Origin: Demequina sp. NBRC 110052
Lineage (GTDB): Bacteria; Actinomycetota; Actinomycetes; Actinomycetales; Demequinaceae
Assembly: GCF_002090075.1 (NCBI RefSeq)
Contig: NZ_BBRI01000003.1
Span: forward strand, 248,001 to 312,000
Reading direction: 5' to 3'
Length of the DNA: 64,000 bases
Position 1 is the stretch's first letter. Every line of letters starts with the position of its first letter. Positions 1-64,000 of the stretch are shown here, piece after piece. The position numbers and the translations under genes were made by a program. The notes beneath the pieces were generated by a model. That model saw nothing but the letters and a program-made list of their open reading frames with translations, did no database searches and had not been told where the DNA came from.

Positions 1-536
<536 letters not shown>

Positions 537-569
537 TCAGGGGTGCGCCACTCGCCCAAGCCTGGCGAC

Positions 570-614
570 GCGTCGGGCCTGCGTCCGATGCGGGAGCCCT
601 CACAAGCCCGACGC
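570..614. repeat. inverted pair of the GCCCGACGC 9-mer behind tatB
   Basis: GCGTCGGGC at 570-578 and its exact reverse complement at 606-614 flank a 27-nt loop, in the spacer between the end of tatB and the start of trpS. It could fold in the tatB transcript as a weak terminator. The same 9-mer recurs in other spacers of this window. Confidence 0.5.
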
Positions 615-632
615 AGCGGCCGGGCACGAGGA

Positions 633-962
633 TTACGTCGCGTCGGGGTCGAAGGGCGCGGTCGCGCCTGGCTCCGGGCCCGAGGATACGCGGGGGCGCG
701 GAGCCGGGGAAGGCTCGTCCTCTTCGGCAAGCGCGTCGCGCACGATGCGGCGGGGGTCGTACTGGCGGGGGTCGTACTGGCGCAGGTCGACATCGGGGCC
801 GACCTCGCGCTTGAGGGCCTCCTTGCCCTGCAGCGCGAGGTCGCGCCCCTGCCGGATGAGCCTGCGCAGCTGGCGCAGGTACTCCGGGAGTCGCTCCGGT
901 CCGATGACCACCACCGCGACCACGATGAGGATCACCAGCTCCGTGCTGTTGATGTCGAACAC
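633..962 (-). CDS. tatB: Sec-independent protein translocase subunit TatB
   Basis: Twin-arginine translocase component that recognises folded, signal-peptide-bearing substrates with TatC at the cytoplasmic membrane. The 109-residue protein has one N-terminal membrane helix (about residues 8-22), the GPERLPEYL hinge, an amphipathic helix to about residue 50, and an acidic, proline-rich disordered tail. The GTG start (960-962) lies 17 nt after htrA. It also has its own CACAAT hexamer 6 nt upstream, so a leaderless internal transcript is possible. The position directly after htrA matches the sigE-rseA-htrA-tatB order known from mycobacteria, and favours TatB over TatA. Confidence 0.85.
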   Translation of the reverse strand: MFDINSTELVILIVVAVVVIGPERLPEYLRQLRRLIRQGRDLALQGKEALKREVGPDVDLRQYDPRQYDPRRIVRDALAEEDEPSPAPRPRVSSGPEPGATAPFDPDAT

Positions 963-979
963 GGACCTATTGTGTCGTG

Positions 980-2506
980 TTACTCGTCGTCTTCGGAACC
1001 AGGCGGGTTGGGACGGCCTCCGCCGGAGCCCGAGCCGTCGTCGTCCGTGGAGCCGTCGTCCGCGAACGTGACGTCGTCCGAGGCGGCGAGTGTCACGACC
1101 ACATCGCGATCGGTGTCGCCGTCGCTGAGGGTCAGGGTCACGTCGTCGCCTGGCGCGAGCGCACGGATGGCCACCACGAGCTCGTCGACCTGAGTCACGG
1201 GTCGGCCGTCGATCGCGGTGATGACGTCGCCGGGCTGGATGCCCGCGAGATCCGCAGGGCCTCCCGCGACGACGCCGGTCTCGTCGTCCGCGACCTTGAT
1301 GCCCTCGCCGGTGTAGTTGCCGTCGAGCAGCACGCCGATCACGGGGTATGTGGCGACGCCGTTGGCGATGAGCTCCTCCGCGGTGCGGCGGGCCTGGTTC
1401 GACGTGATCGCGAAGCCGAGTCCGATGGAACCTGTGCCGCTGGTCGCGCCGGAGAGCGTCGCGATCGCGGAGTTGATGCCGATGACCTCGCCCTGCGCGT
1501 TGAGCAGCGGGCCGCCGGAGTTGCCGGGGTTGATAGCCGCGTCGGTCTGGATCGCGTCGATGAACGCGGTGGAGGTCGAATCCGAGGTGGTGACGGGGCG
1601 GTGCAGCGCCGAGACGATGCCGGTCGTGACCGTCGACTCGAGCCCCAGCGGGGAACCGACCGCGACCACGCCCTCACCCACGACGACCTCGTCGGAGTCG
1701 GCGAGCACCAGCGGGGTCAGGCCGGTGCGGTCGATCTTGACGACCGCGAGGTCGTACTCGACGGACGTGCCGACGACGGTGCCCTCGTACTCCGAGCCGT
1801 CGTACATGACGACGTTGACGGTGCCGTCAGAGTCCGCGACGACATGCGCGTTGGTGAGCAGGTAGCCGTCCTCGCGGATGACGAAGCCTGAGCCCGTGGA
1901 AGCGACCTGGCCGCCGCTCAGCACCTCGAGCTGCACGACCGAGGGAGTCACGGCCGCGGCGATGTCGACGACGTCGATCGCGCTGCTCGCGTTCGACGAC
2001 GTGTTCGTGATCGACGACGTGGGCAGGCTCGCAGATGAGCCGCCCTGGTCATCATTGAGGGACGAGTACAGGTAGGCGCCTCCGAAGCCGGCGCCGCCGC
2101 CCAGGATGAGCGCGCCGGCGGCGATGAACGCCACCGTGCTCGTACGCACGCGCCCTACGGGCGGCTGCGGGGCGGCCGCCTGTGGCGCGCTCGCGTACTG
2201 CTCCGGCGGCGCGGCGTGAGCGACGGGCGGCTCGGCGGACGTGGCCTGGTCGGCGGGAACGCCCGACGCGGGAGCGTCCCACGGCGAGGCGGTGGGCAAC
2301 GGCTCGGTGTCGTGAGCGACGTCGTGGCCGGCGGAGGGCGCGGGACGGTCGGTCTCCGCCGCGGCGGAGCCGGCGGCGGGCTCGTCCTCGCGACGCTCGA
2401 CCGCGCCGGCGGTGACGGGGACGGAGCCCGAAGGCGGCGCGAACGGGGCCTGGGCCTCGCCGTCTGCGGGCACGCCGGAGTCAGGGGTGTGGGGGGTGTC
2501 GGTCAT
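980..2506 (-). CDS. htrA: membrane-anchored HtrA/DegP-type serine protease with PDZ domain
   Basis: Cell-envelope quality-control protease. Of 508 residues, 1-120 are a Pro/Ala/Glu-rich cytoplasmic tail, about 122-145 a single membrane helix, then a short Ser/Thr/Asn linker. The trypsin-like domain carries the catalytic triad His221 (TNAHVV), Asp252 (YDLAVVK) and Ser330 (GNSGGPL). One PDZ domain follows (about 390-475) and a Gly/Asp-rich tail. It lies 17 nt downstream of the anti-sigma gene and is probably cotranscribed with sigE. In mycobacteria the SigE-controlled HtrA acts in envelope stress; the same role is inferred here. Confidence 0.93.
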   Translation of the reverse strand: MTDTPHTPDSGVPADGEAQAPFAPPSGSVPVTAGAVERREDEPAAGSAAAETDRPAPSAGHDVAHDTEPLPTASPWDAPASGVPADQATSAEPPVAHAAPPEQYASAPQAAAPQPPVGRVRTSTVAFIAAGALILGGGAGFGGAYLYSSLNDDQGGSSASLPTSSITNTSSNASSAIDVVDIAAAVTPSVVQLEVLSGGQVASTGSGFVIREDGYLLTNAHVVADSDGTVNVVMYDGSEYEGTVVGTSVEYDLAVVKIDRTGLTPLVLADSDEVVVGEGVVAVGSPLGLESTVTTGIVSALHRPVTTSDSTSTAFIDAIQTDAAINPGNSGGPLLNAQGEVIGINSAIATLSGATSGTGSIGLGFAITSNQARRTAEELIANGVATYPVIGVLLDGNYTGEGIKVADDETGVVAGGPADLAGIQPGDVITAIDGRPVTQVDELVVAIRALAPGDDVTLTLSDGDTDRDVVVTLAASDDVTFADDGSTDDDGSGSGGGRPNPPGSEDDE

Positions 2507-2523
2507 GGGAGAACGGATCTCTT

Positions 2524-3366
2524 TCAGTCTGAGCCGATGATCTCATCGACGAGTTGGCCAAGTCCTGCCGAGATGCGGTCGACGACGCCTGGCTCGTCGT
2601 CTGCCGGGAACGCCGTGGCCACGTCCACGAGGGTGGACACCTCGCAGTCGCACGACGCGGTGAGCACGAGGTCCCCTGCCTCCCAGACGAGGCTGGTGGG
2701 GGTCCCGTGGATCACATGGAACACCTGGTCTCCCTGCTGGACGGTCGGCACATCCCCCCATGCGGAGGCGAGCCGACCGTGCTGCTCGGTGACGAGCACG
2801 CGATCGAGTCCGGAGACGAGGGCGAGGAACAGCTGGTCCGTCCCGTTGGGCATCTCCTTGACCTCGGCATAGACCGGATCGAGTCCGGCCTCGTGCCAGT
2901 CAGGGCATGACCACGCACTCAGCTGCGCATCGGACGCGACCTCTTGCGATCCGATGTAGGCCACCGCCGCGGCCCCGGGGGTCTCCCCGGATGCGGTCTC
3001 GACGGTGACGGTCTGGGGTGCTCCCGCCGCATACGCGACGCCGACTCCGCCTGCGATGGCGACGAGGCTTCCCAGCACGAGATAGACCGGCCTGCGGTCA
3101 GGGGGGCGGACCGCACGCGCGTGGTGCGGGTCCTCGTTGGCGGCGATCGTGGCCATCCGCTCGCGGTCGAGCAGCGCCTGCGCGAAGGCCATGTCGATGC
3201 CGACGTCCGAGCTGTTGAGTCGCTCGCGCGCGTCGCGCAGTTCGCGGAAGCGCGCGTCGCACTCCTCGCACTCGGCGAGGTGCGCCATCGCCTCGGCGGA
3301 GGCGGAGGCGCCGAGGCGGCCGTCCAGCAGATCGTGGACGGAGCGGCCGAGGTGCTTGGACGTCAC
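2524..3366 (-). CDS. rseA: anti-sigma factor with zinc-finger domain (RseA-type)
   Basis: Transmembrane regulator that should bind and inhibit the sigma factor encoded immediately upstream. The N-terminal zinc-binding anti-sigma motif is His29-x3-Cys33-x2-Cys36. One membrane helix spans about 93-115, followed by an extracytoplasmic domain of about 165 residues without a recognised family. The GTG start overlaps the sigE stop as GTGA (3363-3366), which implies translational coupling and balanced synthesis. The outer domain is longer than in the small cytosolic anti-sigma factors, so it could sense an envelope signal or be cut by a protease; that is inference. Confidence 0.85.
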
Positions 3367-3956
3367 GCGTCGCCTCGCGCCGGGGCGCGGTGCGCGAGCG
3401 ACTCGCGCAGCTTGGCGCGGGCGCGGGACAGCCGGGAGCGCACTGTTCCCATCTTGATGCCGAGCGTCGCGGCGATCTCCTCGTAGCTGAGGCCCTCGAT
3501 GTCGGAGAGCACGACGGCGGCGCGGTACTCGGGCTGCAGTTCGGCCAGCGCCTGCACGATGTCGTCACCCAGGTGCGACATATCGAACGCGTCCTCGGGC
3601 TGACCCGAGCGCTCGTGACGGTCGAAGCTGTCCGAGGTCGCAACACCTGCGTCGTCGTCCGCCATGAAGTCGAAGCGGATGCGCTTCTTGCGGCGCATGC
3701 GGTCCAGGAACAGGTTGGTGGTGATGCGGTGCAGCCAGCCCTCGAACGTGCCGGGCTTGTACTGCGACAGCGAGTTGAAGACGCGCACGAACACGTCCTG
3801 GGTCAAGTCCTCGGCGTCGTGCTGATTGCCCGTGAGGTGGTACGCGAGGCGGTAGACCCGTCCCGAATGCTCCTCGACGATGCGTTCCCAGCTAAGTTCG
3901 GGAGGCAGCGCCGTCGGGGCAGGCGTCATCGCGGCAGGTGTCGCGGTGGTGCTCAT
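3363..3956 (-). CDS. sigE: ECF RNA polymerase sigma factor, SigE-like
   Basis: Group IV sigma factor of 197 residues that redirects RNA polymerase to stress promoters. Region 2 ([20 protein letters not shown], then [20 protein letters not shown]) and region 4 ([20 protein letters not shown]) are intact. The start at 3954-3956 is chosen because AAGGAGG (3964-3970) sits 7 nt upstream; the frame is open further but lacks such a site. It is followed by rseA with a 4-nt overlap, then htrA and tatB, and is divergent from an O-methyltransferase, exactly the mycobacterial sigE neighbourhood. An ECF-type promoter upstream suggests autoregulation. Confidence 0.93.
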
Positions 3957-3981
3957 CGCTCGGCCTCCTTCACGCTCGGTG

Positions 3982-4008
3982 AACGTCGTGCACTGCATCC
4001 ATGTTCCC
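3982..4008 (-). promoter_or_regulatory. ECF-type autoregulatory promoter of sigE
   Basis: On the minus strand GGGAAC (4003-4008) and CGTT (3982-3985) are separated by 17 nt. This fits the GGAAC/CGTT pattern recognised by SigE/SigH-type ECF factors. It lies about 26 nt before the sigE start codon, so SigE probably drives its own operon. Confidence 0.6.
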
Positions 4009-4099
4009 ATGGGCCCCAGACGAGCGCCACGGTCCAGGGGCCTCTCTGCGGGAACTCTCAGGTTGCTTGCCGATACGATGCCCCTGAAGAGGAGGTGCC

Positions 4100-4732
4100 A
4101 TGGGCAACGAGGCAGCGAACTGGGCGTATGCCGAGGACTTCCTGGTCGAGGACCGGGTGATCCTGTCGGCACGCGACGCCGCCGACGAGCTCGGGTGCGT
4201 CCCCGTCCTGCCGGGCGCGGGCCAGGCTTTGCAGGTGCTCGCGCGCGCACTGGATGCGCGCCACGTCGTGGAGATCGGCACGGGAGCCGGCGTGTCCACG
4301 ACGTATCTGCTGCGCGGCATGAACCCCGCAGGAGTGATCACGACGATCGACCGCGAGGCGGAGCACCACAAGGCGGCGCGCAGGACTCTTGCGGATGCGG
4401 GCTTCGCGCCGGAGCGGGCGCGCATGATCACGGGTCGCGCGCTCGAGGTGCTGCCGCGGCTCACCGACGGCGGCTATGACCTGGTGCTGATCGATGCACG
4501 CAAGGTCGAGTACCCGATGTACCTGGAGCATGCGCTGCGACTGCTCCGTCCGGGCGGCATGGTCGCGATCGACAACGCGCTGTGGCACGGGCGCGTGCCA
4601 GATCCTGCCCAGCGGGACGAGGAGACGACTGCGGTGCGCATGACGCTCAAGGCGATCCGCGAGGACGAGAGCCTGACGACGGTGCTGCTCACCGCCGGCG
4701 ACGGACTGTGCGTCGCGATGACCGCGCGCTGA
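4100..4732 (+). CDS. SAM-dependent O-methyltransferase (family 3)
   Basis: A 210-residue Rossmann-fold methyltransferase of the catechol/caffeoyl-CoA O-methyltransferase type. Motif I is [16 protein letters not shown] (about residues 57-72), the acidic ribose-binding residue lies in TTIDREAEH, and [15 protein letters not shown] is the metal/SAM-site region. GGAGG (4091-4095) precedes the ATG. The same gene stands divergent from sigE in mycobacteria (Rv1220c). The substrate cannot be told from sequence. Confidence 0.88.
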
Positions 4733-4747
4733 CGCGCGGCCCAAGGG

Positions 4748-4915
4748 TCACTGCAGGGCGGAGCTGAGGGCCTCGCCGAGTTCGCGGACCTCGTCGGCGT
4801 TGATCTCCACCACAAGGCGGCCGCCACCCTCGAGAGGCATGCGCAGCACGTAGCCGCGTCCCTCCTTCACGACCTCCATCGGGCCGTCTCCGGTGCGAGG
4901 CTTCATAGCGGCCAT
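4748..4915 (-). CDS. DUF3117 small protein
   Basis: A 55-residue protein (MAAMKPRTGDGPMEVVKEGR then RGYVLRMPLEGGGRLVVEI) that matches the small DUF3117 family found almost only in actinobacteria. The ATG at 4913-4915 is preceded by AAGGAG; a longer frame upstream lacks family similarity. A relative in M. tuberculosis (Rv1211) has been described as calmodulin-like, but no EF-hand loop is visible here. A TAGAAT -10 (4969-4974, minus) gives a leader of roughly 45-50 nt. It ends convergently, 15 nt from the methyltransferase stop. Confidence 0.85.
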   Translation of the reverse strand: MAAMKPRTGDGPMEVVKEGRGYVLRMPLEGGGRLVVEINADEVRELGEALSSALQ

Positions 4916-5044
4916 CGTGTGCAACTCCTTGGCAGATGTGCGGCCACGCGGCGCGCGGCACTGGAGACATTCTACGCGGCGCGCACGAGCGGCCCCAAAT
5001 CTCACACACGCCCGACGCTGGAGCGGGCGACCGCAAGGCTCGCC

Positions 5045-5776
5045 TCAGTCGATGGCTACCGACAGATCCTCGGTCACGTGCGCGACGGCCTCCTCCTCGG
5101 AGTCGGTGACGAACAGCAGGTCGAGGTCGGTCTCGGCGATCTTGCCGTCCGTCGCCATGGTGTCGCGCAGCCAGTCGATCAGCCCGTCCCAGTAGGCGTG
5201 GCCCACGAGCGCGATCGGGAAGCGCTGGATGGTGCGGGTCTGCACGAGCGTCAGCGCCTCGAACAGCTCATCCATGGTGCCGAAGCCGCCGGGCAGCGCG
5301 ATGAAGCCCTGCGCGTACTTGACGAACATCGTCTTGCGCGCGAAGAAGTAGCGGAAGTTGATGCCGAGGTTCACATACTCGTTGACGCCCTGCTCGTGGG
5401 GCAGCTCGATGCCGAGCCCCACGGACACGCCTCCTGCATCGGATGCGCCCTTGTTGGCCGCCTCCATGATGCCGGGCCCTCCGCCCGTGAGCACCGCGTA
5501 GCCGCGGTCGACGAGCATGCCGCCGATGCGCTCCCCCTGCACGTAGTCGGGCGCGCCCGGCTTGGAGCGCGCCGAGCCGAACACGGTGATCGCGGGACCG
5601 ATCTCCGCGAGCGCGCCGAAACCCTCGATGAACTCCGACTGGATCCGCAGCACGCGCCACGGATCCTCGTGCAGCCAGTCGGGCGTGTGCTGGTCGCCCA
5701 GCAGACGGCCAGAGGTGGACGACTCGGGGACGTTGCGTCCGCGCAGCAGCACGGGACCCTTGCGGTACTCGGACAT
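5045..5776 (-). CDS. LOG-family (TIGR00730) nucleotide 5'-monophosphate phosphoribohydrolase
   Basis: Rossmann-fold protein of 243 residues with the two LOG signatures, GGGPGIMEA and PGGFGTMDE, whose Arg/Glu residues form the active site that releases a base from a nucleoside monophosphate. Actinobacterial members can activate cytokinins or recycle nucleotides; substrate is not decided by sequence. The start at 5774-5776 has GAGGAGG 5 nt upstream; a longer open frame upstream is dapE on another frame. It lies 38 nt after dapE on the same strand, an arrangement also seen in mycobacteria, so the two are probably cotranscribed. Confidence 0.88.
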   Translation of the reverse strand: MSEYRKGPVLLRGRNVPESSTSGRLLGDQHTPDWLHEDPWRVLRIQSEFIEGFGALAEIGPAITVFGSARSKPGAPDYVQGERIGGMLVDRGYAVLTGGGPGIMEAANKGASDAGGVSVGLGIELPHEQGVNEYVNLGINFRYFFARKTMFVKYAQGFIALPGGFGTMDELFEALTLVQTRTIQRFPIALVGHAYWDGLIDWLRDTMATDGKIAETDLDLLFVTDSEEEAVAHVTEDLSVAID

Positions 5777-5814
5777 GGTTCCTCCTCGTGGTGCCGGCCT
5801 GGGCCGGTGGTACG

Positions 5815-6945
5815 TCAGGACGTGAGCCAGGCCTCCAGGCCCGCACGCACGTCGCGGATCTGGCCGACGGGGCAGCGCTCGTCGTCGGCGTGGGCGAGCT
5901 CCGGGTCGCCGGGGCCGTAGTTCACGGCGGGGATGCCGAGCGCTCCGAAGCGCGCGACGTCCGTCCAGCCGAGCTTCGCACGCGGCGGCTCCACGCCGGT
6001 GGCCTCGACTGCGGCGGCGAACGACTGGGCGAGCGGCGCGTCGAGCCCGGGCCGGCACGCGTGTGCGAGATCCGTCCACTCGATCACGTACCCGGTCGTC
6101 GACACCTCAGGCGCCTCGTCGCTCGGCGGCGGCTCCGCGAGCGCCGCGTTCACGAACCGCTCGACGTTGGCCTGTGCCTGCTCGAGCGTCCAGAACGGAC
6201 TGAAGCGGTAGTTGAGGGTCACGGTCGCGCGGTCAGGGATGACGTTGCCTGCGATGCCGCCCGTGATCCCCACAGCGTTGAGCCCCTCGCGATACTTCAG
6301 CCCGTCGACCTCGACGGTCGCCGCCTCGTAGTCCGCGAGCGCCTGCAGCAGTGGCGCGAGACGGTGGATCGCGTCGATGCCCTTCCACGACCGCGCGGAG
6401 TGCGCGGCCTTGCCGAGCACTGTCACGTCGACGCGCAGCGTGCCGTTGCATCCGCCCTCGATCACGCCCCCGGTCGGCTCGCCGAGCACCGCGAAGTCGG
6501 CCTCGAGCAAGTCCGGGCGCTCGCGCGAGACGAACCCGAGCCCGTTGCGCGTCTCCTCGACTTCCTCCTGGTCGTAGAAGACCCAGGTGACGTCGCGCGT
6601 CGGGCGCTCGAGCGAGGCCGCGAGCGAGAGCAGGACGGCGACGCCCGCCTTCATGTCGACTGCTCCCCTGCCCCACAGCGTGGAGCGGCCCTCGTCCCAC
6701 CAGCCGGGGACGTTGCCGGCGATCGGCACGGTGTCGAGGTGCCCGGCGACGACGACGCGCTCGGCGAGCCCCAGCGTCGTCCGGGCCACGATGTTGTTGC
6801 CCAGGCGCGTGACCTCCAGGTGCGCGCACGCTCGCAGCGCAACCTCCACCTGATCCGCGATCTCGCGCTCGTCGCCTGAGACGGACGGGATGTCGATAAG
6901 TGCCTTGGCGAGGTCCTCCACGGGGAGGGCGAGGTCGAGGGTCAT
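5815..6945 (-). CDS. dapE: succinyl-diaminopimelate desuccinylase
   Basis: M20 metallohydrolase of 376 residues that removes succinate from N-succinyl-LL-diaminopimelate, a late step of lysine and peptidoglycan precursor synthesis. Zinc ligands and catalytic residues are visible: His69 and Asp71 (GHLDTVP), Asp97 (GAVDMKAG), Glu127/Glu128 (YDQEEVE), then GEPTGG and the dimerisation insert. The start is supported by a TAGCCT -10 (6952-6957) 6 nt before the ATG and no Shine-Dalgarno, that is, a leaderless message. It diverges from dapD; the start codons are only 40 nt apart. Confidence 0.93.
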   Translation of the reverse strand: MTLDLALPVEDLAKALIDIPSVSGDEREIADQVEVALRACAHLEVTRLGNNIVARTTLGLAERVVVAGHLDTVPIAGNVPGWWDEGRSTLWGRGAVDMKAGVAVLLSLAASLERPTRDVTWVFYDQEEVEETRNGLGFVSRERPDLLEADFAVLGEPTGGVIEGGCNGTLRVDVTVLGKAAHSARSWKGIDAIHRLAPLLQALADYEAATVEVDGLKYREGLNAVGITGGIAGNVIPDRATVTLNYRFSPFWTLEQAQANVERFVNAALAEPPPSDEAPEVSTTGYVIEWTDLAHACRPGLDAPLAQSFAAAVEATGVEPPRAKLGWTDVARFGALGIPAVNYGPGDPELAHADDERCPVGQIRDVRAGLEAWLTS

Positions 6946-6985
6946 GCCGCCAGGCTAGCAACGCGCGCCCCGTAGTCTTGTGGCC

Positions 6986-7933
6986 ATGACTCGCACGGCA
7001 TACGGATACGGACTGGCCACGATCGACTCGGCGGGAACGGTGCTCGACACCTGGTACCCGGCGCCCCTGCTCGGCGACGCGCCGACCGACCTCGCCGCCC
7101 CCGCGGACCTCAAGGCTGCGGAGCGTCGCGATACGTTCCGCGGTGTGAGCGTCGAGCTCGTGTTCACCGAGATCGACATCGACGCGGCGCCGGAGAGCGT
7201 GCCCGACGCGTACCTTCGCCTTCACCTGCTGTCCCACCGCCTCGTGCAGCCGCACGGCGTGAACCTTGAGGGCCTCTTCGGCGTTCTCACCAATGTGGTG
7301 TGGACATCCGAGGGACCATGCGCAGTCGACGACTTCGAGGGCGTGCGTGCGCGCATGCGTGCGACGGGCAAGCACGTCACCGTGTTCGGCGTGGACAAGT
7401 TCCCGCGCATGGTCGACTACGTGGTGCCCTCCGGCGTGCGCATCGCCGATGCCGACCGGGTGCGCCTCGGCGCCCACCTGGCGGAGGGGACGACGGTCAT
7501 GCACGAGGGCTTCGTGAACTTCAATGCGGGCACGCTCGGCGTCAGCATGGTCGAGGGACGCATCTCCGCCGGCGTGGTCGTGGGTGACGGGTCCGACGTG
7601 GGCGGCGGCGCCTCCATCATGGGCACCCTCTCCGGCGGCGGCAAGCACGTCATCTCGATCGGGGAGCGTTCGCTGCTCGGCGCGAACTCGGGCCTGGGCA
7701 TCCCCCTGGGCGACGACTGCATCGTCGAGGCCGGCCTCTACGTCACCGCAGGCTCCAAGGTGCTGCTCGTGGGCCAGACCGACGACGAGGGCAACCCGAT
7801 CTACGTGAAGGCGCGCGACCTGGCCGGCCAGCACGGCATCCTGTTCCGCCGCAACTCCGTCACGGGCGCGCTCGAGGCCGTCCAGCGTCAGGGCAAGGGC
7901 GTGGAGCTCAACGCGGCCCTGCACGCCAACTGA
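6986..7933 (+). CDS. dapD: 2,3,4,5-tetrahydropyridine-2,6-dicarboxylate N-succinyltransferase
   Basis: Catalyses the succinyl-CoA-dependent first step of the succinylase branch of diaminopimelate synthesis. The 315 residues have the actinobacterial DapD layout: an N-terminal alpha/beta domain, then a left-handed beta-helix of hexapeptide turns ([18 protein letters not shown] through [19 protein letters not shown]). I use ATG 6986 rather than the in-frame GTG at 6980, because TAGTCT (6973-6978) lies 7 nt before it, which suits a leaderless start. It is divergent from dapE and overlaps the next gene as TGATG. Confidence 0.94.
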
Positions 7934-8826
7934 TGGCGCGCCGCCGCCGGCGAGGCGGGGGCGTCGCAGCGTTCCTCATCTTCGCAGCGGTGGCGACCGC
8001 AGGAGTGATCTGGGGGCCGGAGCTGTGGGAACGGCACGGCGACCGCCTCTCGACTCAGCGGTGCACCGTGAGCTTCGACGGCGAGTCCGACACGCTCACG
8101 GCCGAGCAGGCCGACAACGCCGCGCTCATCGCCGCGCGCTCCGCCGCGAGGGGGCTGAGGGCGCGGGCGGCCACGATCGGCATCGCGACCGCCATCCAGG
8201 AGTCCGGCCTGCGCAACATCGACTACGGCGACCGCGACTCGCTGGGCCTGTTCCAGCAGCGCCCCTCGCAGGGCTGGGGAACGGTCGAGGAGGTCATGGA
8301 TCCCTGGCACGCGGCCGACGCGTTCTACGCCGGCCTCGTCAAGGTGAGCGGCTGGGAGGACGCCGAGATCACGGTGGCCGCGCAGGCCGTCCAGCGCAGT
8401 GGCTTCCCCGAGGCGTACGCCGACCACGAGCCGGAGGCACGGCTGTGGGCGACGGGCCTGCGCGGGTATGGCGGCCCCGCCGCCGTCACGTGCGACATCT
8501 CGACGCCCGACGCCTCGACCCCCGCCGCGTACCTCGCGCGCCTGACCGCGGACTTCGGGGAGGGCATGTACCAGGTGGCCGTCACGGGGATCGGGGACGC
8601 GCAGCGGATCGACGTCACCGCGCTCGACGGCACCGAGGTGACCCGAGATCAGTTCGCCGCATGGGCGGTGGCGACAGCGAGCTCCACCGGCGCGATCGCA
8701 GTCACGACCTCAGAGAGCACCTGGACTGTCGCGGACGGGATGGTCGCCGAAGGCGTTCCCGAACTCGGCGCAGCTGTGCGCATCGAGATCCGCGCGGCCG
8801 AGGCTCCGGCATCGCCTCGCGAGTGA
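7933..8826 (+). CDS. membrane-anchored lysozyme-like protein, function unproven
   Basis: 297 residues: an Arg-rich start, one membrane helix or uncleaved signal (about 10-28), then a domain with ATAIQESGLRNIDYGDRDSL and LFQQRPSQGWG. Glu90 in QESG followed by the GLFQQRP stretch resembles the catalytic region of lysozyme-fold lytic enzymes. Proteins with this block are common in actinobacteria and usually left uncharacterised. Its ATG overlaps the dapD stop (TGATG), so it is translationally coupled to a peptidoglycan-precursor gene. A role in wall turnover is plausible inference; the C-terminal 110 residues are not recognised. Confidence 0.6.
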   Translation: MARRRRRGGGVAAFLIFAAVATAGVIWGPELWERHGDRLSTQRCTVSFDGESDTLTAEQADNAALIAARSAARGLRARAATIGIATAIQESGLRNIDYGDRDSLGLFQQRPSQGWGTVEEVMDPWHAADAFYAGLVKVSGWEDAEITVAAQAVQRSGFPEAYADHEPEARLWATGLRGYGGPAAVTCDISTPDASTPAAYLARLTADFGEGMYQVAVTGIGDAQRIDVTALDGTEVTRDQFAAWAVATASSTGAIAVTTSESTWTVADGMVAEGVPELGAAVRIEIRAAEAPASPRE

Positions 8827-8845
8827 CCGCAAGCAGTGACGGGAA

Positions 8846-10141
<1,296 letters not shown>

Positions 10142-10220
10142 GCGGCTCCCTCCCGACGGCGCGGCTGCGCCATCGTCTCGGTGGGGCTGCTCTGCCCCTG
10201 GTGTTCGCTTGACGGCCAGT

Positions 10221-11342
10221 TTACCCACCGTTTGCGAGGCGGTGAACCGCGGCCGCGACCCTCTCGTCGGTCGCAGTCAGCGCGACGCGCACATGACGCC
10301 GCGCGGCCTCACCGTAGAACGCCCCCGGCGCCACCACGATGCCCCGCTCAGCGAGGAAGGCCAGGCTATCCCAGCAGTCCTCGTCGCGGGAAGACCACAG
10401 GTACAGGCCCGCGTCCGAGGCGTCGATGTGGAAGCCCGCAGCCTCGAGGGCCGGCCGCAACGCATCCCTGCGCGCACGGTAGACCTCCCGCTGGGCGTCC
10501 ACGTGCGCGTCATCAGCGAGCGCCGCCGCCATCGCCGCCTGCACGGGGCCCGGCATGATCAGTCCCGCGTGCTTGCGCACCTCGACCAGCGGCGCGATCA
10601 GCGCGGGATCGCCCGCGACGAACGCTGCCCGGTAGCCGGCGAGGTTCGACTGCTTCGACAGCGAGTAGACCGACAGCAGCCCCTCGTGGCTGCCACCGCA
10701 CACCTCGGGATCCAGGATCGAGGGCACTCCCGCGCTCGCGTACGGCTCGCTCCACGCGAGCTCCGCGTAGCACTCGTCCGAGGCGACCACGGCGCCGATC
10801 GCGCGTGCCGCCTCCACGATCTCGCGCAGCTGCTCGCGCGAGGCCACCGCGCCGGTCGGGTTGGACGGCGAGTTCACCCACACCAGCCGGACCGACGCGT
10901 CCCCCTCCCACTCGGCCACGGCGTCGGCCGGGCGCGGGGTCGCCCCTGCGAGGCGGGCGCCGACGTCATACGTGGGGTACGCGGCTGCGGGGTGCACGAC
11001 GGTGTCGCCCTCGCCCAGCCCCAGAAGGGCGGGCAGCAGCGCGACGAGCTCCTTGGACCCGACGGTCGGTAGGACCGCGGCGGGATCCACGTCAGGCACG
11101 CCACGGCGTCGGGCATACCAGGCCGCCACGGCCTCCCTCAGCGAGGCGGGCCCCCAGGTCGTCGGATAGCCGGGCGAGTCCGCAGCGGCGATGAGCGCCT
11201 CCCGGACGACCGCGGGCGTGGGATCGACGGGCGTGCCGACCGAGAGGTCAACCACCCCGTCGGGGTGCTCGGCCGCGCGCTCGCGATACGGCACGAGCGA
11301 ATCCCACGGGAAGTCAGGCAGCGCGCCCGGGAACAGCCCCAT
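10221..11342 (-). CDS. dapC: N-succinyldiaminopimelate aminotransferase
   Basis: Fold-type I PLP aminotransferase of 373 residues. NSPSNPTG (157-164), ASDECYAEL and SLSKQSN with Schiff-base Lys230 are the cofactor site. It begins 3 nt after fdxA. The ferredoxin-then-DapC order is the same as Rv1177/Rv1178 in M. tuberculosis, and dapD and dapE nearby support the DapC assignment over a generic aspartate aminotransferase. It supplies the transamination between DapD and DapE. Actinobacterial DapC proteins can be paralogous with ArgD, so substrate is inferred from synteny. Confidence 0.88.
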   Translation of the reverse strand: MGLFPGALPDFPWDSLVPYRERAAEHPDGVVDLSVGTPVDPTPAVVREALIAAADSPGYPTTWGPASLREAVAAWYARRRGVPDVDPAAVLPTVGSKELVALLPALLGLGEGDTVVHPAAAYPTYDVGARLAGATPRPADAVAEWEGDASVRLVWVNSPSNPTGAVASREQLREIVEAARAIGAVVASDECYAELAWSEPYASAGVPSILDPEVCGGSHEGLLSVYSLSKQSNLAGYRAAFVAGDPALIAPLVEVRKHAGLIMPGPVQAAMAAALADDAHVDAQREVYRARRDALRPALEAAGFHIDASDAGLYLWSSRDEDCWDSLAFLAERGIVVAPGAFYGEAARRHVRVALTATDERVAAAVHRLANGG

Positions 11343-11345
11343 CGG

Positions 11346-11663
11346 TCAGTTCTGCGGCGGCAGCGCCTTGATGATGTCGTGATCGTGAGCGATCTGACCC
11401 ATCTTCGCGGCGCCTCCCGGCGAGCCGATCTCGGAGAAGAACTCCACGTTCGCGGTGTAGTACTCGGACCACTTGTCGGGGACGTCGTCCTCGTAGTAGA
11501 TCGCCTCCACCGGGCACACCGGCTCGCAGGCGCCGCAGTCGACGCACTCGTCCGGGTGGATGTACAGCGACCGCTCGCCCTCGTAGATGCAGTCCACGGG
11601 ACACTCGTCGATGCAGGCCTTGTCCTTGACATCCACACACGGCAAGGCGATGACATACGTCAC
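11346..11663 (-). CDS. fdxA: seven-iron ferredoxin (3Fe-4S/4Fe-4S)
   Basis: Low-potential electron carrier, 105 residues. The two cluster motifs CVDVKDKACIDECPVDCIYEG and CVDCGACEPVCPVEA hold the [3Fe-4S] and [4Fe-4S] centres; the PDKW stretch follows, as in FdxA/FdxC proteins. The GTG start at 11661-11663 is preferred to an ATG 14 codons upstream because GGGAGGAG lies just before it and the family begins with TYVIALPC. It is the first gene of an fdxA-dapC unit. Confidence 0.95.
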   Translation of the reverse strand: MTYVIALPCVDVKDKACIDECPVDCIYEGERSLYIHPDECVDCGACEPVCPVEAIYYEDDVPDKWSEYYTANVEFFSEIGSPGGAAKMGQIAHDHDIIKALPPQN

Positions 11664-11777
11664 GGCGAGGCTCCTCCCTAGGGGCTTGAAGGTCACTCGC
11701 ATCATACCGCCGGGATGGGGCCCGGAAAGCCCTGGTGCCCCCGCCCGTATCAGCGGTCCTGCGGGCTACTCGGGCCT

Positions 11778-11786
11778 GCCCGACGC
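11778..11786 (+). repeat. GCCCGACGC 9-mer after vanW
   Basis: Exact copy of the recurrent spacer 9-mer (here followed by TG), 6 nt beyond the stop codon of the VanW gene. No partner arm is close, so it is a single copy. Confidence 0.6.
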
Positions 11787-11791
11787 TGGTC

Positions 11792-14032
11792 TCAGCCGTC
11801 CTCAGACACGCACTTGATCGCGTTGTCAGCCTTGTACGTCCAGCGGAAGCTCTCATCCTTCACCTGCTCGCCCTCCAGGAACACCTGGCGGTAGTTGGTG
11901 ATCGTGAAGCCCGGCTGGCCGGGCCCCTTCGCCTCACAGTTCGCGGCCGTCACCTCAGTCACGCCCGGCTGCCGATAGTTCGTCCTGTCCGAGGCCTGGG
12001 TCTCGACCGTGTAGTACGGCGTGGACCACAGGTCGACGTGCAGGCGCCCGTTCTCGACGTAGCTGTTGAAGATCACCGCGTACGGAGTGTCGTTCGTGAA
12101 CTCGACGTTGATCTGGTCCCCGTACAGCGTGGACTCGCGTCCCGCCGGATAGCGAGGGAACCACACGCTGTGGGGACGGAAGCGCTCGATGTCGTAGCCC
12201 GCGAAGTACGCCGCGTTGTACGTGGTCGTCGCCATCTGCGACAGGCCACCGCCGATGCCCTGGGTCAGCACGCCGTCCACGATCACATGCGCATCGGCGT
12301 AGCCCTCCTCGACCGTGATCGGCGACAGCGTCTTGTAGAGGTCGAACTGACCGCCCGGCGCGAGCACCGTGCCCGCGATGTCCGCGGCCGCGGTCGTGAG
12401 GTTGCGCGTGCGGATGTACTCGTTCGTGAGCGGCGTGTCGAACGACGAGATGATCGTGCGGAAGTCTTCGGCGCCAGCCGGCATCACGGGCTCGGCGACC
12501 GTGAACGGAATCTCTGCGGAGTGGTCACCCGTCGCGGCATCCGCGACCGCGTCTCCCAGTGCTTCCCCGTCGACCACCGTGCCCGGCTCGCCGTCGTCGA
12601 TGACGATCTGGTGGGCCGCGTCGAACGACACCGTCCCTGGCTTGGACTCCACGACCAGCTCAGGGTGGTCCGCCATCAACGTCGCGGCGAGCTCCACGCC
12701 ATCGAGGCTCAGCTCATAGGCCCCGGCGACCACCGACACCGAGGCGGCATCCGCGATCTGCTCCCCGGAGATCTCATACTCGCCGACCTCTGCGGTGACG
12801 GTCGTGGAACTCGCGAACGCCCCAGCATTGAGCTCATCCGCGAACGCCTGCGCATCATCCACCGTCAGCTCAGGCGACTCGTGCGAGACCGGCAGGGCGA
12901 TCTCGCCCGCGGGCCACGCGGCGAGGATGGCGTCACGCGCCGAGGTCGGGTCCACCACCGTGGACATCGCACCCTCATGCGCCACCGCAGCCCCGTCCTT
13001 GACGGTCACGCGCGCATCCGTGGCCTCGCGGCTCAGCACCGTCGCGGCGTCGCGCGTCGCCGTGTCGAGCGCGACGTCCGCCACTTCCAGCACCGGCTCG
13101 ATCTCGTCGATGCCGACGATGTGGTCCCACAGTCGCAGCGGGCTGAGCGTGAAACCGGTGACCTGGGCCACCGTCGCCTCCGCGTCCACCTGCAGACCCA
13201 GGTCATCGGGGTACACCACCTGCGAGGCAAGACCTGCGCTCAACGCCACCGCATTCGCGTTCGCGTCGTCCGCCACGGGATCGAGCGCCTCAAGTGCCTC
13301 AGATGACGACATGCCTCCCACGGCGACGCCGAGCGCCTCACCGCCGCGCGGCACCAGATCCGCGAGCAGCGATGCCGCCGCCACGTAGGCGAGGCCCAGG
13401 ATCACGAGCACGAGCACCAGGACCCGGCCGACGCGCGAAGACCTTTCAGGCTCCGGCGCAGGGCGGTTCGTGAGGAACTCGGGCAACGGCTCCTCGTCGG
13501 GGCGTCCGAGCTCCGCGTAGCGGCTCTCGGCAGGCTCGGGCTCCGGTTCGGGTTCGGCTTCCGGCTCCGGTTCGGGTTCGGCTTCCGGTTCCGGTTCGGG
13601 CTCAGGCTCCGGTTCAGGCTCCGTATCCGGCTCCGCCTCGTCATCGACGCCCTCGACGCCCTCGACGCCCTCGACGTCCTCGACGTCCTCGACGTCCTCG
13701 ACGTCCTCGACGTCAGGCTCGACGACCGCAACCGCATCCGTCTCGAGCCCTGCGTCGAACGGGACGACGACCGCGCCGTCATCCTCGCGTGCGGCACCGG
13801 TGTCAGGCGTCGCCTCGGCGGGGCGTTTCACCGGCGCGACGGGGGGCATCGCCATAGTGCGCGGCGCGCGCCGGGGCCTCGCGACCGGGCTCGAGCCAGC
13901 GTCGGGCGTGTCCCCTCCGGACGTTGCGGGAGCGGCCGCGCTGGCCCGCAGCCTGCGATGGGATACGGACCTGCGACGTGCGGCGAGCTCCGCCTGAGCG
14001 ATCTCGCGCTCGAGCCTGCGCCTACGCGACAT
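11792..14032 (-). CDS. VanW-family cell-wall protein with repetitive acidic stalk
   Basis: 746 residues. An Arg-rich cytoplasmic start is followed by a low-complexity region: VED/VEG triplets at 107-130 and Glu-Pro repeats at about 137-168. One membrane helix (202-224) leads to an outside portion with two repeats of a putative peptidoglycan-binding domain (about 230-520), and a VanW domain (about 531-660; FDTPLTNEYIRTRNLTTAA, GGGLSQMATTTYNAAYFAG). VanW was named for a vancomycin-resistance accessory gene, but chromosomal copies are common and their function is unknown; resistance should not be inferred. The ATG overlaps the upstream gene by 11 nt. Confidence 0.85.
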   Translation of the reverse strand: MSRRRRLEREIAQAELAARRRSVSHRRLRASAAAPATSGGDTPDAGSSPVARPRRAPRTMAMPPVAPVKRPAEATPDTGAAREDDGAVVVPFDAGLETDAVAVVEPDVEDVEDVEDVEDVEGVEGVEGVDDEAEPDTEPEPEPEPEPEPEAEPEPEPEAEPEPEPEPAESRYAELGRPDEEPLPEFLTNRPAPEPERSSRVGRVLVLVLVILGLAYVAAASLLADLVPRGGEALGVAVGGMSSSEALEALDPVADDANANAVALSAGLASQVVYPDDLGLQVDAEATVAQVTGFTLSPLRLWDHIVGIDEIEPVLEVADVALDTATRDAATVLSREATDARVTVKDGAAVAHEGAMSTVVDPTSARDAILAAWPAGEIALPVSHESPELTVDDAQAFADELNAGAFASSTTVTAEVGEYEISGEQIADAASVSVVAGAYELSLDGVELAATLMADHPELVVESKPGTVSFDAAHQIVIDDGEPGTVVDGEALGDAVADAATGDHSAEIPFTVAEPVMPAGAEDFRTIISSFDTPLTNEYIRTRNLTTAAADIAGTVLAPGGQFDLYKTLSPITVEEGYADAHVIVDGVLTQGIGGGLSQMATTTYNAAYFAGYDIERFRPHSVWFPRYPAGRESTLYGDQINVEFTNDTPYAVIFNSYVENGRLHVDLWSTPYYTVETQASDRTNYRQPGVTEVTAANCEAKGPGQPGFTITNYRQVFLEGEQVKDESFRWTYKADNAIKCVSEDG
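13529..13624 (-). repeat. Glu-Pro coding repeat in vanW
   Basis: A run of six-base GAGCCG-like units, interrupted by GCC/GAA variants, codes for alternating Glu-Pro with occasional Ala. It forms a stiff, strongly acidic stretch just before the membrane helix and is a likely site of length variation. Confidence 0.8.
13644..13715. repeat. 9-bp tandem repeat (eight units) in vanW
   Basis: Eight head-to-tail 9-bp units: three of TCGACGCCC, four of TCGACGTCC and one ending TCA. They encode the VEG/VED triplets of the acidic segment. The near-perfect identity points to recent slippage expansion. Confidence 0.9.
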
Positions 14033-14375
14033 CGTGGCTTCCCACGAGGACCTTGGCGGGGATCACCGCCGCGAGCACGACCGCTCCCGCAGCGCCGACC
14101 AGATACGTCCAGCCGAGCGCGTCCTCGACGAGCAGCAGCCCGCCGCCCGGCCCCTCCTGGGCGAACACGGATACCGCGATCGCGAGGCCCGCCGTGAAGA
14201 CCCCCAGGGCCGGCCAGCTGGACCACGCGCGGACGAAGACCGCCGCCACCAGGGTCAGCACCAGGACGGCAACGAGCCCGAACCACGGGTAGGCACGATG
14301 CGCCAGCACGCCGACGAGCCCGACCACGCCGCCCAGGGCGAGCACCGCGAGCAGGCCGAGGATGCGCTGAGTCAT
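14022..14375 (-). CDS. small four-helix membrane protein, unknown function
   Basis: 117 residues, with four hydrophobic helices that fill most of the protein (about 4-26, 31-48, 54-75 and 85-110). It resembles small actinobacterial integral membrane proteins of unknown function. The ATG at 14373-14375 is preferred to an upstream in-frame start because TAGAGT (14383-14388) ends 7 nt before it with no Shine-Dalgarno, suiting a leaderless mRNA. Its 3' end overlaps the VanW gene by 11 nt, so they form one unit. Confidence 0.7.
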   Translation of the reverse strand: MTQRILGLLAVLALGGVVGLVGVLAHRAYPWFGLVAVLVLTLVAAVFVRAWSSWPALGVFTAGLAIAVSVFAQEGPGGGLLLVEDALGWTYLVGAAGAVVLAAVIPAKVLVGSHDVA

Positions 14376-14438
14376 GGCGTCCACTCTACGGTCGATGCCT
14401 GGTGGGTCCGTTCGCCCTGTGGAGCGAGTCGCGAGGCG

Positions 14439-16340
14439 TCAGGCGTTCTGGCGCTTGGCGCGCGAGGCCTCACGGCCGCGCACCGTCTGGTCCAGGATCA
14501 CCTTGCGGATGCGGACGTTCTCCGGCGTCACCTCGACGCACTCGTCCTCACGGGCGAACTCGAGGCACTCCTCGAGGGTCAGACGGCGCGGCGGGGCGAG
14601 ACGCTCGAGCTCCTCACCGGTCGAGGACCGGATGTTGTTGAGCTTCTTCTCCTTGGCGATGTTGACGTCCATGTCCTCGTTGCGGTTGTTCTCGCCGACG
14701 ACCATGCCCTCGTACGCCTCCTCCGTGGGGCCCACGAAGAAGGTGCCGCGGTCCTGCAGCGCCATGAGCGCGTTCGAGGTGACGGCACCCGAGCGGTCCG
14801 CGACGAGCGAGCCGTTGGTGCGGTACTCGATCAGACCGGCCCACGGCTCGTAGCCCGCCGCGATCGATGAGGCGATGCCCGTGCCGCGCGTGTCGGTGAG
14901 GAACGTCGAGCGGAAGCCGATGAGGCCGCGCGCGGGAACCATGAACTCCATGCGGACCCAGCCGGTGCCGTGGTTCGACATGGACTCCATGCGGCCCTTG
15001 CGCGAGGCCATGAGCTGCGTGACGGCGCCCAGGTGCTCCTCGGGCACGTCGATCGTCATGTGCTCCATGGGCTCGTGGACCTTGCCGTCGATCTCCTTGG
15101 TGACGACCTGCGGCTTGCCGACGGTGAGCTCGAAGCCCTCGCGGCGCATCTGCTCGACGAGGATCGCGAGCGCGAGCTCGCCGCGGCCCTGCACCTCCCA
15201 CGCGTCCGGACGCTCGGTGGGCAGCACGCGGATGGAGACGTTTCCGATGATCTCCTTGTCGAGGCGGTCCTTGACCTGGCGCGCGGTGACCTTGGCGCCT
15301 TTGACGCGACCGGCGAGCGGCGAGGTGTTGATTCCGATGGTCATCGAGATCGCCGGGTCGTCCACCGTGATGAGCGGCAGGGGGCGCGGGTCCTCGAGGT
15401 CCGTGATCGTCTCGCCGATCGTGATGTCCTCGATGCCCGCGATCGCGACGATGTCGCCCGCGAAGGCCTTCTCGGCGGGGACGCGCTCAAGGCCCTTGGT
15501 CTCGAGCAGCTCGGTGATCTTCACCTGCTTGAGGGTGCCGTCCTGGCGGGCCCACGCGACCTGCTGGCCCTTGCGGATCTCACCGTTGTAGACGCGCAGC
15601 AGCGCGAGGCGTCCGAGGAAGGGAGAGGCATCCAGGTTGGTGACGTGCGCCTGCAGGGGGGCGCCATCCTCGTAGGACGGCGCGGGGATGCGCTCCATGA
15701 TGACCTTGAACAGCGGCTCGACCGAGTCGCCCTCGGGGAGCGAGCCGTCGGCGGGCTGCGTCAGCGAGGCGATGCCTGCCTTCGCGGAGGCGAAGACCAC
15801 GGGGACCTCGAGCAGCGCGTCCACGTCGAGGTCGGGAACCTCGTCCTCGAGGTCGGAGGCGAGGCCCAGCAGCAGGTCGTGGGTCTCCTCGACGACCTCG
15901 TCGATGCGGGAGTCGGGGCGGTCGACCTTGTTGACGACGATGATGACCGGAAGCTTCGCGGCGAGCGCCTTGCGCAGCACGAAGCGAGTCTGCGGGAGCG
16001 GACCCTCCGAAGCGTCGACGAGGAGCACGACGCCGTCCACCATGGACAGCCCGCGCTCGACCTCGCCGCCGAAGTCCGCGTGACCAGGGGTGTCGATCAC
16101 GTTGATCGTCGCGCCGCCCTCGGGGGCCGCCTCACCGGTGTAGCGGATGGCGGTGTTCTTCGCGAGGATCGTGATGCCCTTCTCGCGCTCCAGGTCGCCG
16201 GAGTCCATGGCGCGGTCCTCGACGTGGGCGTGGTCGCCGTAGGCGCCGCCCTGGACGAGCATGGCGTCCACGAGGGTGGTCTTGCCGTGGTCGACGTGGG
16301 CGACGATCGCGACGTTGCGCAGGTCTGAGCGCAGGGGCAT
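14439..16340 (-). CDS. typA: ribosome-associated GTPase TypA/BipA
   Basis: Translational GTPase related to EF-G that acts in ribosome assembly and stress translation. Of 633 residues, G1 is AHVDHGKTT (14-22), switch/G3 DTPGHADF, and G4 NKVDRPD; EF-G-like domains III and V and the BipA C-terminal domain follow. The start [10 protein letters not shown] is the conserved one; no clear Shine-Dalgarno precedes it. A TAGAAT -10 (16395-16400, minus) predicts a leader of about 48 nt that contains a perfect hairpin. Confidence 0.95.
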
Positions 16341-16359
16341 GCGAGAACTCGTTTCGTAA

Positions 16360-16380
16360 GGGAGGGAGCCGGTCCCTCCC
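16360..16380. promoter_or_regulatory. perfect hairpin in the typA leader
   Basis: GGGAGGGA (16360-16367) and TCCCTCCC (16373-16380) form an 8-bp stem with a 5-nt loop. It lies between the predicted typA -10 (16395-16400) and the start codon. There is no U run behind it, so it looks like a structured leader, not a terminator. Confidence 0.6.
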
Positions 16381-16420
16381 TGGGCCGACATTCCATTCTA
16401 GCGGCAGGAGAGCCGAACAC

Positions 16421-16429
16421 GCCCGACGC
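16421..16429 (+). repeat. GCCCGACGC 9-mer upstream of the DUF952 gene
   Basis: Exact copy of the recurrent 9-mer, in the divergent spacer between typA and the DUF952 gene. It ends 5 nt before the CAGGCT -10-like hexamer of the latter. Confidence 0.6.
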
Positions 16430-16446
16430 GGTGGCAGGCTGGGTGC

Positions 16447-16809
16447 ATGGACATCATTCACCTTGCGCTCGCATCAGACTGGGACGCGGCGCTTGCCGCC
16501 GGGGAGTACCGGATCTCCGGGCGCGGCATGACCCTCGAGTCCGAAGGCTTCATCCACTGCTCCACCTGGATGCAGTTGCCGGGCACTGCGAAGCGCTTCT
16601 ACTCCGATGTCGCCGAGCCACTCGTGGCGCTCGTGATGGACGAGGACACGGTGCGCGCTGCCGGTACTGAGGTGCGCTACGAGGGCGACGACGAACTCTT
16701 CCCTCACATCTACGGACCGATCGACACCGCGTGGGTCACGCCGCGCGCCGCCCGCATCGACAAGGGCTGGCTGACGTTCGGCGAGCCCGACGAGCCACTC
16801 GAGGTCTGA
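16447..16809 (+). CDS. DUF952 family protein
   Basis: 120 residues with the DUF952 hallmarks: GFIHCSTWMQLP near residue 35, and FPHIYGPI near 85. The family consists of small cytosolic proteins of unknown biochemical role. There is no Shine-Dalgarno; CAGGCT (16435-16440) lies 6 nt before the ATG. It is divergent from typA and convergent with the EamA gene. Confidence 0.85.
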   Translation: MDIIHLALASDWDAALAAGEYRISGRGMTLESEGFIHCSTWMQLPGTAKRFYSDVAEPLVALVMDEDTVRAAGTEVRYEGDDELFPHIYGPIDTAWVTPRAARIDKGWLTFGEPDEPLEV

Positions 16810-16818
16810 ACCTTGCCC

Positions 16819-16827
16819 GCCCGACGC
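16819..16827 (+). repeat. GCCCGACGC 9-mer in a convergent spacer
   Basis: Exact copy of the recurrent 9-mer, 10 nt after the DUF952 stop and 10 nt before the stop of the convergent EamA gene. Confidence 0.6.
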
Positions 16828-16837
16828 TCTGGCCGGG

Positions 16838-17908
16838 TCAGGCGCCGATCGTGTGCGGGCTGTCGGTCGTCTGGCCTGCGTCCGTCGCGACGGCCGGGTC
16901 GGCTCCGAGCGCCTCGGCGACGAGCTGCTCGCCGACGCTCGGCTCGAGCACCGGCGCCTCGGCCGCGACGGGCGGGACGACGTCGCGCTCGCCGAGCTTG
17001 ACGACCACGACGCCGGCGAGCACGAGGGCGGCGCCGCCGATCTGCATCGGGCCGGGGGCCTGTCCCAGCAGGAACCATGCGAAGAGGGTCGCGGCGAGCA
17101 CCTCGCTGAGCGCGATGAAGCTTGCGAGGCGTGCGCCGAGGCGGCGCGTCGCTGCGATGCCGGTCACGTAGCTGACGCCTGCGGTGATGACTCCCAGCGC
17201 GGCGAGCACGGCCCACACGGGAGCGTCGAACGGGATGAAGTCGACGGTTCCCATCGCAAGCTCGACCGGGAGCACGCCGGTCGCGGCGGCGATTCCGAGC
17301 CCGACGACCGCGACCAGCAGGCCGCCCGCGGCGAGCGTGATCGGGGGCAGCCCGGTGCCGGTGTCTCCGGAGATCACGAAGTACACCGAGGCGCCGATCA
17401 TCGCGCCGAGCGCCCACGCGATGCCGCTCGCGCTGACGATGCCGCCGCCGAGCACGTCGAGCAGGAGCACGAGTCCCATCGCCGCGAGCGCGGCGCCGGC
17501 GACCGTGGCGCGCGCGGGGCGGTGCCCGTGGCGCAGCCACATCCACAGCACCACCGCGACGGGTGCGAGGTACTCGATGAGCAGGGCGACGCTGACGTCG
17601 AGCGTGCCGACCGCCATGAAGTAGCACAGCTGAGCTCCGACGACGGCGAAGGCGCCGTAGGCGAGGATCGTCCGCGCACCTCGACGCAGCGCACCCCAGT
17701 CGCCGCGCAGCGCGACGATGCCGGGTACGAGCAGCACTGCGGCCGCGATGCTCACGCGCACGAGGGTCGCGGCCCCGGCGGTCCATCCGAGATCCATGAG
17801 CCCGCGCGCGAGCGGGCCGGACATCCCGAAGGACCCTGCGGAGACGATCGCGAGGCCCACGCCGGAGGCGACGCGCCCCACCGGCGCGTCATGAGTCAAC
17901 GTCTGCAT
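16838..17908 (-). CDS. EamA/DMT-superfamily transporter (RhaT-like exporter)
   Basis: Drug/metabolite transporter with ten predicted helices in two EamA repeats (about residues 15-145 and 160-290), then a cytosolic tail rich in Ala, Glu and Pro. Such proteins usually export amino acids or other small metabolites; the substrate is unknown. I use the ATG at 17906-17908; a GTG at 17918-17920 is also possible and would add four residues. It is divergent from the CGNR regulator, with shared repeats in the 38-nt spacer, so the regulator probably controls it. Confidence 0.85.
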   Translation of the reverse strand: MQTLTHDAPVGRVASGVGLAIVSAGSFGMSGPLARGLMDLGWTAGAATLVRVSIAAAVLLVPGIVALRGDWGALRRGARTILAYGAFAVVGAQLCYFMAVGTLDVSVALLIEYLAPVAVVLWMWLRHGHRPARATVAGAALAAMGLVLLLDVLGGGIVSASGIAWALGAMIGASVYFVISGDTGTGLPPITLAAGGLLVAVVGLGIAAATGVLPVELAMGTVDFIPFDAPVWAVLAALGVITAGVSYVTGIAATRRLGARLASFIALSEVLAATLFAWFLLGQAPGPMQIGGAALVLAGVVVVKLGERDVVPPVAAEAPVLEPSVGEQLVAEALGADPAVATDAGQTTDSPHTIGA

Positions 17909-17909
17909 G

Positions 17910-17966
17910 ACTCCTGACACTAGACCTTGGATGGTAATGTGTCAAAGTGCCTTTCACTCCTGACAC
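17910..17966. promoter_or_regulatory. repeated ACTCCTGACAC boxes between EamA and CGNR genes
   Basis: ACTCCTGACAC occurs at 17910-17920 and again at 17956-17966, with an inverted GTGTCA at 17939-17944 between them. The last overlaps the end of the CGNR -10 (TAATGT, 17935-17940), which stands 6 nt before the GTG. The arrangement looks like an operator for the CGNR protein acting on both genes. Confidence 0.5.
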
Positions 17967-18477
17967 GATCGCGGCCCTCGAGTCCGCCGTGTTCCTCGCG
18001 AACTCGTGGCTCGAGCCTGACACGCTGACGACCTTCGACGACCTCGACACGTTCTTCGACGCGCACGAATACACCGGGGATCGCCCCACCGCAGCCGACC
18101 TGGAGCAGGTCCGCGAAATCCGCCCCCGCCTGCACGCGCTGTTCAAGGCCACACGGGACGGCGCGGTCCCGCTCGTGAACGGGATCCTCGCCGAGCAGGG
18201 CGCCCTCCCCCGGCTCGTACGTCACGGAGATGTCGACTGGCACATCCACGCCACCACGGACGACCGCCCGCTCGCGGAGCGCATCCTCGTGGAGACCGCG
18301 ATGGCGATGACGGACGTCATCCGCGCGGACGAGATGAGCCGCTTCGACCGCTGCGAGATGGACGACTGTGACGGCGTGGTGCTCGACCTCTCGCGCAACC
18401 GCTCCCGCAAGTACTGCTCCACGACCTGCACCAACCGCGCCGCCCAGGCCGCGTTCCGCGCACGCCAGAGCGACTGA
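17947..18477 (+). CDS. CGNR zinc-finger transcriptional regulator
   Basis: 176 residues: an N-terminal ligand-type domain (ABATE; FLANSWLEP then LHALFKATRDG) and a C-terminal zinc-binding DNA-recognition domain with Cys136, Cys141, Cys157 and Cys161. The signature CGNR reads CTNR here. Start: GTG directly 6 nt after TAATGT, hence probably leaderless. The divergent EamA exporter and the shared repeats suggest a local regulator/exporter pair responding to a small molecule; that link is inference. Confidence 0.88.
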   Translation: MPFTPDTIAALESAVFLANSWLEPDTLTTFDDLDTFFDAHEYTGDRPTAADLEQVREIRPRLHALFKATRDGAVPLVNGILAEQGALPRLVRHGDVDWHIHATTDDRPLAERILVETAMAMTDVIRADEMSRFDRCEMDDCDGVVLDLSRNRSRKYCSTTCTNRAAQAAFRARQSD

Positions 18478-18501
18478 CGCGCGACCACTGACCCGGCCGC
18501 C

Positions 18502-18510
18502 GCGTCGGGC
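18502..18510 (-). repeat. GCCCGACGC 9-mer in a convergent spacer
   Basis: Exact copy (as GCGTCGGGC on the plus strand) between the stops of the convergent CGNR and RamB-like genes. Confidence 0.6.
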
Positions 18511-18519
18511 CGGCGCGAC

Positions 18520-19956
18520 TCAGCCCTCGTCGTCGACGTGGCTGGCGAGGAACTCGTACAGCTCCCGGTCGTCCACTCCCGGATAGGTGCCGTGAGGCAG
18601 CGGCGAGAAGGTGTGCGTATGCACCCGGGCGCTCGCCCAGGCCCGCCCCTCCCACCGCGCGGCATGCTCCGCATCGGGCGCGCGGCAGCAGCTGAGCTCA
18701 GGGCAGCGCGACACCGCGCGCTCCGAGGTCTCTCGCCCGCGGAACCACCGCGACTCCGCATACGGCACGCCGAGCGTGATCGAGTAGTCGCCGAGCGGGC
18801 CCGTGCCGGTCTGCGTCGACTCGAAGAACGTGCCGACCGGGGTGTCCGTGTACTGGTAGTACTCCGTGGTGCGCGTGGTCCGGGCGAATGCACGGCGCGC
18901 GCTCCAGTGCCGGCACACGATCTCGCCCTCCGTGGACCCCGTGACGTCCACCGGCAGCGGCAGGTCGTCGTTCTCGTAGACCTTCTCCACGGCGCCGTCG
19001 CCCGTGACGCGCACGAAGTGCAGGCGGATGCCGAGGTGCGACGTCGCAAGGTTCGTGAACCGCAGCGCCGCCGCCTCGTGAGTGACGCCGAATGCGTCGC
19101 GGAAGTCCTCGATGGCAATGCGCCGCTCCTCCTTGGCGCGCTGCAGGAACTGCACCGACGGCCCGCGCGGCATGAGGCACGCGGCCGCGTAGTAGCTCGC
19201 CTCGAGCCGCTGTCGCAGGAAGTCGGCATAGTCGACCGGCGCCCGATGCTCCAGCACCACGTGCGCCATCGCCTGCAGGGCGAGCGACCGCAGGCCGTGC
19301 CCGCCGGGAATCGAGGCGGGCGGGATGTAGATGCGGCCCCGGTCGGGATCGAGGACGGCACGCGCCGAGTGCGGCAGATCGTCCACGTGCACGATCTCCA
19401 GGCCGAGTCGCTCCGCCATCTCCGCGACCGACCGGTGCGTCAGCGCACCACCAACATGCCCGACGCTGGCCACCGCCTCGTCGGCGATCGCCTCGATCTC
19501 GGGCAGGTAGTTGTCGACCTCCCGCATCGCCCGACGCTGGCGCGTGTTGGCACGGCGGGCGGCCTCCGGGGTGGCGATGGCCTGACGCGCGCGGCGGTCC
19601 AGCTCGCGATGCAGCCCCACGAGGGTGCGCAGCGTGTCGTCGGGCATCGACTTGGCGGCCCGCAGCGACGGCAGGCCCAGCTCGCGGTACGCGGGGCTCG
19701 CCTGCGCACGCTCGAGCTCGATCTCCAGCGCCGAGCGCTCGTCCGGCGGCGACGAGTCCAGCAGATCCGAGACCTCCACACCCAGCCTGCGCGCGATGTC
19801 TCCCAGCTGGCTCAGGCGCGGCTCGCGCCTGCCGTTCTCGATGAGGGACAGCTGGCTCGCCGCGAGTCCGACGTCGCCACCCAGCTGGTCGAGAGTGAGC
19901 CCGGCCGCGGTGCGATAGTGCCGCACCCGGCGACCGAGGGTTGCAAGATCAGCCAT
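18520..19956 (-). CDS. RamB-like regulator (XRE HTH, ImmA/IrrE-like and DUF2083 domains)
   Basis: 478 residues: an XRE helix-turn-helix (about 5-62; [20 protein letters not shown]), a central IrrE-like region, and a C-terminal short-chain fatty-acyl regulator domain (DUF2083) with a Cys-rich stretch (RCPELSCC). Relatives are RamB of corynebacteria and mycobacteria, which control acetate and glyoxylate genes. The ATG at 19954-19956 is used since TATGGT (19963-19968) is 6 nt upstream; eight in-frame codons before it are not needed. It diverges from pckG, a fitting target for a carbon-source regulator. Confidence 0.88.
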
Positions 19957-19957
19957 G

Positions 19958-19990
19958 ACTTCACCATACAGAAACTTCACGAGAACTTAC
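19958..19990. promoter_or_regulatory. ACTTCAC direct repeats between the RamB-like gene and pckG
   Basis: ACTTCAC at 19958-19964 and 19974-19980, then ACTTAC at 19985-19990. They cover the -10 of the RamB-like gene and extend towards pckG. This could be an autoregulatory operator; no experimental motif was matched. Confidence 0.35.
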
Positions 19991-20077
19991 GCGCAGAAAT
20001 CGTCGCCAGATGATCGGAACGATGCCTATCGTCGAACCAGGAAGCAAGAATCGCGCAAAGTACCGAGGGAGTCCCCC

Positions 20078-21940
20078 ATGACCGCCACCGCGCACTCCAC
20101 CCTCGCCACGGCGAGCGCCCCCCTGCACGCCGACCGTCGCGTCGTCGCGTGGGTCGAGGAGATCGCCGCGCTGACCCGCCCGGATCGCGTCGTCTGGTGC
20201 GACGGCTCGCAGGCGGAGCTTCAGGGACTCATGAACCGACTGGTCGCCGACGGCACTGCCATCCGGCTCGACTCGCGCAAGCGCCCCGACAGCTACCTCG
20301 TGCGCTCCGACCCCTCTGACGTGGCCCGTGTCGAGTCGCGCACCTTCATCTGCTCCGACCGCGAGGAGGACGCCGGCCCCACGAATAACTGGGCGGAGCC
20401 GCGCGAGATGCGCGAGACGCTCACCGCGCTCATGGACGGCGTCATGCGCGGCCGCACCATGTACGTCGTGCCGTTCTCCATGGGCCCCGTCGGCAGCCCG
20501 CTCGCGCGCCTGGGTGTGCAGGTCACCGACTCGCCCTACGTGGTCGCGAGCATGCGCACCATGACCCGCATGGGCGACGCGGCGCTCAAGCAGATCGGCC
20601 CCGGCACGCACTGGGTCCCGGCCGTGCACTCTGTCGGAGCGCCGCTGTCGCTCGGCCAGAAGGACGTGCCCTGGCCCTGCAACGAGACCAAGTACATCTG
20701 CCACTTCCCCGAGACGCGCGAGATCTGGTCCTTCGGATCCGCGTACGGCGGCAACGCGATCCTCGCCAAGAAGGCCTTCGCCCTGCGCATCGCCTCGGTC
20801 ATCGCCCGCGACGAGGGGTGGCTCGCCGAGCACATGCTGCTGCTCAAGGTCACCGACCCCCAGGGGCGCGTGTTCCACGTCGGCGCGGCCTTCCCCTCCG
20901 CATGTGGCAAGACCAACTTCGCGATGCTCGCCCCGACGCTGCCGGACTGGAAGGTCGAGACCATCGGCGACGACATCGCGTGGATCGCACCCGGCCCCGA
21001 TGGGCGGCTGCGCGCCATCAACCCCGAGGCGGGCTTCTTCGGCGTCGCGCCCGGCACCGGCGAGAGCACCAACCTCACCGCCGTGAAGACGCTGTGGGGC
21101 AACACGGTCTTCACCAACGTGGCGCTCACGGACGACCGCGACGTCTGGTGGGAGGGCCTCACCGACGAGGTGCCCGAGCACCTCACCGACTGGACGGGCG
21201 AGGACTGGACCCCCGCGTCGGGCAGGCCCGCGGCCCACCCGAACGCGCGCTTCACCGTCGCCGCCGCCCAGTGCCCCACGATCTCCGACGACTGGGAGGA
21301 CCCGGAAGGCGTGGTGCTCGACGCCATCATCTTCGGAGGACGGCGCGCCACCAACGTGCCGCTCGTGACGGAGGCCCGCGACTGGGAGCACGGCGTGTTC
21401 ATGGGCGCGACGATCTCTTCCGAGCAGACGGCCGCGGCCGAGGGCACCGTGGGGCAGCTGCGCCGCGACCCCTTCGCGATGCTGCCGTTCTGCGGCTACC
21501 ACATGGCCGACTACTGGCAGCACTGGCTCGACGTCGGCGCCGCGGTGCGCAAGGCGGGCCAGCGGCCCCCCGCCGTGTTCCAGGTCAATTGGTTCCGCAA
21601 GGGCGCCGACGGGAAGTTTCTGTGGCCAGGATTCGGCGACAACATCCGCGTGCTCGCCTGGATACTGGGCCGCCTCAGCGGCGAGGCCGACGGGGTGACC
21701 TCCCCCGTCGGCACGCTGCCAGCGCCCGGCGCCATCGACCTCGACGGCGCAGGCGTCTCCGAGTCCCAGTACGCCGAACTCATGCGGGTCGACGCCCGCT
21801 CACATCTCACCGAGTCCGAGGACGCCGCGCGCTACCTCGAGACCTTCGGAGAGAAGGTCCCCCACGAGATCCATCGCGAGCTGAACACGCTCAGGGAGCG
21901 TCTGCGCGGCTCACTCGCGAACGGGGGCGACGCGGCGTAG
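20078..21940 (+). CDS. pckG: phosphoenolpyruvate carboxykinase (GTP)
   Basis: Converts oxaloacetate and GTP to PEP, CO2 and GDP, the first committed step of gluconeogenesis. 620 residues, the usual length. The kinase-1 motif [13 protein letters not shown] contains the reactive Cys276 and Lys278, and IGDDIAW is the metal-binding kinase-2 element. ATG 20078 has GAGGGAG a few nt upstream; the frame is open further 5' but crosses the divergent promoter. Control by the adjacent RamB-like regulator is likely. Confidence 0.96.
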
Positions 21941-21972
21941 CAGTCGGGGGTTCGACCTCCGCCGCGCCATCC

Positions 21973-22004
21973 GACGCCGGCGTCCTCAGCGGGGCGCCGG
22001 CGTC
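21973..22004. terminator. hairpin after pckG
   Basis: GACGCCGGCG (21973-21982) pairs with CGCCGGCGTC (21995-22004) over a 12-nt loop: a 10-bp GC stem 32 nt after the pckG stop, in the convergent spacer with the YCII gene. There is no clear T run. The remaining spacer to 22143 shows nothing recognisable. Confidence 0.55.
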
Positions 22005-22143
22005 GTCGCAGAATCCCGACGCGCGAAGAAGGGCGGTGGCAAAGCGGCCGACGTCGTACGCACTCACGGCGATCAACTCCACCGTGGAGGCGACGATCGC
22101 CGATCTGGCGCGGCGCGCTGTCCGCTGAGCCTGTGCTCTGCCC

Positions 22144-22485
22144 CTACGACTCCGGGTCGTACTGGAACACGCGCAGCTCCTGATCGCATCGGCACGCGAT
22201 AGCGATCTGCTGCGCCCAGTGCAGTGCCTCGTCGCGCGTAGCGACCTCGACGATCGTGAAGCCACCCCACAGGTGAGCCGTCTGCGGGTACGCGCCGTCG
22301 ATGACGATGCCGTCAGCCTGCACCCGCACGGGCGCTGTGCCCTCGTCCAGCCCTCCCCCGAACACGTACGCACCCGCCGCCTTGATGTCGCGGATCACCT
22401 GGTGCGCCGCCTCCGCCACCTGTGGCAGGTCCTCCTCGGGGAACACCATCGCCTCGGAGGGGAACGAGATCATGTACTTGGCCAT
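22144..22485 (-). CDS. YCII-domain protein
   Basis: 113 residues of the YCII-related dimeric alpha/beta-barrel type (KYMISFPSEAMVFPEEDLPQ, GGFTIVEVATRDEALHWA, C-terminal ELRVFQYDPES). Proteins of this type occur often beside ECF sigma factors in actinobacteria, but none is adjacent here; the enzymatic role is unproven. Leaderless start: TACAGT (22492-22497) 6 nt before the ATG. Confidence 0.82.
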   Translation of the reverse strand: MAKYMISFPSEAMVFPEEDLPQVAEAAHQVIRDIKAAGAYVFGGGLDEGTAPVRVQADGIVIDGAYPQTAHLWGGFTIVEVATRDEALHWAQQIAIACRCDQELRVFQYDPES

Positions 22486-22522
22486 GGCGCCACTGTAGGC
22501 ATGCTGCCGTGCCTGGACGATG

Positions 22523-22885
22523 TCAGCCCCGGAAGGCAGTCGCCTCGATCTCGATCCGCAGCGACGGGTCGATGAGACCGCACTGCTGCATGGTGGCCGC
22601 CGGCCTCACCTCGCCGAACCAGCGGCGCAGCACCGGCCAACAGGCTTCGAACTCGGCGACCTCCTGCACCAGGTAGCGCACGCGCACCACCTCCGCCATC
22701 GTGAAGCCACCTTCCTCGAGCGCCGCCGCGATCCTCGCGAGCGCCGCATCGGCCTGCGCAGCGATTCCATCGCCCGGCGCCGTGGTGCCGGAGACGAACG
22801 CCCAGTCGCCCTGGACCACGGCGCGCGAGTACGCGACCTGCTCTTCCCAGGGTCCGCCGGAGGTGATCAGGGTGCGCGCGCTCAT
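22523..22885 (-). CDS. RidA/YjgF-family enamine/imine deaminase-like protein
   Basis: 120 residues of the RidA fold (YSRAVVQGDWAFVSGTTAPG, RVRYLVQEVAEFEACWPVLR, RIEIEATAFRG). RidA proteins hydrolyse reactive enamine intermediates. The catalytic Arg that canonical RidA carries near residue 105 is not clear here, so the protein may belong to a divergent subgroup. The ATG at 22883-22885 is set by TACGGT (22892-22897) 6 nt upstream; an ATG nine codons earlier is ignored. Confidence 0.82.
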   Translation of the reverse strand: MSARTLITSGGPWEEQVAYSRAVVQGDWAFVSGTTAPGDGIAAQADAALARIAAALEEGGFTMAEVVRVRYLVQEVAEFEACWPVLRRWFGEVRPAATMQQCGLIDPSLRIEIEATAFRG

Positions 22886-22953
22886 GCGCTCACCGTAAGC
22901 GCCTCCAGCCATGATGACCAGAGCCTCAGGACCAGCACTGGACCCCGCCGGCG

Positions 22954-23259
22954 CTAGCGCTTCTGCTTTGGCGGCGGGAGCGCGGCAGCCGTCTCCGCAA
23001 CGAGGCGCTGCAACGCCTCGGGGTCCTCAAGCAGATCCGCATCGACGATGGGATGCGGCTTCGCACCCGGATACGGTGCGCCCGTCATGAAGCCGTCGGT
23101 CGCGGGCGTCGGCTTGAGATAGACAGTGTCGTCGCACACCAGCCCGACGAACACCTCGTCACAGTAGAAGCCGTACTCGCCGAACATGGCCTTCGCGCGC
23201 ACATCGAGCGGCGCGAGCTGCTCAAGCAGGTGGTCGATCGTCTGCCGCGAGGTGGCCAT
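22954..23259 (-). CDS. TfoX N-terminal domain protein
   Basis: 101 residues with the TfoX N-terminal fold (LDVRAKAMFGEYGFYCDEVF, GLVCDDTVYLKP). Stand-alone TfoX-N proteins are common and of unknown role; this one lacks the C-terminal domain of the competence regulator. The ATG at 23257-23259 follows TACAGT (23266-23271) by 6 nt, so it is leaderless. It is divergent from the rluA-type gene. Confidence 0.85.
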   Translation of the reverse strand: MATSRQTIDHLLEQLAPLDVRAKAMFGEYGFYCDEVFVGLVCDDTVYLKPTPATDGFMTGAPYPGAKPHPIVDADLLEDPEALQRLVAETAAALPPPKQKR

Positions 23260-23309
23260 GAGGCCACTGTAGGACGCGCCACTGACAGCGGCTCCGTACG
23301 ATGCTCTGC

Positions 23310-23342
23310 ATGCCCCTCGCGCTGTCGGAGACACGTCGCTGA
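23310..23342 (+). CDS. 10-codon leader ORF coupled to the pseudouridine synthase gene
   Basis: ATG at 23310, ten codons (MPLALSETRR), stop TGA at 23340-23342. The A of the stop begins the ATG of the next gene (TGATG). TACGAT (23297-23302) lies 7 nt before the ATG, so the leader ORF should be the first thing translated on a leaderless mRNA. The downstream gene has no Shine-Dalgarno of its own and would depend on re-initiation. Confidence 0.5.
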   Translation: MPLALSETRR

Positions 23343-24250
23343 TGCCGCCGCGCTCACCGCTGCCGCAGCGCGACGGGATCGACGCCGCGTGGATCCGCAC
23401 CCCGAACACCGCGCCCGAGCCCGCGCCGTGGGCGACGATGCGCGAGTTCCTGCTCGAGAGGCTCCCCTCTCATGCTGACGTCGAGGCGCGTCTCGCGGCG
23501 GGCGAGTTCGTCGATGCCTCCGGAAGCGCGTGGACCGGCGACGAGCCCTACCGCCCCCATGCGTTCGTGTGGTTCCACCGGGCTGTCGCGCCCGAGGTGC
23601 CGGTGCCGTTCTCCATCGACGTGATCGATCGGACCGAGAACATCGTTGTGGTCGATAAGCCCCCCTTCATGGCGACCACGCCCCGGGGAGCGCACGTGCG
23701 CGAGACGGCTCTCGTCCGCCTGCGGCTCGCCCTGGATCTCCCCGAGCTCGCTCCCGCGCACCGGCTGGACCGGCTCACGGCGGGCGTCCTCATATTCACC
23801 ACGCGGCGGGAGGTGCGAGGTGCGTACGCCGGGGTGTTCCAGTCTCGCGACGTCACCAAGACCTACGAGGCGATCGCGCGGTTCGACCCGTCGCTCGAGT
23901 TTCCGCGCCGGCTCGTGGGACGCATCGTCAAGGAACAAGGTTCGCTTCAGGCGCGACTCGTGGAGGGCGAGGCGAACGCGGAGACGCTCGTCGAACTGCT
24001 CGAGGCGCGCGGGCCGTGGGCGCGCTATCGGCTCACGCCGGTGACGGGCAAGACGCATCAGCTCAGGGTGCAGATGGCCGATGCGGGACTTCCGCTCGTC
24101 GGCGACCCGCTCTACCCCGAGGTACTGGAGGTCGAGTCGGCCGATTTCTCCGAGCCGCTTCGCCTCGTGGCACGCCGACTGCGCTTCATCGATCCCCTCG
24201 ACGGCACCACTCGCGACTACACCAGCTCGCGCTCGCTCGCCTGGCCCTGA
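23342..24250 (+). CDS. RluA-family pseudouridine synthase
   Basis: 302 residues. The catalytic motif HRLDRLTAGV carries Asp143. The region IVVVDKPPFMATTPRG and the C-terminal GKTHQLRVQMADAGLPLVGD are typical of RluA/RluC/TruC enzymes that isomerise uridine in rRNA or tRNA. The N-terminal 90 residues lack a clear S4 domain. The target RNA is unknown. Translation appears coupled to a 10-codon leader ORF. Confidence 0.9.
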   Translation: MPPRSPLPQRDGIDAAWIRTPNTAPEPAPWATMREFLLERLPSHADVEARLAAGEFVDASGSAWTGDEPYRPHAFVWFHRAVAPEVPVPFSIDVIDRTENIVVVDKPPFMATTPRGAHVRETALVRLRLALDLPELAPAHRLDRLTAGVLIFTTRREVRGAYAGVFQSRDVTKTYEAIARFDPSLEFPRRLVGRIVKEQGSLQARLVEGEANAETLVELLEARGPWARYRLTPVTGKTHQLRVQMADAGLPLVGDPLYPEVLEVESADFSEPLRLVARRLRFIDPLDGTTRDYTSSRSLAWP

Positions 24251-24287
24251 CACGGGTGGCGCGCTGCGTCACGTCACGGCCTGGAGG

Positions 24288-24848
24288 TCAGTCGTACGGA
24301 TCCTCGTAGACGAAGCCGGGCACAGCGTCGGGATTGATCACCAGCACCTCGCCGGGCTGGATCGGTTGCCACCCCGCATGACCGTTGAGATGCGGGATCA
24401 TCCCCCCGTTGAAGATGCACAGCCTCTCGCCGATGACGCCCTCCACGTCGCCGGGCGCAACCGTGTAGGTGGCGATGCGGCCCTCGTCGTCGTAGCCCAC
24501 CTCGCCCATCGCGAACTCCCTCGGACCCGTGTCCACGAGGTTCTCGGGAAGGAGGATCTCGGTGATCACCTCACCATCGCGCGTACCGATGAACAGATCG
24601 GCGGGAGCCTCACAGCCATCGAGGCTGTCGATCGGGACGGCCTGCCCGTAGCCCAGATCGATGTAGCCGTCTGGAACCCACTCAGAGCTCCCGGGGATCG
24701 CCTCTGACTGTGAGGGGGACGGAGTCGCCTCAAGCGTCACCACGGTCCCCACCGGCTCGGACGGCCCCCGGTGGATCGTGCAGCCCGCCACCGCAATGCT
24801 CAGCGCCACCGCACCCAGGGCACCCCCCACTCGCTTCACGGGCCGCAT
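24288..24848 (-). CDS. lipoprotein of unknown function
   Basis: 186 residues. The signal peptide has a lipobox SIAVAGC with the acylated Cys at about residue 22, then a Ser/Pro/Glu linker. The mature part (VPDGYIDLGYGQAVPIDSLD, GREFAMGEVG-like and GERLCIFNGGMIPHLNGHAG) belongs to no family I recognise and holds two further Cys that could form a disulfide. Its ATG overlaps the stop of the upstream membrane gene (TGATG at 24846-24850), so the two are coupled and may act together at the membrane. Confidence 0.65.
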   Translation of the reverse strand: MRPVKRVGGALGAVALSIAVAGCTIHRGPSEPVGTVVTLEATPSPSQSEAIPGSSEWVPDGYIDLGYGQAVPIDSLDGCEAPADLFIGTRDGEVITEILLPENLVDTGPREFAMGEVGYDDEGRIATYTVAPGDVEGVIGERLCIFNGGMIPHLNGHAGWQPIQPGEVLVINPDAVPGFVYEDPYD

Positions 24849-25330
24849 CACACAGCCCCTAGCGCCCGCTGCCGCTCCGCGCGGCCTTGCGCGTCTCCTC
24901 GGCGATCCGTCTTGTCGGCCACACCGCTCCACCGCCTCGGGCGACTCCTCCACGCAGCTGCCGCAGACGCGATGACCGTGAGCCACATGGTGGCCATCAG
25001 GGGCGCAGGCACAAGCGTCATCCGATCAGTCCAGAACACCTCACCCGACTCGTCCCTGTAGATGCAGTCGACCCGGGCGAGCACAGAGGTGAGGGACGCA
25101 TCGAGGTGTCTGAAAGCAGTTTCCGGGTCCAGACCCGCTGCCTCATAGACCGCCATCGACGGCGGGCTCTCAGTACGACCCATCCCGCAGGCGAGCCGCA
25201 GGTCTGTCGTGCCTCCGAACGGATAGGTCGCCACCGCAGGCACGATCACCGTCGAACAGAGTGAACCGAACAGAATGGCCATCGACACGAGGAACTTCGC
25301 CGTCGACGACCGGCGTGCAGGTACCTGCAT
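24848..25330 (-). CDS. two-helix membrane protein of unknown function
   Basis: 160 residues: an N-terminal membrane segment (about 12-35), an outside loop of some 70 residues with Cys48 and Cys88, a second helix (about 108-127), and a basic cytosolic tail. No family is recognised. It is translationally coupled to the downstream lipoprotein gene. Codon use is a little less GC-rich than in neighbouring genes. No Shine-Dalgarno stands at a normal distance from the ATG, so the start is uncertain. Confidence 0.55.
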   Translation of the reverse strand: MQVPARRSSTAKFLVSMAILFGSLCSTVIVPAVATYPFGGTTDLRLACGMGRTESPPSMAVYEAAGLDPETAFRHLDASLTSVLARVDCIYRDESGEVFWTDRMTLVPAPLMATMWLTVIASAAAAWRSRPRRWSGVADKTDRRGDAQGRAERQRALGAV

Positions 25331-25411
25331 GATGTGAGCGTCACTCTCCCCCTGATCGTGATCCCCTCTACCGTACGCGCGCTCGCCACACCCGCGTGCC
25401 CCGCTACTCCG

Positions 25412-25792
25412 CTACTGCCGTCTCGCGACCGTCGCATGGTCGAACGAAGCCCTCAGGGGCGCCGTGTCATAGACGATGTGCAACCTCTCAATGCGGCCAT
25501 CGACGTCGAGCTCGGCGACATCCACGACCGAGAACGGAGCGGGAGTGCCATCGCGTAGCGTCCAGTCGAAGTCGAACCAGAAAGCGACTCCGCGGTCGCC
25601 GTCGCGAAACACCTGGCGAAGCGTGAGGCGCGACTCGGCGGTGTCTGCGAACAGGAGCGGGTAGAACTCCCGCGCGCTCATCGTGCCGTAGAGCGGAGAG
25701 TGCACCACGCCCTCGGGGGCGAAGAGCGCGAGAACCGCATCCACGTCCGCGCTCGCCAGTGCTTCGAGGTAGCGCTCAACGATGTCGTGCAT
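25412..25792 (-). CDS. NTF2-like/SnoaL-fold protein
   Basis: 126 residues of the SnoaL-like cone fold (YLEALASADVDAVLALFAPE, HSPLYGTMSAREFYPLLFAD, WFDFDWTLRDG). The fold serves small-molecule isomerases, hydrolases and binding proteins; no substrate is indicated. It begins 7 nt after the cupin gene on the same strand, so the two form a small operon. Confidence 0.78.
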   Translation of the reverse strand: MHDIVERYLEALASADVDAVLALFAPEGVVHSPLYGTMSAREFYPLLFADTAESRLTLRQVFRDGDRGVAFWFDFDWTLRDGTPAPFSVVDVAELDVDGRIERLHIVYDTAPLRASFDHATVARRQ

Positions 25793-25799
25793 GAAGACC

Positions 25800-26165
25800 T
25801 CAGACTTCCTCGACTGTCGCCGTCAGCTCGCCACCCGCGTCGCCGGTGTTCACGACACCTTCGGGCTCGAACAGGAGCGCCTTGACCTCGCCCTCGGCCT
25901 TGGGACAGTGCTCGACCCCGCGAGGCACCACGAAGAGCTGTCCCGGCTCAAGAACCACGTCGCGATCACGAAGCTGAATCGTCAGGGTCCCCTCCAGCAC
26001 AAGAAACAGCTCGTCGGTGTCCTCGTGCGTGTGCCACACGAACTCCCCGAGGATGCGCACGATCTTGATGTCGTAGTCATTGATGCGTGCGACCAGCTTG
26101 GGCGACCAGTGCTCAGCGAAGAGGGCGAACTTGTCAGCAAGATCCACAGGTGCGTCGTGAGTCAT
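25800..26165 (-). CDS. cupin-domain protein
   Basis: 121 residues with a conserved single beta-barrel cupin: motif 1 is FVWHTHEDTDELFLVLEG (metal ligands His, His, Glu) and motif 2 is PGQLFVVPRGVEHCPKA (His). Likely a small metal-binding enzyme or sensor of unknown substrate. A leaderless start is supported by TAGCGT (26173-26178) 7 nt before the ATG. Confidence 0.82.
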   Translation of the reverse strand: MTHDAPVDLADKFALFAEHWSPKLVARINDYDIKIVRILGEFVWHTHEDTDELFLVLEGTLTIQLRDRDVVLEPGQLFVVPRGVEHCPKAEGEVKALLFEPEGVVNTGDAGGELTATVEEV

Positions 26166-26213
26166 GTCGCCGACGCTATCACCAGGGATGATGCGTCGAG
26201 CCGGGCGTCAAAC

Positions 26214-27299
26214 TCACACGTTGAAGCGGAACTCGACTACGTCGCCGTCGTGCATCACGTAGTCCTTGCCCTCCATGCGGACCCAGCCCTTGGCCTTCGC
26301 CTCAGCCATCGATCCAGCCTCGACCAGGTGGTCGAACGAGACGACCTCGGCCTTGATGAAGCCCTTCTCGAAGTCGGTGTGGATGACTCCGGCTGCCTGC
26401 GGCGCGGTCCAGCCCTTGCGGATGGTCCACGCACGCGCCTCCTTGGGGCCCGCGGTGAGGTACGTCTGCAGGCCGAGCGTGTCGAAGCCGATGTGTGCGA
26501 GCTGGTCCAGCCCCGACTCGGTCTGGCCGGTCGACTCGAGCATCTCGCGGGCCTCGTCCTCATCCAGCTCGATCAGCTCCGACTCGAACTTGGCGTCCAT
26601 GAAGATCGCCTTCGCGGGAGCGACGAGCGCCTCGAGCTGCGCCTTCTTGTCCTCGTCCAGCAAGCCCGCATCGTCCGTGTTGAACACGTAGATGAACGGC
26701 TTGGTGGTGAGGAGGTTGAGCTCCTTGAGGTCGGCGATATCAAGACCGGCGGCCGCGGCGCCGGCGAACAGCGTCTGTCCCGCCTCGAGGATCTCCTTCG
26801 CCTGCGTCACCGCAGCGAGGAACTCAGGCGCCGCCTTCTTGGCGCGCACCTCCTTCTCAAGCCTCGGAACCACCTTGTCGATCGTCTGGAGGTCCGCGAG
26901 GATCAGCTCGGTCGAGATGGTCTCGAGGTCGCCCGCCTCGTCGACCGACCCCTCGACCCGGGTGACGTCCGCGTCTGCGAAGGCGCGGGTGACCTGGCAG
27001 ATCGCGTCGGCCTCACGGATGTTCGCGAGGAACGCGTTCCCCAGACCCTCGCCCTCGGAGGCACCCTTGACGATGCCTGCGATATCCACGAAGGACACGG
27101 TCGCCGGCAGCTCGCGCTCCGAGTGGAAGATCTCCGCGAGCTTGCGGAGCCGCGCATCGGGCAGCGGCACCACTCCCACGTTGGGTTCGATCGTCGCGAA
27201 CGGATAGTTCGCCGCGAGCACCTCCGCGCGGGTCAGAGCGTTGAACAGGGTGGACTTGCCCACGTTGGGCAGTCCGACGATTCCGATAGTGAGAGCCAC
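26214..27299 (-). CDS. ychF: redox-responsive ATPase YchF (Obg family)
   Basis: 361 residues, the full YchF length. G1 GLPNVGKST; the NxxE motif that makes the family ATP-preferring lies in the nucleotide-binding domain; coiled-coil insertion about 125-205; C-terminal TGS-like domain (LGLQTYLTAGPKEARAWTIR to DVVEFRFNV). It associates with ribosomes and modulates oxidative-stress responses in other bacteria. The GTG at 27297-27299 (VALTIGIVGLPNVGKST) is the conserved start; TAGACT (27308-27313) is 8 nt upstream, so a near-leaderless message is likely. Confidence 0.95.
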   Translation of the reverse strand: MALTIGIVGLPNVGKSTLFNALTRAEVLAANYPFATIEPNVGVVPLPDARLRKLAEIFHSERELPATVSFVDIAGIVKGASEGEGLGNAFLANIREADAICQVTRAFADADVTRVEGSVDEAGDLETISTELILADLQTIDKVVPRLEKEVRAKKAAPEFLAAVTQAKEILEAGQTLFAGAAAAGLDIADLKELNLLTTKPFIYVFNTDDAGLLDEDKKAQLEALVAPAKAIFMDAKFESELIELDEDEAREMLESTGQTESGLDQLAHIGFDTLGLQTYLTAGPKEARAWTIRKGWTAPQAAGVIHTDFEKGFIKAEVVSFDHLVEAGSMAEAKAKGWVRMEGKDYVMHDGDVVEFRFNV

Positions 27300-27420
27300 G
27301 GGCGAACAGTCTACCGGCGCGCCCGGGCGCGCCGCCCGCCGGAGGTCCGGTGTGCATTCTGTGAGGCCCACAGTGGCGCCATGGTGCGTGTCCGAGCACT
27401 GATCGCCTCACACGGCGCAC

Positions 27421-27429
27421 GCCCGACGC
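27421..27429 (+). repeat. GCCCGACGC 9-mer upstream of the small ORF
   Basis: Exact copy of the recurrent 9-mer, ending 6 nt before the TAGCCT -10 (27436-27441) of the 56-residue gene; the distance is the same kind as at 16421-16429. Confidence 0.6.
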
Positions 27430-27447
27430 TGCAGCTAGCCTTGCGGC

Positions 27448-27618
27448 ATGACGTGGGAGGAAATCTTCGTGCCGGGCATGCAGGCCATGCGCGAGCAGCA
27501 GGCACGCGACAGGCTCACGCCACCGTCACTGCCTGCGCCAGCCGACAAGACGCCGAACCCGCCCGAGGGTGTGGTCATCCCTGGGCTGGATGAGCTCGAA
27601 CCATTCGCCGACGAGTAA
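27448..27618 (+). CDS. 56-residue small protein, unknown function
   Basis: A short frame starting MTWEEIFVPGMQAMREQQAR and ending with an acidic, Pro-rich tail (PGLDELEPFADE). It begins with an amphipathic helix and looks soluble. TAGCCT (27436-27441) sits 6 nt before the ATG, the same leaderless geometry as its neighbours, and codon positions show the strong third-position GC of real genes here. No family is recognised. Confidence 0.6.
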   Translation: MTWEEIFVPGMQAMREQQARDRLTPPSLPAPADKTPNPPEGVVIPGLDELEPFADE

Positions 27619-27630
27619 CCGCGCGCCCTG

Positions 27631-27680
27631 GTAGTCAATCAGAGTCGGCGAACGGCTTCCGATCAGCCCTGAATGACTAC
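27631..27680. repeat. 12-bp inverted repeat after the small ORF
   Basis: GTAGTCAATCAG (27631-27642) and CTGAATGACTAC (27669-27680) are complementary at 11 of 12 positions and enclose 26 nt. It lies 12 nt after the small-gene stop, on the far side of the transporter operon terminator. Confidence 0.5.
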
Positions 27681-27712
27681 TGGGATGCGGCGGGAGGGTC
27701 AGAGACGACGAA

Positions 27713-27742
27713 GGCGGGGCCCGGTGTGACCCGGACCCCGCC
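27713..27742. terminator. terminator of the peptide transporter operon
   Basis: GGCGGGG pairs with CCCCGCC, then a C/A mismatch and CCGG with CCGG, over a 6-nt loop. It follows the ATPase gene stop by about 40 nt on the minus strand and may also serve the small gene on the plus strand. Confidence 0.7.
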
Positions 27743-27783
27743 TCTCGACATTGCTGAACTCGCGCGTTAGGCGCCTGCGCCCA

Positions 27784-29577
27784 TCAGACCCCAGCCGCCT
27801 CGCGACGACGCGCCTGCTCCGCCGGGTCCGGAACCGGAACCGCGGCGATGAGCTTCTGCGTGTACTCGTGCTGCGGGTTCGAGATGATCTGCCGGGTGGT
27901 GCCCTGCTCGACGATCTCGCCGTTGCGCATCACCGCGATGCGGTCCGAGAGCTGCTCCACGACCGCGAGGTCGTGGCTCACGAACAGGCAGCCGAAGCCG
28001 TGCTCGGCCTGGAGGTCCGTGAAGATCTCGAGCACGCGCGCCTGCACCGACACATCGAGCGCCGAGGTCGGCTCGTCAGCGATGAGCAGCTTGGGCTCGA
28101 GCGCGAGCGCACGCGCGATACCGATGCGCTGACGCTGACCGCCCGAGAGCTCGTGCGGGTAGCGGTTGCGGTACATGCGGGGGATCTCGACCTGGTCGAG
28201 CAGCTCGTTGACGCGAGCGGTGACCTTGTCCTTCTTCCAGCCCGCGAGCACCAGCGGCTCACCCACCGACTGCCCGATGGGCCAGCGAGGGTTGAGCGAC
28301 GAGCCCGGGTCCTGGAAGACGATCGAGAACGACTTGCGCAGGTCCGCCAGGTCACGGTGGGAGATGCCATGCATGTCCTTGCCATTGACCGTGAGGGATC
28401 CTTCATGCACGGGCAGCAGACCGACGGCGCAACGGCCTACGGTCGTCTTGCCGGAGCCCGACTCGCCCACGAGCGCGACCATCTCGCCCTTGCGGATCTC
28501 GAGGTCGATGCCGTGCACCGCGCGGAAGGCCGGCGTCGAACCGTTCTTGGGGTACTCGATAACGAGCCCCTTTGCCTCGAGCACCTTGTCGGCCGTCTCC
28601 GGGATGCGGTTGTCAACCTTGTCCTTGAGCGAGGCACCCAGGTGAGGCACCGCGCTCAGCAGAGCCTTCGTGTACTCGTGCTTCGGGTTGGCGAAGATCT
28701 CGGCCGTGAGGCCCTCCTCGACCTGGCGGCCGTCCTTCATGACGAGGATGCGGTCCGCCATGTCCGCCACCACGCCCATGTCGTGCGTGATGAGGACGAT
28801 GCCCGCGTGGATGCGGTGCTTGAGGTCACGGATGAGTTCGAGGATCTCGGCCTGCACCGTCACGTCGAGCGCCGTGGTGGGCTCGTCCGCGAACAGTAGC
28901 GCGGGGTCGCACGCCAGCGCCTGTGCAATCATCGCGCGCTGGCGCTGACCGCCCGAGAGCTGGTGGGGGTACGAGTCGAAGCGGCGCTCCGGCTCGGGGA
29001 TCTCCACCATGGTGAGCAACTCGATGGCACGCGCCTTGGCGTCCGTCGGGTTCAGGTCGGTGTGCTGACGCAGCGTCTCGACGATCTGGAAGCCCACCGT
29101 GTAGACCGGGTTCATCGCGGTCATCGGCTCCTGGAAGATGACGCCGACCTGAGGCCCGCGCACCTTGGACAGCGCACGCTGCGACATCCCCACGAGCTCA
29201 GTGCCGTTGAGCTTGGCCGAGCCGTAGTGGCGACCGTTGCGCGGCAGCAGGCCGAGCATCGCCATCGAGGACTGAGTCTTGCCCGAGCCGGACTCGCCGA
29301 CGATCGCGAGGACCTCGCCCGCCTTGACCTGATAGGTCAGCTCGATCGCGGCCGGGACCCACTCGCCCTCGACGTAGAAGTCGACGTGCAGGTCGTCCAC
29401 GTCCAGCACCAGGTCACCGGGCTTGACCTTGTGTCCGATGCCCTCGACCGGCAGCTCGTCGGGGTAGTCCGTGGGGGCGTCCGACGCGGTGGTCGGCTCG
29501 GTCTCCACAACGGCCTCGTCAGCGGGGGTCACGTCCGATGCCGCCGGCTTCTCGCCGGAATTCCTACGGGGGCTCAC
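27784..29577 (-). CDS. oligopeptide ABC transporter, fused double ATPase
   Basis: 597 residues with two complete ABC cassettes of the DppD/DppF type in one chain. Cassette 1: Walker A 94-101 (GESGSGKT), LSGGQ 207-211, Walker B ending DE 231-232. Cassette 2: Walker A 371-378, LSGGQ about 477-481, Walker B ending near 502. It energises uptake of peptides or similar solutes through the two permeases encoded upstream. The GTG start overlaps the permease stop (GTGA at 29574-29577). Last gene of the four-gene operon. Confidence 0.94.
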   Translation of the reverse strand: MSPRRNSGEKPAASDVTPADEAVVETEPTTASDAPTDYPDELPVEGIGHKVKPGDLVLDVDDLHVDFYVEGEWVPAAIELTYQVKAGEVLAIVGESGSGKTQSSMAMLGLLPRNGRHYGSAKLNGTELVGMSQRALSKVRGPQVGVIFQEPMTAMNPVYTVGFQIVETLRQHTDLNPTDAKARAIELLTMVEIPEPERRFDSYPHQLSGGQRQRAMIAQALACDPALLFADEPTTALDVTVQAEILELIRDLKHRIHAGIVLITHDMGVVADMADRILVMKDGRQVEEGLTAEIFANPKHEYTKALLSAVPHLGASLKDKVDNRIPETADKVLEAKGLVIEYPKNGSTPAFRAVHGIDLEIRKGEMVALVGESGSGKTTVGRCAVGLLPVHEGSLTVNGKDMHGISHRDLADLRKSFSIVFQDPGSSLNPRWPIGQSVGEPLVLAGWKKDKVTARVNELLDQVEIPRMYRNRYPHELSGGQRQRIGIARALALEPKLLIADEPTSALDVSVQARVLEIFTDLQAEHGFGCLFVSHDLAVVEQLSDRIAVMRNGEIVEQGTTRQIISNPQHEYTQKLIAAVPVPDPAEQARRREAAGV

Positions 29578-30620
29578 GAACCCACCTCCGACTCCTTCTT
29601 GGTCGCGGCTCGCTTGGCGAACTCGCGCGCCTTCGGGATGCGCTTCTGGCGCGGGTCGAAGGCGTCGCGCAGTCCATCACCGATCAGGTTGATGGTCAGC
29701 GCGAAGGTGATGATGAACAGGCCGGGCCACCAGAACAGCCACGGGCGCACCTGGAACGACGTGCTGTACTCGGAGATGAGCTTTCCGAGCGACACGTTCG
29801 GCGCCTGGATTCCGAAACCGAGGAATGACAGTGCGGCCTCAAGGATCGTGGCCGCAGCCATGAGCAGCGTGGCGTTGACGATGATGACGCCCATCGCGTT
29901 CGGCAGGATGTGCCGGAACATGATCGAGCGGTCCTCAGCGCCAGCCACCTTCGCCGCGTCCACGAACTCGCGCTCGCGCAAGGACAGGTACTCGGCACGC
30001 ACCAGACGGGCGAGCCCGGGCCAGAGAAGCAGTCCGAGCACGAGGCCGAACACCCAGGGGTCCTTGGTGGTGATGGAGATGGGCCCGAACACGATGGACT
30101 TGTCCGAGAGCATGCGCCCCACGACGGCGGTGACCACCAGCGTCGGGATGGCGATGACGACCTCGGTCATGCGCATGAGCGCGTTGTCGAGCCAGCCTCG
30201 GTAGTAACCGGCGTAGGCGCCGATCGCGACGCCGAGCGCGGTGGCGACGACTCCCATGATGACCATCACGAGGACGGACACCTGCGCGCCCTGCATCACG
30301 CGGGCGAAGATGTCGCGTCCGATCTCGTCCTGGCCGAACGGGTGGTCGCCGATCTGGAACGAGCCGTCCTGGAAGCCCATCGTGGGCGCACCCTTGGGGT
30401 TGACGATGTCCGCGCGGTCGTTCGGGCCCCACTTCCACCAGCCGGGAATGCCCGCCACACCGATCGACGTGAAGACGATCACGACCGTGATCGCGAGCAC
30501 GACGGCCGAGACCATGGCCGCCTTGTGGCGGATGAAGCGGCCCCAGACGATCTTGCCGATCGAGAGGCCCTCGGTGTCGTCGACCACTGGTGCGGTCGCG
30601 GTGTTGTTCGAGTCTGTCAT
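29574..30620 (-). CDS. peptide ABC transporter permease, DppC type
   Basis: 348 residues. An OppC-type N-terminal segment with the first helix (about 35-58), then a periplasmic-side loop with FGQDEIGRDIFARVMQGAQV, typical of DppC/OppC, and five more helices. The cytoplasmic EAA coupling loop is EFVDAAKVAGAEDRSIMFRH. It overlaps both neighbours by 4 nt. Confidence 0.93.
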   Translation of the reverse strand: MTDSNNTATAPVVDDTEGLSIGKIVWGRFIRHKAAMVSAVVLAITVVIVFTSIGVAGIPGWWKWGPNDRADIVNPKGAPTMGFQDGSFQIGDHPFGQDEIGRDIFARVMQGAQVSVLVMVIMGVVATALGVAIGAYAGYYRGWLDNALMRMTEVVIAIPTLVVTAVVGRMLSDKSIVFGPISITTKDPWVFGLVLGLLLWPGLARLVRAEYLSLREREFVDAAKVAGAEDRSIMFRHILPNAMGVIIVNATLLMAAATILEAALSFLGFGIQAPNVSLGKLISEYSTSFQVRPWLFWWPGLFIITFALTINLIGDGLRDAFDPRQKRIPKAREFAKRAATKKESEVGS

Positions 30621-32143
30621 GCGTCCACCCTGATCCGGGGGTCGAGGACCGCGTAGAGGATGTCCGCGATCATATTTCCGATGACGAGCAGCACGCCGGT
30701 GACCAGGAAGTAGCCCATGAGCACGTTCGTGTTCGCCTCATGAAGTGCGTTCACGAACAGCTTGCCCATGCCGTTCCAGCCGAACACCGTCTCCGTGATG
30801 ACCGCGCCGCCGATGAGGCTCGCGAGGTCGACCGGGATGATGGTGGCGAGCGGGATCAGCGCGTTGCGGAACCCGTGACGCATCACGACCGTGCGCTCGG
30901 GCAGACCCTTGGCGCGCGCCGTGCGGATGTAGTCGAGGTTCATCACCTCGAGCATCGATCCGCGCATGTAGCGCGTGTAGCCGGCGAGCGAGATCAGGAT
31001 GATCGCCATGATCGGCAGAATCATGTGCGTGTAGGTGTCGAGCGTGCCCACCCAGTAGTTCGTGTTGCCGGACAGCTGCGGCGTGGAGGAGCCCACCGTG
31101 GCGATGGGACGACCGTTGATGGCCGCGGTCTCGTTGTAGGGCAGCCACCAGCTCATCAGGTAGTCGAGCCACAGCAGGCCGTAGACCAGCGCACCGGTGA
31201 TCGCACCCGCACGAGCCGAGACCTTCTTGTCCGGGCCGCGGAAGAGCAGGCCGACGACGTATCCGGCGGCGATGAACGCGAGCAGTTGGAGGAAGGCGAC
31301 GAGCCCGTCGGTGTACCCGAATGCGGTCTGCATGGGGAACCACGCGACGCCACCCACGAGGGCCATGACGAGCGTCGTGTAGAGCGCCCTTCGGTTGCCG
31401 AGACCAGCCGAAAGGAACGTCACGGCGACAGCGAATCCTGCGCCGAGCGCGAGGATCACGATCGGGCCGAGGCTCGGGTCGGTGAACCATCCGGTCGCGG
31501 ACATGACGCCCAGCACGATCATCGCGAAGACGCCTGAGGCACCTCCCGCGAGGAGGCGCGTCTTCCATTTGCCTCCCACGGCCGCGCCGACGACGACGGC
31601 AAGACCCGCGCCGATGATGAGCAGCGCGAGCGGTGGAATCACTGGGTCGGCGAGGAAGTCGTTGAAGCCGATCGCTCCCCACTGCTTGAGGAGCACCGCG
31701 ACCCAGAAGGAGGGAAGGGAGTAGAGGAGGAAGTTGACCACGGTCACGCCGTAGTCGAAGCCTGTGTATTGCCTCAGCGCGGAGATCACACCGATCATCA
31801 CGCCAAGGACGATCGCGGCGACAGAGGAGAAACCGATCAGCTTGAGCGTCTGGCCGGAGGCGGTGGCGATCATGTCGGTCACCTCCTGGCCCGTGCGGTA
31901 GTCGGTACCGAGATCGCCGCGGATCGCGTCGCTGGCCCAGTAGAAATACCGAACGGGAACGGCGACGTCGAGGTTGAGCTCCGCGGTGCGAGCTGCGATG
32001 AGCTCGTCGCGGTTCTTCTGCTGTGACGCGCGGAGATCATCCAGCGGGTCGCCCGCGTTGGCGGCGAGGAGGAAGAAGAGATACGTGGCGGCTGCGAGCA
32101 CGCCGAGGGCGATGCCGAGCCGCTTGAAGATGAAGCGGGTCAT
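30617..32143 (-). CDS. peptide ABC transporter permease, DppB type, with large membrane insertion
   Basis: 508 residues, against roughly 310-340 for usual DppB/OppB proteins. Residues 1-160 and about 365-508 align in layout with DppB: N-terminal helix, GDLGTDYRTG, and the EAA loop TARAKGLPERTVVMRHGFRN at about 408-427. Between them an insertion of some 170-200 residues adds five or more hydrophobic segments (about 168-190, 200-217, 225-246, 255-270, 280-300 and 313-333). The ATG at 32141-32143 begins the conserved MTRFIFKRLG. It overlaps the DppC gene by 4 nt (ATGA). Confidence 0.9.
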   Translation of the reverse strand: MTRFIFKRLGIALGVLAAATYLFFLLAANAGDPLDDLRASQQKNRDELIAARTAELNLDVAVPVRYFYWASDAIRGDLGTDYRTGQEVTDMIATASGQTLKLIGFSSVAAIVLGVMIGVISALRQYTGFDYGVTVVNFLLYSLPSFWVAVLLKQWGAIGFNDFLADPVIPPLALLIIGAGLAVVVGAAVGGKWKTRLLAGGASGVFAMIVLGVMSATGWFTDPSLGPIVILALGAGFAVAVTFLSAGLGNRRALYTTLVMALVGGVAWFPMQTAFGYTDGLVAFLQLLAFIAAGYVVGLLFRGPDKKVSARAGAITGALVYGLLWLDYLMSWWLPYNETAAINGRPIATVGSSTPQLSGNTNYWVGTLDTYTHMILPIMAIILISLAGYTRYMRGSMLEVMNLDYIRTARAKGLPERTVVMRHGFRNALIPLATIIPVDLASLIGGAVITETVFGWNGMGKLFVNALHEANTNVLMGYFLVTGVLLVIGNMIADILYAVLDPRIRVDA

Positions 32144-32182
32144 AGGGGTAATAGAGCTTCCGGTCTGGGACGGCGGATGGGA

Positions 32183-32213
32183 CCGCCGCACGTCAGGGTA
32201 CAACGTGCGGCGG
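32183..32213. terminator. intra-operon hairpin between binding protein and permease genes
   Basis: CCGCCGCACGT (32183-32193) and ACGTGCGGCGG (32203-32213) form a perfect 11-bp stem with a 9-nt loop, in the 126-nt gap between the substrate-binding protein and the DppB gene. No T run follows. It most likely attenuates read-through or protects the upstream mRNA, which would keep the binding protein in excess. Confidence 0.65.
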
Positions 32214-32269
32214 CCCCATCCCTGGGCCCTGCGTTCGCCGGGGTCCCGGAGAACGCTGGTCGCCGAGGC

Positions 32270-34078
32270 TTACTCAGCGGCCGGAACGCCCCACTCCCAG
32301 TAGTTCCAGAAGATGGTCGGCGACAGCGGGGACGTCGACACACCGGTCATGTCGGCGTCGTACACCGTCACACCCGGGAACTGGAACACGGTGATGCCGT
32401 AGGCGTCGTTCCAGAGCTCCGCGTCGATCTGCTGAAGCAGCTCGATCTGGCGGTCCTCATCGAACGTCGTCGACAGCTCGGTGTACGCGGCGTCCACCGC
32501 GTCGTTGGCGTAGCCCGTGAAGTTCGAGCCGCCGTCCGAACGGAAGATCGACTCGGCGCCCAGCGGGGACGTCGAGGTCGACTGCCAGCCGAAGAACCAC
32601 GCGTCGTAGTCCGGGGTGCCCAGGAGGGAGCCCCACGACTCGTTGCCGCCGTCGATCAGGTTGAAGCCGGCCTCAGCGAGCTGAGCCTGGTACAGGGTGA
32701 ACTCGTTGACGCGACGCGTGTTGTTCGACGCGTACAGCATGTTCACGTCGACAGGCGTCTCGACACCGGCCTGCTCGAGCAGCGCGAGGGCAGCCTCGGC
32801 GTCGCCCTGGCCGTAGACCTCGGAGCCGTTGTTGGCGATCGAGTCCTCGTAGCCGGGGGCACCGGGGAGGAAGACCTGCGACTGGTTCCACTTCGCGTCC
32901 TCCTGGAGGGGGACGATCAGCTTGTCGAGGACCTCGTTGACGTCGATCGCCGTGATGAAGGCCTGGCGGACCAGCTTCGCGGTCTCGGCGTCGCCACCGT
33001 AGGTGGCCGGGTCGAACGGGCCGCCGTTGGCGAAGTTGAGATCGATGTGCTCGTACACGGCCTCCGGCTCGGTGTCGACGACGACCGAGTCGCCCAGGGC
33101 CTGCGCAGCCTCGAGGATGTCCGAGGTGGCCTGCGGCTGGGTGATGGAGATCTCACCGTTCTGGATGGCCTGGATGGAGGCCAGCGGGTCGGTGACGTAG
33201 CGAACCGTGATGGTCTCGACGGACGGCGCGGGGCCGGCCGTGAAGCCCTCGCGGGCGGACAGGGTGATGTACTCGTCCTGGACGAAGTCCGTGATCTCGT
33301 ACGGGCCGTTGCCGACCAGCAGGTTGAGGTCCTCCTCGGCGGGCATCTCGACGATGTCGAAGTCGAGGTTCCACACGTTGGCGAGCTTGACCAGCGTCTC
33401 GGTGTCCGAGTTCATGATCGCGTCGATGACGGCCTGCTTGGCCTCGTCCGCGTCCTCGATGCCGAGCGCGCGCTGCGCGACCACGTGGGCAGGGACGCCC
33501 ACGCCGGTCATGTTGAGCTTCCAGTCGATGGAGGGCTCGGTGTAGGTGAGCTCGAACGTGCCGTCCTCAGTGATCTCGGGCAGCTCGGTGTTCGAGATGG
33601 CGGTGCCGTACACGACCGAGTCGAACCAGACCTGCGCGTCGTTCGGGACGATGACGCCGGTCTCCTCGTCGTACTCGGGCTCACCCTCGTTGAAGTAACC
33701 GGACAGCGCTGCCCAGTTGAGGAGGAGGTCCGCGTTGTCGACGGCGACGCCGTCCGACCAGGTGACGCCGTCGGCGAGGTCGTACGACACCGTCATCGGC
33801 TCCTCGGAGACGAGCTCCATGGTGCCGAAGTCCGTGTTGTCGATGAGCTCCTGGTCCGCGTTGTAGTAGTTGAAGCTCTGCTGCGTCATGTAGAGGATGA
33901 CGGCGTTCGCAGTGGCGTTACCGGACGAGGTGCTCGAGTTAAGCGAGTACAACGGCTGGTTCCAGGCCACCGTGACCGCGGTGTTCTCCACGATCGCAGA
34001 CTGTGCAGAGCAAGCTGCCAGGGCCAGGGTGGACGCCGCGGCGACCGCCAGACCCTTACTCCATGCGCCGAGCTTCAT
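32270..34078 (-). CDS. peptide ABC transporter substrate-binding lipoprotein (SBP family 5)
   Basis: 602 residues. The lipobox LALAAC places the acylated Cys at residue 23. The mature protein has the family 5 fold (YSLNSSTSSGNATANAVILY, AYDLADGVTWSDGVAVDNAD, then the second lobe DLNFANGGPFDPATY). It delivers peptides or related solutes to the permease pair encoded next. The ATG at 34076-34078 has AAGGAG about 7 nt upstream; longer in-frame starts are not supported. First gene of the operon. Confidence 0.93.
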   Translation of the reverse strand: MKLGAWSKGLAVAAASTLALAACSAQSAIVENTAVTVAWNQPLYSLNSSTSSGNATANAVILYMTQQSFNYYNADQELIDNTDFGTMELVSEEPMTVSYDLADGVTWSDGVAVDNADLLLNWAALSGYFNEGEPEYDEETGVIVPNDAQVWFDSVVYGTAISNTELPEITEDGTFELTYTEPSIDWKLNMTGVGVPAHVVAQRALGIEDADEAKQAVIDAIMNSDTETLVKLANVWNLDFDIVEMPAEEDLNLLVGNGPYEITDFVQDEYITLSAREGFTAGPAPSVETITVRYVTDPLASIQAIQNGEISITQPQATSDILEAAQALGDSVVVDTEPEAVYEHIDLNFANGGPFDPATYGGDAETAKLVRQAFITAIDVNEVLDKLIVPLQEDAKWNQSQVFLPGAPGYEDSIANNGSEVYGQGDAEAALALLEQAGVETPVDVNMLYASNNTRRVNEFTLYQAQLAEAGFNLIDGGNESWGSLLGTPDYDAWFFGWQSTSTSPLGAESIFRSDGGSNFTGYANDAVDAAYTELSTTFDEDRQIELLQQIDAELWNDAYGITVFQFPGVTVYDADMTGVSTSPLSPTIFWNYWEWGVPAAE

Positions 34079-34356
34079 ACTCGACTCCTTTCCATCATCG
34101 TGTCGCGGCCCCAGTGTCGCTGATGTGGTTCCCCGCCGGGGCGCGCACGCTTGCCACGGGGTGTCTCCCCGCGTGCCGAACATCGTAGGTAGCCTTCTGT
34201 GACGCCTGCGTTACAGATCGCGAAATCACGATGTTTCGTGGCCTAAATGTAACCGAACTGGCACTGAATGCGGGAAATCCTGCGCTATTGGGACCTTTGC
34301 GCAGGAATCCTCGGCCTTGAGACGCGGATGTCAGGGACGGATGCCACAGTGGCCGC

Positions 34357-35649
34357 ATGGAGATCGTCATCGGAGCATTCGTCGGCGCCGCGCTGGGCGC
34401 GCTCATCGCGGCGCTCGTGGTGGGGGCGCGCGCCTCAGGCGTCCGCGCTCGCCTCGAATCGGAGGTCGCCGCATCCGCCCGACGCGAGACGGACCTTCGC
34501 GCCGAGCACGAGAGATACGTGGCTCAGTTGCGAGGGGATCACGAGACGCTGCGCGCGCAGTTCCAGGCGCTGTCCTCGGAGGTGCTGGACCGCAGTCAGC
34601 GGACGCTGCTCGCCGCCGCGGAGGAGCGACTGTCGCGGGAGAGGGTTGCGGCGGAGGCCGAATCGGCCAAGCGCGAGCAGGCGGTGCGGCGCCTCGTCGA
34701 ACCGATGACCAAGGCGCTCGACGAGGTGAGGCGTCAGACCACGGAGGCGGACCGCGCACGTGCCCAGTCCCAGGCGCAGCTGTCGGAGCAGGTGCGGCGC
34801 ATGCTCGAGAGCTCGGAGCAGCTGGGCAAGCAGACCGAGAGCCTGCGCAGCGCGCTGCGTCGCCCTGAGGTGAGGGGGCGCTGGGGCGAGCTGCATCTCA
34901 GGCGCGTCGTCGAGGTGGCCGGCCTCGTCAACGGCGTCGACTTCGACGAGCAGTCGTCGGACACGACCGCGGAGGGCGCACGGCTGCGTCCCGACATGAT
35001 CGTCACGCTCGCGGGCGGACGCCGGATCGTGGTGGACGCGAAGACGCCGCTGGACGCGCTGCTCGACATGGATGCGGACCCCGACCACGCGCAGGAGCAC
35101 GCCGAGCGCCACGTGCGGAACGTGAGGCAGCGCGTCAAGGAGCTCAGCTCGAAGGCCTACCGGGAGCAGTTCGGCTCCGCCGTGGACTTCTCCGTGCTCT
35201 TCCTTCCCGCGGAGTCCTTCCTGCAGGTCGCCACCGAGCACGACCCGCACCTGATGACGGACGCGTACGACCAGGGAGTGATCATCGCGACACCCACCGT
35301 GCTCGTGGCGATGTTGCGCACCGTCGCGCACACGTGGAAGGCGGAGGCGCTCGCACAGAACGCGCAGGAGGTCCTGGACACGGGTCAGGAGCTGTACAAG
35401 CGGCTCTCGACCATGGGCGACCACCTTGCGAAGGTCGGCAAGGCGATCGACCAAGCGGGAGAGGCCTACAACCGCACGATCGGGTCGATGGAGCGCAGCG
35501 TCCTGCCGCAAGCCCGCAGGTTCGCGTCGCTGCAGCGGCTCGACGACGCCTTCGAGACGCGCGAGGTCGAGGGGACGGTACGGCAGCTCACCGCGCCGGA
35601 GCTCGTGGAGGGCGGGACGACTGAGGCGGATCCTGACTCAGACGCGTGA
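34357..35649 (+). CDS. rmuC: DNA recombination protein RmuC
   Basis: 430 residues: an N-terminal membrane helix (about 4-25), a long coiled coil (about 30-160; rich in Glu, Arg, Gln and Ala), then the RmuC nuclease-like domain (LRRPEVRGRWGELHLRRVVE, VVDAKTPLDALLDM, PAESFLQVATEHDPHLM). It limits inversions at short inverted repeats in E. coli. CACAGT (34345-34350) stands 6 nt before the ATG, so a leaderless start is possible. Its 3' end converges with ispH, 10 nt apart. Confidence 0.92.
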   Translation: MEIVIGAFVGAALGALIAALVVGARASGVRARLESEVAASARRETDLRAEHERYVAQLRGDHETLRAQFQALSSEVLDRSQRTLLAAAEERLSRERVAAEAESAKREQAVRRLVEPMTKALDEVRRQTTEADRARAQSQAQLSEQVRRMLESSEQLGKQTESLRSALRRPEVRGRWGELHLRRVVEVAGLVNGVDFDEQSSDTTAEGARLRPDMIVTLAGGRRIVVDAKTPLDALLDMDADPDHAQEHAERHVRNVRQRVKELSSKAYREQFGSAVDFSVLFLPAESFLQVATEHDPHLMTDAYDQGVIIATPTVLVAMLRTVAHTWKAEALAQNAQEVLDTGQELYKRLSTMGDHLAKVGKAIDQAGEAYNRTIGSMERSVLPQARRFASLQRLDDAFETREVEGTVRQLTAPELVEGGTTEADPDSDA

Positions 35650-35659
35650 CGCACACGCT

Positions 35660-36637
35660 TCAGGCGCGCGTGGCGGCCTCCTTGGCCTTGAGGTCGGCAC
35701 GGATCTCGCGTGGCAGCGAGAACATGAGGTCCTCCGTCGCCGTCCGGACCTCCTCGACCGTCTCGTAGCCGCGGGTCGCGAGAGCGTCCAGCACGTCGCG
35801 CACCAGGATCTCCGGCACCGAGGCGCCCGAGGTGACGCCTACGGTCGCGACGCCGTCGAACCAGGCGGGGTCGATCTCCGTCGCGCGGTCGATGCGGTGG
35901 GAGGCTCCCGCACCCGACTGCAGAGCGACCTCGACGAGGCGGACCGAGTTGGAGGAGTTCGCCGAGCCGACCACGATCACCAGATCGGCCTGGGGCGCGA
36001 TCTTCTTCACCGCGACCTGGCGGTTCTGCGTGGCGTAGCAGATGTCGTCGCTCGGCGGGTCCTGCAGGTTCGGGAAGCGCTCGCGCAGTCGGCGCACCGT
36101 CTCCATGGTCTCGTCGACCGAGAGCGTGGTCTGCGACAGCCACACGACGTTGTCAGGGTCAGGCACCTCGATGAGGTCCGCATCCTCGGGAGAGTTCACG
36201 ACGATCGTGTGCTCGGGAGCCTCGCCCGCAGTGCCCTCGACCTCCTCGTGACCCGTGTGGCCGATGAGCAGGATGGTCTGATTCGACTTCGCGAAGCGCA
36301 CGGCCTCCTTGTGCACCTTCGTCACGAGCGGGCAGGTCGCGTCGATCGTCAGCAGGTTGCGCGAATCGGCAGACTCCCGCACCGCAGGCGAGACGCCGTG
36401 AGCGGAGAACACGACGCGCGCACCCTCGGGCACCTCGTCCGTCTCCTCGACGAAGATCGCGCCACGCTCGGACAGCGTCTCCACGACGTACTTGTTGTGC
36501 ACGATCTCCTTGCGCACATAGATGGGCGCTCCGTGGAGCTCGAGAGCCTTCTCGACGGCGATCACGGCGCGGTCCACGCCCGCGCAGTACCCGCGGGGAG
36601 CGGCGAGCAGGACCTTCTTCTCGGCGGTGCTGGGCAT
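35660..36637 (-). CDS. ispH: 4-hydroxy-3-methylbut-2-enyl diphosphate reductase
   Basis: Last enzyme of the MEP isoprenoid pathway; a [4Fe-4S] protein that reduces HMBPP to IPP and DMAPP. The three cluster cysteines are Cys18 ([11 protein letters not shown]), Cys102 ([11 protein letters not shown]) and Cys200 ([10 protein letters not shown]); His80 and His130 line the substrate pocket. 325 residues from the ATG at 36635-36637, which TAGGAT (36645-36650) precedes by 7 nt; longer in-frame starts would cross that promoter. Divergent from xseA. Confidence 0.95.
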
Positions 36638-36668
36638 GGCTGACATCCTACGTGGCAGGCTGGTGGGC

Positions 36669-38006
36669 GTGAGCGGCGGTGACGGCATCTACGAGGACAA
36701 CGACCGAGGCGCCGCGTCGCTTCCCGGCCGGGACGCCGCGGACGCCGTCGGTGGCGCAGGCGCACCCGTCACACTTCCCGGCACGGCGGCCGAGACCTCG
36801 GCCGATCGCCCGTGGCCGGTGCGGCATCTGAGTCCCAAGATCGGCGAGTACATCGCTCGGATGTCTCCCGTGTGGGTCGAGGGTCAAGTGCTGGGGGTCA
36901 AGCGCTGGCGGGACCTGGTGTTCCTCACACTTCGGGACACCGACGAGAACATGTCGCTGGGCGCGACGCTGCCCGCCGCGGCAGTCGACGCGCTGGGCAC
37001 GCCCCTCGAGGACGGCGCGCGGGTGGTGGTGCACGCCAAGCCGCAGTGGTGGACCAAGTCGGGTTCGCTGCAGATGAAGGGCCGCGAGGTGCGCACGGTG
37101 GGCCTGGGAGATCTGCTCGCGCGGATCGAGCTGCTCAAGGCCGCGCTCGCCGACGAGGGACTGTTCGATCCGGCGCGCAAAGTCCCGCTCCCCTTCCTGC
37201 CGCGCGTGGTGGGACTCGTGTGCGCGACCCAGGGCGACGCGGAGCACGACGTCGTCGAGAACGCTCAGCGGCGCTGGCCCGCGGTGCGGTTCGAGATCCG
37301 TCGCGTGACAGTGCAAGGCCCGCGCGCGGTCCCGGAGGTGCTCGCGGCCGTGCGCGAGCTCGACGCGAAGCCCGAGGTCGAGGTGATCGTCGTCGCCCGC
37401 GGCGGCGGCGCGTTCGAGGACCTGCTCGCATTCAGCGATGAGGAGCTGGTGCGCGCCATCGCGGAAGTGGACACGCCTGTGGTCAGCGCGATCGGGCACG
37501 AGAGAGACTCCCCGCTGCTGGACCTGGTGGCGGACTACCGCGCCTCCACTCCCACCGACGCAGGCAAGCGCATCGTGCCGGACGTCGCGCAGGAGCGCCG
37601 CGAGCTCGAGGGTGCACGCGCGCTCGCCGCAGCGGCGGTCGCGGCCCGCGTGGAGCGCGAGCGCCGAGGCCTCGAGGCATTCCTGACCCGACCTGTGCTC
37701 GCGCATCCGCTGCGCATGCTCGATCCGCATCGCGAGCGCCTCACGAGCACGCGGCGCGCCTCAGGCGAGGCGCTCGTGCGGCTCCTCACCGCGGCCGATG
37801 CCGCAGTGCGTGAACTCACGGCGAGCCTGCGGGCGCTCAGCCCGCAGGCGACGCTCGACCGCGGCTACGCCGTGATCCGCGACGACGCGGGCGCGGTCGT
37901 GCGCGACGCGTCGACCGTCGCGGTGGGCACGCCGCTTCACGTGCGCCTCGCCCGTGGCGAGTTGAAGGCCCAGGTGACCTCGGCGTCAAGCGCGTCGGGC
38001 GGGTAG
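36669..38006 (+). CDS. xseA: exodeoxyribonuclease VII large subunit
   Basis: 445 residues. A 48-residue Gly/Ala/Asp-rich extension, then the OB-fold single-strand-binding domain ([20 protein letters not shown]), the catalytic core ([60 protein letters not shown]), a coiled coil and the C-terminal segment [16 protein letters not shown] 36669 is used; CAGGCT (36656-36661) is 7 nt upstream. Its partner xseB lies downstream but a gene on the opposite strand separates them. Confidence 0.93.
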
Positions 38007-38014
38007 CCGTCTCA

Positions 38015-38023
38015 GCGTCGGGC
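38015..38023 (-). repeat. GCCCGACGC 9-mer in a convergent spacer
   Basis: Exact copy (GCGTCGGGC on plus) between the stops of xseA and the convergent repeat-protein gene. Another copy, at 37992-38000, forms the last codons of xseA; the two are direct repeats 23 nt apart. Confidence 0.6.
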
Positions 38024-38048
38024 GCATGCCCACCCGGCGCTTGAACGC

Positions 38049-38480
38049 TCAGCCGCCAGTCAGCTTGGCCAGGACGCCCTTGACGCCGCCCTGCCCCGCG
38101 TACTGGTGGCGTGCTGCCGCAGCGACGTCGCGGTCGCGGTGCAGTGCGAGGCGTCGCAGCACGGCCGCGGGGATGGCCGTGTTGCCGGCAAGCGCGATGA
38201 GCACGTCGACCTGCTTGTCGTGCGCGAGCCGGTCCCAGACATCCTCGGGCACGTCGGCGCGCGCGTTGCTCGCGAGCGCGACGCGCACCGAGGTCGCTTC
38301 GTCGTCCGAGAGCTTGAGCAGGCTCAGCAGTGGCGTGCGGGCGTGCCGTGCGGCGACGACGCGCACACGGGCTTCCTCCGAGCGCGACGCCTGCGCCAGC
38401 TCATCGACGGTGGCGCTCTCCTCGTCGAGCACGCCTGCGCGCGCCAGGGCCGTGTCTTGCGTGTAGTTATCCGAGAACAT
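38049..38480 (-). CDS. helical-repeat (LRV/HEAT-like) protein
   Basis: 143 residues made of short alpha-helical repeats with a recurring pattern of Arg-Val-Ala-Leu-Ala-x-Asn (VRVVAARHARTPLLSLLKLS, VRVALASNARADVPEDVWDR, VLIALAGNTAIPAAVLRRLA). This is like leucine-rich repeat variant proteins, which act as protein-binding scaffolds. No enzyme motif. GGAG precedes the ATG. It interrupts the xseA-xseB pair on the opposite strand. The family call is moderate. Confidence 0.65.
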   Translation of the reverse strand: MFSDNYTQDTALARAGVLDEESATVDELAQASRSEEARVRVVAARHARTPLLSLLKLSDDEATSVRVALASNARADVPEDVWDRLAHDKQVDVLIALAGNTAIPAAVLRRLALHRDRDVAAAARHQYAGQGGVKGVLAKLTGG

Positions 38481-38608
38481 CGATCACTCCGTTGTGTCGT
38501 CCCCCTCCGCACGCTCGCCATCGAGCACGCGGGGACGGCCCGGGGACTCGAGCCGTCACACCATGAGAGTGCCGACATGGCGAATCATGACGCGATACGG
38601 TGGGCGGC

Positions 38609-38878
38609 GTGTCGAAGCCGATTCCCGAAGACGTGGCCGCGCTCAGCTATGAGGAGGCGCGCGACGAGCTCATCGCCATCGTGGCGCGCCTCGAAGGAGG
38701 CAGCGCGACCCTCGACGATTCCCTGGGTCTGTGGGAGCGAGGCGAGGCCCTCGCGGCCCACTGCCAGGCGCTGCTCGACGGCGCCGCGACACGCATCGGC
38801 GAGGCACGCGGTGAGGATCCGGCCGATGCGGGCGTGATCGGCGTCGTGCCCGGCGACGAGGATGAGGAGGAGTCATGA
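38609..38878 (+). CDS. xseB: exodeoxyribonuclease VII small subunit
   Basis: 89 residues with the XseB helical hairpin (SYEEARDELIAIVARLEGGS, SLGLWERGEALAAHCQALLD) and an acidic tail. It packs on the XseA coiled coil to form the active nuclease. The GTG at 38609 is set by TACGGT (38596-38601) 7 nt upstream; an ATG-like start three codons earlier would overlap the promoter. The stop overlaps the kinase start (ATGA, 38875-38878). Confidence 0.92.
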   Translation: MSKPIPEDVAALSYEEARDELIAIVARLEGGSATLDDSLGLWERGEALAAHCQALLDGAATRIGEARGEDPADAGVIGVVPGDEDEEES

Positions 38879-39795
38879 GCCACGCGCTCGTCGTCGGCGA
38901 GGCGCTCGTCGACATCGTGTATCGCGCCGACGGATCCGAGGATCGCGTCCCTGGCGGATCGCCTGCGAACGTCGCGCTCACGCTCGCGCGGCTCGGCCGG
39001 GACGCCGAGCTGCTCACTCACCTGGGCACCGACGAGCCAGGTGCCGCGGTCGCGGCGCATCTCGCCGCGTCGGGCGTCACGCTCGCGCCCGGAAGCACCG
39101 ACGCGGCGCGCACCTCGGCCGCGACTGCCGTGCTCGACGCGGACGGCGCCGCCACCTACGTGTTCGACCTCGCGTGGCATGTGTCGCCAGCGGCGGCGCC
39201 CCGGCCCGCGCCCGCGGTGCTCCACACGGGCTCGATCGCGGCGGTGATCGAGCCCGGCGCGACGGATGTGCGGCGTCTTGCCGCCGAGCTCCGCAGCGAG
39301 GCGACGATCACGTACGACCCGAATGCGCGTCCCGCCCTCATGGGGACCGCCGACGAGGCGCGTCCCGTGATCGAGTCGATGGTGGCGCTGTCAGATGTGG
39401 TGAAGGTCTCGGACGAAGACCTCGCGTGGCTCGCCGAGGGGCAGACGCCCGAAGAGGTGTGCCAGGCCTGGGTCGCGCTCGGCCCGGCGGTCGTGATCGT
39501 CACGCGAGGCGGCGACGGAGCGAGTGCGTTCCTCGCTTCAGGCGAGCGGGTGGACGTGCCCGCCCCCGCGGTCACGGTGGTGGACACCGTCGGCGCCGGC
39601 GACTCCTTCATGGGCGGGCTGATCGACGGACTGTGGTCCGCCGGCCTGCTCGGCGCCTCGCACCGAGACGCGCTGCGCTCCCTGTCCCCCGCGACGCTGA
39701 AGCCCATCCTTGAGCGGTGCGCGCGCATCGCCGCCGTCACGGTCTCGCGCGCGGGTGCCAACCCACCCACCTCCGCGGAGCTCGGCGAGGCCTGA
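38875..39795 (+). CDS. PfkB-family carbohydrate kinase, fructokinase-like
   Basis: 306-residue ribokinase-fold sugar kinase. The N-terminal signature [15 protein letters not shown] and the C-terminal [18 protein letters not shown], with catalytic Asp, are intact; [12 protein letters not shown] is shared with fructokinases. Likely substrate is fructose or a related sugar, but PfkB specificity is not safely read from sequence. Translationally coupled to xseB by a 4-nt overlap. Confidence 0.85.
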
Positions 39796-39863
39796 CCCCC
39801 GAGGGGCTTCCCGGGAGCTGGGCGCTGGTCGCCACCGTCGGTGCGTCCTGTAAGAATGGCGCC

Positions 39864-41252
39864 ATGACAACGGAGTTCAGGATCGAGCACGACACCATGG
39901 GAGAGGTGCGGGTCCCCGCCGACGCCCTCTACCGCGCACAGACCCAGCGGGCCGTCGAGAACTTCCCCATCTCCGGGATGACGCTCGAACGGCGCCACAT
40001 CGAGGCCCTCGCGCGCGTGAAGAAGGCGGCAGCGCGCGCCAACGCCGAGCTCGGGGTCTTGGACGCGGACATCGCCGACGCGATCGTCGCCGCAGCCGAC
40101 GAGGTCGCCTCCGGCGAGCACGACGGGCACTTCCCCGTCGACGTGTTCCAAACCGGCTCGGGCACGTCCTCGAACATGAACACCAACGAGGTCATCGCGA
40201 CGCTGGCGACGCGCCGCCTTGGCCGCGACGTGCACCCGAACGATCACGTCAACTGCTCGCAGTCGTCCAACGACGTCTTCCCCACCTCCGTGCACGTGGC
40301 CGCCGCAGCCACGCTCGTCGGTGACCTGGTGCCCGCGCTGGAGCACCTCGCGACGTCGCTCGAGGCCAAGTCGGTGGAGTTCGCCGACGTCGTGAAGTCG
40401 GGCCGCACGCACCTCATGGACGCGACCCCCGTGACGCTGGGCCAGGAGTTCGGCGGCTACGCCGCGGCCGTGCGCCTCGGCATCGAGCGCCTGCTCGTCG
40501 CCCTCCCCCGCGTTGCCGAAGTTCCCCTCGGCGGCACCGCCGTCGGGACGGGCATCAACACACCCGAGGGCTTCCCGCAGCGCGTCATCGCGCTGCTCGC
40601 CGAGGACACGGCGCTGCCGATCACCGAGGCGCGCGACCACTTCGAGGCGCAGTCCGCGCGCGACGCGCTCGTCGAGGTCTCGGGCGCGCTGCGCGTGATC
40701 GCCGTCAGCCTCACCAAGATCTGCAACGACCTGCGGTGGATGGGCTCGGGGCCCAACACGGGACTGGGCGAGATCGCGCTCCCGGATCTGCAGCCCGGCT
40801 CGTCGATCATGCCCGGCAAGGTCAACCCCGTGGTGCCCGAGGCCGTGCTGATGGTCTGCGCGCGCGTGATCGGCAACGACGCGACGGTCGCGTGGGCCGG
40901 CGCCTCCGGCTCGTTCGAGCTCAATGTGCAGATCCCCGTCATCGCTCTCGGAGTGCTCGAGTCGATGCGACTGCTCGCGAACTCCTCTCGGGTGCTCGCG
41001 GACCGCACGATCGACGGCATCACCGCCAACGAGGAGCGCGCGCGCTTCCTCGCCGAGGCCAGCCCCAGCATCGTCACCCCGCTCAACCGTGTCATCGGCT
41101 ACGAGAACGCCGCGGCGATCGCGAAGCACGCCGTCAAGAAGGGCATGACGGTCCGCGAGGCCACGATCGATCTCGGTTTCGTCGAGCGCGGCGAGATCGA
41201 CGTCGAGCAGCTCGACGCGCTGCTCGACGTGACCACGATGACGGGACGCTGA
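39864..41252 (+). CDS. fumC: class II fumarate hydratase
   Basis: Iron-independent TCA enzyme that interconverts fumarate and L-malate. 462 residues with [14 protein letters not shown] (97-110), the catalytic His in the [11 protein letters not shown] region (180-190), and the mobile signature loop [11 protein letters not shown] (312-322). The ATG at 39864 follows a TAAGAAT sequence by 6 nt, which suggests a leaderless start; the frame is open further upstream inside the kinase gene. Confidence 0.96.
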
Positions 41253-41280
41253 GCGCGCGAGCGGTGATGCGCACCGGGCG

Positions 41281-41312
41281 CGGGACCTAGGTCCCGACGC
41301 GCCGCGTAGAAT
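41281..41312 (+). promoter_or_regulatory. ndh promoter with 16-bp palindromic (DosR-like) operator
   Basis: A perfect 16-bp palindrome, CGGGACCTAGGTCCCG, occupies 41281-41296. A TAGAAT -10 follows at 41307-41312, so the palindrome covers the -35 position. GGGAC-N4-GTCCC is the core of the DosR/DevR box known from mycobacteria. The predicted leader before ndh is about 83 nt. Confidence 0.6.
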
Positions 41313-41401
41313 TGCGCACATCACCACGCACGGCCGCGGGACGGCTGCGTGGGCGGAACAACCACGGGCAGGTCCCTGGTTGTCATCCGCAGGAGGTTCC
41401 C

Positions 41402-42715
41402 ATGTCTCGCACCCGAGTCCTCATCCTGGGCGGCGGCTACGTCGGCCTGTTCACCGCCCTCACCCTCAAGCGCAAGGCGCGCGGCACCGTCGACATCACG
41501 CTGCTCGACCGCCGCCCCTACATGACGTACGCGCCGTTCCTGCCGGAGGCGGGCGCGGGCTCCATCGAGCCGCGCCACGCCGTGGTGCCGCTGCGGCGCG
41601 AGCTCAAGGGCGTCAAGGTGCTCCAGGGCAAGGTGACCGGGATCCGTCACGCTGACCGCACCGTCACGGCCGCGACCGACATCGGCGACGAACTGAGCCT
41701 CGAGTACGACGAACTCGTCATCGCGCTCGGCTCCGTGTCGCGCACGCTCCCGATTCCGGGACTCGCGGACTTCGCCATCGGCTTCAAGTACGTCGAGGAG
41801 GCCTCGGCGGTGCGCAACCGCGTGCTGGGCCGCATCGCGCGCGCCGCGACCACCACCGACCCCGACCTTCGCAAGCGCCTGCTGACGTTCGTGTTCGTCG
41901 GGGGCGGCTTCGCGGGGGTCGAGGCGTTCGCCGAAACCGAGGACATGGCGCGGGCCGCACTGCGGTACTACCCCGAGCTGTCCGACGAGGATCTCCACTT
42001 CGTCATGGTCGAGGCCATGGGCCGCATCCTCCCCGAGATGGGTCCCGACATGGGCGACTACACCGTCAAGGAGCTCGAGAGGCGCGGCATGCGCGTCCTG
42101 CTCGAGACACGACTCGAGGGCTGCGAGAACGGCCACGTGAAGCTGTCCAACGGCGAGGAGTTCGAAGCGGACACCGTCGTGTGGACCGCAGGGGTGAGGC
42201 CCGCGCCGGTGCTCGCCGAGTCGGACCTGCCGCTCGGCCCCAAGGGACACGTGAGCGCCTCCGCGACCTTGCAGGTCGTCACCGAGGACGGCGAGGTCGT
42301 GCCGGGTGTGTGGGCGGCAGGCGACTGCGCTCAGGTCCCCAACCTCGTCGAGGGCGAGGGTGACTGGTGCGCCCCCTCCGCGCAGCACGCGGTGCGTCAG
42401 GCGCGTCACCTGGGCGCCAATCTCGCCGCTCACCTCGCGGGACGCGAGCTGAAGCAGTACAAGCACAAGCACCTGGGGCTCGTCGCGTCGCTCGGCCTGA
42501 ACAAGGGCGTCGCCTCCACGATGGGCATCAAGCTGCGCGGCTGGCCCGCGTGGGTCATGCACCGCACGTACCACCTGCTGCAGATCCCCACCTTCAACCG
42601 CAAGGCCCGGGTCGCGCTCGACTGGACGACCGCACTGTTCTTCCGCCGCGACATGGTCTCCATGGGGCGCCTCCAGGAGCCGCGTCGGGCCTTCGAGGAG
42701 GCCGCGCGCAGCTGA
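41402..42715 (+). CDS. ndh: type II NADH dehydrogenase (NDH-2)
   Basis: Membrane-associated, non-proton-pumping NADH:quinone oxidoreductase. 437 residues with the FAD-binding GGGYVGLFTAL (9-19), the NADH-binding VFVGGGFAGVEAFAE (about 165-180), VVWTAGVRP, and WAAGDCAQVPN for FAD; a C-terminal amphipathic helix near residues 385-410 would bind the membrane. AGGAGG is 5 nt before the ATG. Its promoter carries a DosR-like palindrome, which suggests oxygen or redox control. Confidence 0.9.
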   Translation: MSRTRVLILGGGYVGLFTALTLKRKARGTVDITLLDRRPYMTYAPFLPEAGAGSIEPRHAVVPLRRELKGVKVLQGKVTGIRHADRTVTAATDIGDELSLEYDELVIALGSVSRTLPIPGLADFAIGFKYVEEASAVRNRVLGRIARAATTTDPDLRKRLLTFVFVGGGFAGVEAFAETEDMARAALRYYPELSDEDLHFVMVEAMGRILPEMGPDMGDYTVKELERRGMRVLLETRLEGCENGHVKLSNGEEFEADTVVWTAGVRPAPVLAESDLPLGPKGHVSASATLQVVTEDGEVVPGVWAAGDCAQVPNLVEGEGDWCAPSAQHAVRQARHLGANLAAHLAGRELKQYKHKHLGLVASLGLNKGVASTMGIKLRGWPAWVMHRTYHLLQIPTFNRKARVALDWTTALFFRRDMVSMGRLQEPRRAFEEAARS

Positions 42716-42748
42716 GCGCCGCAGCGACCGGCGTGAGGACGCTCTCGG

Positions 42749-43420
42749 CTAGGCCCTGGTCACCCACACGGCGTCGGTGGCGGAACGCCCCAGGGTGATG
42801 GCGTGACCGGCGTCGTCGACGAGTTCGACGGCACCGGAGAACGGCGCACCTGGCTTGAGGGACAGCACGGCGCCGATGTGCACGCCCTGATGCGCGAAGA
42901 ACTTGAGCAGCTCGGGGTCGTCGTCGGAGATGCGCTCGACCCTCACCCGCGCGGGCGGCACGACCTCGGTGAGCAGGTGCGCGTCGGGCGCGTCGAGCAC
43001 GCCCTCCGCGCTCGGGATCGGGTCGCCGTGCGGGTCGCGTGAGGGGTGGCCCAGGCGCTGGTCGATGCGGTCGACCATGAAGTCGGACACGGCGTGCTCG
43101 AGCGTCTCGGCTTCGTCGTGCACCTGATCCCAGCGGTAGCCGAGCATCTCCACGAGGAACGTCTCGATGAGGCGGTGCCTGCGCACCATGGCGACGGCAT
43201 AGGCGCGACCTCGCGTGGTGAGTTCAACGGAGCCGTACGGAGTGTGCGCGAGCAGGCCCTGCTCAGAGAGCCGCCGCACCGCGTCGGACACGGTGGACTT
43301 GCCGACCCCTACCTTCTCCGCGAGCGCGGTCGGCGTCACGGGCGCGTCGGTCCACTCCTGGAGTCCCCACACGGCCTTCAGGTAGTTCTGGGCGCTGGAC
43401 GACAGCTCGGAGACCGACAC
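42749..43420 (-). CDS. mntR: manganese-responsive regulator MntR (DtxR family)
   Basis: 223 residues: winged helix (PTALAEKVGVGKSTVSDAVR), dimer domain with metal ligands, and a C-terminal SH3/FeoA-like domain. Offset by three from IdeR numbering, His82, Glu86, His101, Glu108 and His109 match the known ligands, while the iron-type Cys102 is replaced by Glu105. That favours manganese sensing. The start is GTG with TAGCCT (43427-43432) 6 nt upstream, hence leaderless. It sits beside the heme operon and iron importer but would not itself be the iron regulator. Confidence 0.85.
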   Translation of the reverse strand: MSVSELSSSAQNYLKAVWGLQEWTDAPVTPTALAEKVGVGKSTVSDAVRRLSEQGLLAHTPYGSVELTTRGRAYAVAMVRRHRLIETFLVEMLGYRWDQVHDEAETLEHAVSDFMVDRIDQRLGHPSRDPHGDPIPSAEGVLDAPDAHLLTEVVPPARVRVERISDDDPELLKFFAHQGVHIGAVLSLKPGAPFSGAVELVDDAGHAITLGRSATDAVWVTRA

Positions 43421-43482
43421 GGCGCAAGGCTACCAAGCGGTCGGCGGCAAACCCGGGGCCGCGCACGGCAGCACGGTGCGAC

Positions 43483-43513
43483 GCGTCGGGCGGCGGTTCT
43501 GCCCGCCCGACGC
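43483..43513. terminator. hemH terminator built from two GCCCGACGC copies
   Basis: GCGTCGGGCGG (43483-43493) and its reverse complement (43503-43513) form an 11-bp stem with a 9-nt loop, starting 10 nt after the hemH stop. Each arm contains an exact copy of the recurrent 9-mer. Confidence 0.7.
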
Positions 43514-43522
43514 GGCGTACGG

Positions 43523-44701
43523 CTACTGCGACGCGACGGTCGGCTTGGCGGCGCGGCCCAGGCAGCAGTCGGTGGGGCACACGTCCTGCCAGGGCCCGAG
43601 CGCGGTGAGCGCGACCCGGTCGCGTGCGGTCCCGCCGGGAGCCACGTGGCGTTCCTCGACCAGGTCGATGAGCCCCGAGACGAACGCGGGGTCCACGCCG
43701 ACCGTGGGCACGCGCACCATCGTGAGCCCGCGCTCGTCGCACGTCTCCTGCGCCTCGTTGTCCAGGTCCCAGATGACTTCCATGTGGTCCGAGACGAAGC
43801 CGAGCGGCGAGACGACGAGGCCGCTGACGGACTCCGGGAGCGCCTCGATCGCGTCGTTGATGTCGGGCTCGAGCCACGGCACGCGCGGGTCGCCCGAGCG
43901 GGACTGATACACGAGCGAGTGCGGCACGCCGGGGAACTCGTCGGCGATCCTGTCCATCACGAGCGCGGCGACGGCGCGCTGCTGCTCGGCGTACCACCCG
44001 CCGCCGGCGTACCACTCGTTCTCGCCGCCCACCTCGACGGGCGTGCCGTCGGGCAGCGACTCGCGCGGCCCGGAGACCGACGCGGCCGACGTGGGGATCG
44101 AGTGCGTCGCGAACATCACGTGCACTTCGCCCCCCTTTCCCTGCGCCGCGAGTTCGCGCAGCCCCGCGCGCACGGCCTCCACGTTCGGCTCGACGAAGCC
44201 GGGGTGGTCGAAGTACTGGCGCACCTTGTCCAGCTCGAGCTCGCCCTCGAGCCCCGCCTGCGCGAGCGCCTCTGCGAGGTCCTCGCGGTACGCGCGGCAG
44301 CCCGAGTACGACGAGAACGCGGTGGTGACGAGCACGAGCACCTTGCGGTGCCCGTCGGCGTGGAGCTCCTTGAGCGCATCGGAGAAGTACGGCGCCCAGA
44401 AGCGATTGCCCCAGTACACGGGCAGATCGAGCCCGCGCGCGGCGATCTCGCCCTCGAGCGCGGCCTTGAGGTCGCGGTTCTGCTGGTTGATGGGGCTGAT
44501 GCCGCCGAAGTGGCGGTAGTGGTGCGAGACCTCCTCGAGACGCTCGTCCGGGATGCCGCGTCCGCGCGTGACGTTGCGCAGGTACGGGATCACGTCGTCC
44601 TGTCCCTCGGGGCCGCCGAAGCCTGCGAGGAGGATGCAGTCGTACGTGGTCGGCTCGACGGTCCGCTCGGACGCGGCGAGCGGGGGCAGGGTCTCGGTCA
44701 T
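43523..44701 (-). CDS. hemH: coproporphyrin III ferrochelatase
   Basis: Inserts Fe2+ into coproporphyrin III in the actinobacterial heme pathway (CpfC). 392 residues. Metal-site His200 (FATHSIP) and Glu309 (SDHMEV) are present. Cys135 (SGCRAYRED) with C-terminal Cys375, Cys379 and Cys380 matches the ligand pattern of actinobacterial [2Fe-2S] ferrochelatases. The ATG at 44699-44701 overlaps the hemQ stop (ATGA), and is preferred to a much longer upstream frame. Last gene of hemE-hemY-hemQ-hemH. Confidence 0.94.
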   Translation of the reverse strand: MTETLPPLAASERTVEPTTYDCILLAGFGGPEGQDDVIPYLRNVTRGRGIPDERLEEVSHHYRHFGGISPINQQNRDLKAALEGEIAARGLDLPVYWGNRFWAPYFSDALKELHADGHRKVLVLVTTAFSSYSGCRAYREDLAEALAQAGLEGELELDKVRQYFDHPGFVEPNVEAVRAGLRELAAQGKGGEVHVMFATHSIPTSAASVSGPRESLPDGTPVEVGGENEWYAGGGWYAEQQRAVAALVMDRIADEFPGVPHSLVYQSRSGDPRVPWLEPDINDAIEALPESVSGLVVSPLGFVSDHMEVIWDLDNEAQETCDERGLTMVRVPTVGVDPAFVSGLIDLVEERHVAPGGTARDRVALTALGPWQDVCPTDCCLGRAAKPTVASQ

Positions 44702-45372
44702 GAGGCGAGCACCTCGACGGCCTCCGCGGTCGTCACGCGGCGACCGGTGTAGAACGGCAGCTCCTCGCGCACGTGGCGGCGCGCCTCCGTGTAGCGCAGC
44801 TCGCGCATCATGTCGACGAGCTCGGTGACGTCGTCGGCCTCCATGGGCAGCAGCCACTCGTAGTCGCCGAGCGCGAAAGCGGCGACGGTGTTGGCGATGA
44901 CGCCCTTGAACTGCGATCCCTTGATGCCGTGGTCGCGCAGCATCGCCGAGCGCTCCTCCTCCGGCAGCAGGTACCACTCGTACGAGCGCACGAACGGATA
45001 CACCGTGAGCCAGTCGCGCGCGGGCTCGCCGCGCAGGAAGCCGGGGACGTGGCGCTTGTTGAACTCGGCGTCACGGTGCACTCCTGCGGCCGACCACGTG
45101 AGGGTGGTGTCGGCGAGCAGTTCCGTGGCGCGCAGCTCGCGCAGCGCGAGCTGCAGATCCTCGAGCGCAGGTCCGTGCAGCCACAGCATCACGGTGCCGT
45201 CGGCGCGCAGGCCGGAGACGTCGTAGATGCCGCGCAGGGTGACGTCGTGCTCGGCGAGCTCGGCGACGGCCGCATCGAAGTGCTCGACGACCTCGGCGAG
45301 CTCCTCGTCGGGCGCGTCCAGCAGTCCGTCCAGCACGGAGAACAAGGTGAATCCGTCAGCATGATCGGTCAT
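44698..45372 (-). CDS. hemQ: coproheme decarboxylase (chlorite-dismutase family)
   Basis: Last step of the coproporphyrin pathway: decarboxylates coproheme to heme b with H2O2. 224 residues. By alignment with the C. diphtheriae enzyme (His118, Tyr135, His158), the distal His108 (NKRHVPGFL), catalytic Tyr125 (TVYPFVRS) and axial His148 (RDHGIKG) are all present. It overlaps hemY and hemH by 4 nt each, so it is made together with the enzymes on either side. Confidence 0.95.
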   Translation of the reverse strand: MTDHADGFTLFSVLDGLLDAPDEELAEVVEHFDAAVAELAEHDVTLRGIYDVSGLRADGTVMLWLHGPALEDLQLALRELRATELLADTTLTWSAAGVHRDAEFNKRHVPGFLRGEPARDWLTVYPFVRSYEWYLLPEEERSAMLRDHGIKGSQFKGVIANTVAAFALGDYEWLLPMEADDVTELVDMMRELRYTEARRHVREELPFYTGRRVTTAEAVEVLAS

Positions 45373-46733
45373 GCCGTCATCCTCTCTTGTGAATCACTCA
45401 AAACGAAATCGGCGGCGACGATCGCGGCGATCCCGCTCAAGCCTGCGGCGGACCCCACGAGCGTGAGGCCAGGCGCGGGCCGCGCGTCGACGTCCCTCAA
45501 CGGCGACGAGTCCGGCCATGACACCACCGCGATGTCCCGCAGCTGCGGCGGCCCGAGAGGCACGCCGAGCAGCGCCGAGGCATCCGCGAGCGCGGCACCT
45601 GCGAGCGAACCGGGCGCCTCCGCGGGAGCGCCCTCGTCGAGCCCCGCGCACGCACTCGCGTCATACGACAGCCGCACCACGTGACGCCCGCCGGTGCGCG
45701 CGGCGAGCCACGGCCACTTCGCGGTGGCGTGGGTGAGAGCCTTGGCACGCGCGAGTCCTGGCAGTGCAAGCACGCCGTTGCCGCGCGGCGCGGCGTCGAG
45801 CATGGGCGCGTCGAGCACGAGGGTCACGAGCACGGCCCGACCCGTCGACGCACCCGTGGGCGCGAACGCGGGCGCGATGCGCGCGGCAGCGGCCGGCGGC
45901 ACCGCGATGACGACCTCGTCCACGCGGATGGGTGCGGCATCCACGCCAGTCTCGACCTCCCACACGCCCGACGCGGCGCGCACCTCGGTCACGCGCACCC
46001 CGGTGCGCACGGCCACGCCGAGCCGGCGCGCGTCGTCGCCGAGCGCCTCGGCGAGCGTGGCCACTCCTCCCTCGAGGCCGAGCACGGCCGCGCCCGCAGG
46101 GGCGGCGGCGCGGCGCGCGGCGGCCAGGGCGAGCAGCCCTCCCCTCGCAACGAGGTCCGATGCGACATCCGGCCCGAGCACGGAGAACGGGAGCGCGTCG
46201 AGCGGCTTCGAATAGATGCCCCTCACCACGGGACCGACGAGGCGCGCGGTCGCGCGCCTCCCGAGCCGGCGCCGAAACACGCCGGCGGCCGTCGCGTCGG
46301 GCGCGACCACGCGGACGGGCAGCCAGCGGTCCATCGCCAGGCGCAGCGAGCCGAGGCGCCCGATCGCGGCCACGACGTCGGGCGCGAAGGGATCCGTGGG
46401 CACGCCCATCCAGCCCGACGCAGGGAGCGCGTGCGCGACGCCGCGCCCCACGACCCAGGCCGGCGTCGGCGAGGGCTCGGCCACCGCGTCGGACAGGCCC
46501 AGCTCGGCGAGCAGTCTCTCGACGGAGCCGCCCCGTGTGGCGAAGGACTCCGCGCCCGCGTCCAGCTCCAGTCCGTCGACCTCGATCCTCGACACCCTGC
46601 CTCCGAGCGACTCGGTGGCCTCGAGGATCGTCACCACGTCACCGCGAGCCGCGCGACGGCGTGCGGCGAGCAGGCCGGCGACCCCACCGCCGACGACCGC
46701 GACGGTCCGGCGCTGTGGAAGCGGGTCAGCCAT
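45369..46733 (-). CDS. hemY: coproporphyrinogen III oxidase (HemY/CgoX)
   Basis: FAD-dependent, oxygen-using oxidase of 454 residues that produces coproporphyrin III in monoderm bacteria; older annotation calls it protoporphyrinogen oxidase. The dinucleotide motif VAVVGGGVAGLLAARRRAAR (11-30) and the C-terminal GLTLVGSAAGLSGIA FAD contact are visible. Very Ala-rich. It overlaps hemE by 8 nt and hemQ by 4 nt. Confidence 0.92.
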   Translation of the reverse strand: MADPLPQRRTVAVVGGGVAGLLAARRRAARGDVVTILEATESLGGRVSRIEVDGLELDAGAESFATRGGSVERLLAELGLSDAVAEPSPTPAWVVGRGVAHALPASGWMGVPTDPFAPDVVAAIGRLGSLRLAMDRWLPVRVVAPDATAAGVFRRRLGRRATARLVGPVVRGIYSKPLDALPFSVLGPDVASDLVARGGLLALAAARRAAAPAGAAVLGLEGGVATLAEALGDDARRLGVAVRTGVRVTEVRAASGVWEVETGVDAAPIRVDEVVIAVPPAAAARIAPAFAPTGASTGRAVLVTLVLDAPMLDAAPRGNGVLALPGLARAKALTHATAKWPWLAARTGGRHVVRLSYDASACAGLDEGAPAEAPGSLAGAALADASALLGVPLGPPQLRDIAVVSWPDSSPLRDVDARPAPGLTLVGSAAGLSGIAAIVAADFVLSDSQERMTA

Positions 46734-47814
46734 GCGTGTGCACGTACTCGACGACGCGCGCCACCACCTCGGGGTCAGCGTGGGGAGGCATGCCGTGTCC
46801 CAGGTTCACCACGTGCCCCGCTGCGATGCCGCCTCGCGTGATCACGTCCTGCACGTGCGACTCGAGCACCTCCCACGGGGCGCCGAGCAGGGCCGGGTTG
46901 ATGTTGCCCTGCAGGGGAACGTCGGGCAGGACCGCAGCCGCCTCGTCGAGCGGGGTGCGGTAGTCCACCCCCACGGCCGTCGCGCCGGCCTGCGCGAGCG
47001 AGGTCAGCAGGTGGCTCGCGGCGGTGGCGAAGTGGATGCGCGGCACCGGCAGGTCCTCGACAGCGCCGAGCGCCTGCGCCGATCCCCACGCGCAGTGCTC
47101 CTGGTAGTCGCGGTCGGACAGCGCCCCCGCCCACGAATCGAACAGCTGCACTGCGGAGGCGCCCGCCATCACCTGGGCCCGCAGGAACCGGCCCGCGAGC
47201 GCGGAGACCCACGCGACGAGGCCCTGCCACGCGTCGGGGTCGGCGTACATGAGCTCGCGCGCCGCGAGGTGATCGCGCGACGGTCGCCCCTCGACCATGT
47301 AGGCCGCGAGGGTGAAGGGGGCGCCTGCGAAGCCGATCAGGGGCGTCGATCCCAGCTCGGTCGCCGCGAGCCTCACGCCCTGGCGCACGGACTCGAGACC
47401 CGCGTCGAGCGTGCCGCCGTCCCCGTCTGCGCCGAGCTCGGGGAGAGCCTCCACGTCGGCGAGCGAGCGGATCGGCTTGGCGAACACCGGGCCCACGCCC
47501 GGCGCGATGTCCACATCCACGCCGGCGGCCTTGAGCGGCACCACGATGTCCGAGTAGAAGATTCCGGCGTCGACGCCGTAGCGGCGCACGGGCTGCACCG
47601 TGATCTCGGCGGCGAGCTCGGGTGTGAAGCAGGCCTCGAGCATCGTCGTGCCGACGCGCGCGGCACGGTACTCGGGCAGCGAACGGCCCGCCTGGCGCAT
47701 GAACCACACCGGCCGATGCGCACTGTCGCGGCCCGTGAGCGCGGCGAGGAGGGGCGCGTCCGCCGTCGCGCCGGTGACGAGCGGGTGATCGGCGGGAAGC
47801 AGGTGCGCACTCAT
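46726..47814 (-). CDS. hemE: uroporphyrinogen III decarboxylase
   Basis: 362 residues. The signature PVWFMRQAGRSLPEY (about 35-49) carries the substrate-binding Arg residues, and FYSDIVVPLKAAGVDVD with its Asp, GFAGAPFTLAAYMVEG and NLGHGMPPHADP complete the family pattern. It converts uroporphyrinogen III to coproporphyrinogen III, the input for HemY. The ATG at 47812-47814 has CAGAAT (47823-47828) 8 nt upstream; a very long in-frame extension lies antisense to hemA and is not real. First gene of the operon. Confidence 0.95.
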   Translation of the reverse strand: MSAHLLPADHPLVTGATADAPLLAALTGRDSAHRPVWFMRQAGRSLPEYRAARVGTTMLEACFTPELAAEITVQPVRRYGVDAGIFYSDIVVPLKAAGVDVDIAPGVGPVFAKPIRSLADVEALPELGADGDGGTLDAGLESVRQGVRLAATELGSTPLIGFAGAPFTLAAYMVEGRPSRDHLAARELMYADPDAWQGLVAWVSALAGRFLRAQVMAGASAVQLFDSWAGALSDRDYQEHCAWGSAQALGAVEDLPVPRIHFATAASHLLTSLAQAGATAVGVDYRTPLDEAAAVLPDVPLQGNINPALLGAPWEVLESHVQDVITRGGIAAGHVVNLGHGMPPHADPEVVARVVEYVHTHG

Positions 47815-47822
47815 AGTGTCCG

Positions 47823-47853
47823 ATTCTGCCCCCTTCTGGGCGCGTGTCAGAAT
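47823..47853. promoter_or_regulatory. divergent hemE/hemA promoters
   Basis: CAGAAT hexamers face opposite ways: 47823-47828 (minus, for hemE) and 47848-47853 (plus, for hemA). They form an inverted pair 19 nt apart within a 48-nt spacer, so the two transcription complexes would compete or be co-regulated. Confidence 0.45.
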
Positions 47854-47862
47854 GGACGGACC

Positions 47863-49197
47863 ATGTTGATGTCCCTCGTCGCCTCGCACCGCACGCGCGA
47901 GCTCGCGATCCTGGAGCAGCTGAGCCTCGGCGCAGACTCGCTCGGATCGGCGGCCGTGGGCGAGGACTCCCCCATCTTGGGCGCCGTCGTCCTGCCCACG
48001 TGCAATCGCTTCGAGATCTACCTGGACACCGACGACCCCGAGGCGGCTCGCTCGCACGTGGTCGCCCGCCTCGCCCAGACCTCGGGTCTGCCCCAGTCCG
48101 CGGTCGCCGACGCGCTCGTCACCTACGAGGGCGACGACGCCGTCCAGCACCTCATGTCCGTCGCCTCGGGCCTCGAGTCGATGGTCGTGGGCGAGCGCGA
48201 GATCTCGGGACAGGTCCGACGCGCGCACCTGGATGCGCAGCAGCGTCACCACATCTCGGCGCGGCTCGACCGCCTCTTCCAGTCGGCCCTGCGCACGTCG
48301 CGCGTCGTCGCCTCGACCACGGGCGTGGGCGCCTCGGGCCGGTCCGTCGTCTCCGTCGCCCTGGACATCGCCGACGAGTCGGTCGCCTGGGCTGGAGCCC
48401 GCACGCTGATCGTCGGCACCGGCGCACTCGCGGAGAGCGGCGTCGCCACGTTGCGCTCGCGCGGCGCGATCGTCGCGGGCGTGCATTCGCCCTCGGGGCG
48501 GGGCGCGCAGTTCGGGGCGCGCCACCGCATCCCGGTCGTGGAGGCTGGTGAGCTGGAACGGGCCGTGGGCGCCGCAGATGTCATCTATGCGTGCTCGGGC
48601 GGCGAGCAGATCGTGCTCACCACGGCACTCGTCGCGGGTGCGCGCACCGGTGCCGAGCATCCCCTCACCGTCGTCGACCTCGCCCTGCATCGCGATGTCG
48701 CTCCCGGCGTGGAGGAACTGAGCGGCGTGCGCGTCATCAACCTGGAGGACGTGGGCCGGCGCGCGCCAGGCGAGTCGGTGGAGTCGCTCGAGGCGGCTCG
48801 CGCGATCGTCGCTCACGCAGTCGCGCGCCTGGGCGACGGTGAGTCCGAGCGGACGCTCGACCCGGCCATCGTCGCGCTGCGCGAGCACGTCTTCGGGCTG
48901 CTCGAGCGCGAGCTCGCGAGGGTGCAGCCCTCGGCCGACGCCGATGCGGCCGCGCAGGCAGCGGCGCAGCAGACGGAACAGGCGCTGCGACGCTTCGCGA
49001 AGACGCTGCTGCACACCCCCACGATCCGGGCGCGCGAGCATGCCCGGGCTGGCGAGGCCGACCGCTACCTGGGCGCGATCCGCGCGCTGTACGGGATCGA
49101 CGTGGACGTGCCTGTGGACGCGTGTCCTGCCCCGACGTTCGACTACGACGAGCCGGGACCCGCCGTCGACGGCTCGCACGCGCACCCCGCGGGTTAG
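47863..49197 (+). CDS. hemA: glutamyl-tRNA reductase
   Basis: First committed enzyme of C5 heme synthesis: reduces Glu-tRNA to glutamate-1-semialdehyde with NADPH. 444 residues with the nucleophile Cys47 (LPTCNRFEIY), GLESMVVGEREISGQVR, and a Rossmann-type NADPH site (IVGTGALAESGVATL). A helical dimerisation tail follows. The ATG at 47863 is followed by a second in-frame ATG at 47869. The gene ends in its own terminator, and the usual partners hemC/hemD/hemB/hemL do not follow. Confidence 0.94.
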   Translation: MLMSLVASHRTRELAILEQLSLGADSLGSAAVGEDSPILGAVVLPTCNRFEIYLDTDDPEAARSHVVARLAQTSGLPQSAVADALVTYEGDDAVQHLMSVASGLESMVVGEREISGQVRRAHLDAQQRHHISARLDRLFQSALRTSRVVASTTGVGASGRSVVSVALDIADESVAWAGARTLIVGTGALAESGVATLRSRGAIVAGVHSPSGRGAQFGARHRIPVVEAGELERAVGAADVIYACSGGEQIVLTTALVAGARTGAEHPLTVVDLALHRDVAPGVEELSGVRVINLEDVGRRAPGESVESLEAARAIVAHAVARLGDGESERTLDPAIVALREHVFGLLERELARVQPSADADAAAQAAAQQTEQALRRFAKTLLHTPTIRAREHARAGEADRYLGAIRALYGIDVDVPVDACPAPTFDYDEPGPAVDGSHAHPAG

Positions 49198-49203
49198 CAG
49201 GAG

Positions 49204-49230
49204 CGGCGCCGTTCAGGGCGCCGGCATTTT
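49204..49230 (+). terminator. rho-independent terminator of hemA
   Basis: CGGCGCC (49204-49210) pairs with GGCGCCG (49217-49223) over GTTCAG, followed by GCATTTT. A 7-bp GC stem with a short T run, 7 nt after the stop. Confidence 0.75.
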
Positions 49231-49243
49231 GCAAACGCTCTCG

Positions 49244-49285
49244 TTGCGTTAATGCCTTCGGATGGGCTAGGTTAGGCAGGCCTCA
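49244..49285 (+). promoter_or_regulatory. iron-box promoter of the siderophore importer
   Basis: TTGCGT (-35, 49244-49249), 18 nt, TAGGTT (-10, 49268-49273). The 19 bases 49267-49285 match the DtxR/IdeR iron box TTAGGTTAGGCTAACCTAA at 14 positions, with the left half nearly perfect, and cover the -10. Repression by iron-loaded DtxR/IdeR is expected; that regulator is not in this window. Confidence 0.8.
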
Positions 49286-49327
49286 CCGCGCGCGCCGCGC
49301 GCAGTCCAGCGCCCCCGAAGGAGCCTC

Positions 49328-50323
49328 ATGCGCACGCGTGCCCTGATCGCGATCGCCGCCGCGATCGTGCTCGTCGCCGCGGTCGCGCTGTCGCTCGCCA
49401 TCGGCTCGCGCGCGATCGACCTCGGCACCGTGTGGCAGGCTCTGACGAACCTCGACCCCGAGGACCCTGAGCAGCTCATCGTCGCCGACCTGCGAGTCTC
49501 GCGCACCCTGGTCGGCGTGGTCGCCGGCTCCGCGCTGGGCGTCGCGGGAGCGCTCATGCAGTCCCTCACGCGCAACCCGTTCGCCGATCCGGGACTGCTC
49601 GGCATCAACGCCGGAGCCTCTCTCGCCGTCGTGATCGCCCTGTCCACGGGCATCGCCACCACGTTCGGGACGCAGGTGTGGGTCGCGTTCCTCGGCGCAG
49701 GCATCGCCGCCGTCATCGTGTACTCGATCGGAGCCCTCGGAGCCGCCGCGGGCGCACCGGTGCGGCTCGCCCTCGCCGGCGTCGCCTTCACGGCACTCGT
49801 CACCTCGATCACGAACGCGGTGCTGCTGCTCAACGACGAGACTCTCGACCAGTTCCGCCTGTGGGTCGCCGGCTCGCTCACGGGACGCCAGAACTACGAC
49901 CTCACTGCCCTCGGCTTCATCGTCGGCATGGCAGTCCTCGTGGGGCTGCTGGCCTCGCGCCAGCTGCAGGCCATCGCGCTCGGCGAGGACGCCGCCCGCG
50001 CGCTCGGCGTCCGCATCGGCGGGACGCGCGCGCTCATCATCGTGGTCGTGACGCTGCTCGCGGGCGCTGCGACGGCCGCCGCAGGCCCCATCGTCTTCGT
50101 CGGCCTCGCGGTTCCCCATCTCGCGCGCGCGCTCGTCGGCGCCTCGCTGCCGTGGCTGATCGTCGTCAGCGCCTTCGGCGGCGCCGCGCTGGTGCTCGTG
50201 TGCGACGTCATCGGCCGTGTGATCGCGTACCCGTCCGAGATCGGCGTCGGCATCACGACTGCTTTCCTCGGAGGCATCATCTTCGCGCTCATGGCCCGGC
50301 GCATGAAGGTGGTGGAGCTGTGA
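49328..50323 (+). CDS. iron-siderophore ABC transporter permease 1 (FecCD family)
   Basis: 331 residues, about nine to ten helices, with the FecCD signatures [40 protein letters not shown] and the coupling region [19 protein letters not shown] precedes the ATG. First gene of the iron-regulated operon; it pairs with the next permease to form the import channel. It overlaps permease 2 as GTGA. Confidence 0.94.
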
Positions 50324-51351
50324 GGATCCTCCGCCTCGGGCCGCTGGGCATCACGACCCACCGCCGCACCTTCGCCGTCGGCCTCGCGCTGCTCGCACTC
50401 GTGCTGGGCCTGTTCGTGCTCGCGCTCATGATCGGTCGCGCCGACATCACCGTGCTCGACGCGCTCAAAGCCGCCGTCGGCATCCCCGTCGGGTCGCCCA
50501 CCGACTTCATCGTCGGCCAGGTGCGGGCGCCTCGCGCGCTGACCGCGATCCTCGTCGGCGCGATGCTCGGCCTCGCGGGCGCGATCATGCAGTCGCTCAC
50601 CCGCAACCCTCTCGCGTCACCAGACTTCATCGGCATCTCCGCAGGGGCCGGCACGGGCGCGGTACTCACCATCTGGCTCGTCAGCGCGAGCTCGCTGTGG
50701 GTCATCGCAGGCGGCGCCATCGCCGGCGCCCTGATTGTGTCAGGTCTGATCCTGCTGCTGTCGTGGCGCCGCGGCATCGTGCCGCTGCGACTCATCCTCG
50801 CGGGAATCGGCATGGGTTTCGTGGCGCAGTCCACGACCCAGTACCTGCTCACGCGCATGGATGTGCACGACGCGGGCAACGCCCTGGGATGGCTCGTCGG
50901 CTCAGTCACCGGACGCACGTGGACCCACGTGACCGTCGCGGTCGTCGTGCTGGCAGCGCTCGCCCCGATCGTGCTGTGGCACGCCCGCGCCCTGCGCACG
51001 CTCGAGATGGGCGACGACACGGCCACAGCGCTCGGCATTCACGTGGCACGCTCGCGAGCCGTGCTCGCGGTGTGCTCCGTACTGCTCGCCGCCGCCGCAG
51101 TCGCCGTCACCGGACCCATCGGCTTCATTGCCCTCGTCGCCCCCGCGCTCGCGCTGCGCGTCACCCGCAGCGCCGGCGTGACGCTCATCCCGTCCGCGCT
51201 CATGGGCGCGGCCCTGCTGCTCGCCGCAGATCAGCTCGCGCAGCAGATGCCCGCCACGCTCCAGCTTCCCGTCGGCATCTTCACCGCCGCCGTCGGCGCG
51301 CCCTACCTGCTGTGGTTGGTGTGGCGCGCCTCCCGAGGAGGACCGTCATGA
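50320..51351 (+). CDS. iron-siderophore ABC transporter permease 2 (FecCD family)
   Basis: 343 residues; [40 protein letters not shown] and [20 protein letters not shown] are the equivalent signatures to permease 1. The GTG start overlaps the previous stop, and the stop overlaps the ATPase start (ATGA). Longer upstream starts in this frame lie antiparallel to no support and are ignored. Confidence 0.94.
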
Positions 51352-52175
51352 CCAGGCTCGTCACCCAGCACGCCGTCGTCGGCTACGGCGGAGCACCGAT
51401 CGTCAAGGGAGTCGACGTCGACATCCCCGACGGCGCGATCACCGCGATCGTCGGCCCCAACGGCTGCGGCAAGTCCACGCTGCTGCGCGCGCTCGCGCGC
51501 CTCCTGTCCCCCAGCGAGGGTTCCGTGCTGCTCGACGGCGAGGACATCCAGCGCATCCCCACACGCGAGGTCGCCCGCCGCGTCGGCCTGCTCCCGCAGT
51601 CACCCATCGCCCCCGCAGGGATCACCGTGCGCGAGCTCGTGGCCCGCGGTCGCACGCCGCACCAGAAGGTGCTGCGCCCGTGGAGCGCCGAGGACGAGAC
51701 GTCGGTCATGTCCGCACTGCACTCGACCGGACTGACCGCGATCGCGGACGAGGCCGTCGACGAGCTCTCCGGGGGCCAGCGCCAGCGCGCGTGGATCGCC
51801 ATGGCGCTCGCGCAGGACACCCCGATCATGCTGCTCGACGAGCCCACCACCTTCCTCGACATCGCGCACCAGTACGAGGTGCTGGACCTGCTGCACCGCC
51901 TGCACCACCGCCAAGGCCGCACGATCGTGATGGTGGTGCACGACCTGCACCAGGCCGCGCGTTACGCCTCCCACGTGATCGCCATGTCGGGCGGCGAAGT
52001 CGCAGCCAGCGGCGCGCCCTCCGAGGTACTCACGGAGCAGCTCGTCGGCGACGTGTTCGGGCTCGACGTACGCGTGCTGCCCGATCCCGTCACCGGCACC
52101 CCCGTCATCGTCCCCGCGCACGCCCCCGGCGGCCACGACCCCCAGCCCGGCCCCAGCGTCGGGCCTGGCGACTGA
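51348..52175 (+). CDS. iron-siderophore ABC transporter ATPase
   Basis: 275 residues with Walker [10 protein letters not shown] (36-44), Q-loop, signature [10 protein letters not shown], Walker [12 protein letters not shown] and switch [10 protein letters not shown], all typical of the FepC/FecE group. A Gly/Pro-rich tail ends the protein; its last codons contain a copy of the recurrent 9-mer (as GCGTCGGGC, 52156-52164). GAGGAGG lies inside the upstream gene ahead of the ATG. Confidence 0.95.
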
Positions 52176-52216
52176 ACGTCACCTCACCCTCAGCCACACC
52201 CCACGAAAGGAAAGCC

Positions 52217-53314
52217 ATGCACACCACCACTCGCCGCTTCAGCGCGGCAGCGATCGCGGCAGCGGCCGCGATCGTCCTGGCAGCATGCTCCACCTCGGAG
52301 CCCGAGTCGTCCCCCACCGCCACCGAAACGTCGCCCGAGGAGACTGCGTCGGCGGCCTTCCCCGTGACTCTCGACACCGTCATGGGCGAGGTCACCATCG
52401 ACTCCGAGCCCACGCGCGTCGTCACCCTCGGCTCGCACGAGCACGAGTACCTGTACGCGCTGGGCGTCGCGCCGGTCGCCGTGCCCGTGAGCTGGCAGGG
52501 CTACGACAACGGCACCGGCCCCTGGGCCGACGCCGACCGCATCGCCGCCGGCGCCGAGCCCGAGCTCTTCGAGCCGGGCTCCACCGTGTACGACGCCGAG
52601 CTCATCGCAAGCTTCGAGCCCGACCTCATCGTCGCAACGTACCCGAACCACACCATGACGCAGGAGGAGTACGACCTGCTCTCCGCCATCGCACCCGTGG
52701 TGACCCGCCCCGCGACCGACTCGGACGGCAACGAGACCCACGAGTGGGGCGTCAGCCTCGCCGACGAGCTCACGCTGCTCGCGCAGGCCACCGGCACCTC
52801 CGAGGTGGCCGAAGAGGTCCTCGCGGAGATCGACGCCGCCTTCGCCGCGGTGCGCGACGCGCACCCCGAGTGGGACGGCCTCACCTCGCAGGTGGGCGGA
52901 TACTACGAGGGTCAGGCCTTCGTCTACGCCGCGGGTGACACCCGCAACCAGTTCCTCGCGAACGTCGGCCTGGACGTGGCCTCGATCGAGGGCACCGAGG
53001 CCGCGTGGATGCAGATCAGCGCCGAACAGCTCGACACCGTGCTGGGCGACCTGGACTCGATCGTGTGGCAGGTGGCCACCACCCCCGAGGCTCGCGACGC
53101 GCTCGTGGGGCTGCCGCTGTTCGACTCGCTGAACACCACCCAGGTGGGCGGCAACCTGTGGCTCACCGACCCGATCCTCGAGGGCGCCTTCTTCGCCAAC
53201 TCGCCCTCGTCGATCCTGTACTCGATCGACGCGTTCGTGCCGATGCTCGAGCAGATCCTGGACGGCGACCCCGCCACGGAGCTCGAGGAGTTCACGGCCT
53301 CCGACGCCGCGTAA
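52217..53314 (+). CDS. iron-siderophore substrate-binding lipoprotein
   Basis: 365 residues. Lipobox IVLAAC with the acylated Cys at 24, a Ser/Thr/Glu linker, then the two-lobed periplasmic-binding fold of FhuD/FepB proteins (RVVTLGSHEHEYLYALGVAP, IASFEPDLIVATYPNHT, LGDLDSIVWQVATTPEARDA). AAAGGA precedes the ATG. It captures the ferric siderophore outside the membrane. No siderophore biosynthesis gene is present, so use of foreign siderophores is possible. Confidence 0.93.
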   Translation: MHTTTRRFSAAAIAAAAAIVLAACSTSEPESSPTATETSPEETASAAFPVTLDTVMGEVTIDSEPTRVVTLGSHEHEYLYALGVAPVAVPVSWQGYDNGTGPWADADRIAAGAEPELFEPGSTVYDAELIASFEPDLIVATYPNHTMTQEEYDLLSAIAPVVTRPATDSDGNETHEWGVSLADELTLLAQATGTSEVAEEVLAEIDAAFAAVRDAHPEWDGLTSQVGGYYEGQAFVYAAGDTRNQFLANVGLDVASIEGTEAAWMQISAEQLDTVLGDLDSIVWQVATTPEARDALVGLPLFDSLNTTQVGGNLWLTDPILEGAFFANSPSSILYSIDAFVPMLEQILDGDPATELEEFTASDAA

Positions 53315-53325
53315 GACGCGCCATA

Positions 53326-53369
53326 AGAGCCCCCGTCGCCCCGCGCTGAGCAGGGGCGGCGGGGGCTCT
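53326..53369. terminator. terminator of the iron importer operon
   Basis: AGAGCCCCCG and CGGGGGCTCT, extended by GTCGCCCC against GGGGCGGC with one bulge, form a long GC-rich hairpin 11 nt after the stop. Confidence 0.8.
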
Positions 53370-53412
53370 CGCCGTGCTGGCACGGTTCGCCGGGCGCGTG
53401 CCCGGCTCGTGG

Positions 53413-54774
53413 CTACAGGTCGAGCCGCTCGAGCATGTCGGTCACCAGCGCCGCCACCGCCGACCGCTCCGAGCGCTCGAGCGTGACGTGCGCGAACAGC
53501 GGGTGGCCCTTGAGCGCCTCGATGACTGCCGCGATGCCGTCGTGGCGACCCACGCGCAGGTTGTCCCGCTGCGCGACGTCATGAGTGAGGACCACGCGCG
53601 AGTCCTGCCCGATGCGGCTCAGCATGGTCAGCAGGACGTTGCGCTCGAGCGACTGCGCCTCGTCCACGATCACGAACGCATCGTGCAGGGAGCGCCCGCG
53701 GATGTGGGTCAAGGGCAGCACCTCGAGCATGCCGCGCGCCATGACCTCCTCGACCACCTCAGAGCTGACCATCGCGCCGAGGGTGTCGAACACCGCCTGA
53801 GCCCACGGGTTCATCTTCTCGCCGGCGTCTCCGGGCAGGTAGCCGAGGTCCTGACCTCCCACCGCGTACAGCGGGCGGAACACCATGATCTTCTTGTGCT
53901 GACGGCGCTCCATGACCGCCTCGAGGCCCGCGCACAGCGCGAGCGCGCTCTTGCCCGTGCCCGCACGGCCGCCCATCGACACGATGCCGACCGAGTCGTC
54001 CAGGAGCAGGTCGATCGCGATGCGCTGCTCGGCGCTTCGTCCGTGGACGCCGAAGACCTCCTGGTCGCCGCGCACGAGCTTGACCGCGCCTTCATCGGTG
54101 ACGCGGCCGAGCGCCGACCCGCGCGGCGAGTGGATCACGAGGCCCGTGTGCACCGGCAGGCTCGCCACGTCCTCGCCGCACAGCGCCGGGTCAGGGGCGT
54201 CCAGGTGCTCGGTCTCGTACAGTGCGCCCATCTGCTCGTCGCTGAGCTGGAGCTCTCGCATGCCGGTCCAGCCGGACTCGACCGCAAGCTCCGCGCGATA
54301 CTCCTCGGCCTCGATGCCCAGCGCCGACGCCTTGACGCGCATCGGCAGGTCCTTCGAGACGACCACCACCGCCTCGCCCTCGGCGCGCAGGTTCGCGGCC
54401 ACAGCCAGAATCCGGGTGTCGTTGTCGCCCAGGCGGAAGCCGCTCGGCAGCACCTCCTGGTCCGTGTGGTTCAGCTCGACGCGCAAGGTGCCCGCCGCGG
54501 AGTTGATCGGCACGGGCTGATCGAGCGTGCCGTGCGCGATGCGCAGCTCGTCGAGCATGCGCAGCGCCGAGCGCGCGAAGTAGCCGAGCTCAGGGTGATG
54601 CCGCTTGGCCTCCAGCTCGGTGATCACCACCACGGGGAGCACGACCGCATGCTCAGCGAAGCGCTTCATGGCCCTCGGATCCGACAGCAGCACCGACGTG
54701 TCCAGCACATAGGTGCGCAGTGTCGTCTCGGCGTAGACGTCGACCTGAGGGGCGGTGCTCGGGGTGGTGGTCAC
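53413..54774 (-). CDS. PhoH2-type PIN-domain ribonuclease/ATPase
   Basis: 453 residues. The N-terminal PIN nuclease domain has Asp25 ([11 protein letters not shown]), Glu53, Asp117/Asp119 and Asp142; a linker of about 100 residues follows; the C-terminal PhoH P-loop domain has Walker A 269-276 (GRAGTGKS) and Walker B FVIVDEAQ. PhoH2 proteins unwind and cut RNA, and in mycobacteria are linked to a small upstream antitoxin-like ORF; none is seen here. The GTG start is preceded by GGGAG. Confidence 0.92.
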
Positions 54775-54968
54775 AGGGGCTCCCAGCGTATTTGGCCGCA
54801 GGGCGCCAGCCGCCCTACGGCGGTCGGTCAGGTCGGTGACGGTGTCACACGACGGTGGAGTGCTACCACGCCTTCGAAACTACGCCGCTGTCATACGGCC
54901 CCCGGTCGCCGACACGCCGCTGGACATCTGCCCGTAACCTCCGCGCCGGTCCGACGCGGTGGCGGGCC

Positions 54969-55730
54969 TCAGCGGCCGAGGCGCCGCTCGCGCAGCGCGA
55001 AGTCTCGCAGGGCGCGCAGGAAGTCGACCTTGCGGAACGCGGGCCAGTAGGCCTCGCAGAAGTAGAACTCGGTGTGCGCGCTCTGCCACATGAGGAAGCC
55101 CGAGAGCCGCTGCTCGCCCGACGTGCGGATCACGAGGTCCGGGTCCGGCTGGCCCTTGGTGTAGAGGTGGTCGGCGATGTGCTCGACCGAGATGGTGTCC
55201 GCGACCTCCTCGAGGGAGTGGCCGGCGTCGATGCCCGAGCGCAGGAAGGAGCGCACCGCGTCCGCGATCTCGTGGCGACCGCCGTAGCCCACCGCGACGT
55301 TGACGTGCATGCCTGTCGCGTCAGACGTCCTGTCGACGGCCTCTGCGAGCCTCGCCGCCGCGTCGGACGGCAGCAGCGTCGCGTCGCCCACGTGACGCAG
55401 CCGCCACCGGCCGTCGTCTGCGAGGTGCTCGACCGCGCCGCAGATGATCTCCAGGAGCGGCGCGAGCTCGTCGGGCGAACGGTCCAGGTTGTCGGTGGAC
55501 AGGAGCCACAGCGTCACGACCTCGACGCCGGCCTCCTGGGACCACTCGAGCACCTCGGTGATCTTGTCGGCGCCCTTCTGATGCCCGTGCGAGGCGGGCG
55601 CGCCGATGGTCTTCGCCCAGCGCCGGTTGCCGTCGAGGATGACGCCGATGTGCCGGGGGCTGGCCGCGCCCTGCAGGGTCGCCGCGAGCTGGCGCTCATA
55701 TACGCCGTACAGCACGCTGCGCAGGCCCAT
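54969..55730 (-). CDS. cis-prenyl diphosphate synthase (isoprenyl transferase)
   Basis: 253 residues of the UppS family that chains isopentenyl units in Z geometry for lipid carriers. Catalytic Asp33 in ILDGNRRWA, and the C-terminal RTSGEQRLSGFLMWQ, are intact. The mycobacterial gene in the same position (Rv1086) makes a short C15 product, so this may be a short-chain enzyme with a separate long-chain synthase elsewhere. The ATG at 55728-55730 follows AAGGA. A TAGTCT hexamer near 55773 and a GCGCCTCAGGCGC hairpin (55756-55768) precede it. Confidence 0.92.
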   Translation of the reverse strand: MGLRSVLYGVYERQLAATLQGAASPRHIGVILDGNRRWAKTIGAPASHGHQKGADKITEVLEWSQEAGVEVVTLWLLSTDNLDRSPDELAPLLEIICGAVEHLADDGRWRLRHVGDATLLPSDAAARLAEAVDRTSDATGMHVNVAVGYGGRHEIADAVRSFLRSGIDAGHSLEEVADTISVEHIADHLYTKGQPDPDLVIRTSGEQRLSGFLMWQSAHTEFYFCEAYWPAFRKVDFLRALRDFALRERRLGR

Positions 55731-55793
55731 CGACGTCCTTCCGGGTTCGGGAGTGCGCCTCAGGCGCGAAACCAGACTAACCCGCACCGCTAA

Positions 55794-55809
55794 CCTACGG
55801 TACCGTAGG
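55794..55809. promoter_or_regulatory. 16-bp palindrome over the hemolysin III gene -10
   Basis: CCTACGGTACCGTAGG is a perfect palindrome. It includes the TACCGT -10 (55801-55806), which is 6 nt before the ATG, and provides the mirror hexamer TACCGT on the other strand. Confidence 0.55.
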
Positions 55810-55812
55810 GTC

Positions 55813-56469
55813 ATGGATGAGAACCTCCCTACGATCGGCAAGCCCATGCTGCGCGGTTGGCTGCACCTGGGCGCGGCACCCCTGGTACTCATCGCTGGCA
55901 TGGTGCTGGTGGTCTTCGCTCCCACGCTCGAGGGCCGCATCTCGTCGGCGATCTTCACGCTCACTGCGGTGATGCTCTTCGGCACGTCCGCCGTCTATCA
56001 CCGCGGCAACTGGTCGCCGAAGGCGCAGGCCGTCCTGCGGCGCATGGACCACGCCAACATCTTCCTCATCATCGCCGGCACGTACACGCCGCTGACCGTG
56101 ATGCTGCTCGACGGCAGGACGCGCGTCGTGGTGCTCGTCGTCGTGTGGGCGGGCGCGCTGCTGGGACTGCTCTCACGCATCCTGTGGCTCACCGCGCCCA
56201 GATGGGTGTACGTACCGATCTACGTCGCGCTCGGATGGGTCGCGATCGGCTTCATCGGCCCGTTCTATGAGGCGGGCGGCGCCGCAGTCGTCACGCTGAT
56301 CATCGCCGGTGGCCTGTGCTACACGGTGGGCGCAGTGATCTACGGCTTCAAGTGGCCCGGCAAGTCGGCCCGGTACTTCGGGTTCCACGAGATCTTCCAC
56401 GCGCTCACGATCGCCGGCTTCACGTGCCACTACATCGCGGCTTCGATGGCGATCTACGCCGCCAACTAG
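55813..56469 (+). CDS. hemolysin III / PAQR-family membrane protein
   Basis: 218 residues with seven predicted helices. The PAQR metal-site residues are present: a Ser/His pair in LFGTSAVYHRGNW and His near the C-terminal FHEIFHALTIAGFTCHYIA. The name comes from a Bacillus activity assay; members are probably zinc-dependent lipid hydrolases or receptors. Leaderless start: TACCGT, 6 nt, ATG. The position next to the cis-prenyl synthase is conserved in mycobacteria (Rv1085c/Rv1086). Confidence 0.9.
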   Translation: MDENLPTIGKPMLRGWLHLGAAPLVLIAGMVLVVFAPTLEGRISSAIFTLTAVMLFGTSAVYHRGNWSPKAQAVLRRMDHANIFLIIAGTYTPLTVMLLDGRTRVVVLVVVWAGALLGLLSRILWLTAPRWVYVPIYVALGWVAIGFIGPFYEAGGAAVVTLIIAGGLCYTVGAVIYGFKWPGKSARYFGFHEIFHALTIAGFTCHYIAASMAIYAAN

Positions 56470-56514
56470 CCGCGCACTCTCGCGCCGACCGCTACGCGCC
56501 TGCCCGACGGGGGG

Positions 56515-56763
56515 TCAGGCCTTCGGGTCGCCGTCGTCGGCGCCCGGCTCATCCCCTGACTGCCCGGTGGCGTCCGCATCCGACCCGACCACAGCGTCGG
56601 ACCCCTTCGCCGCGCGCGCAGACTCCTCGGCCTGGCGACGCTCGTCCGCCTTCACCTTGCGGATGTGCTTCGTCAGCGAACGCGACAGCAGCACCGCCGC
56701 GAGCGCGAGCGCGAAGGTGAACACGAATGCGAGGAAGCCGGGTCCACCGGTGAAGTCCGTCAC
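56515..56763 (-). CDS. small single-helix membrane protein
   Basis: 82 residues: one membrane helix (about 10-27; FLAFVFTFALALAAVLLSRS), a basic segment, and an acidic disordered tail. GTG at 56761-56763 follows AAAGGA. Small proteins of this design occupy the same place between mca and hemolysin III in mycobacteria; mca is not seen here. Function unknown. Confidence 0.7.
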   Translation of the reverse strand: MTDFTGGPGFLAFVFTFALALAAVLLSRSLTKHIRKVKADERRQAEESARAAKGSDAVVGSDADATGQSGDEPGADDGDPKA

Positions 56764-56799
56764 GACAGGTCCTTTCGTCCAGCGACTATCCTGCCTCAT

Positions 56800-57249
56800 G
56801 TGAGCAGCGCACCCGACCCCTCGTCCACGCACGACGACGCGCGCATGCGCGAGGCTGACGGCCCGCTGGAGTCCGAGCGCTCAGGGGCGCTGCCGCAGTT
56901 GAGCCGCAAGGGCTGGGCGTGGACCATCGCGGGCCTCGTCGCGCTCGTGGGCGCAGTCGCGACATACGCGTTCGCCGCGGCTCAGGCCGAGTCCGTGCGC
57001 TGGCGCGAGGTCGGGTTCGACGTGATCGACGACTCGCAGATCGAGGCGACGTTCGACGCCTTCCTGTACACGGACGCCGACGCGGAATGCCTCGTGCGAG
57101 CCCTCAACGAGAGCTACACCGAGGTGGGCGTCGTGACCGTGCACGTGGCCCGTGCCGATGGCGCGGAGCAGCGGATCGAGACCCTCATCGCCACGACTGA
57201 GCGCGCGACCACGGCCACTGTCGTCGGCTGCACGGCGCTCGAAGACTGA
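56800..57249 (+). CDS. DUF4307 membrane protein
   Basis: 149 residues: a cytosolic Asp/Glu-rich start, one membrane helix (about 47-66), and an extracytoplasmic beta domain (VGFDVIDDSQIEATFDAFLY, DAECLVRALNESYTEVGVVT) typical of DUF4307. The GTG at 56800 follows TATCCT (56787-56792) by 7 nt; the ATG two bases earlier meets a stop at once. It precedes greA, as in mycobacteria (Rv1081c/Rv1080c). Confidence 0.85.
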   Translation: MSSAPDPSSTHDDARMREADGPLESERSGALPQLSRKGWAWTIAGLVALVGAVATYAFAAAQAESVRWREVGFDVIDDSQIEATFDAFLYTDADAECLVRALNESYTEVGVVTVHVARADGAEQRIETLIATTERATTATVVGCTALED

Positions 57250-57291
57250 CCGCTCTCCCTGGCCACGCTCAGCGGAAGCCCACCACGCGCT

Positions 57292-57320
57292 TTCACTTCT
57301 GGGGTGCGTCTTGCTACCCT
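57292..57320 (+). promoter_or_regulatory. sigma-A-type promoter of greA
   Basis: TTCACT (57292-57297), 17 nt, TACCCT (57315-57320). The predicted start near 57327 gives a leader of about 23 nt that contains AAGGAGG. Confidence 0.5.
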
Positions 57321-57349
57321 GGCTGATCTTGTCCACAAGGAGGAGCACC

Positions 57350-57832
57350 GTGACCGAGACGACCGGAACCTGGCTGACCCAGGAGGCCTACGACCGCCTG
57401 CAGGCCGAGTACGACCACCTCGTCAACGTGGGCCGCGTCGAGATCGCCAAGGAGATCGACGAGCGCCGCCAGGAGGGCGACCTCAAGGAGAACGGCGGCT
57501 ACCACGCGGCACGCGAGGAGCAGGCGAAGCAGGAGGCGCGCATCGAGCAGCTGCGCGTGCTGCTCCGTGACGCCACCGTGGGCGAGGCCTCGCACGACGC
57601 CGGCATCGCGTCCGGCACCGTCGTGGTCGCCGAGGTCGCCGGACGCGAGATGCGCTTCCTGGTCGGCTCGCGCGAGGTTGCGGGCGGCACCGACATCGAC
57701 GTGTTCTCAGCGCAGTCGCCGCTCGGCGCGGCGCTGCTCGGCAAGCACCCCGGCGACGAGACCACCTACACCGCGCCCAACGGCAAGGACATCCCCGTGA
57801 AGGTCATCTCCTCGGAGCCTTTCGCCGGCTGA
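57350..57832 (+). CDS. greA: transcription elongation factor GreA
   Basis: 160 residues, the standard size. The N-terminal coiled coil carries the acidic tip that enters the RNA polymerase channel (EIDERRQEGDLKENGGYHAA), and the C-terminal FKBP-like domain ends KDIPVKVISSEPF. It rescues backtracked RNA polymerase by stimulating transcript cleavage. GTG at 57350 with AAGGAGG 7 nt upstream. Confidence 0.96.
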   Translation: MTETTGTWLTQEAYDRLQAEYDHLVNVGRVEIAKEIDERRQEGDLKENGGYHAAREEQAKQEARIEQLRVLLRDATVGEASHDAGIASGTVVVAEVAGREMRFLVGSREVAGGTDIDVFSAQSPLGAALLGKHPGDETTYTAPNGKDIPVKVISSEPFAG

Positions 57833-57842
57833 CGCGGTCGCG

Positions 57843-58988
57843 TCACGCGCGCCGCAGCAGCACCGCGACCTCGTAGTGCGAGGTGTGCGGGAACATGTCC
57901 AGCAGTCGCGCCTCGACGGGTCGTAGCGACGGCATGAGCGCGAGGTCGCGCGCAAGCGACTCCGCGTGGCAGCTCGAGTAGATCACCGTCGGGATCTCCG
58001 ACCGCTCGAGCCGCGTCGCGAGCTCGGGCCCGATGCCACGGCGTGGCGGGTTCACGATTGCCAGGTCCGGCTCGGATCGCCACAGCGACGGGTGCGCGGT
58101 GGCGTCGCCGACCTCGAAGCGCACGCCCCCGGCGCCCGCGACTCCCGCGTCCGCCATCTCTCTCACGGTCGCCTGGGCGGACGTGATCGCCTGCGGTGCC
58201 ACCTCGATGCCGAGCACGTCCCTGCCGGGCGCGACAGCCTGCAGCGCGAAGCCCCCCACGCCGCAGTAGAGATCCCACACGCTGCGAGGGCTCTCCGCGT
58301 CGATCCACTCGCGAGCCTGCAGGTAGAGCTTCTGGGCCACCTCGGTGTTGGTCTGGAAGAAGCTCTGCGGGCGCAGGTGCAGCGTCGTGCCTGCGATGCG
58401 CATCGGGAGCGACTCCTCGGGCGTGAGCGGGATCTCCCGCTCCCCCTCCATCACTGCGGCATGCTCGGGGAGCACGTTCAACGAGGCGACCCGCAGCGCG
58501 GGCACGCGCTCGCGCAGCCACGGGAGGTGCTTGCGCAGCCGCGCCAGCGCCTCGGTCGAGCGCATGACGAAGCGCACCATCAGCTCGGAATCGGGCGAGA
58601 CCGTCACGATCACCTGCTTGAGTTCGCCTCGGCGCGCGGGCACGTCGTACGGCTCGAGCCGCGCGCGGGTGATGAACTCTGCGAGCGGCGCGAACGCCGC
58701 GCTCAGCTCAGGGGGATACAGCGAGCAGCCCTGGAGATCCACGCCCGCGCCTGCGCCGTCGAGGATCCCGAGCGTCGGCGCGTCGACGGTGCCCGCGACC
58801 ACCATCTTGGCCTTGGTGCGGAAGCCCTGCTCTGCGCTCGCCACCGGCGGGAGCCAGCGCGCGTCGCCCGCCACGTGCGCGAGCACCTCGCGCACGTGGT
58901 CCTCCTTGTCGGCGAGCTGGCGCGCGTAGGGCGTCTCGAGCAACGCGCACGAGCGGCACACGCCCGCGTCGAAGTAGTCGCACTGCAT
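57843..58988 (-). CDS. 23S rRNA (uracil-5-)-methyltransferase, RlmC/RumB-like
   Basis: 381 residues of the TrmA/RlmC/RlmD family. Cys3, Cys11, Cys14 and Cys88 are the [4Fe-4S] ligands near the N-terminus; the SAM site is VWDLYCGVGGFALQA; the catalytic Cys lies in VIYSSCHAESLARDL. Such enzymes make m5U in 23S rRNA. It begins 2 nt after the AI-2E permease gene and is cotranscribed with it. Confidence 0.9.
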   Translation of the reverse strand: MQCDYFDAGVCRSCALLETPYARQLADKEDHVREVLAHVAGDARWLPPVASAEQGFRTKAKMVVAGTVDAPTLGILDGAGAGVDLQGCSLYPPELSAAFAPLAEFITRARLEPYDVPARRGELKQVIVTVSPDSELMVRFVMRSTEALARLRKHLPWLRERVPALRVASLNVLPEHAAVMEGEREIPLTPEESLPMRIAGTTLHLRPQSFFQTNTEVAQKLYLQAREWIDAESPRSVWDLYCGVGGFALQAVAPGRDVLGIEVAPQAITSAQATVREMADAGVAGAGGVRFEVGDATAHPSLWRSEPDLAIVNPPRRGIGPELATRLERSEIPTVIYSSCHAESLARDLALMPSLRPVEARLLDMFPHTSHYEVAVLLRRA

Positions 58989-58990
58989 GG

Positions 58991-60331
58991 CTAGTCGCGC
59001 GGCTCATCCTCACGCGGTCGCCGCACGCGGATGGTGCCCTCGGTCGGCTCAGGTCCCGCGGAATCCTCGGCGCCTCGCGCAGGCGCATCGTCCGCGCTGC
59101 CCTGCGCCGACCCGCGGCCGCGCACGCGGATCTGCGACGTGTGCGTCATGCGATCCTTCGCGCGCAGCAGGGCATCCTTGGAACGCTGCGCGATGACGGG
59201 CAGCTGACCAGTGGTCAGCGGCGGCGGCTCGCTCAGCTCGGCGTGCAGACCGCGGCCGAACGCGACGAAGAACGAGACGATCGGCACCGCGATTACCGCG
59301 CCCACGAGGCCCAGCGTGATCGTGCCCACCGACACCGTGATGAGGATCACGAGCGGGTGCAGCGACGCCACCTTGCCGAACAGCCACGGGTAAAGGACGT
59401 TTCCCTCGATCTGCTGCACGAGCAGGACGATGCCGACCATCCACAGCGCCGTGACCGTGCCCCCGTCCACGAGTGCGACGAGCACCGCGATGATGCCCGA
59501 GATCGTCGCACCGAACAGCGGAATGAACGAGAACAGGAAGACCAGGATGCCGATCGGCAGCGCGAGCGGCACTCCCAGGATCCACGCGCCCAGCCCGATG
59601 CCCACGGCGTCGACGAAGGCCACGAACACCGTCGTCTGGGTGTAGCGCCGCAGCGTCAGCCATGCGCCCCTGCCCGCACGGTCCACGCTGTCAACGTTGC
59701 GGTCAGGGAGCAGCCCCACCGCCCACCGCCACATGCCCTCGCCGTCGCGCAGGAAGAAGAACAGCGTCAGCAGGGCGATCGCGATGCCAGCGATCAGGCC
59801 CGTGACCGTGCCCGTGATCGACAGCGCCCCCGACGCGAGTCCCGCAGCGTTGCCCTGGAGGTAGTCCATGACCGTCTGGCGGGCATTCTCGAGCTGGTCG
59901 GCGCTCACGTGCAGCGGCCCCTCCGCGAGCCACGTGACAAGCTCGTTGAAGCCCTGCAGCGCCGCGACCCTCAGGTCATCGAAGCCGGCGGCGATCTCCG
60001 CTCCGGCGAGAGTCATGAGCCCCGCCACGACGATGATCAGCAGGAGGATCGCGACCAGCGCGCCCAGGCCCCGCGGCAGGTGCCAACGCTCGAGCCGGTC
60101 CACGAGCGTCCCAAGCGGCGCCGTGATGAACAGCGCGATGATCACGGGGATGAACAGCGACGACACCTGCATGAAGAGCGACCCGAGGGCCGCGACGATG
60201 ATGCCGACGACGATCAGGCGCCATGCCCACGCCGCCGAGAGCCGCAGCCACGTGGGGACGTCCTCCACCACGTCGTGTCCGCGCGTGTAGTGCACGTGCG
60301 AGCGGGGCGCCTCGGTCTCCTGGTCAGCCAT
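58991..60331 (-). CDS. AI-2E (PerM/YdiK) family permease
   Basis: 446 residues with about seven to eight helices and the AI-2E family core (FVDAVGIGLGAWILGVPLAL, FSFIPLFGATISGIIAVLVA, QQIEGNVLYPWLFGKVASLH), plus an Arg/Glu-rich cytosolic tail of about 75 residues. Members export diverse small molecules or ions; autoinducer transport applies only to TqsA. Leaderless start: TAGGCT (60338-60343) 6 nt before the ATG. Confidence 0.9.
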   Translation of the reverse strand: MADQETEAPRSHVHYTRGHDVVEDVPTWLRLSAAWAWRLIVVGIIVAALGSLFMQVSSLFIPVIIALFITAPLGTLVDRLERWHLPRGLGALVAILLLIIVVAGLMTLAGAEIAAGFDDLRVAALQGFNELVTWLAEGPLHVSADQLENARQTVMDYLQGNAAGLASGALSITGTVTGLIAGIAIALLTLFFFLRDGEGMWRWAVGLLPDRNVDSVDRAGRGAWLTLRRYTQTTVFVAFVDAVGIGLGAWILGVPLALPIGILVFLFSFIPLFGATISGIIAVLVALVDGGTVTALWMVGIVLLVQQIEGNVLYPWLFGKVASLHPLVILITVSVGTITLGLVGAVIAVPIVSFFVAFGRGLHAELSEPPPLTTGQLPVIAQRSKDALLRAKDRMTHTSQIRVRGRGSAQGSADDAPARGAEDSAGPEPTEGTIRVRRPREDEPRD

Positions 60332-60449
60332 GGGTCGAGCCTAGCGCCGGGCACCGACGCGGCCACGGAACCCGCATGCGGTAGCGTCGCACCGCTGCGG
60401 AACAGACCGCGCCCGGGGGGCGTTGTGCCAGCGGAGAGGAGCACCATCG

Positions 60450-61094
60450 ATGTTCGGACTGTCGAAGACGACCATGATCGCCGCGGACGAGGCCATGCCC
60501 GGCCGCGACGTCGAGATGCAGATCGCGGAGCGCCACGTCGTGCTCGGCACGCCGCTCAAGGGCCCCTGGCCCGAGGGCCATGAGGTGCTGTACGTCGGGA
60601 TGGGCTGCTTCTGGGGATCCGAGCGGATCTTCTGGCAGACCGACGGCGTCTACTCGACCGCCGTCGGCTACATGGGAGGCTGGACCCGCAACCCCACGTA
60701 TCAGGAGACGTGCACCGCGCAGACGGGCCACGCGGAGACTGTGCAGGTGGTTTACGACCCCGCGAAGGTGAGCCTGGACGACCTGTTCGCGGCGTTCTGG
60801 GAGAACCACGACCCGACGACGCCCAACCGTCAGGGCGGCGACATCGGCACGCAGTACCGCTCGGCGATCTTCGCCACGACGCCGGAGCAGCTCGCAGCGG
60901 CGGAAGCCTCGCGCGACCGCTACCAGGCGCTCCTCACGGACAAGGGGTTCGGGCCGATCAGCACGCAGATCACGCTCGCCTCCGAGGCGGGCGACGGCGT
61001 CTTCTACTACGCCGAGGACTATCACCAGGGATACCTGCACAAGAACCCGGGCGGGTACTGCAACCACGGCTTCTGCCAGGTCTCGTACGCCTGA
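60450..61094 (+). CDS. msrA: peptide-methionine (S)-S-oxide reductase
   Basis: Repairs oxidised methionine. 214 residues: catalytic Cys53 in [13 protein letters not shown], then [32 protein letters not shown] and the C-terminal [16 protein letters not shown], whose two Cys act in recycling. AGAGGAG precedes the ATG. Ends in a strong bidirectional terminator. Confidence 0.96.
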
Positions 61095-61120
61095 GGCTGA
61101 CGCGGGCCCCGCTGCGACAT

Positions 61121-61160
61121 GACGAAGCCCCCGGCGCCGCGAGGCGCCGGGGGCTTCGTC
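61121..61160. terminator. bidirectional terminator between msrA and the BI-1 gene
   Basis: GACGAAGCCCCCGGCGCC (61121-61138) and its exact reverse complement (61143-61160) form an 18-bp stem with a GCGA tetraloop, 26 nt after msrA and 9 nt after the convergent gene stop. Confidence 0.92.
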
Positions 61161-61169
61161 GTCAGCGGC

Positions 61170-61973
61170 TCAGCGCTGGTTGAAGATCGCGATCAGACGC
61201 AGGAACTCGGTGTACAGCCACACAAGTGTCACGAGGAGGCCGAACGCACCCTTCCACTCGAGGTGGTCGGGAGCCTGTGCCTTGACGCCGCGCTCGATGA
61301 AGTCGAAGTCAGCGATGAGCGACATGGTCGCGAGCACCACGGCGAAGATGCCGACGAGGATGCCGAGCGGGATGCCGAACAGCTCGACGTCGCTGCGCAG
61401 GCCCCACGCGCCGCCTCCGCTCGTGAAGAGCATGACGCCCACGTTCACGAGCGAGAACACCAGGTACGAGACCAGGCCGATCATGAGGAACTTCTGGAAC
61501 TTGGGCGTGTAACGAACCTTGCCGGAGCGGTACAGCCACAGCGCGACGCCGAACGTCACGCCCGTGGCGAGCAGCGCCTGCAGGCCCGCGCCGGGAACGT
61601 CGAGCGCGACCTCGACCCAGTGCGTGAAGCCTCCGAGGAACACTCCCTCGAGCGCCGCGTACAGCAGCGTCAGCGGGGCCGAGCCCTTGTGACGGAATGC
61701 CGCGATCATCGCCACGACGAAGCCGGCGATCGCGGCCCCGATCATCAGCAGCGTGTTCGGGAACATCCAACCGACCGCGGCGGCGAGACCCAGCAGGATC
61801 AACGCGCCGAAGGTCTTGGCAGTGGTGCCCTCGTACGTCATGCGGCCGATCTGCTGCGGCTGCGCGGCTGGCAGGTCGAACGTCGCCTCCATCGACGCGG
61901 CATCGGCCGCGCCCTGGCGCTGCAGCGCCTCGGGCGTGAACTCCTTGGACTGCGTGAAGAACGGGTTGGCCAC
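61170..61973 (-). CDS. Bax inhibitor-1/YccA-family membrane protein
   Basis: 267 residues with seven predicted helices after a 50-residue cytosolic start (MANPFFTQSKEFTPE). The Asp-containing C-terminal region (LATMSLIADFDFIERGVKAQ) resembles the pH-sensing aspartate pair of BI-1/BsYetJ calcium-leak proteins. Actinobacterial members are uncharacterised. GTG start preceded by AGGAGG. Convergent with msrA. Confidence 0.87.
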   Translation of the reverse strand: MANPFFTQSKEFTPEALQRQGAADAASMEATFDLPAAQPQQIGRMTYEGTTAKTFGALILLGLAAAVGWMFPNTLLMIGAAIAGFVVAMIAAFRHKGSAPLTLLYAALEGVFLGGFTHWVEVALDVPGAGLQALLATGVTFGVALWLYRSGKVRYTPKFQKFLMIGLVSYLVFSLVNVGVMLFTSGGGAWGLRSDVELFGIPLGILVGIFAVVLATMSLIADFDFIERGVKAQAPDHLEWKGAFGLLVTLVWLYTEFLRLIAIFNQR

Positions 61974-62110
61974 GAAGATCCTCCTGGCTCAGTGGGGTGT
62001 GCGAAGAGTGTACGCACGAAGGCGCACCTGAGGGGATCGTCCGCGAGAAGGATAGGGGGCGTGTAGTACTCCGCGCCCCCGTCGATGTGGACCCGTCGAG
62101 CGGTTCACCA

Positions 62111-62181
62111 ACAAACCTGACACAAACAGACTTATCCAGACCTTTGTTTGAGTTGCTTTGCGCCCGTTTCCGTGATTCGAT
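62111..62181 (+). promoter_or_regulatory. fructose operon promoter with CAAAC/GTTTG repeats
   Basis: TTGCTT (62153-62158), 17 nt, TTCGAT (62176-62181) is a fair sigma-A promoter. Just upstream are CAAAC boxes at 62112-62116 and 62123-62127 and the inverted TGTTTG at 62145-62150, a likely operator for a sugar regulator. The rest of the 61974-62226 spacer shows no other feature. Confidence 0.45.
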
Positions 62182-62226
62182 GCGACTATCAGAGTCGATC
62201 GACACCACGAGAGGACAACGCCGTCC

Positions 62227-62400
62227 ATGTACGCAACGGCGCGACAGCAGCGCATCCTCGACGAGACGCGCCGGGAGGGCTACGTCGACGAGTCCGCGCT
62301 GCCAAGACTCCTGGGATTTGCTTCGGAAGCGGTGCGCCGCGATCTCACCGCGCTTGAAAACCGTGGCGCCGAGTGCCGGGCCCAGGTGATGAAAGCATGA
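62227..62400 (+). pseudogene. DeoR/FruR-type regulator reduced to its HTH domain
   Basis: 57 codons: MYATARQQRILDETRREGYV, then LPRLLGFASEAVRRDLTALE and a short tail ECRAQVMKA. This is a complete DeoR winged helix (about 1-50), but the 190-residue sugar-phosphate sensor domain is missing. The stop overlaps the fruK ATG as ATGA (62397-62400), as for a functional first gene. The tail resembles the last residues of a full-length regulator, so an internal in-frame deletion is likely. It could still bind DNA as a stand-alone HTH protein. Confidence 0.7.
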
Positions 62401-63344
62401 TCGTGACCCTGACTCCCAACCCGAGCGTGGACCACGCAGTTGTGCTCGACTCATTCAAGCGCGGAGGGGTGTTGCGCGCAATCGACGCACGACTCGACGC
62501 CGGAGGCAAAGGGGTGAACGTCTCGCGCGCGCTCGCCGCCAACGATGCCGAGACGGTCGCCGTCGTCCCCGTCGGTGGGCACCAGGGGCACCTGCTTGCG
62601 GACCTGCTCGGAGAGACCGGGGTCAACCATCGCGACGTGCCGATCTCCGGCGCGATCCGCATGAACGTGTCTGTGCTCGAGCCCTGCGGCACCACCACCA
62701 AGCTCAACGAGCCCGGACCTGTGCTGTCCACGTCAGAGGCACAGGCGATGGTCGATGCGACCCTCACCGCCGCGAACGGCGCCGCCTGGGTCGCCGTGTG
62801 CGGAAGCCTGCCCCCCGGAGTTTCGACCGACATCTACGCGGCCCTCGCCGATCGAGTGCGCGCCCGCGGCGCGCGCTTCGCAGTCGACTCGTCGGGGCTC
62901 CCGTTGCGCGCCGCGGTCGAGACGAGACCGAACCTCATCAAGCCCAACCACGAGGAGCTCGCGGAACTCGTCGGACACCAGCTTCCGACCTTGAGCGACG
63001 TACTCGCCGCCGCACGCGAGCTCGTGTCGTCCGGCATCCAGATCGTCGCAGTCAGCCTCGGATCTGACGGAGCCCTCCTCGCCACCAAGGACGAAGCTGT
63101 GCACGCTCGCGCCACGATTACCACTCCTGTCTCCACCGTCGGGGCCGGCGACTGCATGCTCGCTGGCCTCCTGCACGGCCTCGCATCGGACCTGCCGATC
63201 AGTGAGGCTCTCGTCGGAGGTGTCGCCTGGGGATCCGCCGCTGTGGCGCTCCCGGGCAGCTCCGTCCCCACGCCGGACGATGTCCGCCGTGTCGCCCCCA
63301 CCCTCTCACCCGAGCTCCCGCTCTCTCTTGAGCTGGGGCACTGA
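62397..63344 (+). CDS. fruK: 1-phosphofructokinase
   Basis: PfkB-family kinase of 315 residues that phosphorylates fructose 1-phosphate, the PTS product, to fructose 1,6-bisphosphate. LTPNPSVDHAVVLDSFKRGG, DAGGKGVNVSRALAANDAET and the catalytic TVGAGDCMLAGLLHGL are intact. The ATG at 62397 overlaps the stop of the HTH gene; an in-frame GTG at 62373 is less likely. The PTS gene follows 24 nt downstream. Confidence 0.95.
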   Translation: MIVTLTPNPSVDHAVVLDSFKRGGVLRAIDARLDAGGKGVNVSRALAANDAETVAVVPVGGHQGHLLADLLGETGVNHRDVPISGAIRMNVSVLEPCGTTTKLNEPGPVLSTSEAQAMVDATLTAANGAAWVAVCGSLPPGVSTDIYAALADRVRARGARFAVDSSGLPLRAAVETRPNLIKPNHEELAELVGHQLPTLSDVLAAARELVSSGIQIVAVSLGSDGALLATKDEAVHARATITTPVSTVGAGDCMLAGLLHGLASDLPISEALVGGVAWGSAAVALPGSSVPTPDDVRRVAPTLSPELPLSLELGH

Positions 63345-63368
63345 CGCACCCGGAAGGCACTCCACACC

Positions 63369-64000
63369 ATGTTTCTGATCACCACCTCACAGGTCGTGCT
63401 CGACCTGAAGGCCGCAGACCGCGCCGAGGCGACGCGCGCGCTCGCCCAGACGCTGGTCGACACCGGCCGCTGCACCGATCTCGACGCCTTTCTGAAGGAC
63501 GTCACCACCCGCGAGGAGACGATGGCGACCGGCCTCCCTGGCGGGATCGCCATCCCTCACGCGCGCTCGGCGGGCATCGCGCAGCCGTCGCTCGCGTTCG
63601 GCCGCGTCGCCGACGGCATCGACTGGGGCGCTCCCGACGGCCCGGCGAAGCTCGTGTTCCTCATCGCGGCGCCCGAAGGCGGCGGCGACGCGCACATGCA
63701 GGTGCTGCCCGCACTCGCTCGCGCGCTCATGAAGCCAGAGTTCACGGAAGGCCTCGCCGCCGCCAAGACCCCTGAAGAGGTGGTGGCGCTCGTCGAGGCG
63801 GAGATCGGCGACGTCGTCCCGGCCGCCGCTCCCGACGCTGCGGCCGAGGCCACGGTCGAGCAGGTCGCGCCCGCAGCCTCCCTCAAGCTCGTTGGGGTCA
63901 CCTCATGCCCCACGGGAATCGCGCACACCTACATGGCCGCTGAGGCGCTCGAGCGCGCCGCGGCCGACGCAGGGCACACCATCGCAGTCGAGACCCAGGG
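63369..64000 (+). CDS. fruA: fructose-specific PTS enzyme II (EIIA-EIIB part), 3' end outside window
   Basis: The first 210 residues are visible. An EIIA domain of the mannitol/fructose class has phosphorylatable His64 ([11 protein letters not shown]); an Ala/Pro/Glu linker (about 150-170) leads to an EIIB domain with Cys180 ([20 protein letters not shown]). The membrane EIIC would follow past the edge. It takes up fructose as fructose 1-phosphate for FruK. GGAAGG precedes the ATG, at a slightly long distance. Confidence 0.93.

Follow-up and report, generated by a model that had tools for sequence, protein, structure and literature searches.

A nine-nucleotide word recurrent in Demequina genomes: candidate core of a DNA uptake sequence with dialects

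The word in the window

The window, a 64-kb stretch of DNA from a Demequina genome (referred to below as G000), carries among its genes a dapE-like gene, xseA (an NCBIfam name) and hemH. Spread through it are 29 exact copies of the word GCCCGACGC (Table 1), against a mean of 6.2 in dinucleotide shuffles (maximum 14 in 100 shuffles). According to our own gene calls, made with a home-made finder, 12 of the 29 lie in spacers. A preliminary description of this DNA had named 16 positions, and the exact word stands at every one of them. To its 11 spacer copies we add the one at 13899, which falls within an ORF at 11792-14032 if a further start is chosen.

Table 1. Exact copies of GCCCGACGC in the 64-kb window
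Location	Positions	Strand	Context
spacer	570..578	-	inverted partner of 606
spacer	606..614	+	stop 18 nt before; partner of 570
intragenic	2261..2269	+	gene 980-2506
spacer	5010..5018	+	stop 26 nt before
intragenic	6597..6605	-	dapE-like gene
intragenic	7201..7209	+	gene 6980-7933
intragenic	8505..8513	+	gene 7933-8826
intragenic	11106..11114	-	gene 10221-11342
spacer	11778..11786	+	stop 5 nt before
spacer by own gene call, else gene with further start	13899..13907	-	
spacer	16421..16429	+	start 17 nt after
spacer	16819..16827	+	flanked by convergent genes
spacer	18502..18510	-	flanked by convergent genes
intragenic	19458..19466	+	gene 18520-19926
intragenic	19529..19537	+	gene 18520-19926
intragenic	21215..21223	-	gene 20078-21940
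spacer	27421..27429	+	
intragenic	34477..34485	+	gene 34357-35649
last codons	37992..38000	-	xseA end
spacer	38015..38023	-	flanked by convergent genes
intragenic	39067..39075	-	gene 38875-39795
intragenic	42682..42690	-	gene 41402-42715
intragenic	42981..42989	-	gene 42749-43420
hairpin past hemH	43483..43491	-	
hairpin past hemH	43505..43513	+	
intragenic	45966..45974	+	gene 45369-46733
intragenic	46294..46302	-	gene 45369-46733
intragenic	46413..46421	+	gene 45369-46733
last codons	52156..52164	-	gene 51348-52175

The description had placed most spacer copies soon after a stop codon. This is the case for 8 of its 11, at 31 nt or less, the exceptions being 570, 16421 and 27421. It was also right that the words at 37992 and 52156 form the final codons of genes (xseA and the gene ending at 52175), and that there are copies inside genes; the three it gave as examples (34477, 42682, 45966) are all exact and intragenic. 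Both of its inverted pairs fold: 43483/43505 forms a 12-bp stem 9 nt past hemH (z -2.85), and a long stem is predicted for 570/606 (z -2.97).

Some bacteria choose the DNA that they take up by self-recognition tags. The preliminary description had offered such an uptake sequence as one of three options, along with a REP-like element and a protein-binding element.

Excess across the genome

Demequina are soil and marine bacteria. In the whole G000 genome GCCCGACGC occurs 1,101 times, or about once per 2.4 kb, and the reversed word 146 times. In a 464-kb sample of this genome, spacers (49.5 kb) hold 63 copies where spacer Markov models expect 3-5, and genes (414 kb) hold 112 where synonymous-codon shuffles expect 39-49. 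The placement is uneven, as had been claimed: composition- and codon-matched models are exceeded, and the densities in spacers and genes are unequal (1.27/kb and 0.27/kb). Genes of other Demequina genomes also exceed synonymous shuffles in their own spelling (dialect) of the word, with 136 copies against 41 in G009, 154 against 18 in G004 and G052 together, 77 against 9 in G010 and G013, and 27 against 8 in G003. These shuffles and the spacer Markov comparisons rule out composition or codon bias as the cause. Gene calls for G008 were poorly trained (1 training ORF), and its spacer figures were never used alone.

One-mismatch forms, whose counting had been suggested, remain near background in spacers, with an excess far below that of the exact words. 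The exact word was found 71 times in G000 (4.0 expected), 57 times in G009 (1.8 expected) and 87 times in G004 and G052 (1.0 expected), and its one-mismatch forms 93, 45 and 35 times (74, 43 and 22 expected).

A short word that lacks a palindrome and recurs about every 2.4 kb, in genes as well as spacers, might serve as a Chi-like recombination or replication-oriented signal. Chi-like sites, however, have an orientation tied to replication. The two orientations of GCCCGACGC are balanced in G000 overall (561:540), and the proposed test for strand and replichore bias, run by local GC skew on sample stretches, showed no bias in G000 (66:69) or G009 (93:117, p 0.11). Moreover, spacers are denser in words than genes. 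Hence we give a signal of this kind very little credence.

Position, pairing and shape of the motif

The density of the word in G000 is 3.14/kb within 40 nt after stops and 0.57/kb within 40 nt before starts. The earlier hint at promoters, drawn from two copies that precede a -10 hexamer, is thus not general. The rest of the spacer has 0.84/kb in G000, and in G009 the corresponding values are 0.85 before starts and 0.82. In five genome groups the density before starts tops that of the remaining spacer by at most a hair, and we reject a promoter or regulator site.

Could the words belong to transcription terminators and have multiplied because termination was selected for? The excess after stops in G000, the inverted orientation of 13 of its 18 close word pairs and the good folding of the two window pairs would agree with this. 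A hairpin at a gene end holds for some inverted pairs and not for intragenic copies. Yet 112 of the 175 sampled copies are intragenic, above synonymous shuffles. Two unpaired words fold weakly, one at 16819 (z -0.74) and one at 38015 (z -1.86). Most close pairs in G004 (23 of 25) and G052 (18 of 23) are direct. Four of five genome groups favour the 40 nt that follow a stop, but in G004 the words are rarer there than in other spacer (1.08 against 2.31/kb). Finally, termination should need no fixed 9-mer that changes by lineage. Terminators are therefore a very unlikely explanation.

All dialect groups that have 10 or more copies in spacers share a flanking block. The motif spans about 22 bp, a 9-bp core with a GnGGyCGGG-like block just downstream, and sequence conservation around the word ends at about 20 bp. 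REP elements are palindromic extragenic repeats of tens of bases. A REP-like or otherwise transposed short repeat could account for many copies, spacer richness and local clusters, but the word is not palindromic, its numbers fall sharply from exact to one-mismatch forms, its intragenic copies exceed synonymous shuffles, and conservation stops so close to it. We regard such an origin as highly improbable.

Two features of placement count against an uptake sequence. The direct-repeat clusters of G004 and G052 are unpredicted by an uptake model, and the preference for positions after stops is stronger than published uptake words report, as far as the excerpted text of PMC1939737 goes.

Dialects and the species tree

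We counted five spellings, GCCCGACGC, GGACGATGC, GGCCGATGC, GGCCGACGC and GGACGACGC, in 41 species-level Demequina genomes drawn from a larger group. By our own cut-offs for a strong word (at least 900 copies for GGACGATGC, at least 700 for GGCCGATGC), GGACGATGC is strong in 16 genomes, with 929-1,864 copies, and GGCCGATGC in 14, with 718-2,018. GCCCGACGC exceeds 1,100 copies in two (G000 and G009), GGCCGACGC is in modest excess in two, and seven have none of the spellings at such strength. Judged by the ratio to the reversed word, GGCCGATGC is also in excess in G020 (584 against 54) and G017 (409 against 46). The weakness of the GGCCGACGC and GGACGACGC dialects counts against the uptake reading. 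When 9-mers were ranked by over-representation with no word chosen in advance, the dialect word came within the top four for 8 of the 10 genome samples and for 25 of the 34 hemH loci; for the 46 loci from other genera it never did. Pooled spacers of the 46 non-Demequina loci (111 kb) contain the four main words 14 times, and those of the 34 loci from Demequina and its near relatives (68 kb) 108 times. The genus-wide counts show that the feature is not confined to a single species.

A tree was built from the hemH loci, omitting one of the 34 (L056, 3.2 kb). Dialect labels were carried over from the genomes by hemH coordinates, L057 and L062 were labelled from loci of 20 kb, and six tips are unlabelled. 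The 14 tips labelled GGCCGATGC make up one clade. A single clade also unites the 15 tips labelled GGACGATGC, together with two near-wordless species and G000, which has switched. The strong spellings track the species tree, apart from one switch or more. GCCCGACGC is common to two distant lineages (G000 and G009), and the early branch G020 has its moderate GGCCGATGC excess outside the main GGCCGATGC clade.

Conservation of positions, a check that had been proposed, is seen between the sisters G052 and G004, which share a dialect: of 61 alignable words (112 in all) 42 are identical at 87% sequence identity, where 28% would be expected (0.867 to the 9th power). Between G000 and its own sisters GCCCGACGC is kept at 5 of 20 alignable sites in one comparison and at 2 of 32 in the other, and orthologous spacers overlap weakly or not at all (p 0.047 and 0.87), both of which count against the uptake reading. 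One of those 20 sites reads GGACGATGC in G004. In matching spacers of other species, the site at 38015 has a word of the species' own spelling in the same orientation in 3 of 18 (G009 with GCCCGACGC, NBRC 110055 and 110051 with GGCCGATGC), and that at 52156 has GGACGATGC in the same orientation in 4 of 19 (G004, silvatica, phytophila, soli). Site-by-site replacement at orthologous places, hinted at by a few spacers, was not upheld in the wider G000 comparison. Since that comparison shows little overlap of sites, the switch mostly created a new set of sites.

An intracellular protein that binds DNA chromosome-wide, in nucleoid organization, segregation or repair, and whose specificity changed between lineages, deserves mention here. 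A core and flank of about two helical turns would suit such a protein, and the word is present throughout the sampled parts of the genome. On the other hand, its density (2 to 15 per 20 kb) follows no obvious plan, the samples have no strand or skew pattern, and a binding protein alone would have no ready way to rewrite about 1,000 sites when the dialect switches. We consider this unlikely, though it should be kept in mind.

Competence and pilus genes

The com and pil genes that the preliminary description had suggested looking for are encoded: a type IV pilus (T4P) operon with PilB, a PilT-like ATPase, PilC and PilM, together with comEA-comEC and dprA. ComEC was found in 40 of the 41 genomes and prepilins in all 41. 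Several observations on these genes count against the uptake reading. ComEC of the word-rich G009 is split over two overlapping open frames, the seven genomes with no strong word have ComEC in six cases and prepilins in all seven, and G001 has a complete T4P operon yet weak words. Minor prepilins, save one of 227 aa, are less conserved than the ATPases between G000 and G004. A transfer of the receptor between G000 and G009 was considered and rejected; in a comparison confined to proteins of the T4P operon, none from G000 is nearer to its G009 counterpart than to its G004 counterpart.

In five T4P-bearing actinobacterial genomes of other families, sampled at 80 kb each, no 9-mer stood out in both genes and spacers; the repeats of G025 and G109 in these samples are spacer repeats only. 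Three Demequina controls of 80 kb had their own words detected. An order-wide link of such words with type IV pili is rejected on these samples, and the occurrence of T4P genes with no comparable word in the five genomes counts against the uptake reading.

The hypothesis

The REP, Chi, promoter and terminator readings fit worse than an uptake sequence. Of the three options first offered, the uptake sequence is well supported by copy numbers, strand balance, presence in genes and spacers, dialects and machinery genes; the REP-like element is not supported, and binding by a protein other than an uptake receptor, though conceivable, does not readily account for spelling switches across a whole genome. 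In our view GCCCGACGC probably forms the core of a DNA uptake sequence, which Demequina would use in dialects. It would work in the manner of the DNA uptake sequence (DUS) of Neisseriaceae and the uptake signal sequence (USS) of Pasteurellaceae, with letters unrelated to either. We infer a role of the word in promoting uptake, a pilin as its receptor and natural competence in Demequina. Among the matches listed there was no literature on DNA uptake by Demequina, which counts against the uptake reading.

The mechanism could be as follows. A protein that reads the sequence, probably a minor pilin, would sit on the surface of the type IV pilus or at its tip and bind DNA that carries the species' own motif of about 22 bp. 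The pilus would retract, ComEA and ComEC would import the DNA, and DprA and RecA would recombine it into the chromosome. Because fragments that bear the word would be taken up more often, words may spread where they do little harm, that is, after stops, in spacers and in permissive codons. If receptor specificity drifts, a new spelling would spread while the old one decays, giving rise to dialects.

We lean towards the broader view that sequence-specific uptake of self-DNA evolved independently in Demequina, which by the literature searched would be the first uptake-sequence system in a Gram-positive actinobacterium. It would comprise three strong dialects, a fourth that is modest and maybe a faint fifth. 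G000 would have switched from GGACGATGC to GCCCGACGC across its whole genome, next to a near-loss in G001 and T00b26, and G000 and G009 would each have arrived at the same core.

Implications

The best-known uptake sequences belong to two families of Gram-negative bacteria. If our hypothesis is correct, the mechanism can arise outside them, in Actinobacteria, and a second set of dialects becomes available. Demequina offers at least 41 species-level genomes, close pairs with differing spellings and lineages apparently in the middle of a switch or loss. Such pairs and lineages make it testable how about 1,000 words are rewritten and whether uptake bias is the sole driver. Whether dialect differences limit gene exchange between species can be tested too, and residues that vary along with dialect could be sought in the pilin genes.

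Comparison with known uptake systems

Published uptake words, in the parts of PMC3630211, PMC1939737 and PMC12616744 that describe them, have dialects that follow phylogeny and no orientation bias, and their inverted pairs act as terminators. Micrococcus luteus, which is naturally competent, resembles Demequina as an actinobacterium with comEA/comEC and a type IV filament; it uses Flp/Tad pili, whereas Demequina has the T4P operon, and the excerpted text of PMC6370729 makes no mention of an uptake sequence for it.

In Neisseriaceae the minor pilin ComP recognizes the DUS. Like the Demequina word, the DUS is short, present in many copies, divided into dialects that follow phylogeny and associated with a type IV pilus. 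It is a word of about 10 nt in about 900-6,000 copies (passages of PMC3630211 and PMC6370729). Its inner core, CTG (excerpt of PMC12616744), is in none of the five Demequina 9-mers. Demequina further differs in being a Gram-positive actinobacterial host, in its discontinuous motif with a downstream block, and in that its uptake and receptor are putative.

The USS of Pasteurellaceae (Hin and Apl types) has an inner core, GCGG (same excerpt of PMC12616744), that is likewise in none of the five 9-mers, and its flank is A/T-rich whereas that of Demequina, a member of another phylum with a presumptive function for its word, is G-rich. Like the Demequina words, USS occur in genes and spacers (part of PMC1939737), and they share with them a 9-bp core with a weaker downstream flank, inverted pairs and, with two dialects in their case, spellings that follow phylogeny (excerpted PMC12616744).

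Abundance and placement of the word

The 9-mer GCCCGACGC occurs 29 times in the window, both strands counted, where dinucleotide shuffles give 6.2 on average, and an exact-word scan returned all 16 coordinates of the preliminary description. The window covers positions 248001-312000 of contig 3 in a 2.61-Mb genome (G000; genomes compared with it also carry G numbers), which contains 1,101 copies, 561 and 540 on the two strands, versus 146 for the same letters reversed. In a 464-kb sample of it (the window plus 20 stretches; 89% coding by a simple gene finder) the word is the most over-represented 9-mer, with 175 copies versus 58 and 43 under order-5 and order-3 Markov models. Spacers (49.5 kb) hold 63 copies, where spacer-trained Markov models expect 3-5, and genes (414 kb) hold 112, where synonymous codon shuffles (100 each, overall maximum 64) give 39, or 49 with the next base kept. 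The word is thus enriched about 13- to 20-fold in spacers and about 2.3- to 2.9-fold in genes, and the counts do not fit the composition- and codon-matched models by which the preliminary description proposed to refute the pattern. Two word-poor stretches (L009 and L010, see table) are perhaps recently acquired DNA; genome-wide, about 8 copies are found per 20 kb.

Genes elsewhere carry a similar surplus of their own words over synonymous shuffles (40 each): 136 vs 41 in G009, 154 vs 18 in G004 and G052 together, and 77 vs 9 in G010 and G013 together. It is weak in the combined G001 and G041, where three words gave 62 vs 44, 59 vs 37 and 13 vs 10. Spacer words are denser in the 40 nt following a stop codon than in the 40 nt preceding a start or in the remainder: 3.14, 0.57 and 0.84 per kb in G000; 2.82, 0.85 and 0.82 in G009; 3.88, 2.05 and 2.39 in G052; 2.05, 0.55 and 0.75 in the pooled GGCCGATGC group. 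The exception is G004, which has no such preference (1.08, 0.71 and 2.31).

Positions of individual features
Feature	Genome	Position	Strand	Observation
Gene end	G000	window 52175		own-spelling word, same orientation, in 4/19 other species
Spacer between convergent genes	G000	window 38.0 kb		own-spelling word, same orientation, in 3/18 other species
ORF, 762 aa	G000	window 46726-49014	-	HemE match confined to residues 422-759
L009	G000	C2:100-120 kb		2 GCCCGACGC per 20 kb
L010	G000	C2:180-200 kb		2 GCCCGACGC per 20 kb
ComEC	G009	C1:2039413-2040200		over two open frames
ComEC	G040	C1:423579-424363		inner stop

The HemE-matching ORF is either a fusion or has its start set too far upstream.

The motif extends past nine bases. 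Aligned spacer copies have weak upstream context (CAC in G000, CAG or AG elsewhere) and, on the 3' side, a G-rich block, approximately (T/G)GnGGyCGGG, which recurs in the dialect groups that have 10 or more spacer copies; gene-internal copies show parts of it, more faintly. Within the nine bases the exact word stands out from its one-mismatch forms: in G000 spacers it was counted 71 times against 4.0 expected, and all 27 one-mismatch words 93 times against 74, with the same pattern in G009 and in G004 plus G052. The best form in G009 is GCCCGACGCTG, with T and G after the word, so the motifs of G000 and G009 are not quite identical. In G004 and G052 (L194-L207, L130-L134, L231) GGACGATGC often stands in direct repeats spaced 15-18, 23-24 or 32-34 bp, unlike the close pairs of G000, which are mostly inverted.

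Dialects and their history

When spacer 9-mers of nine genomes were ranked without a preset word, the top word was related but different in several. A second ranking placed a dialect word, that is, a lineage-specific spelling, in the first four 9-mers for 8 of 10 genome samples and for 25 of the 34 loci (3-21 kb) from Demequina and near relatives, and for none of the 46 loci from other genera. The form common to the dialects is GNNCGAYGC.

Whole-genome counts (forward plus reverse, 41 genomes) fall into groups. GGACGATGC has 929-1,864 copies in 16 genomes, the remaining 25 having 49-275; GGCCGATGC 718-2,018 in 14 and 68-664 in 27; GCCCGACGC 1,101 and 1,206 in G000 and G009 and 48-370 in 39. 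GGCCGACGC exceeds its reversed form about tenfold in G003 (685 vs 65) and G046 (497 vs 54). In G003 it leads the ranking of spacer words, with 9 copies in 11.3 kb, and occurs 27 times in genes versus 8 in synonymous shuffles; it is a weaker case because other genomes span 84-741 copies, with the maximum in G041 (741 vs 132 reversed). GGACGACGC is most numerous in G041 (521) and G001 (502), where its ratios to the reversed word are 3.1 and 2.6; since the ratio is higher, about 4, in G003, G012 and G046, a fifth dialect is only possible.

By our own cut-offs (at least 900 copies for GGACGATGC and 700 for GGCCGATGC), 34 of the 41 genomes have a leading word; the others are G001, G005, G007, G012, G017, G020 and G041. 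A moderate GGCCGATGC excess in G020 (584 vs 54 reversed) and G017 (409 vs 46), and in several GGACGATGC genomes (G021 664, G051 488, G011 487, G002 465, G019 447), suggests that GGCCGATGC may be the ancestral spelling, decaying where another took over. Spacers of G001 (L135-L139, L224-L229) contain other repeated motifs around AGTGTCGGTTCTGAG and CACCTGACGGGTG, unrelated to the word.

HemH of the window has its closest named matches in Demequina (D. salsinemoris at 90%). In a tree built on 3,139 aligned residues encoded around hemH, the 14 GGCCGATGC-labelled tips form one clade. Another unites 15 GGACGATGC-labelled tips with G000 and the near-wordless G041 (tip T00b26) and G001; inside it G000 is sister to D. 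salsinemoris, G004, G041 and G001. The two GGCCGACGC tips group with G017, G012 and G007 in a clade that branched early; G009 forms another early branch by itself, and G020 split off first. The pattern is explained most simply if the G000 lineage switched from GGACGATGC to GCCCGACGC and G009 reached the same core independently.

Whether copies are conserved in relatives, a question raised in the preliminary description, has a divided answer. Between the GGACGATGC genomes G052 and G004 (87% identity where alignable) they are retained: of 112 words 51 were unaligned, and 42 of the 61 alignable ones are identical, where identity alone predicts 28%. Their orthologous spacers agree (word in both 11, in one only 4 and 5, in neither 42; p 8e-6), with the same orientation in all six unambiguous cases. 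G000 words are mostly at new places relative to either genome (79% identity): of 62 sites, GCCCGACGC is kept at 5 of 20 alignable ones in G004 and 2 of 32 in G052. Spacer agreement, in the same order, is 3/1/11/40 with G052 (p 0.047) and 1/6/9/27 with G004 (p 0.87).

A candidate uptake sequence

The com and pil genes that the preliminary description proposed to look for are present in G000. A type IV pilus operon encodes PilB, PilC, another T2SSE ATPase at the place of PilT, a pilin, two more prepilins, a protein of 537 residues that matches no family, and PilM, whose gene adjoins aroC (the names pilT, pilD, pilN and pilO are ours, from position, size and weak matches); comEA (HHH and SLBB domains), comEC and dprA also occur. 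Prepilins are found in all 41 genomes and ComEC in 40, the one lacking it being 85% complete. The broken ComEC frames of G009 and G040 may reflect either genuine loss or errors in the sequence. Such a pilus is not confined to Demequina: PilM-type pili occur in 31 of 79 genomes drawn from the order, all six Demequina sampled there among them. A comparable word was absent from 80-kb samples of five other type IV pilus-bearing genomes of the order. Other spacer repeats were seen: in G109, from another family of the order, one around CCGGTGCCTGACCCCG (L251-L254), with 6-9 copies of its 9-mers in 80 kb, and in G025 about 10 copies in 80 kb of a longer one containing GGCGGGATTGCATGA (L235-L238).

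A short, non-palindromic word that has about 1,000 or more strand-balanced copies in genes and spacers, drops off sharply at one mismatch, comes in lineage-wide dialects whose flank stays constant, and is accompanied by pilus and competence genes has the profile of a DNA uptake sequence, and on these genomic grounds we regard it as a candidate. Other observations speak against this reading: the near-wordless species have machinery that looks intact, comEC is split in the word-rich G009, and words cluster directly in G004 and G052. The alternatives are less able than uptake to explain a change of spelling across a whole genome. Among openly licensed papers, a search for Demequina with uptake or type IV pili (title and start of abstract, among the matches listed) found no competence study, and that literature yielded no prior description of uptake sequences in Actinobacteria or Micrococcus, nor of the four main words.

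Known systems have dialects that follow phylogeny. Neisseriaceae have eight uptake sequence dialects that track it (PMC3630211); Pasteurellaceae have two types that do so, with inverted pairs that can also act as terminators (PMC12616744).
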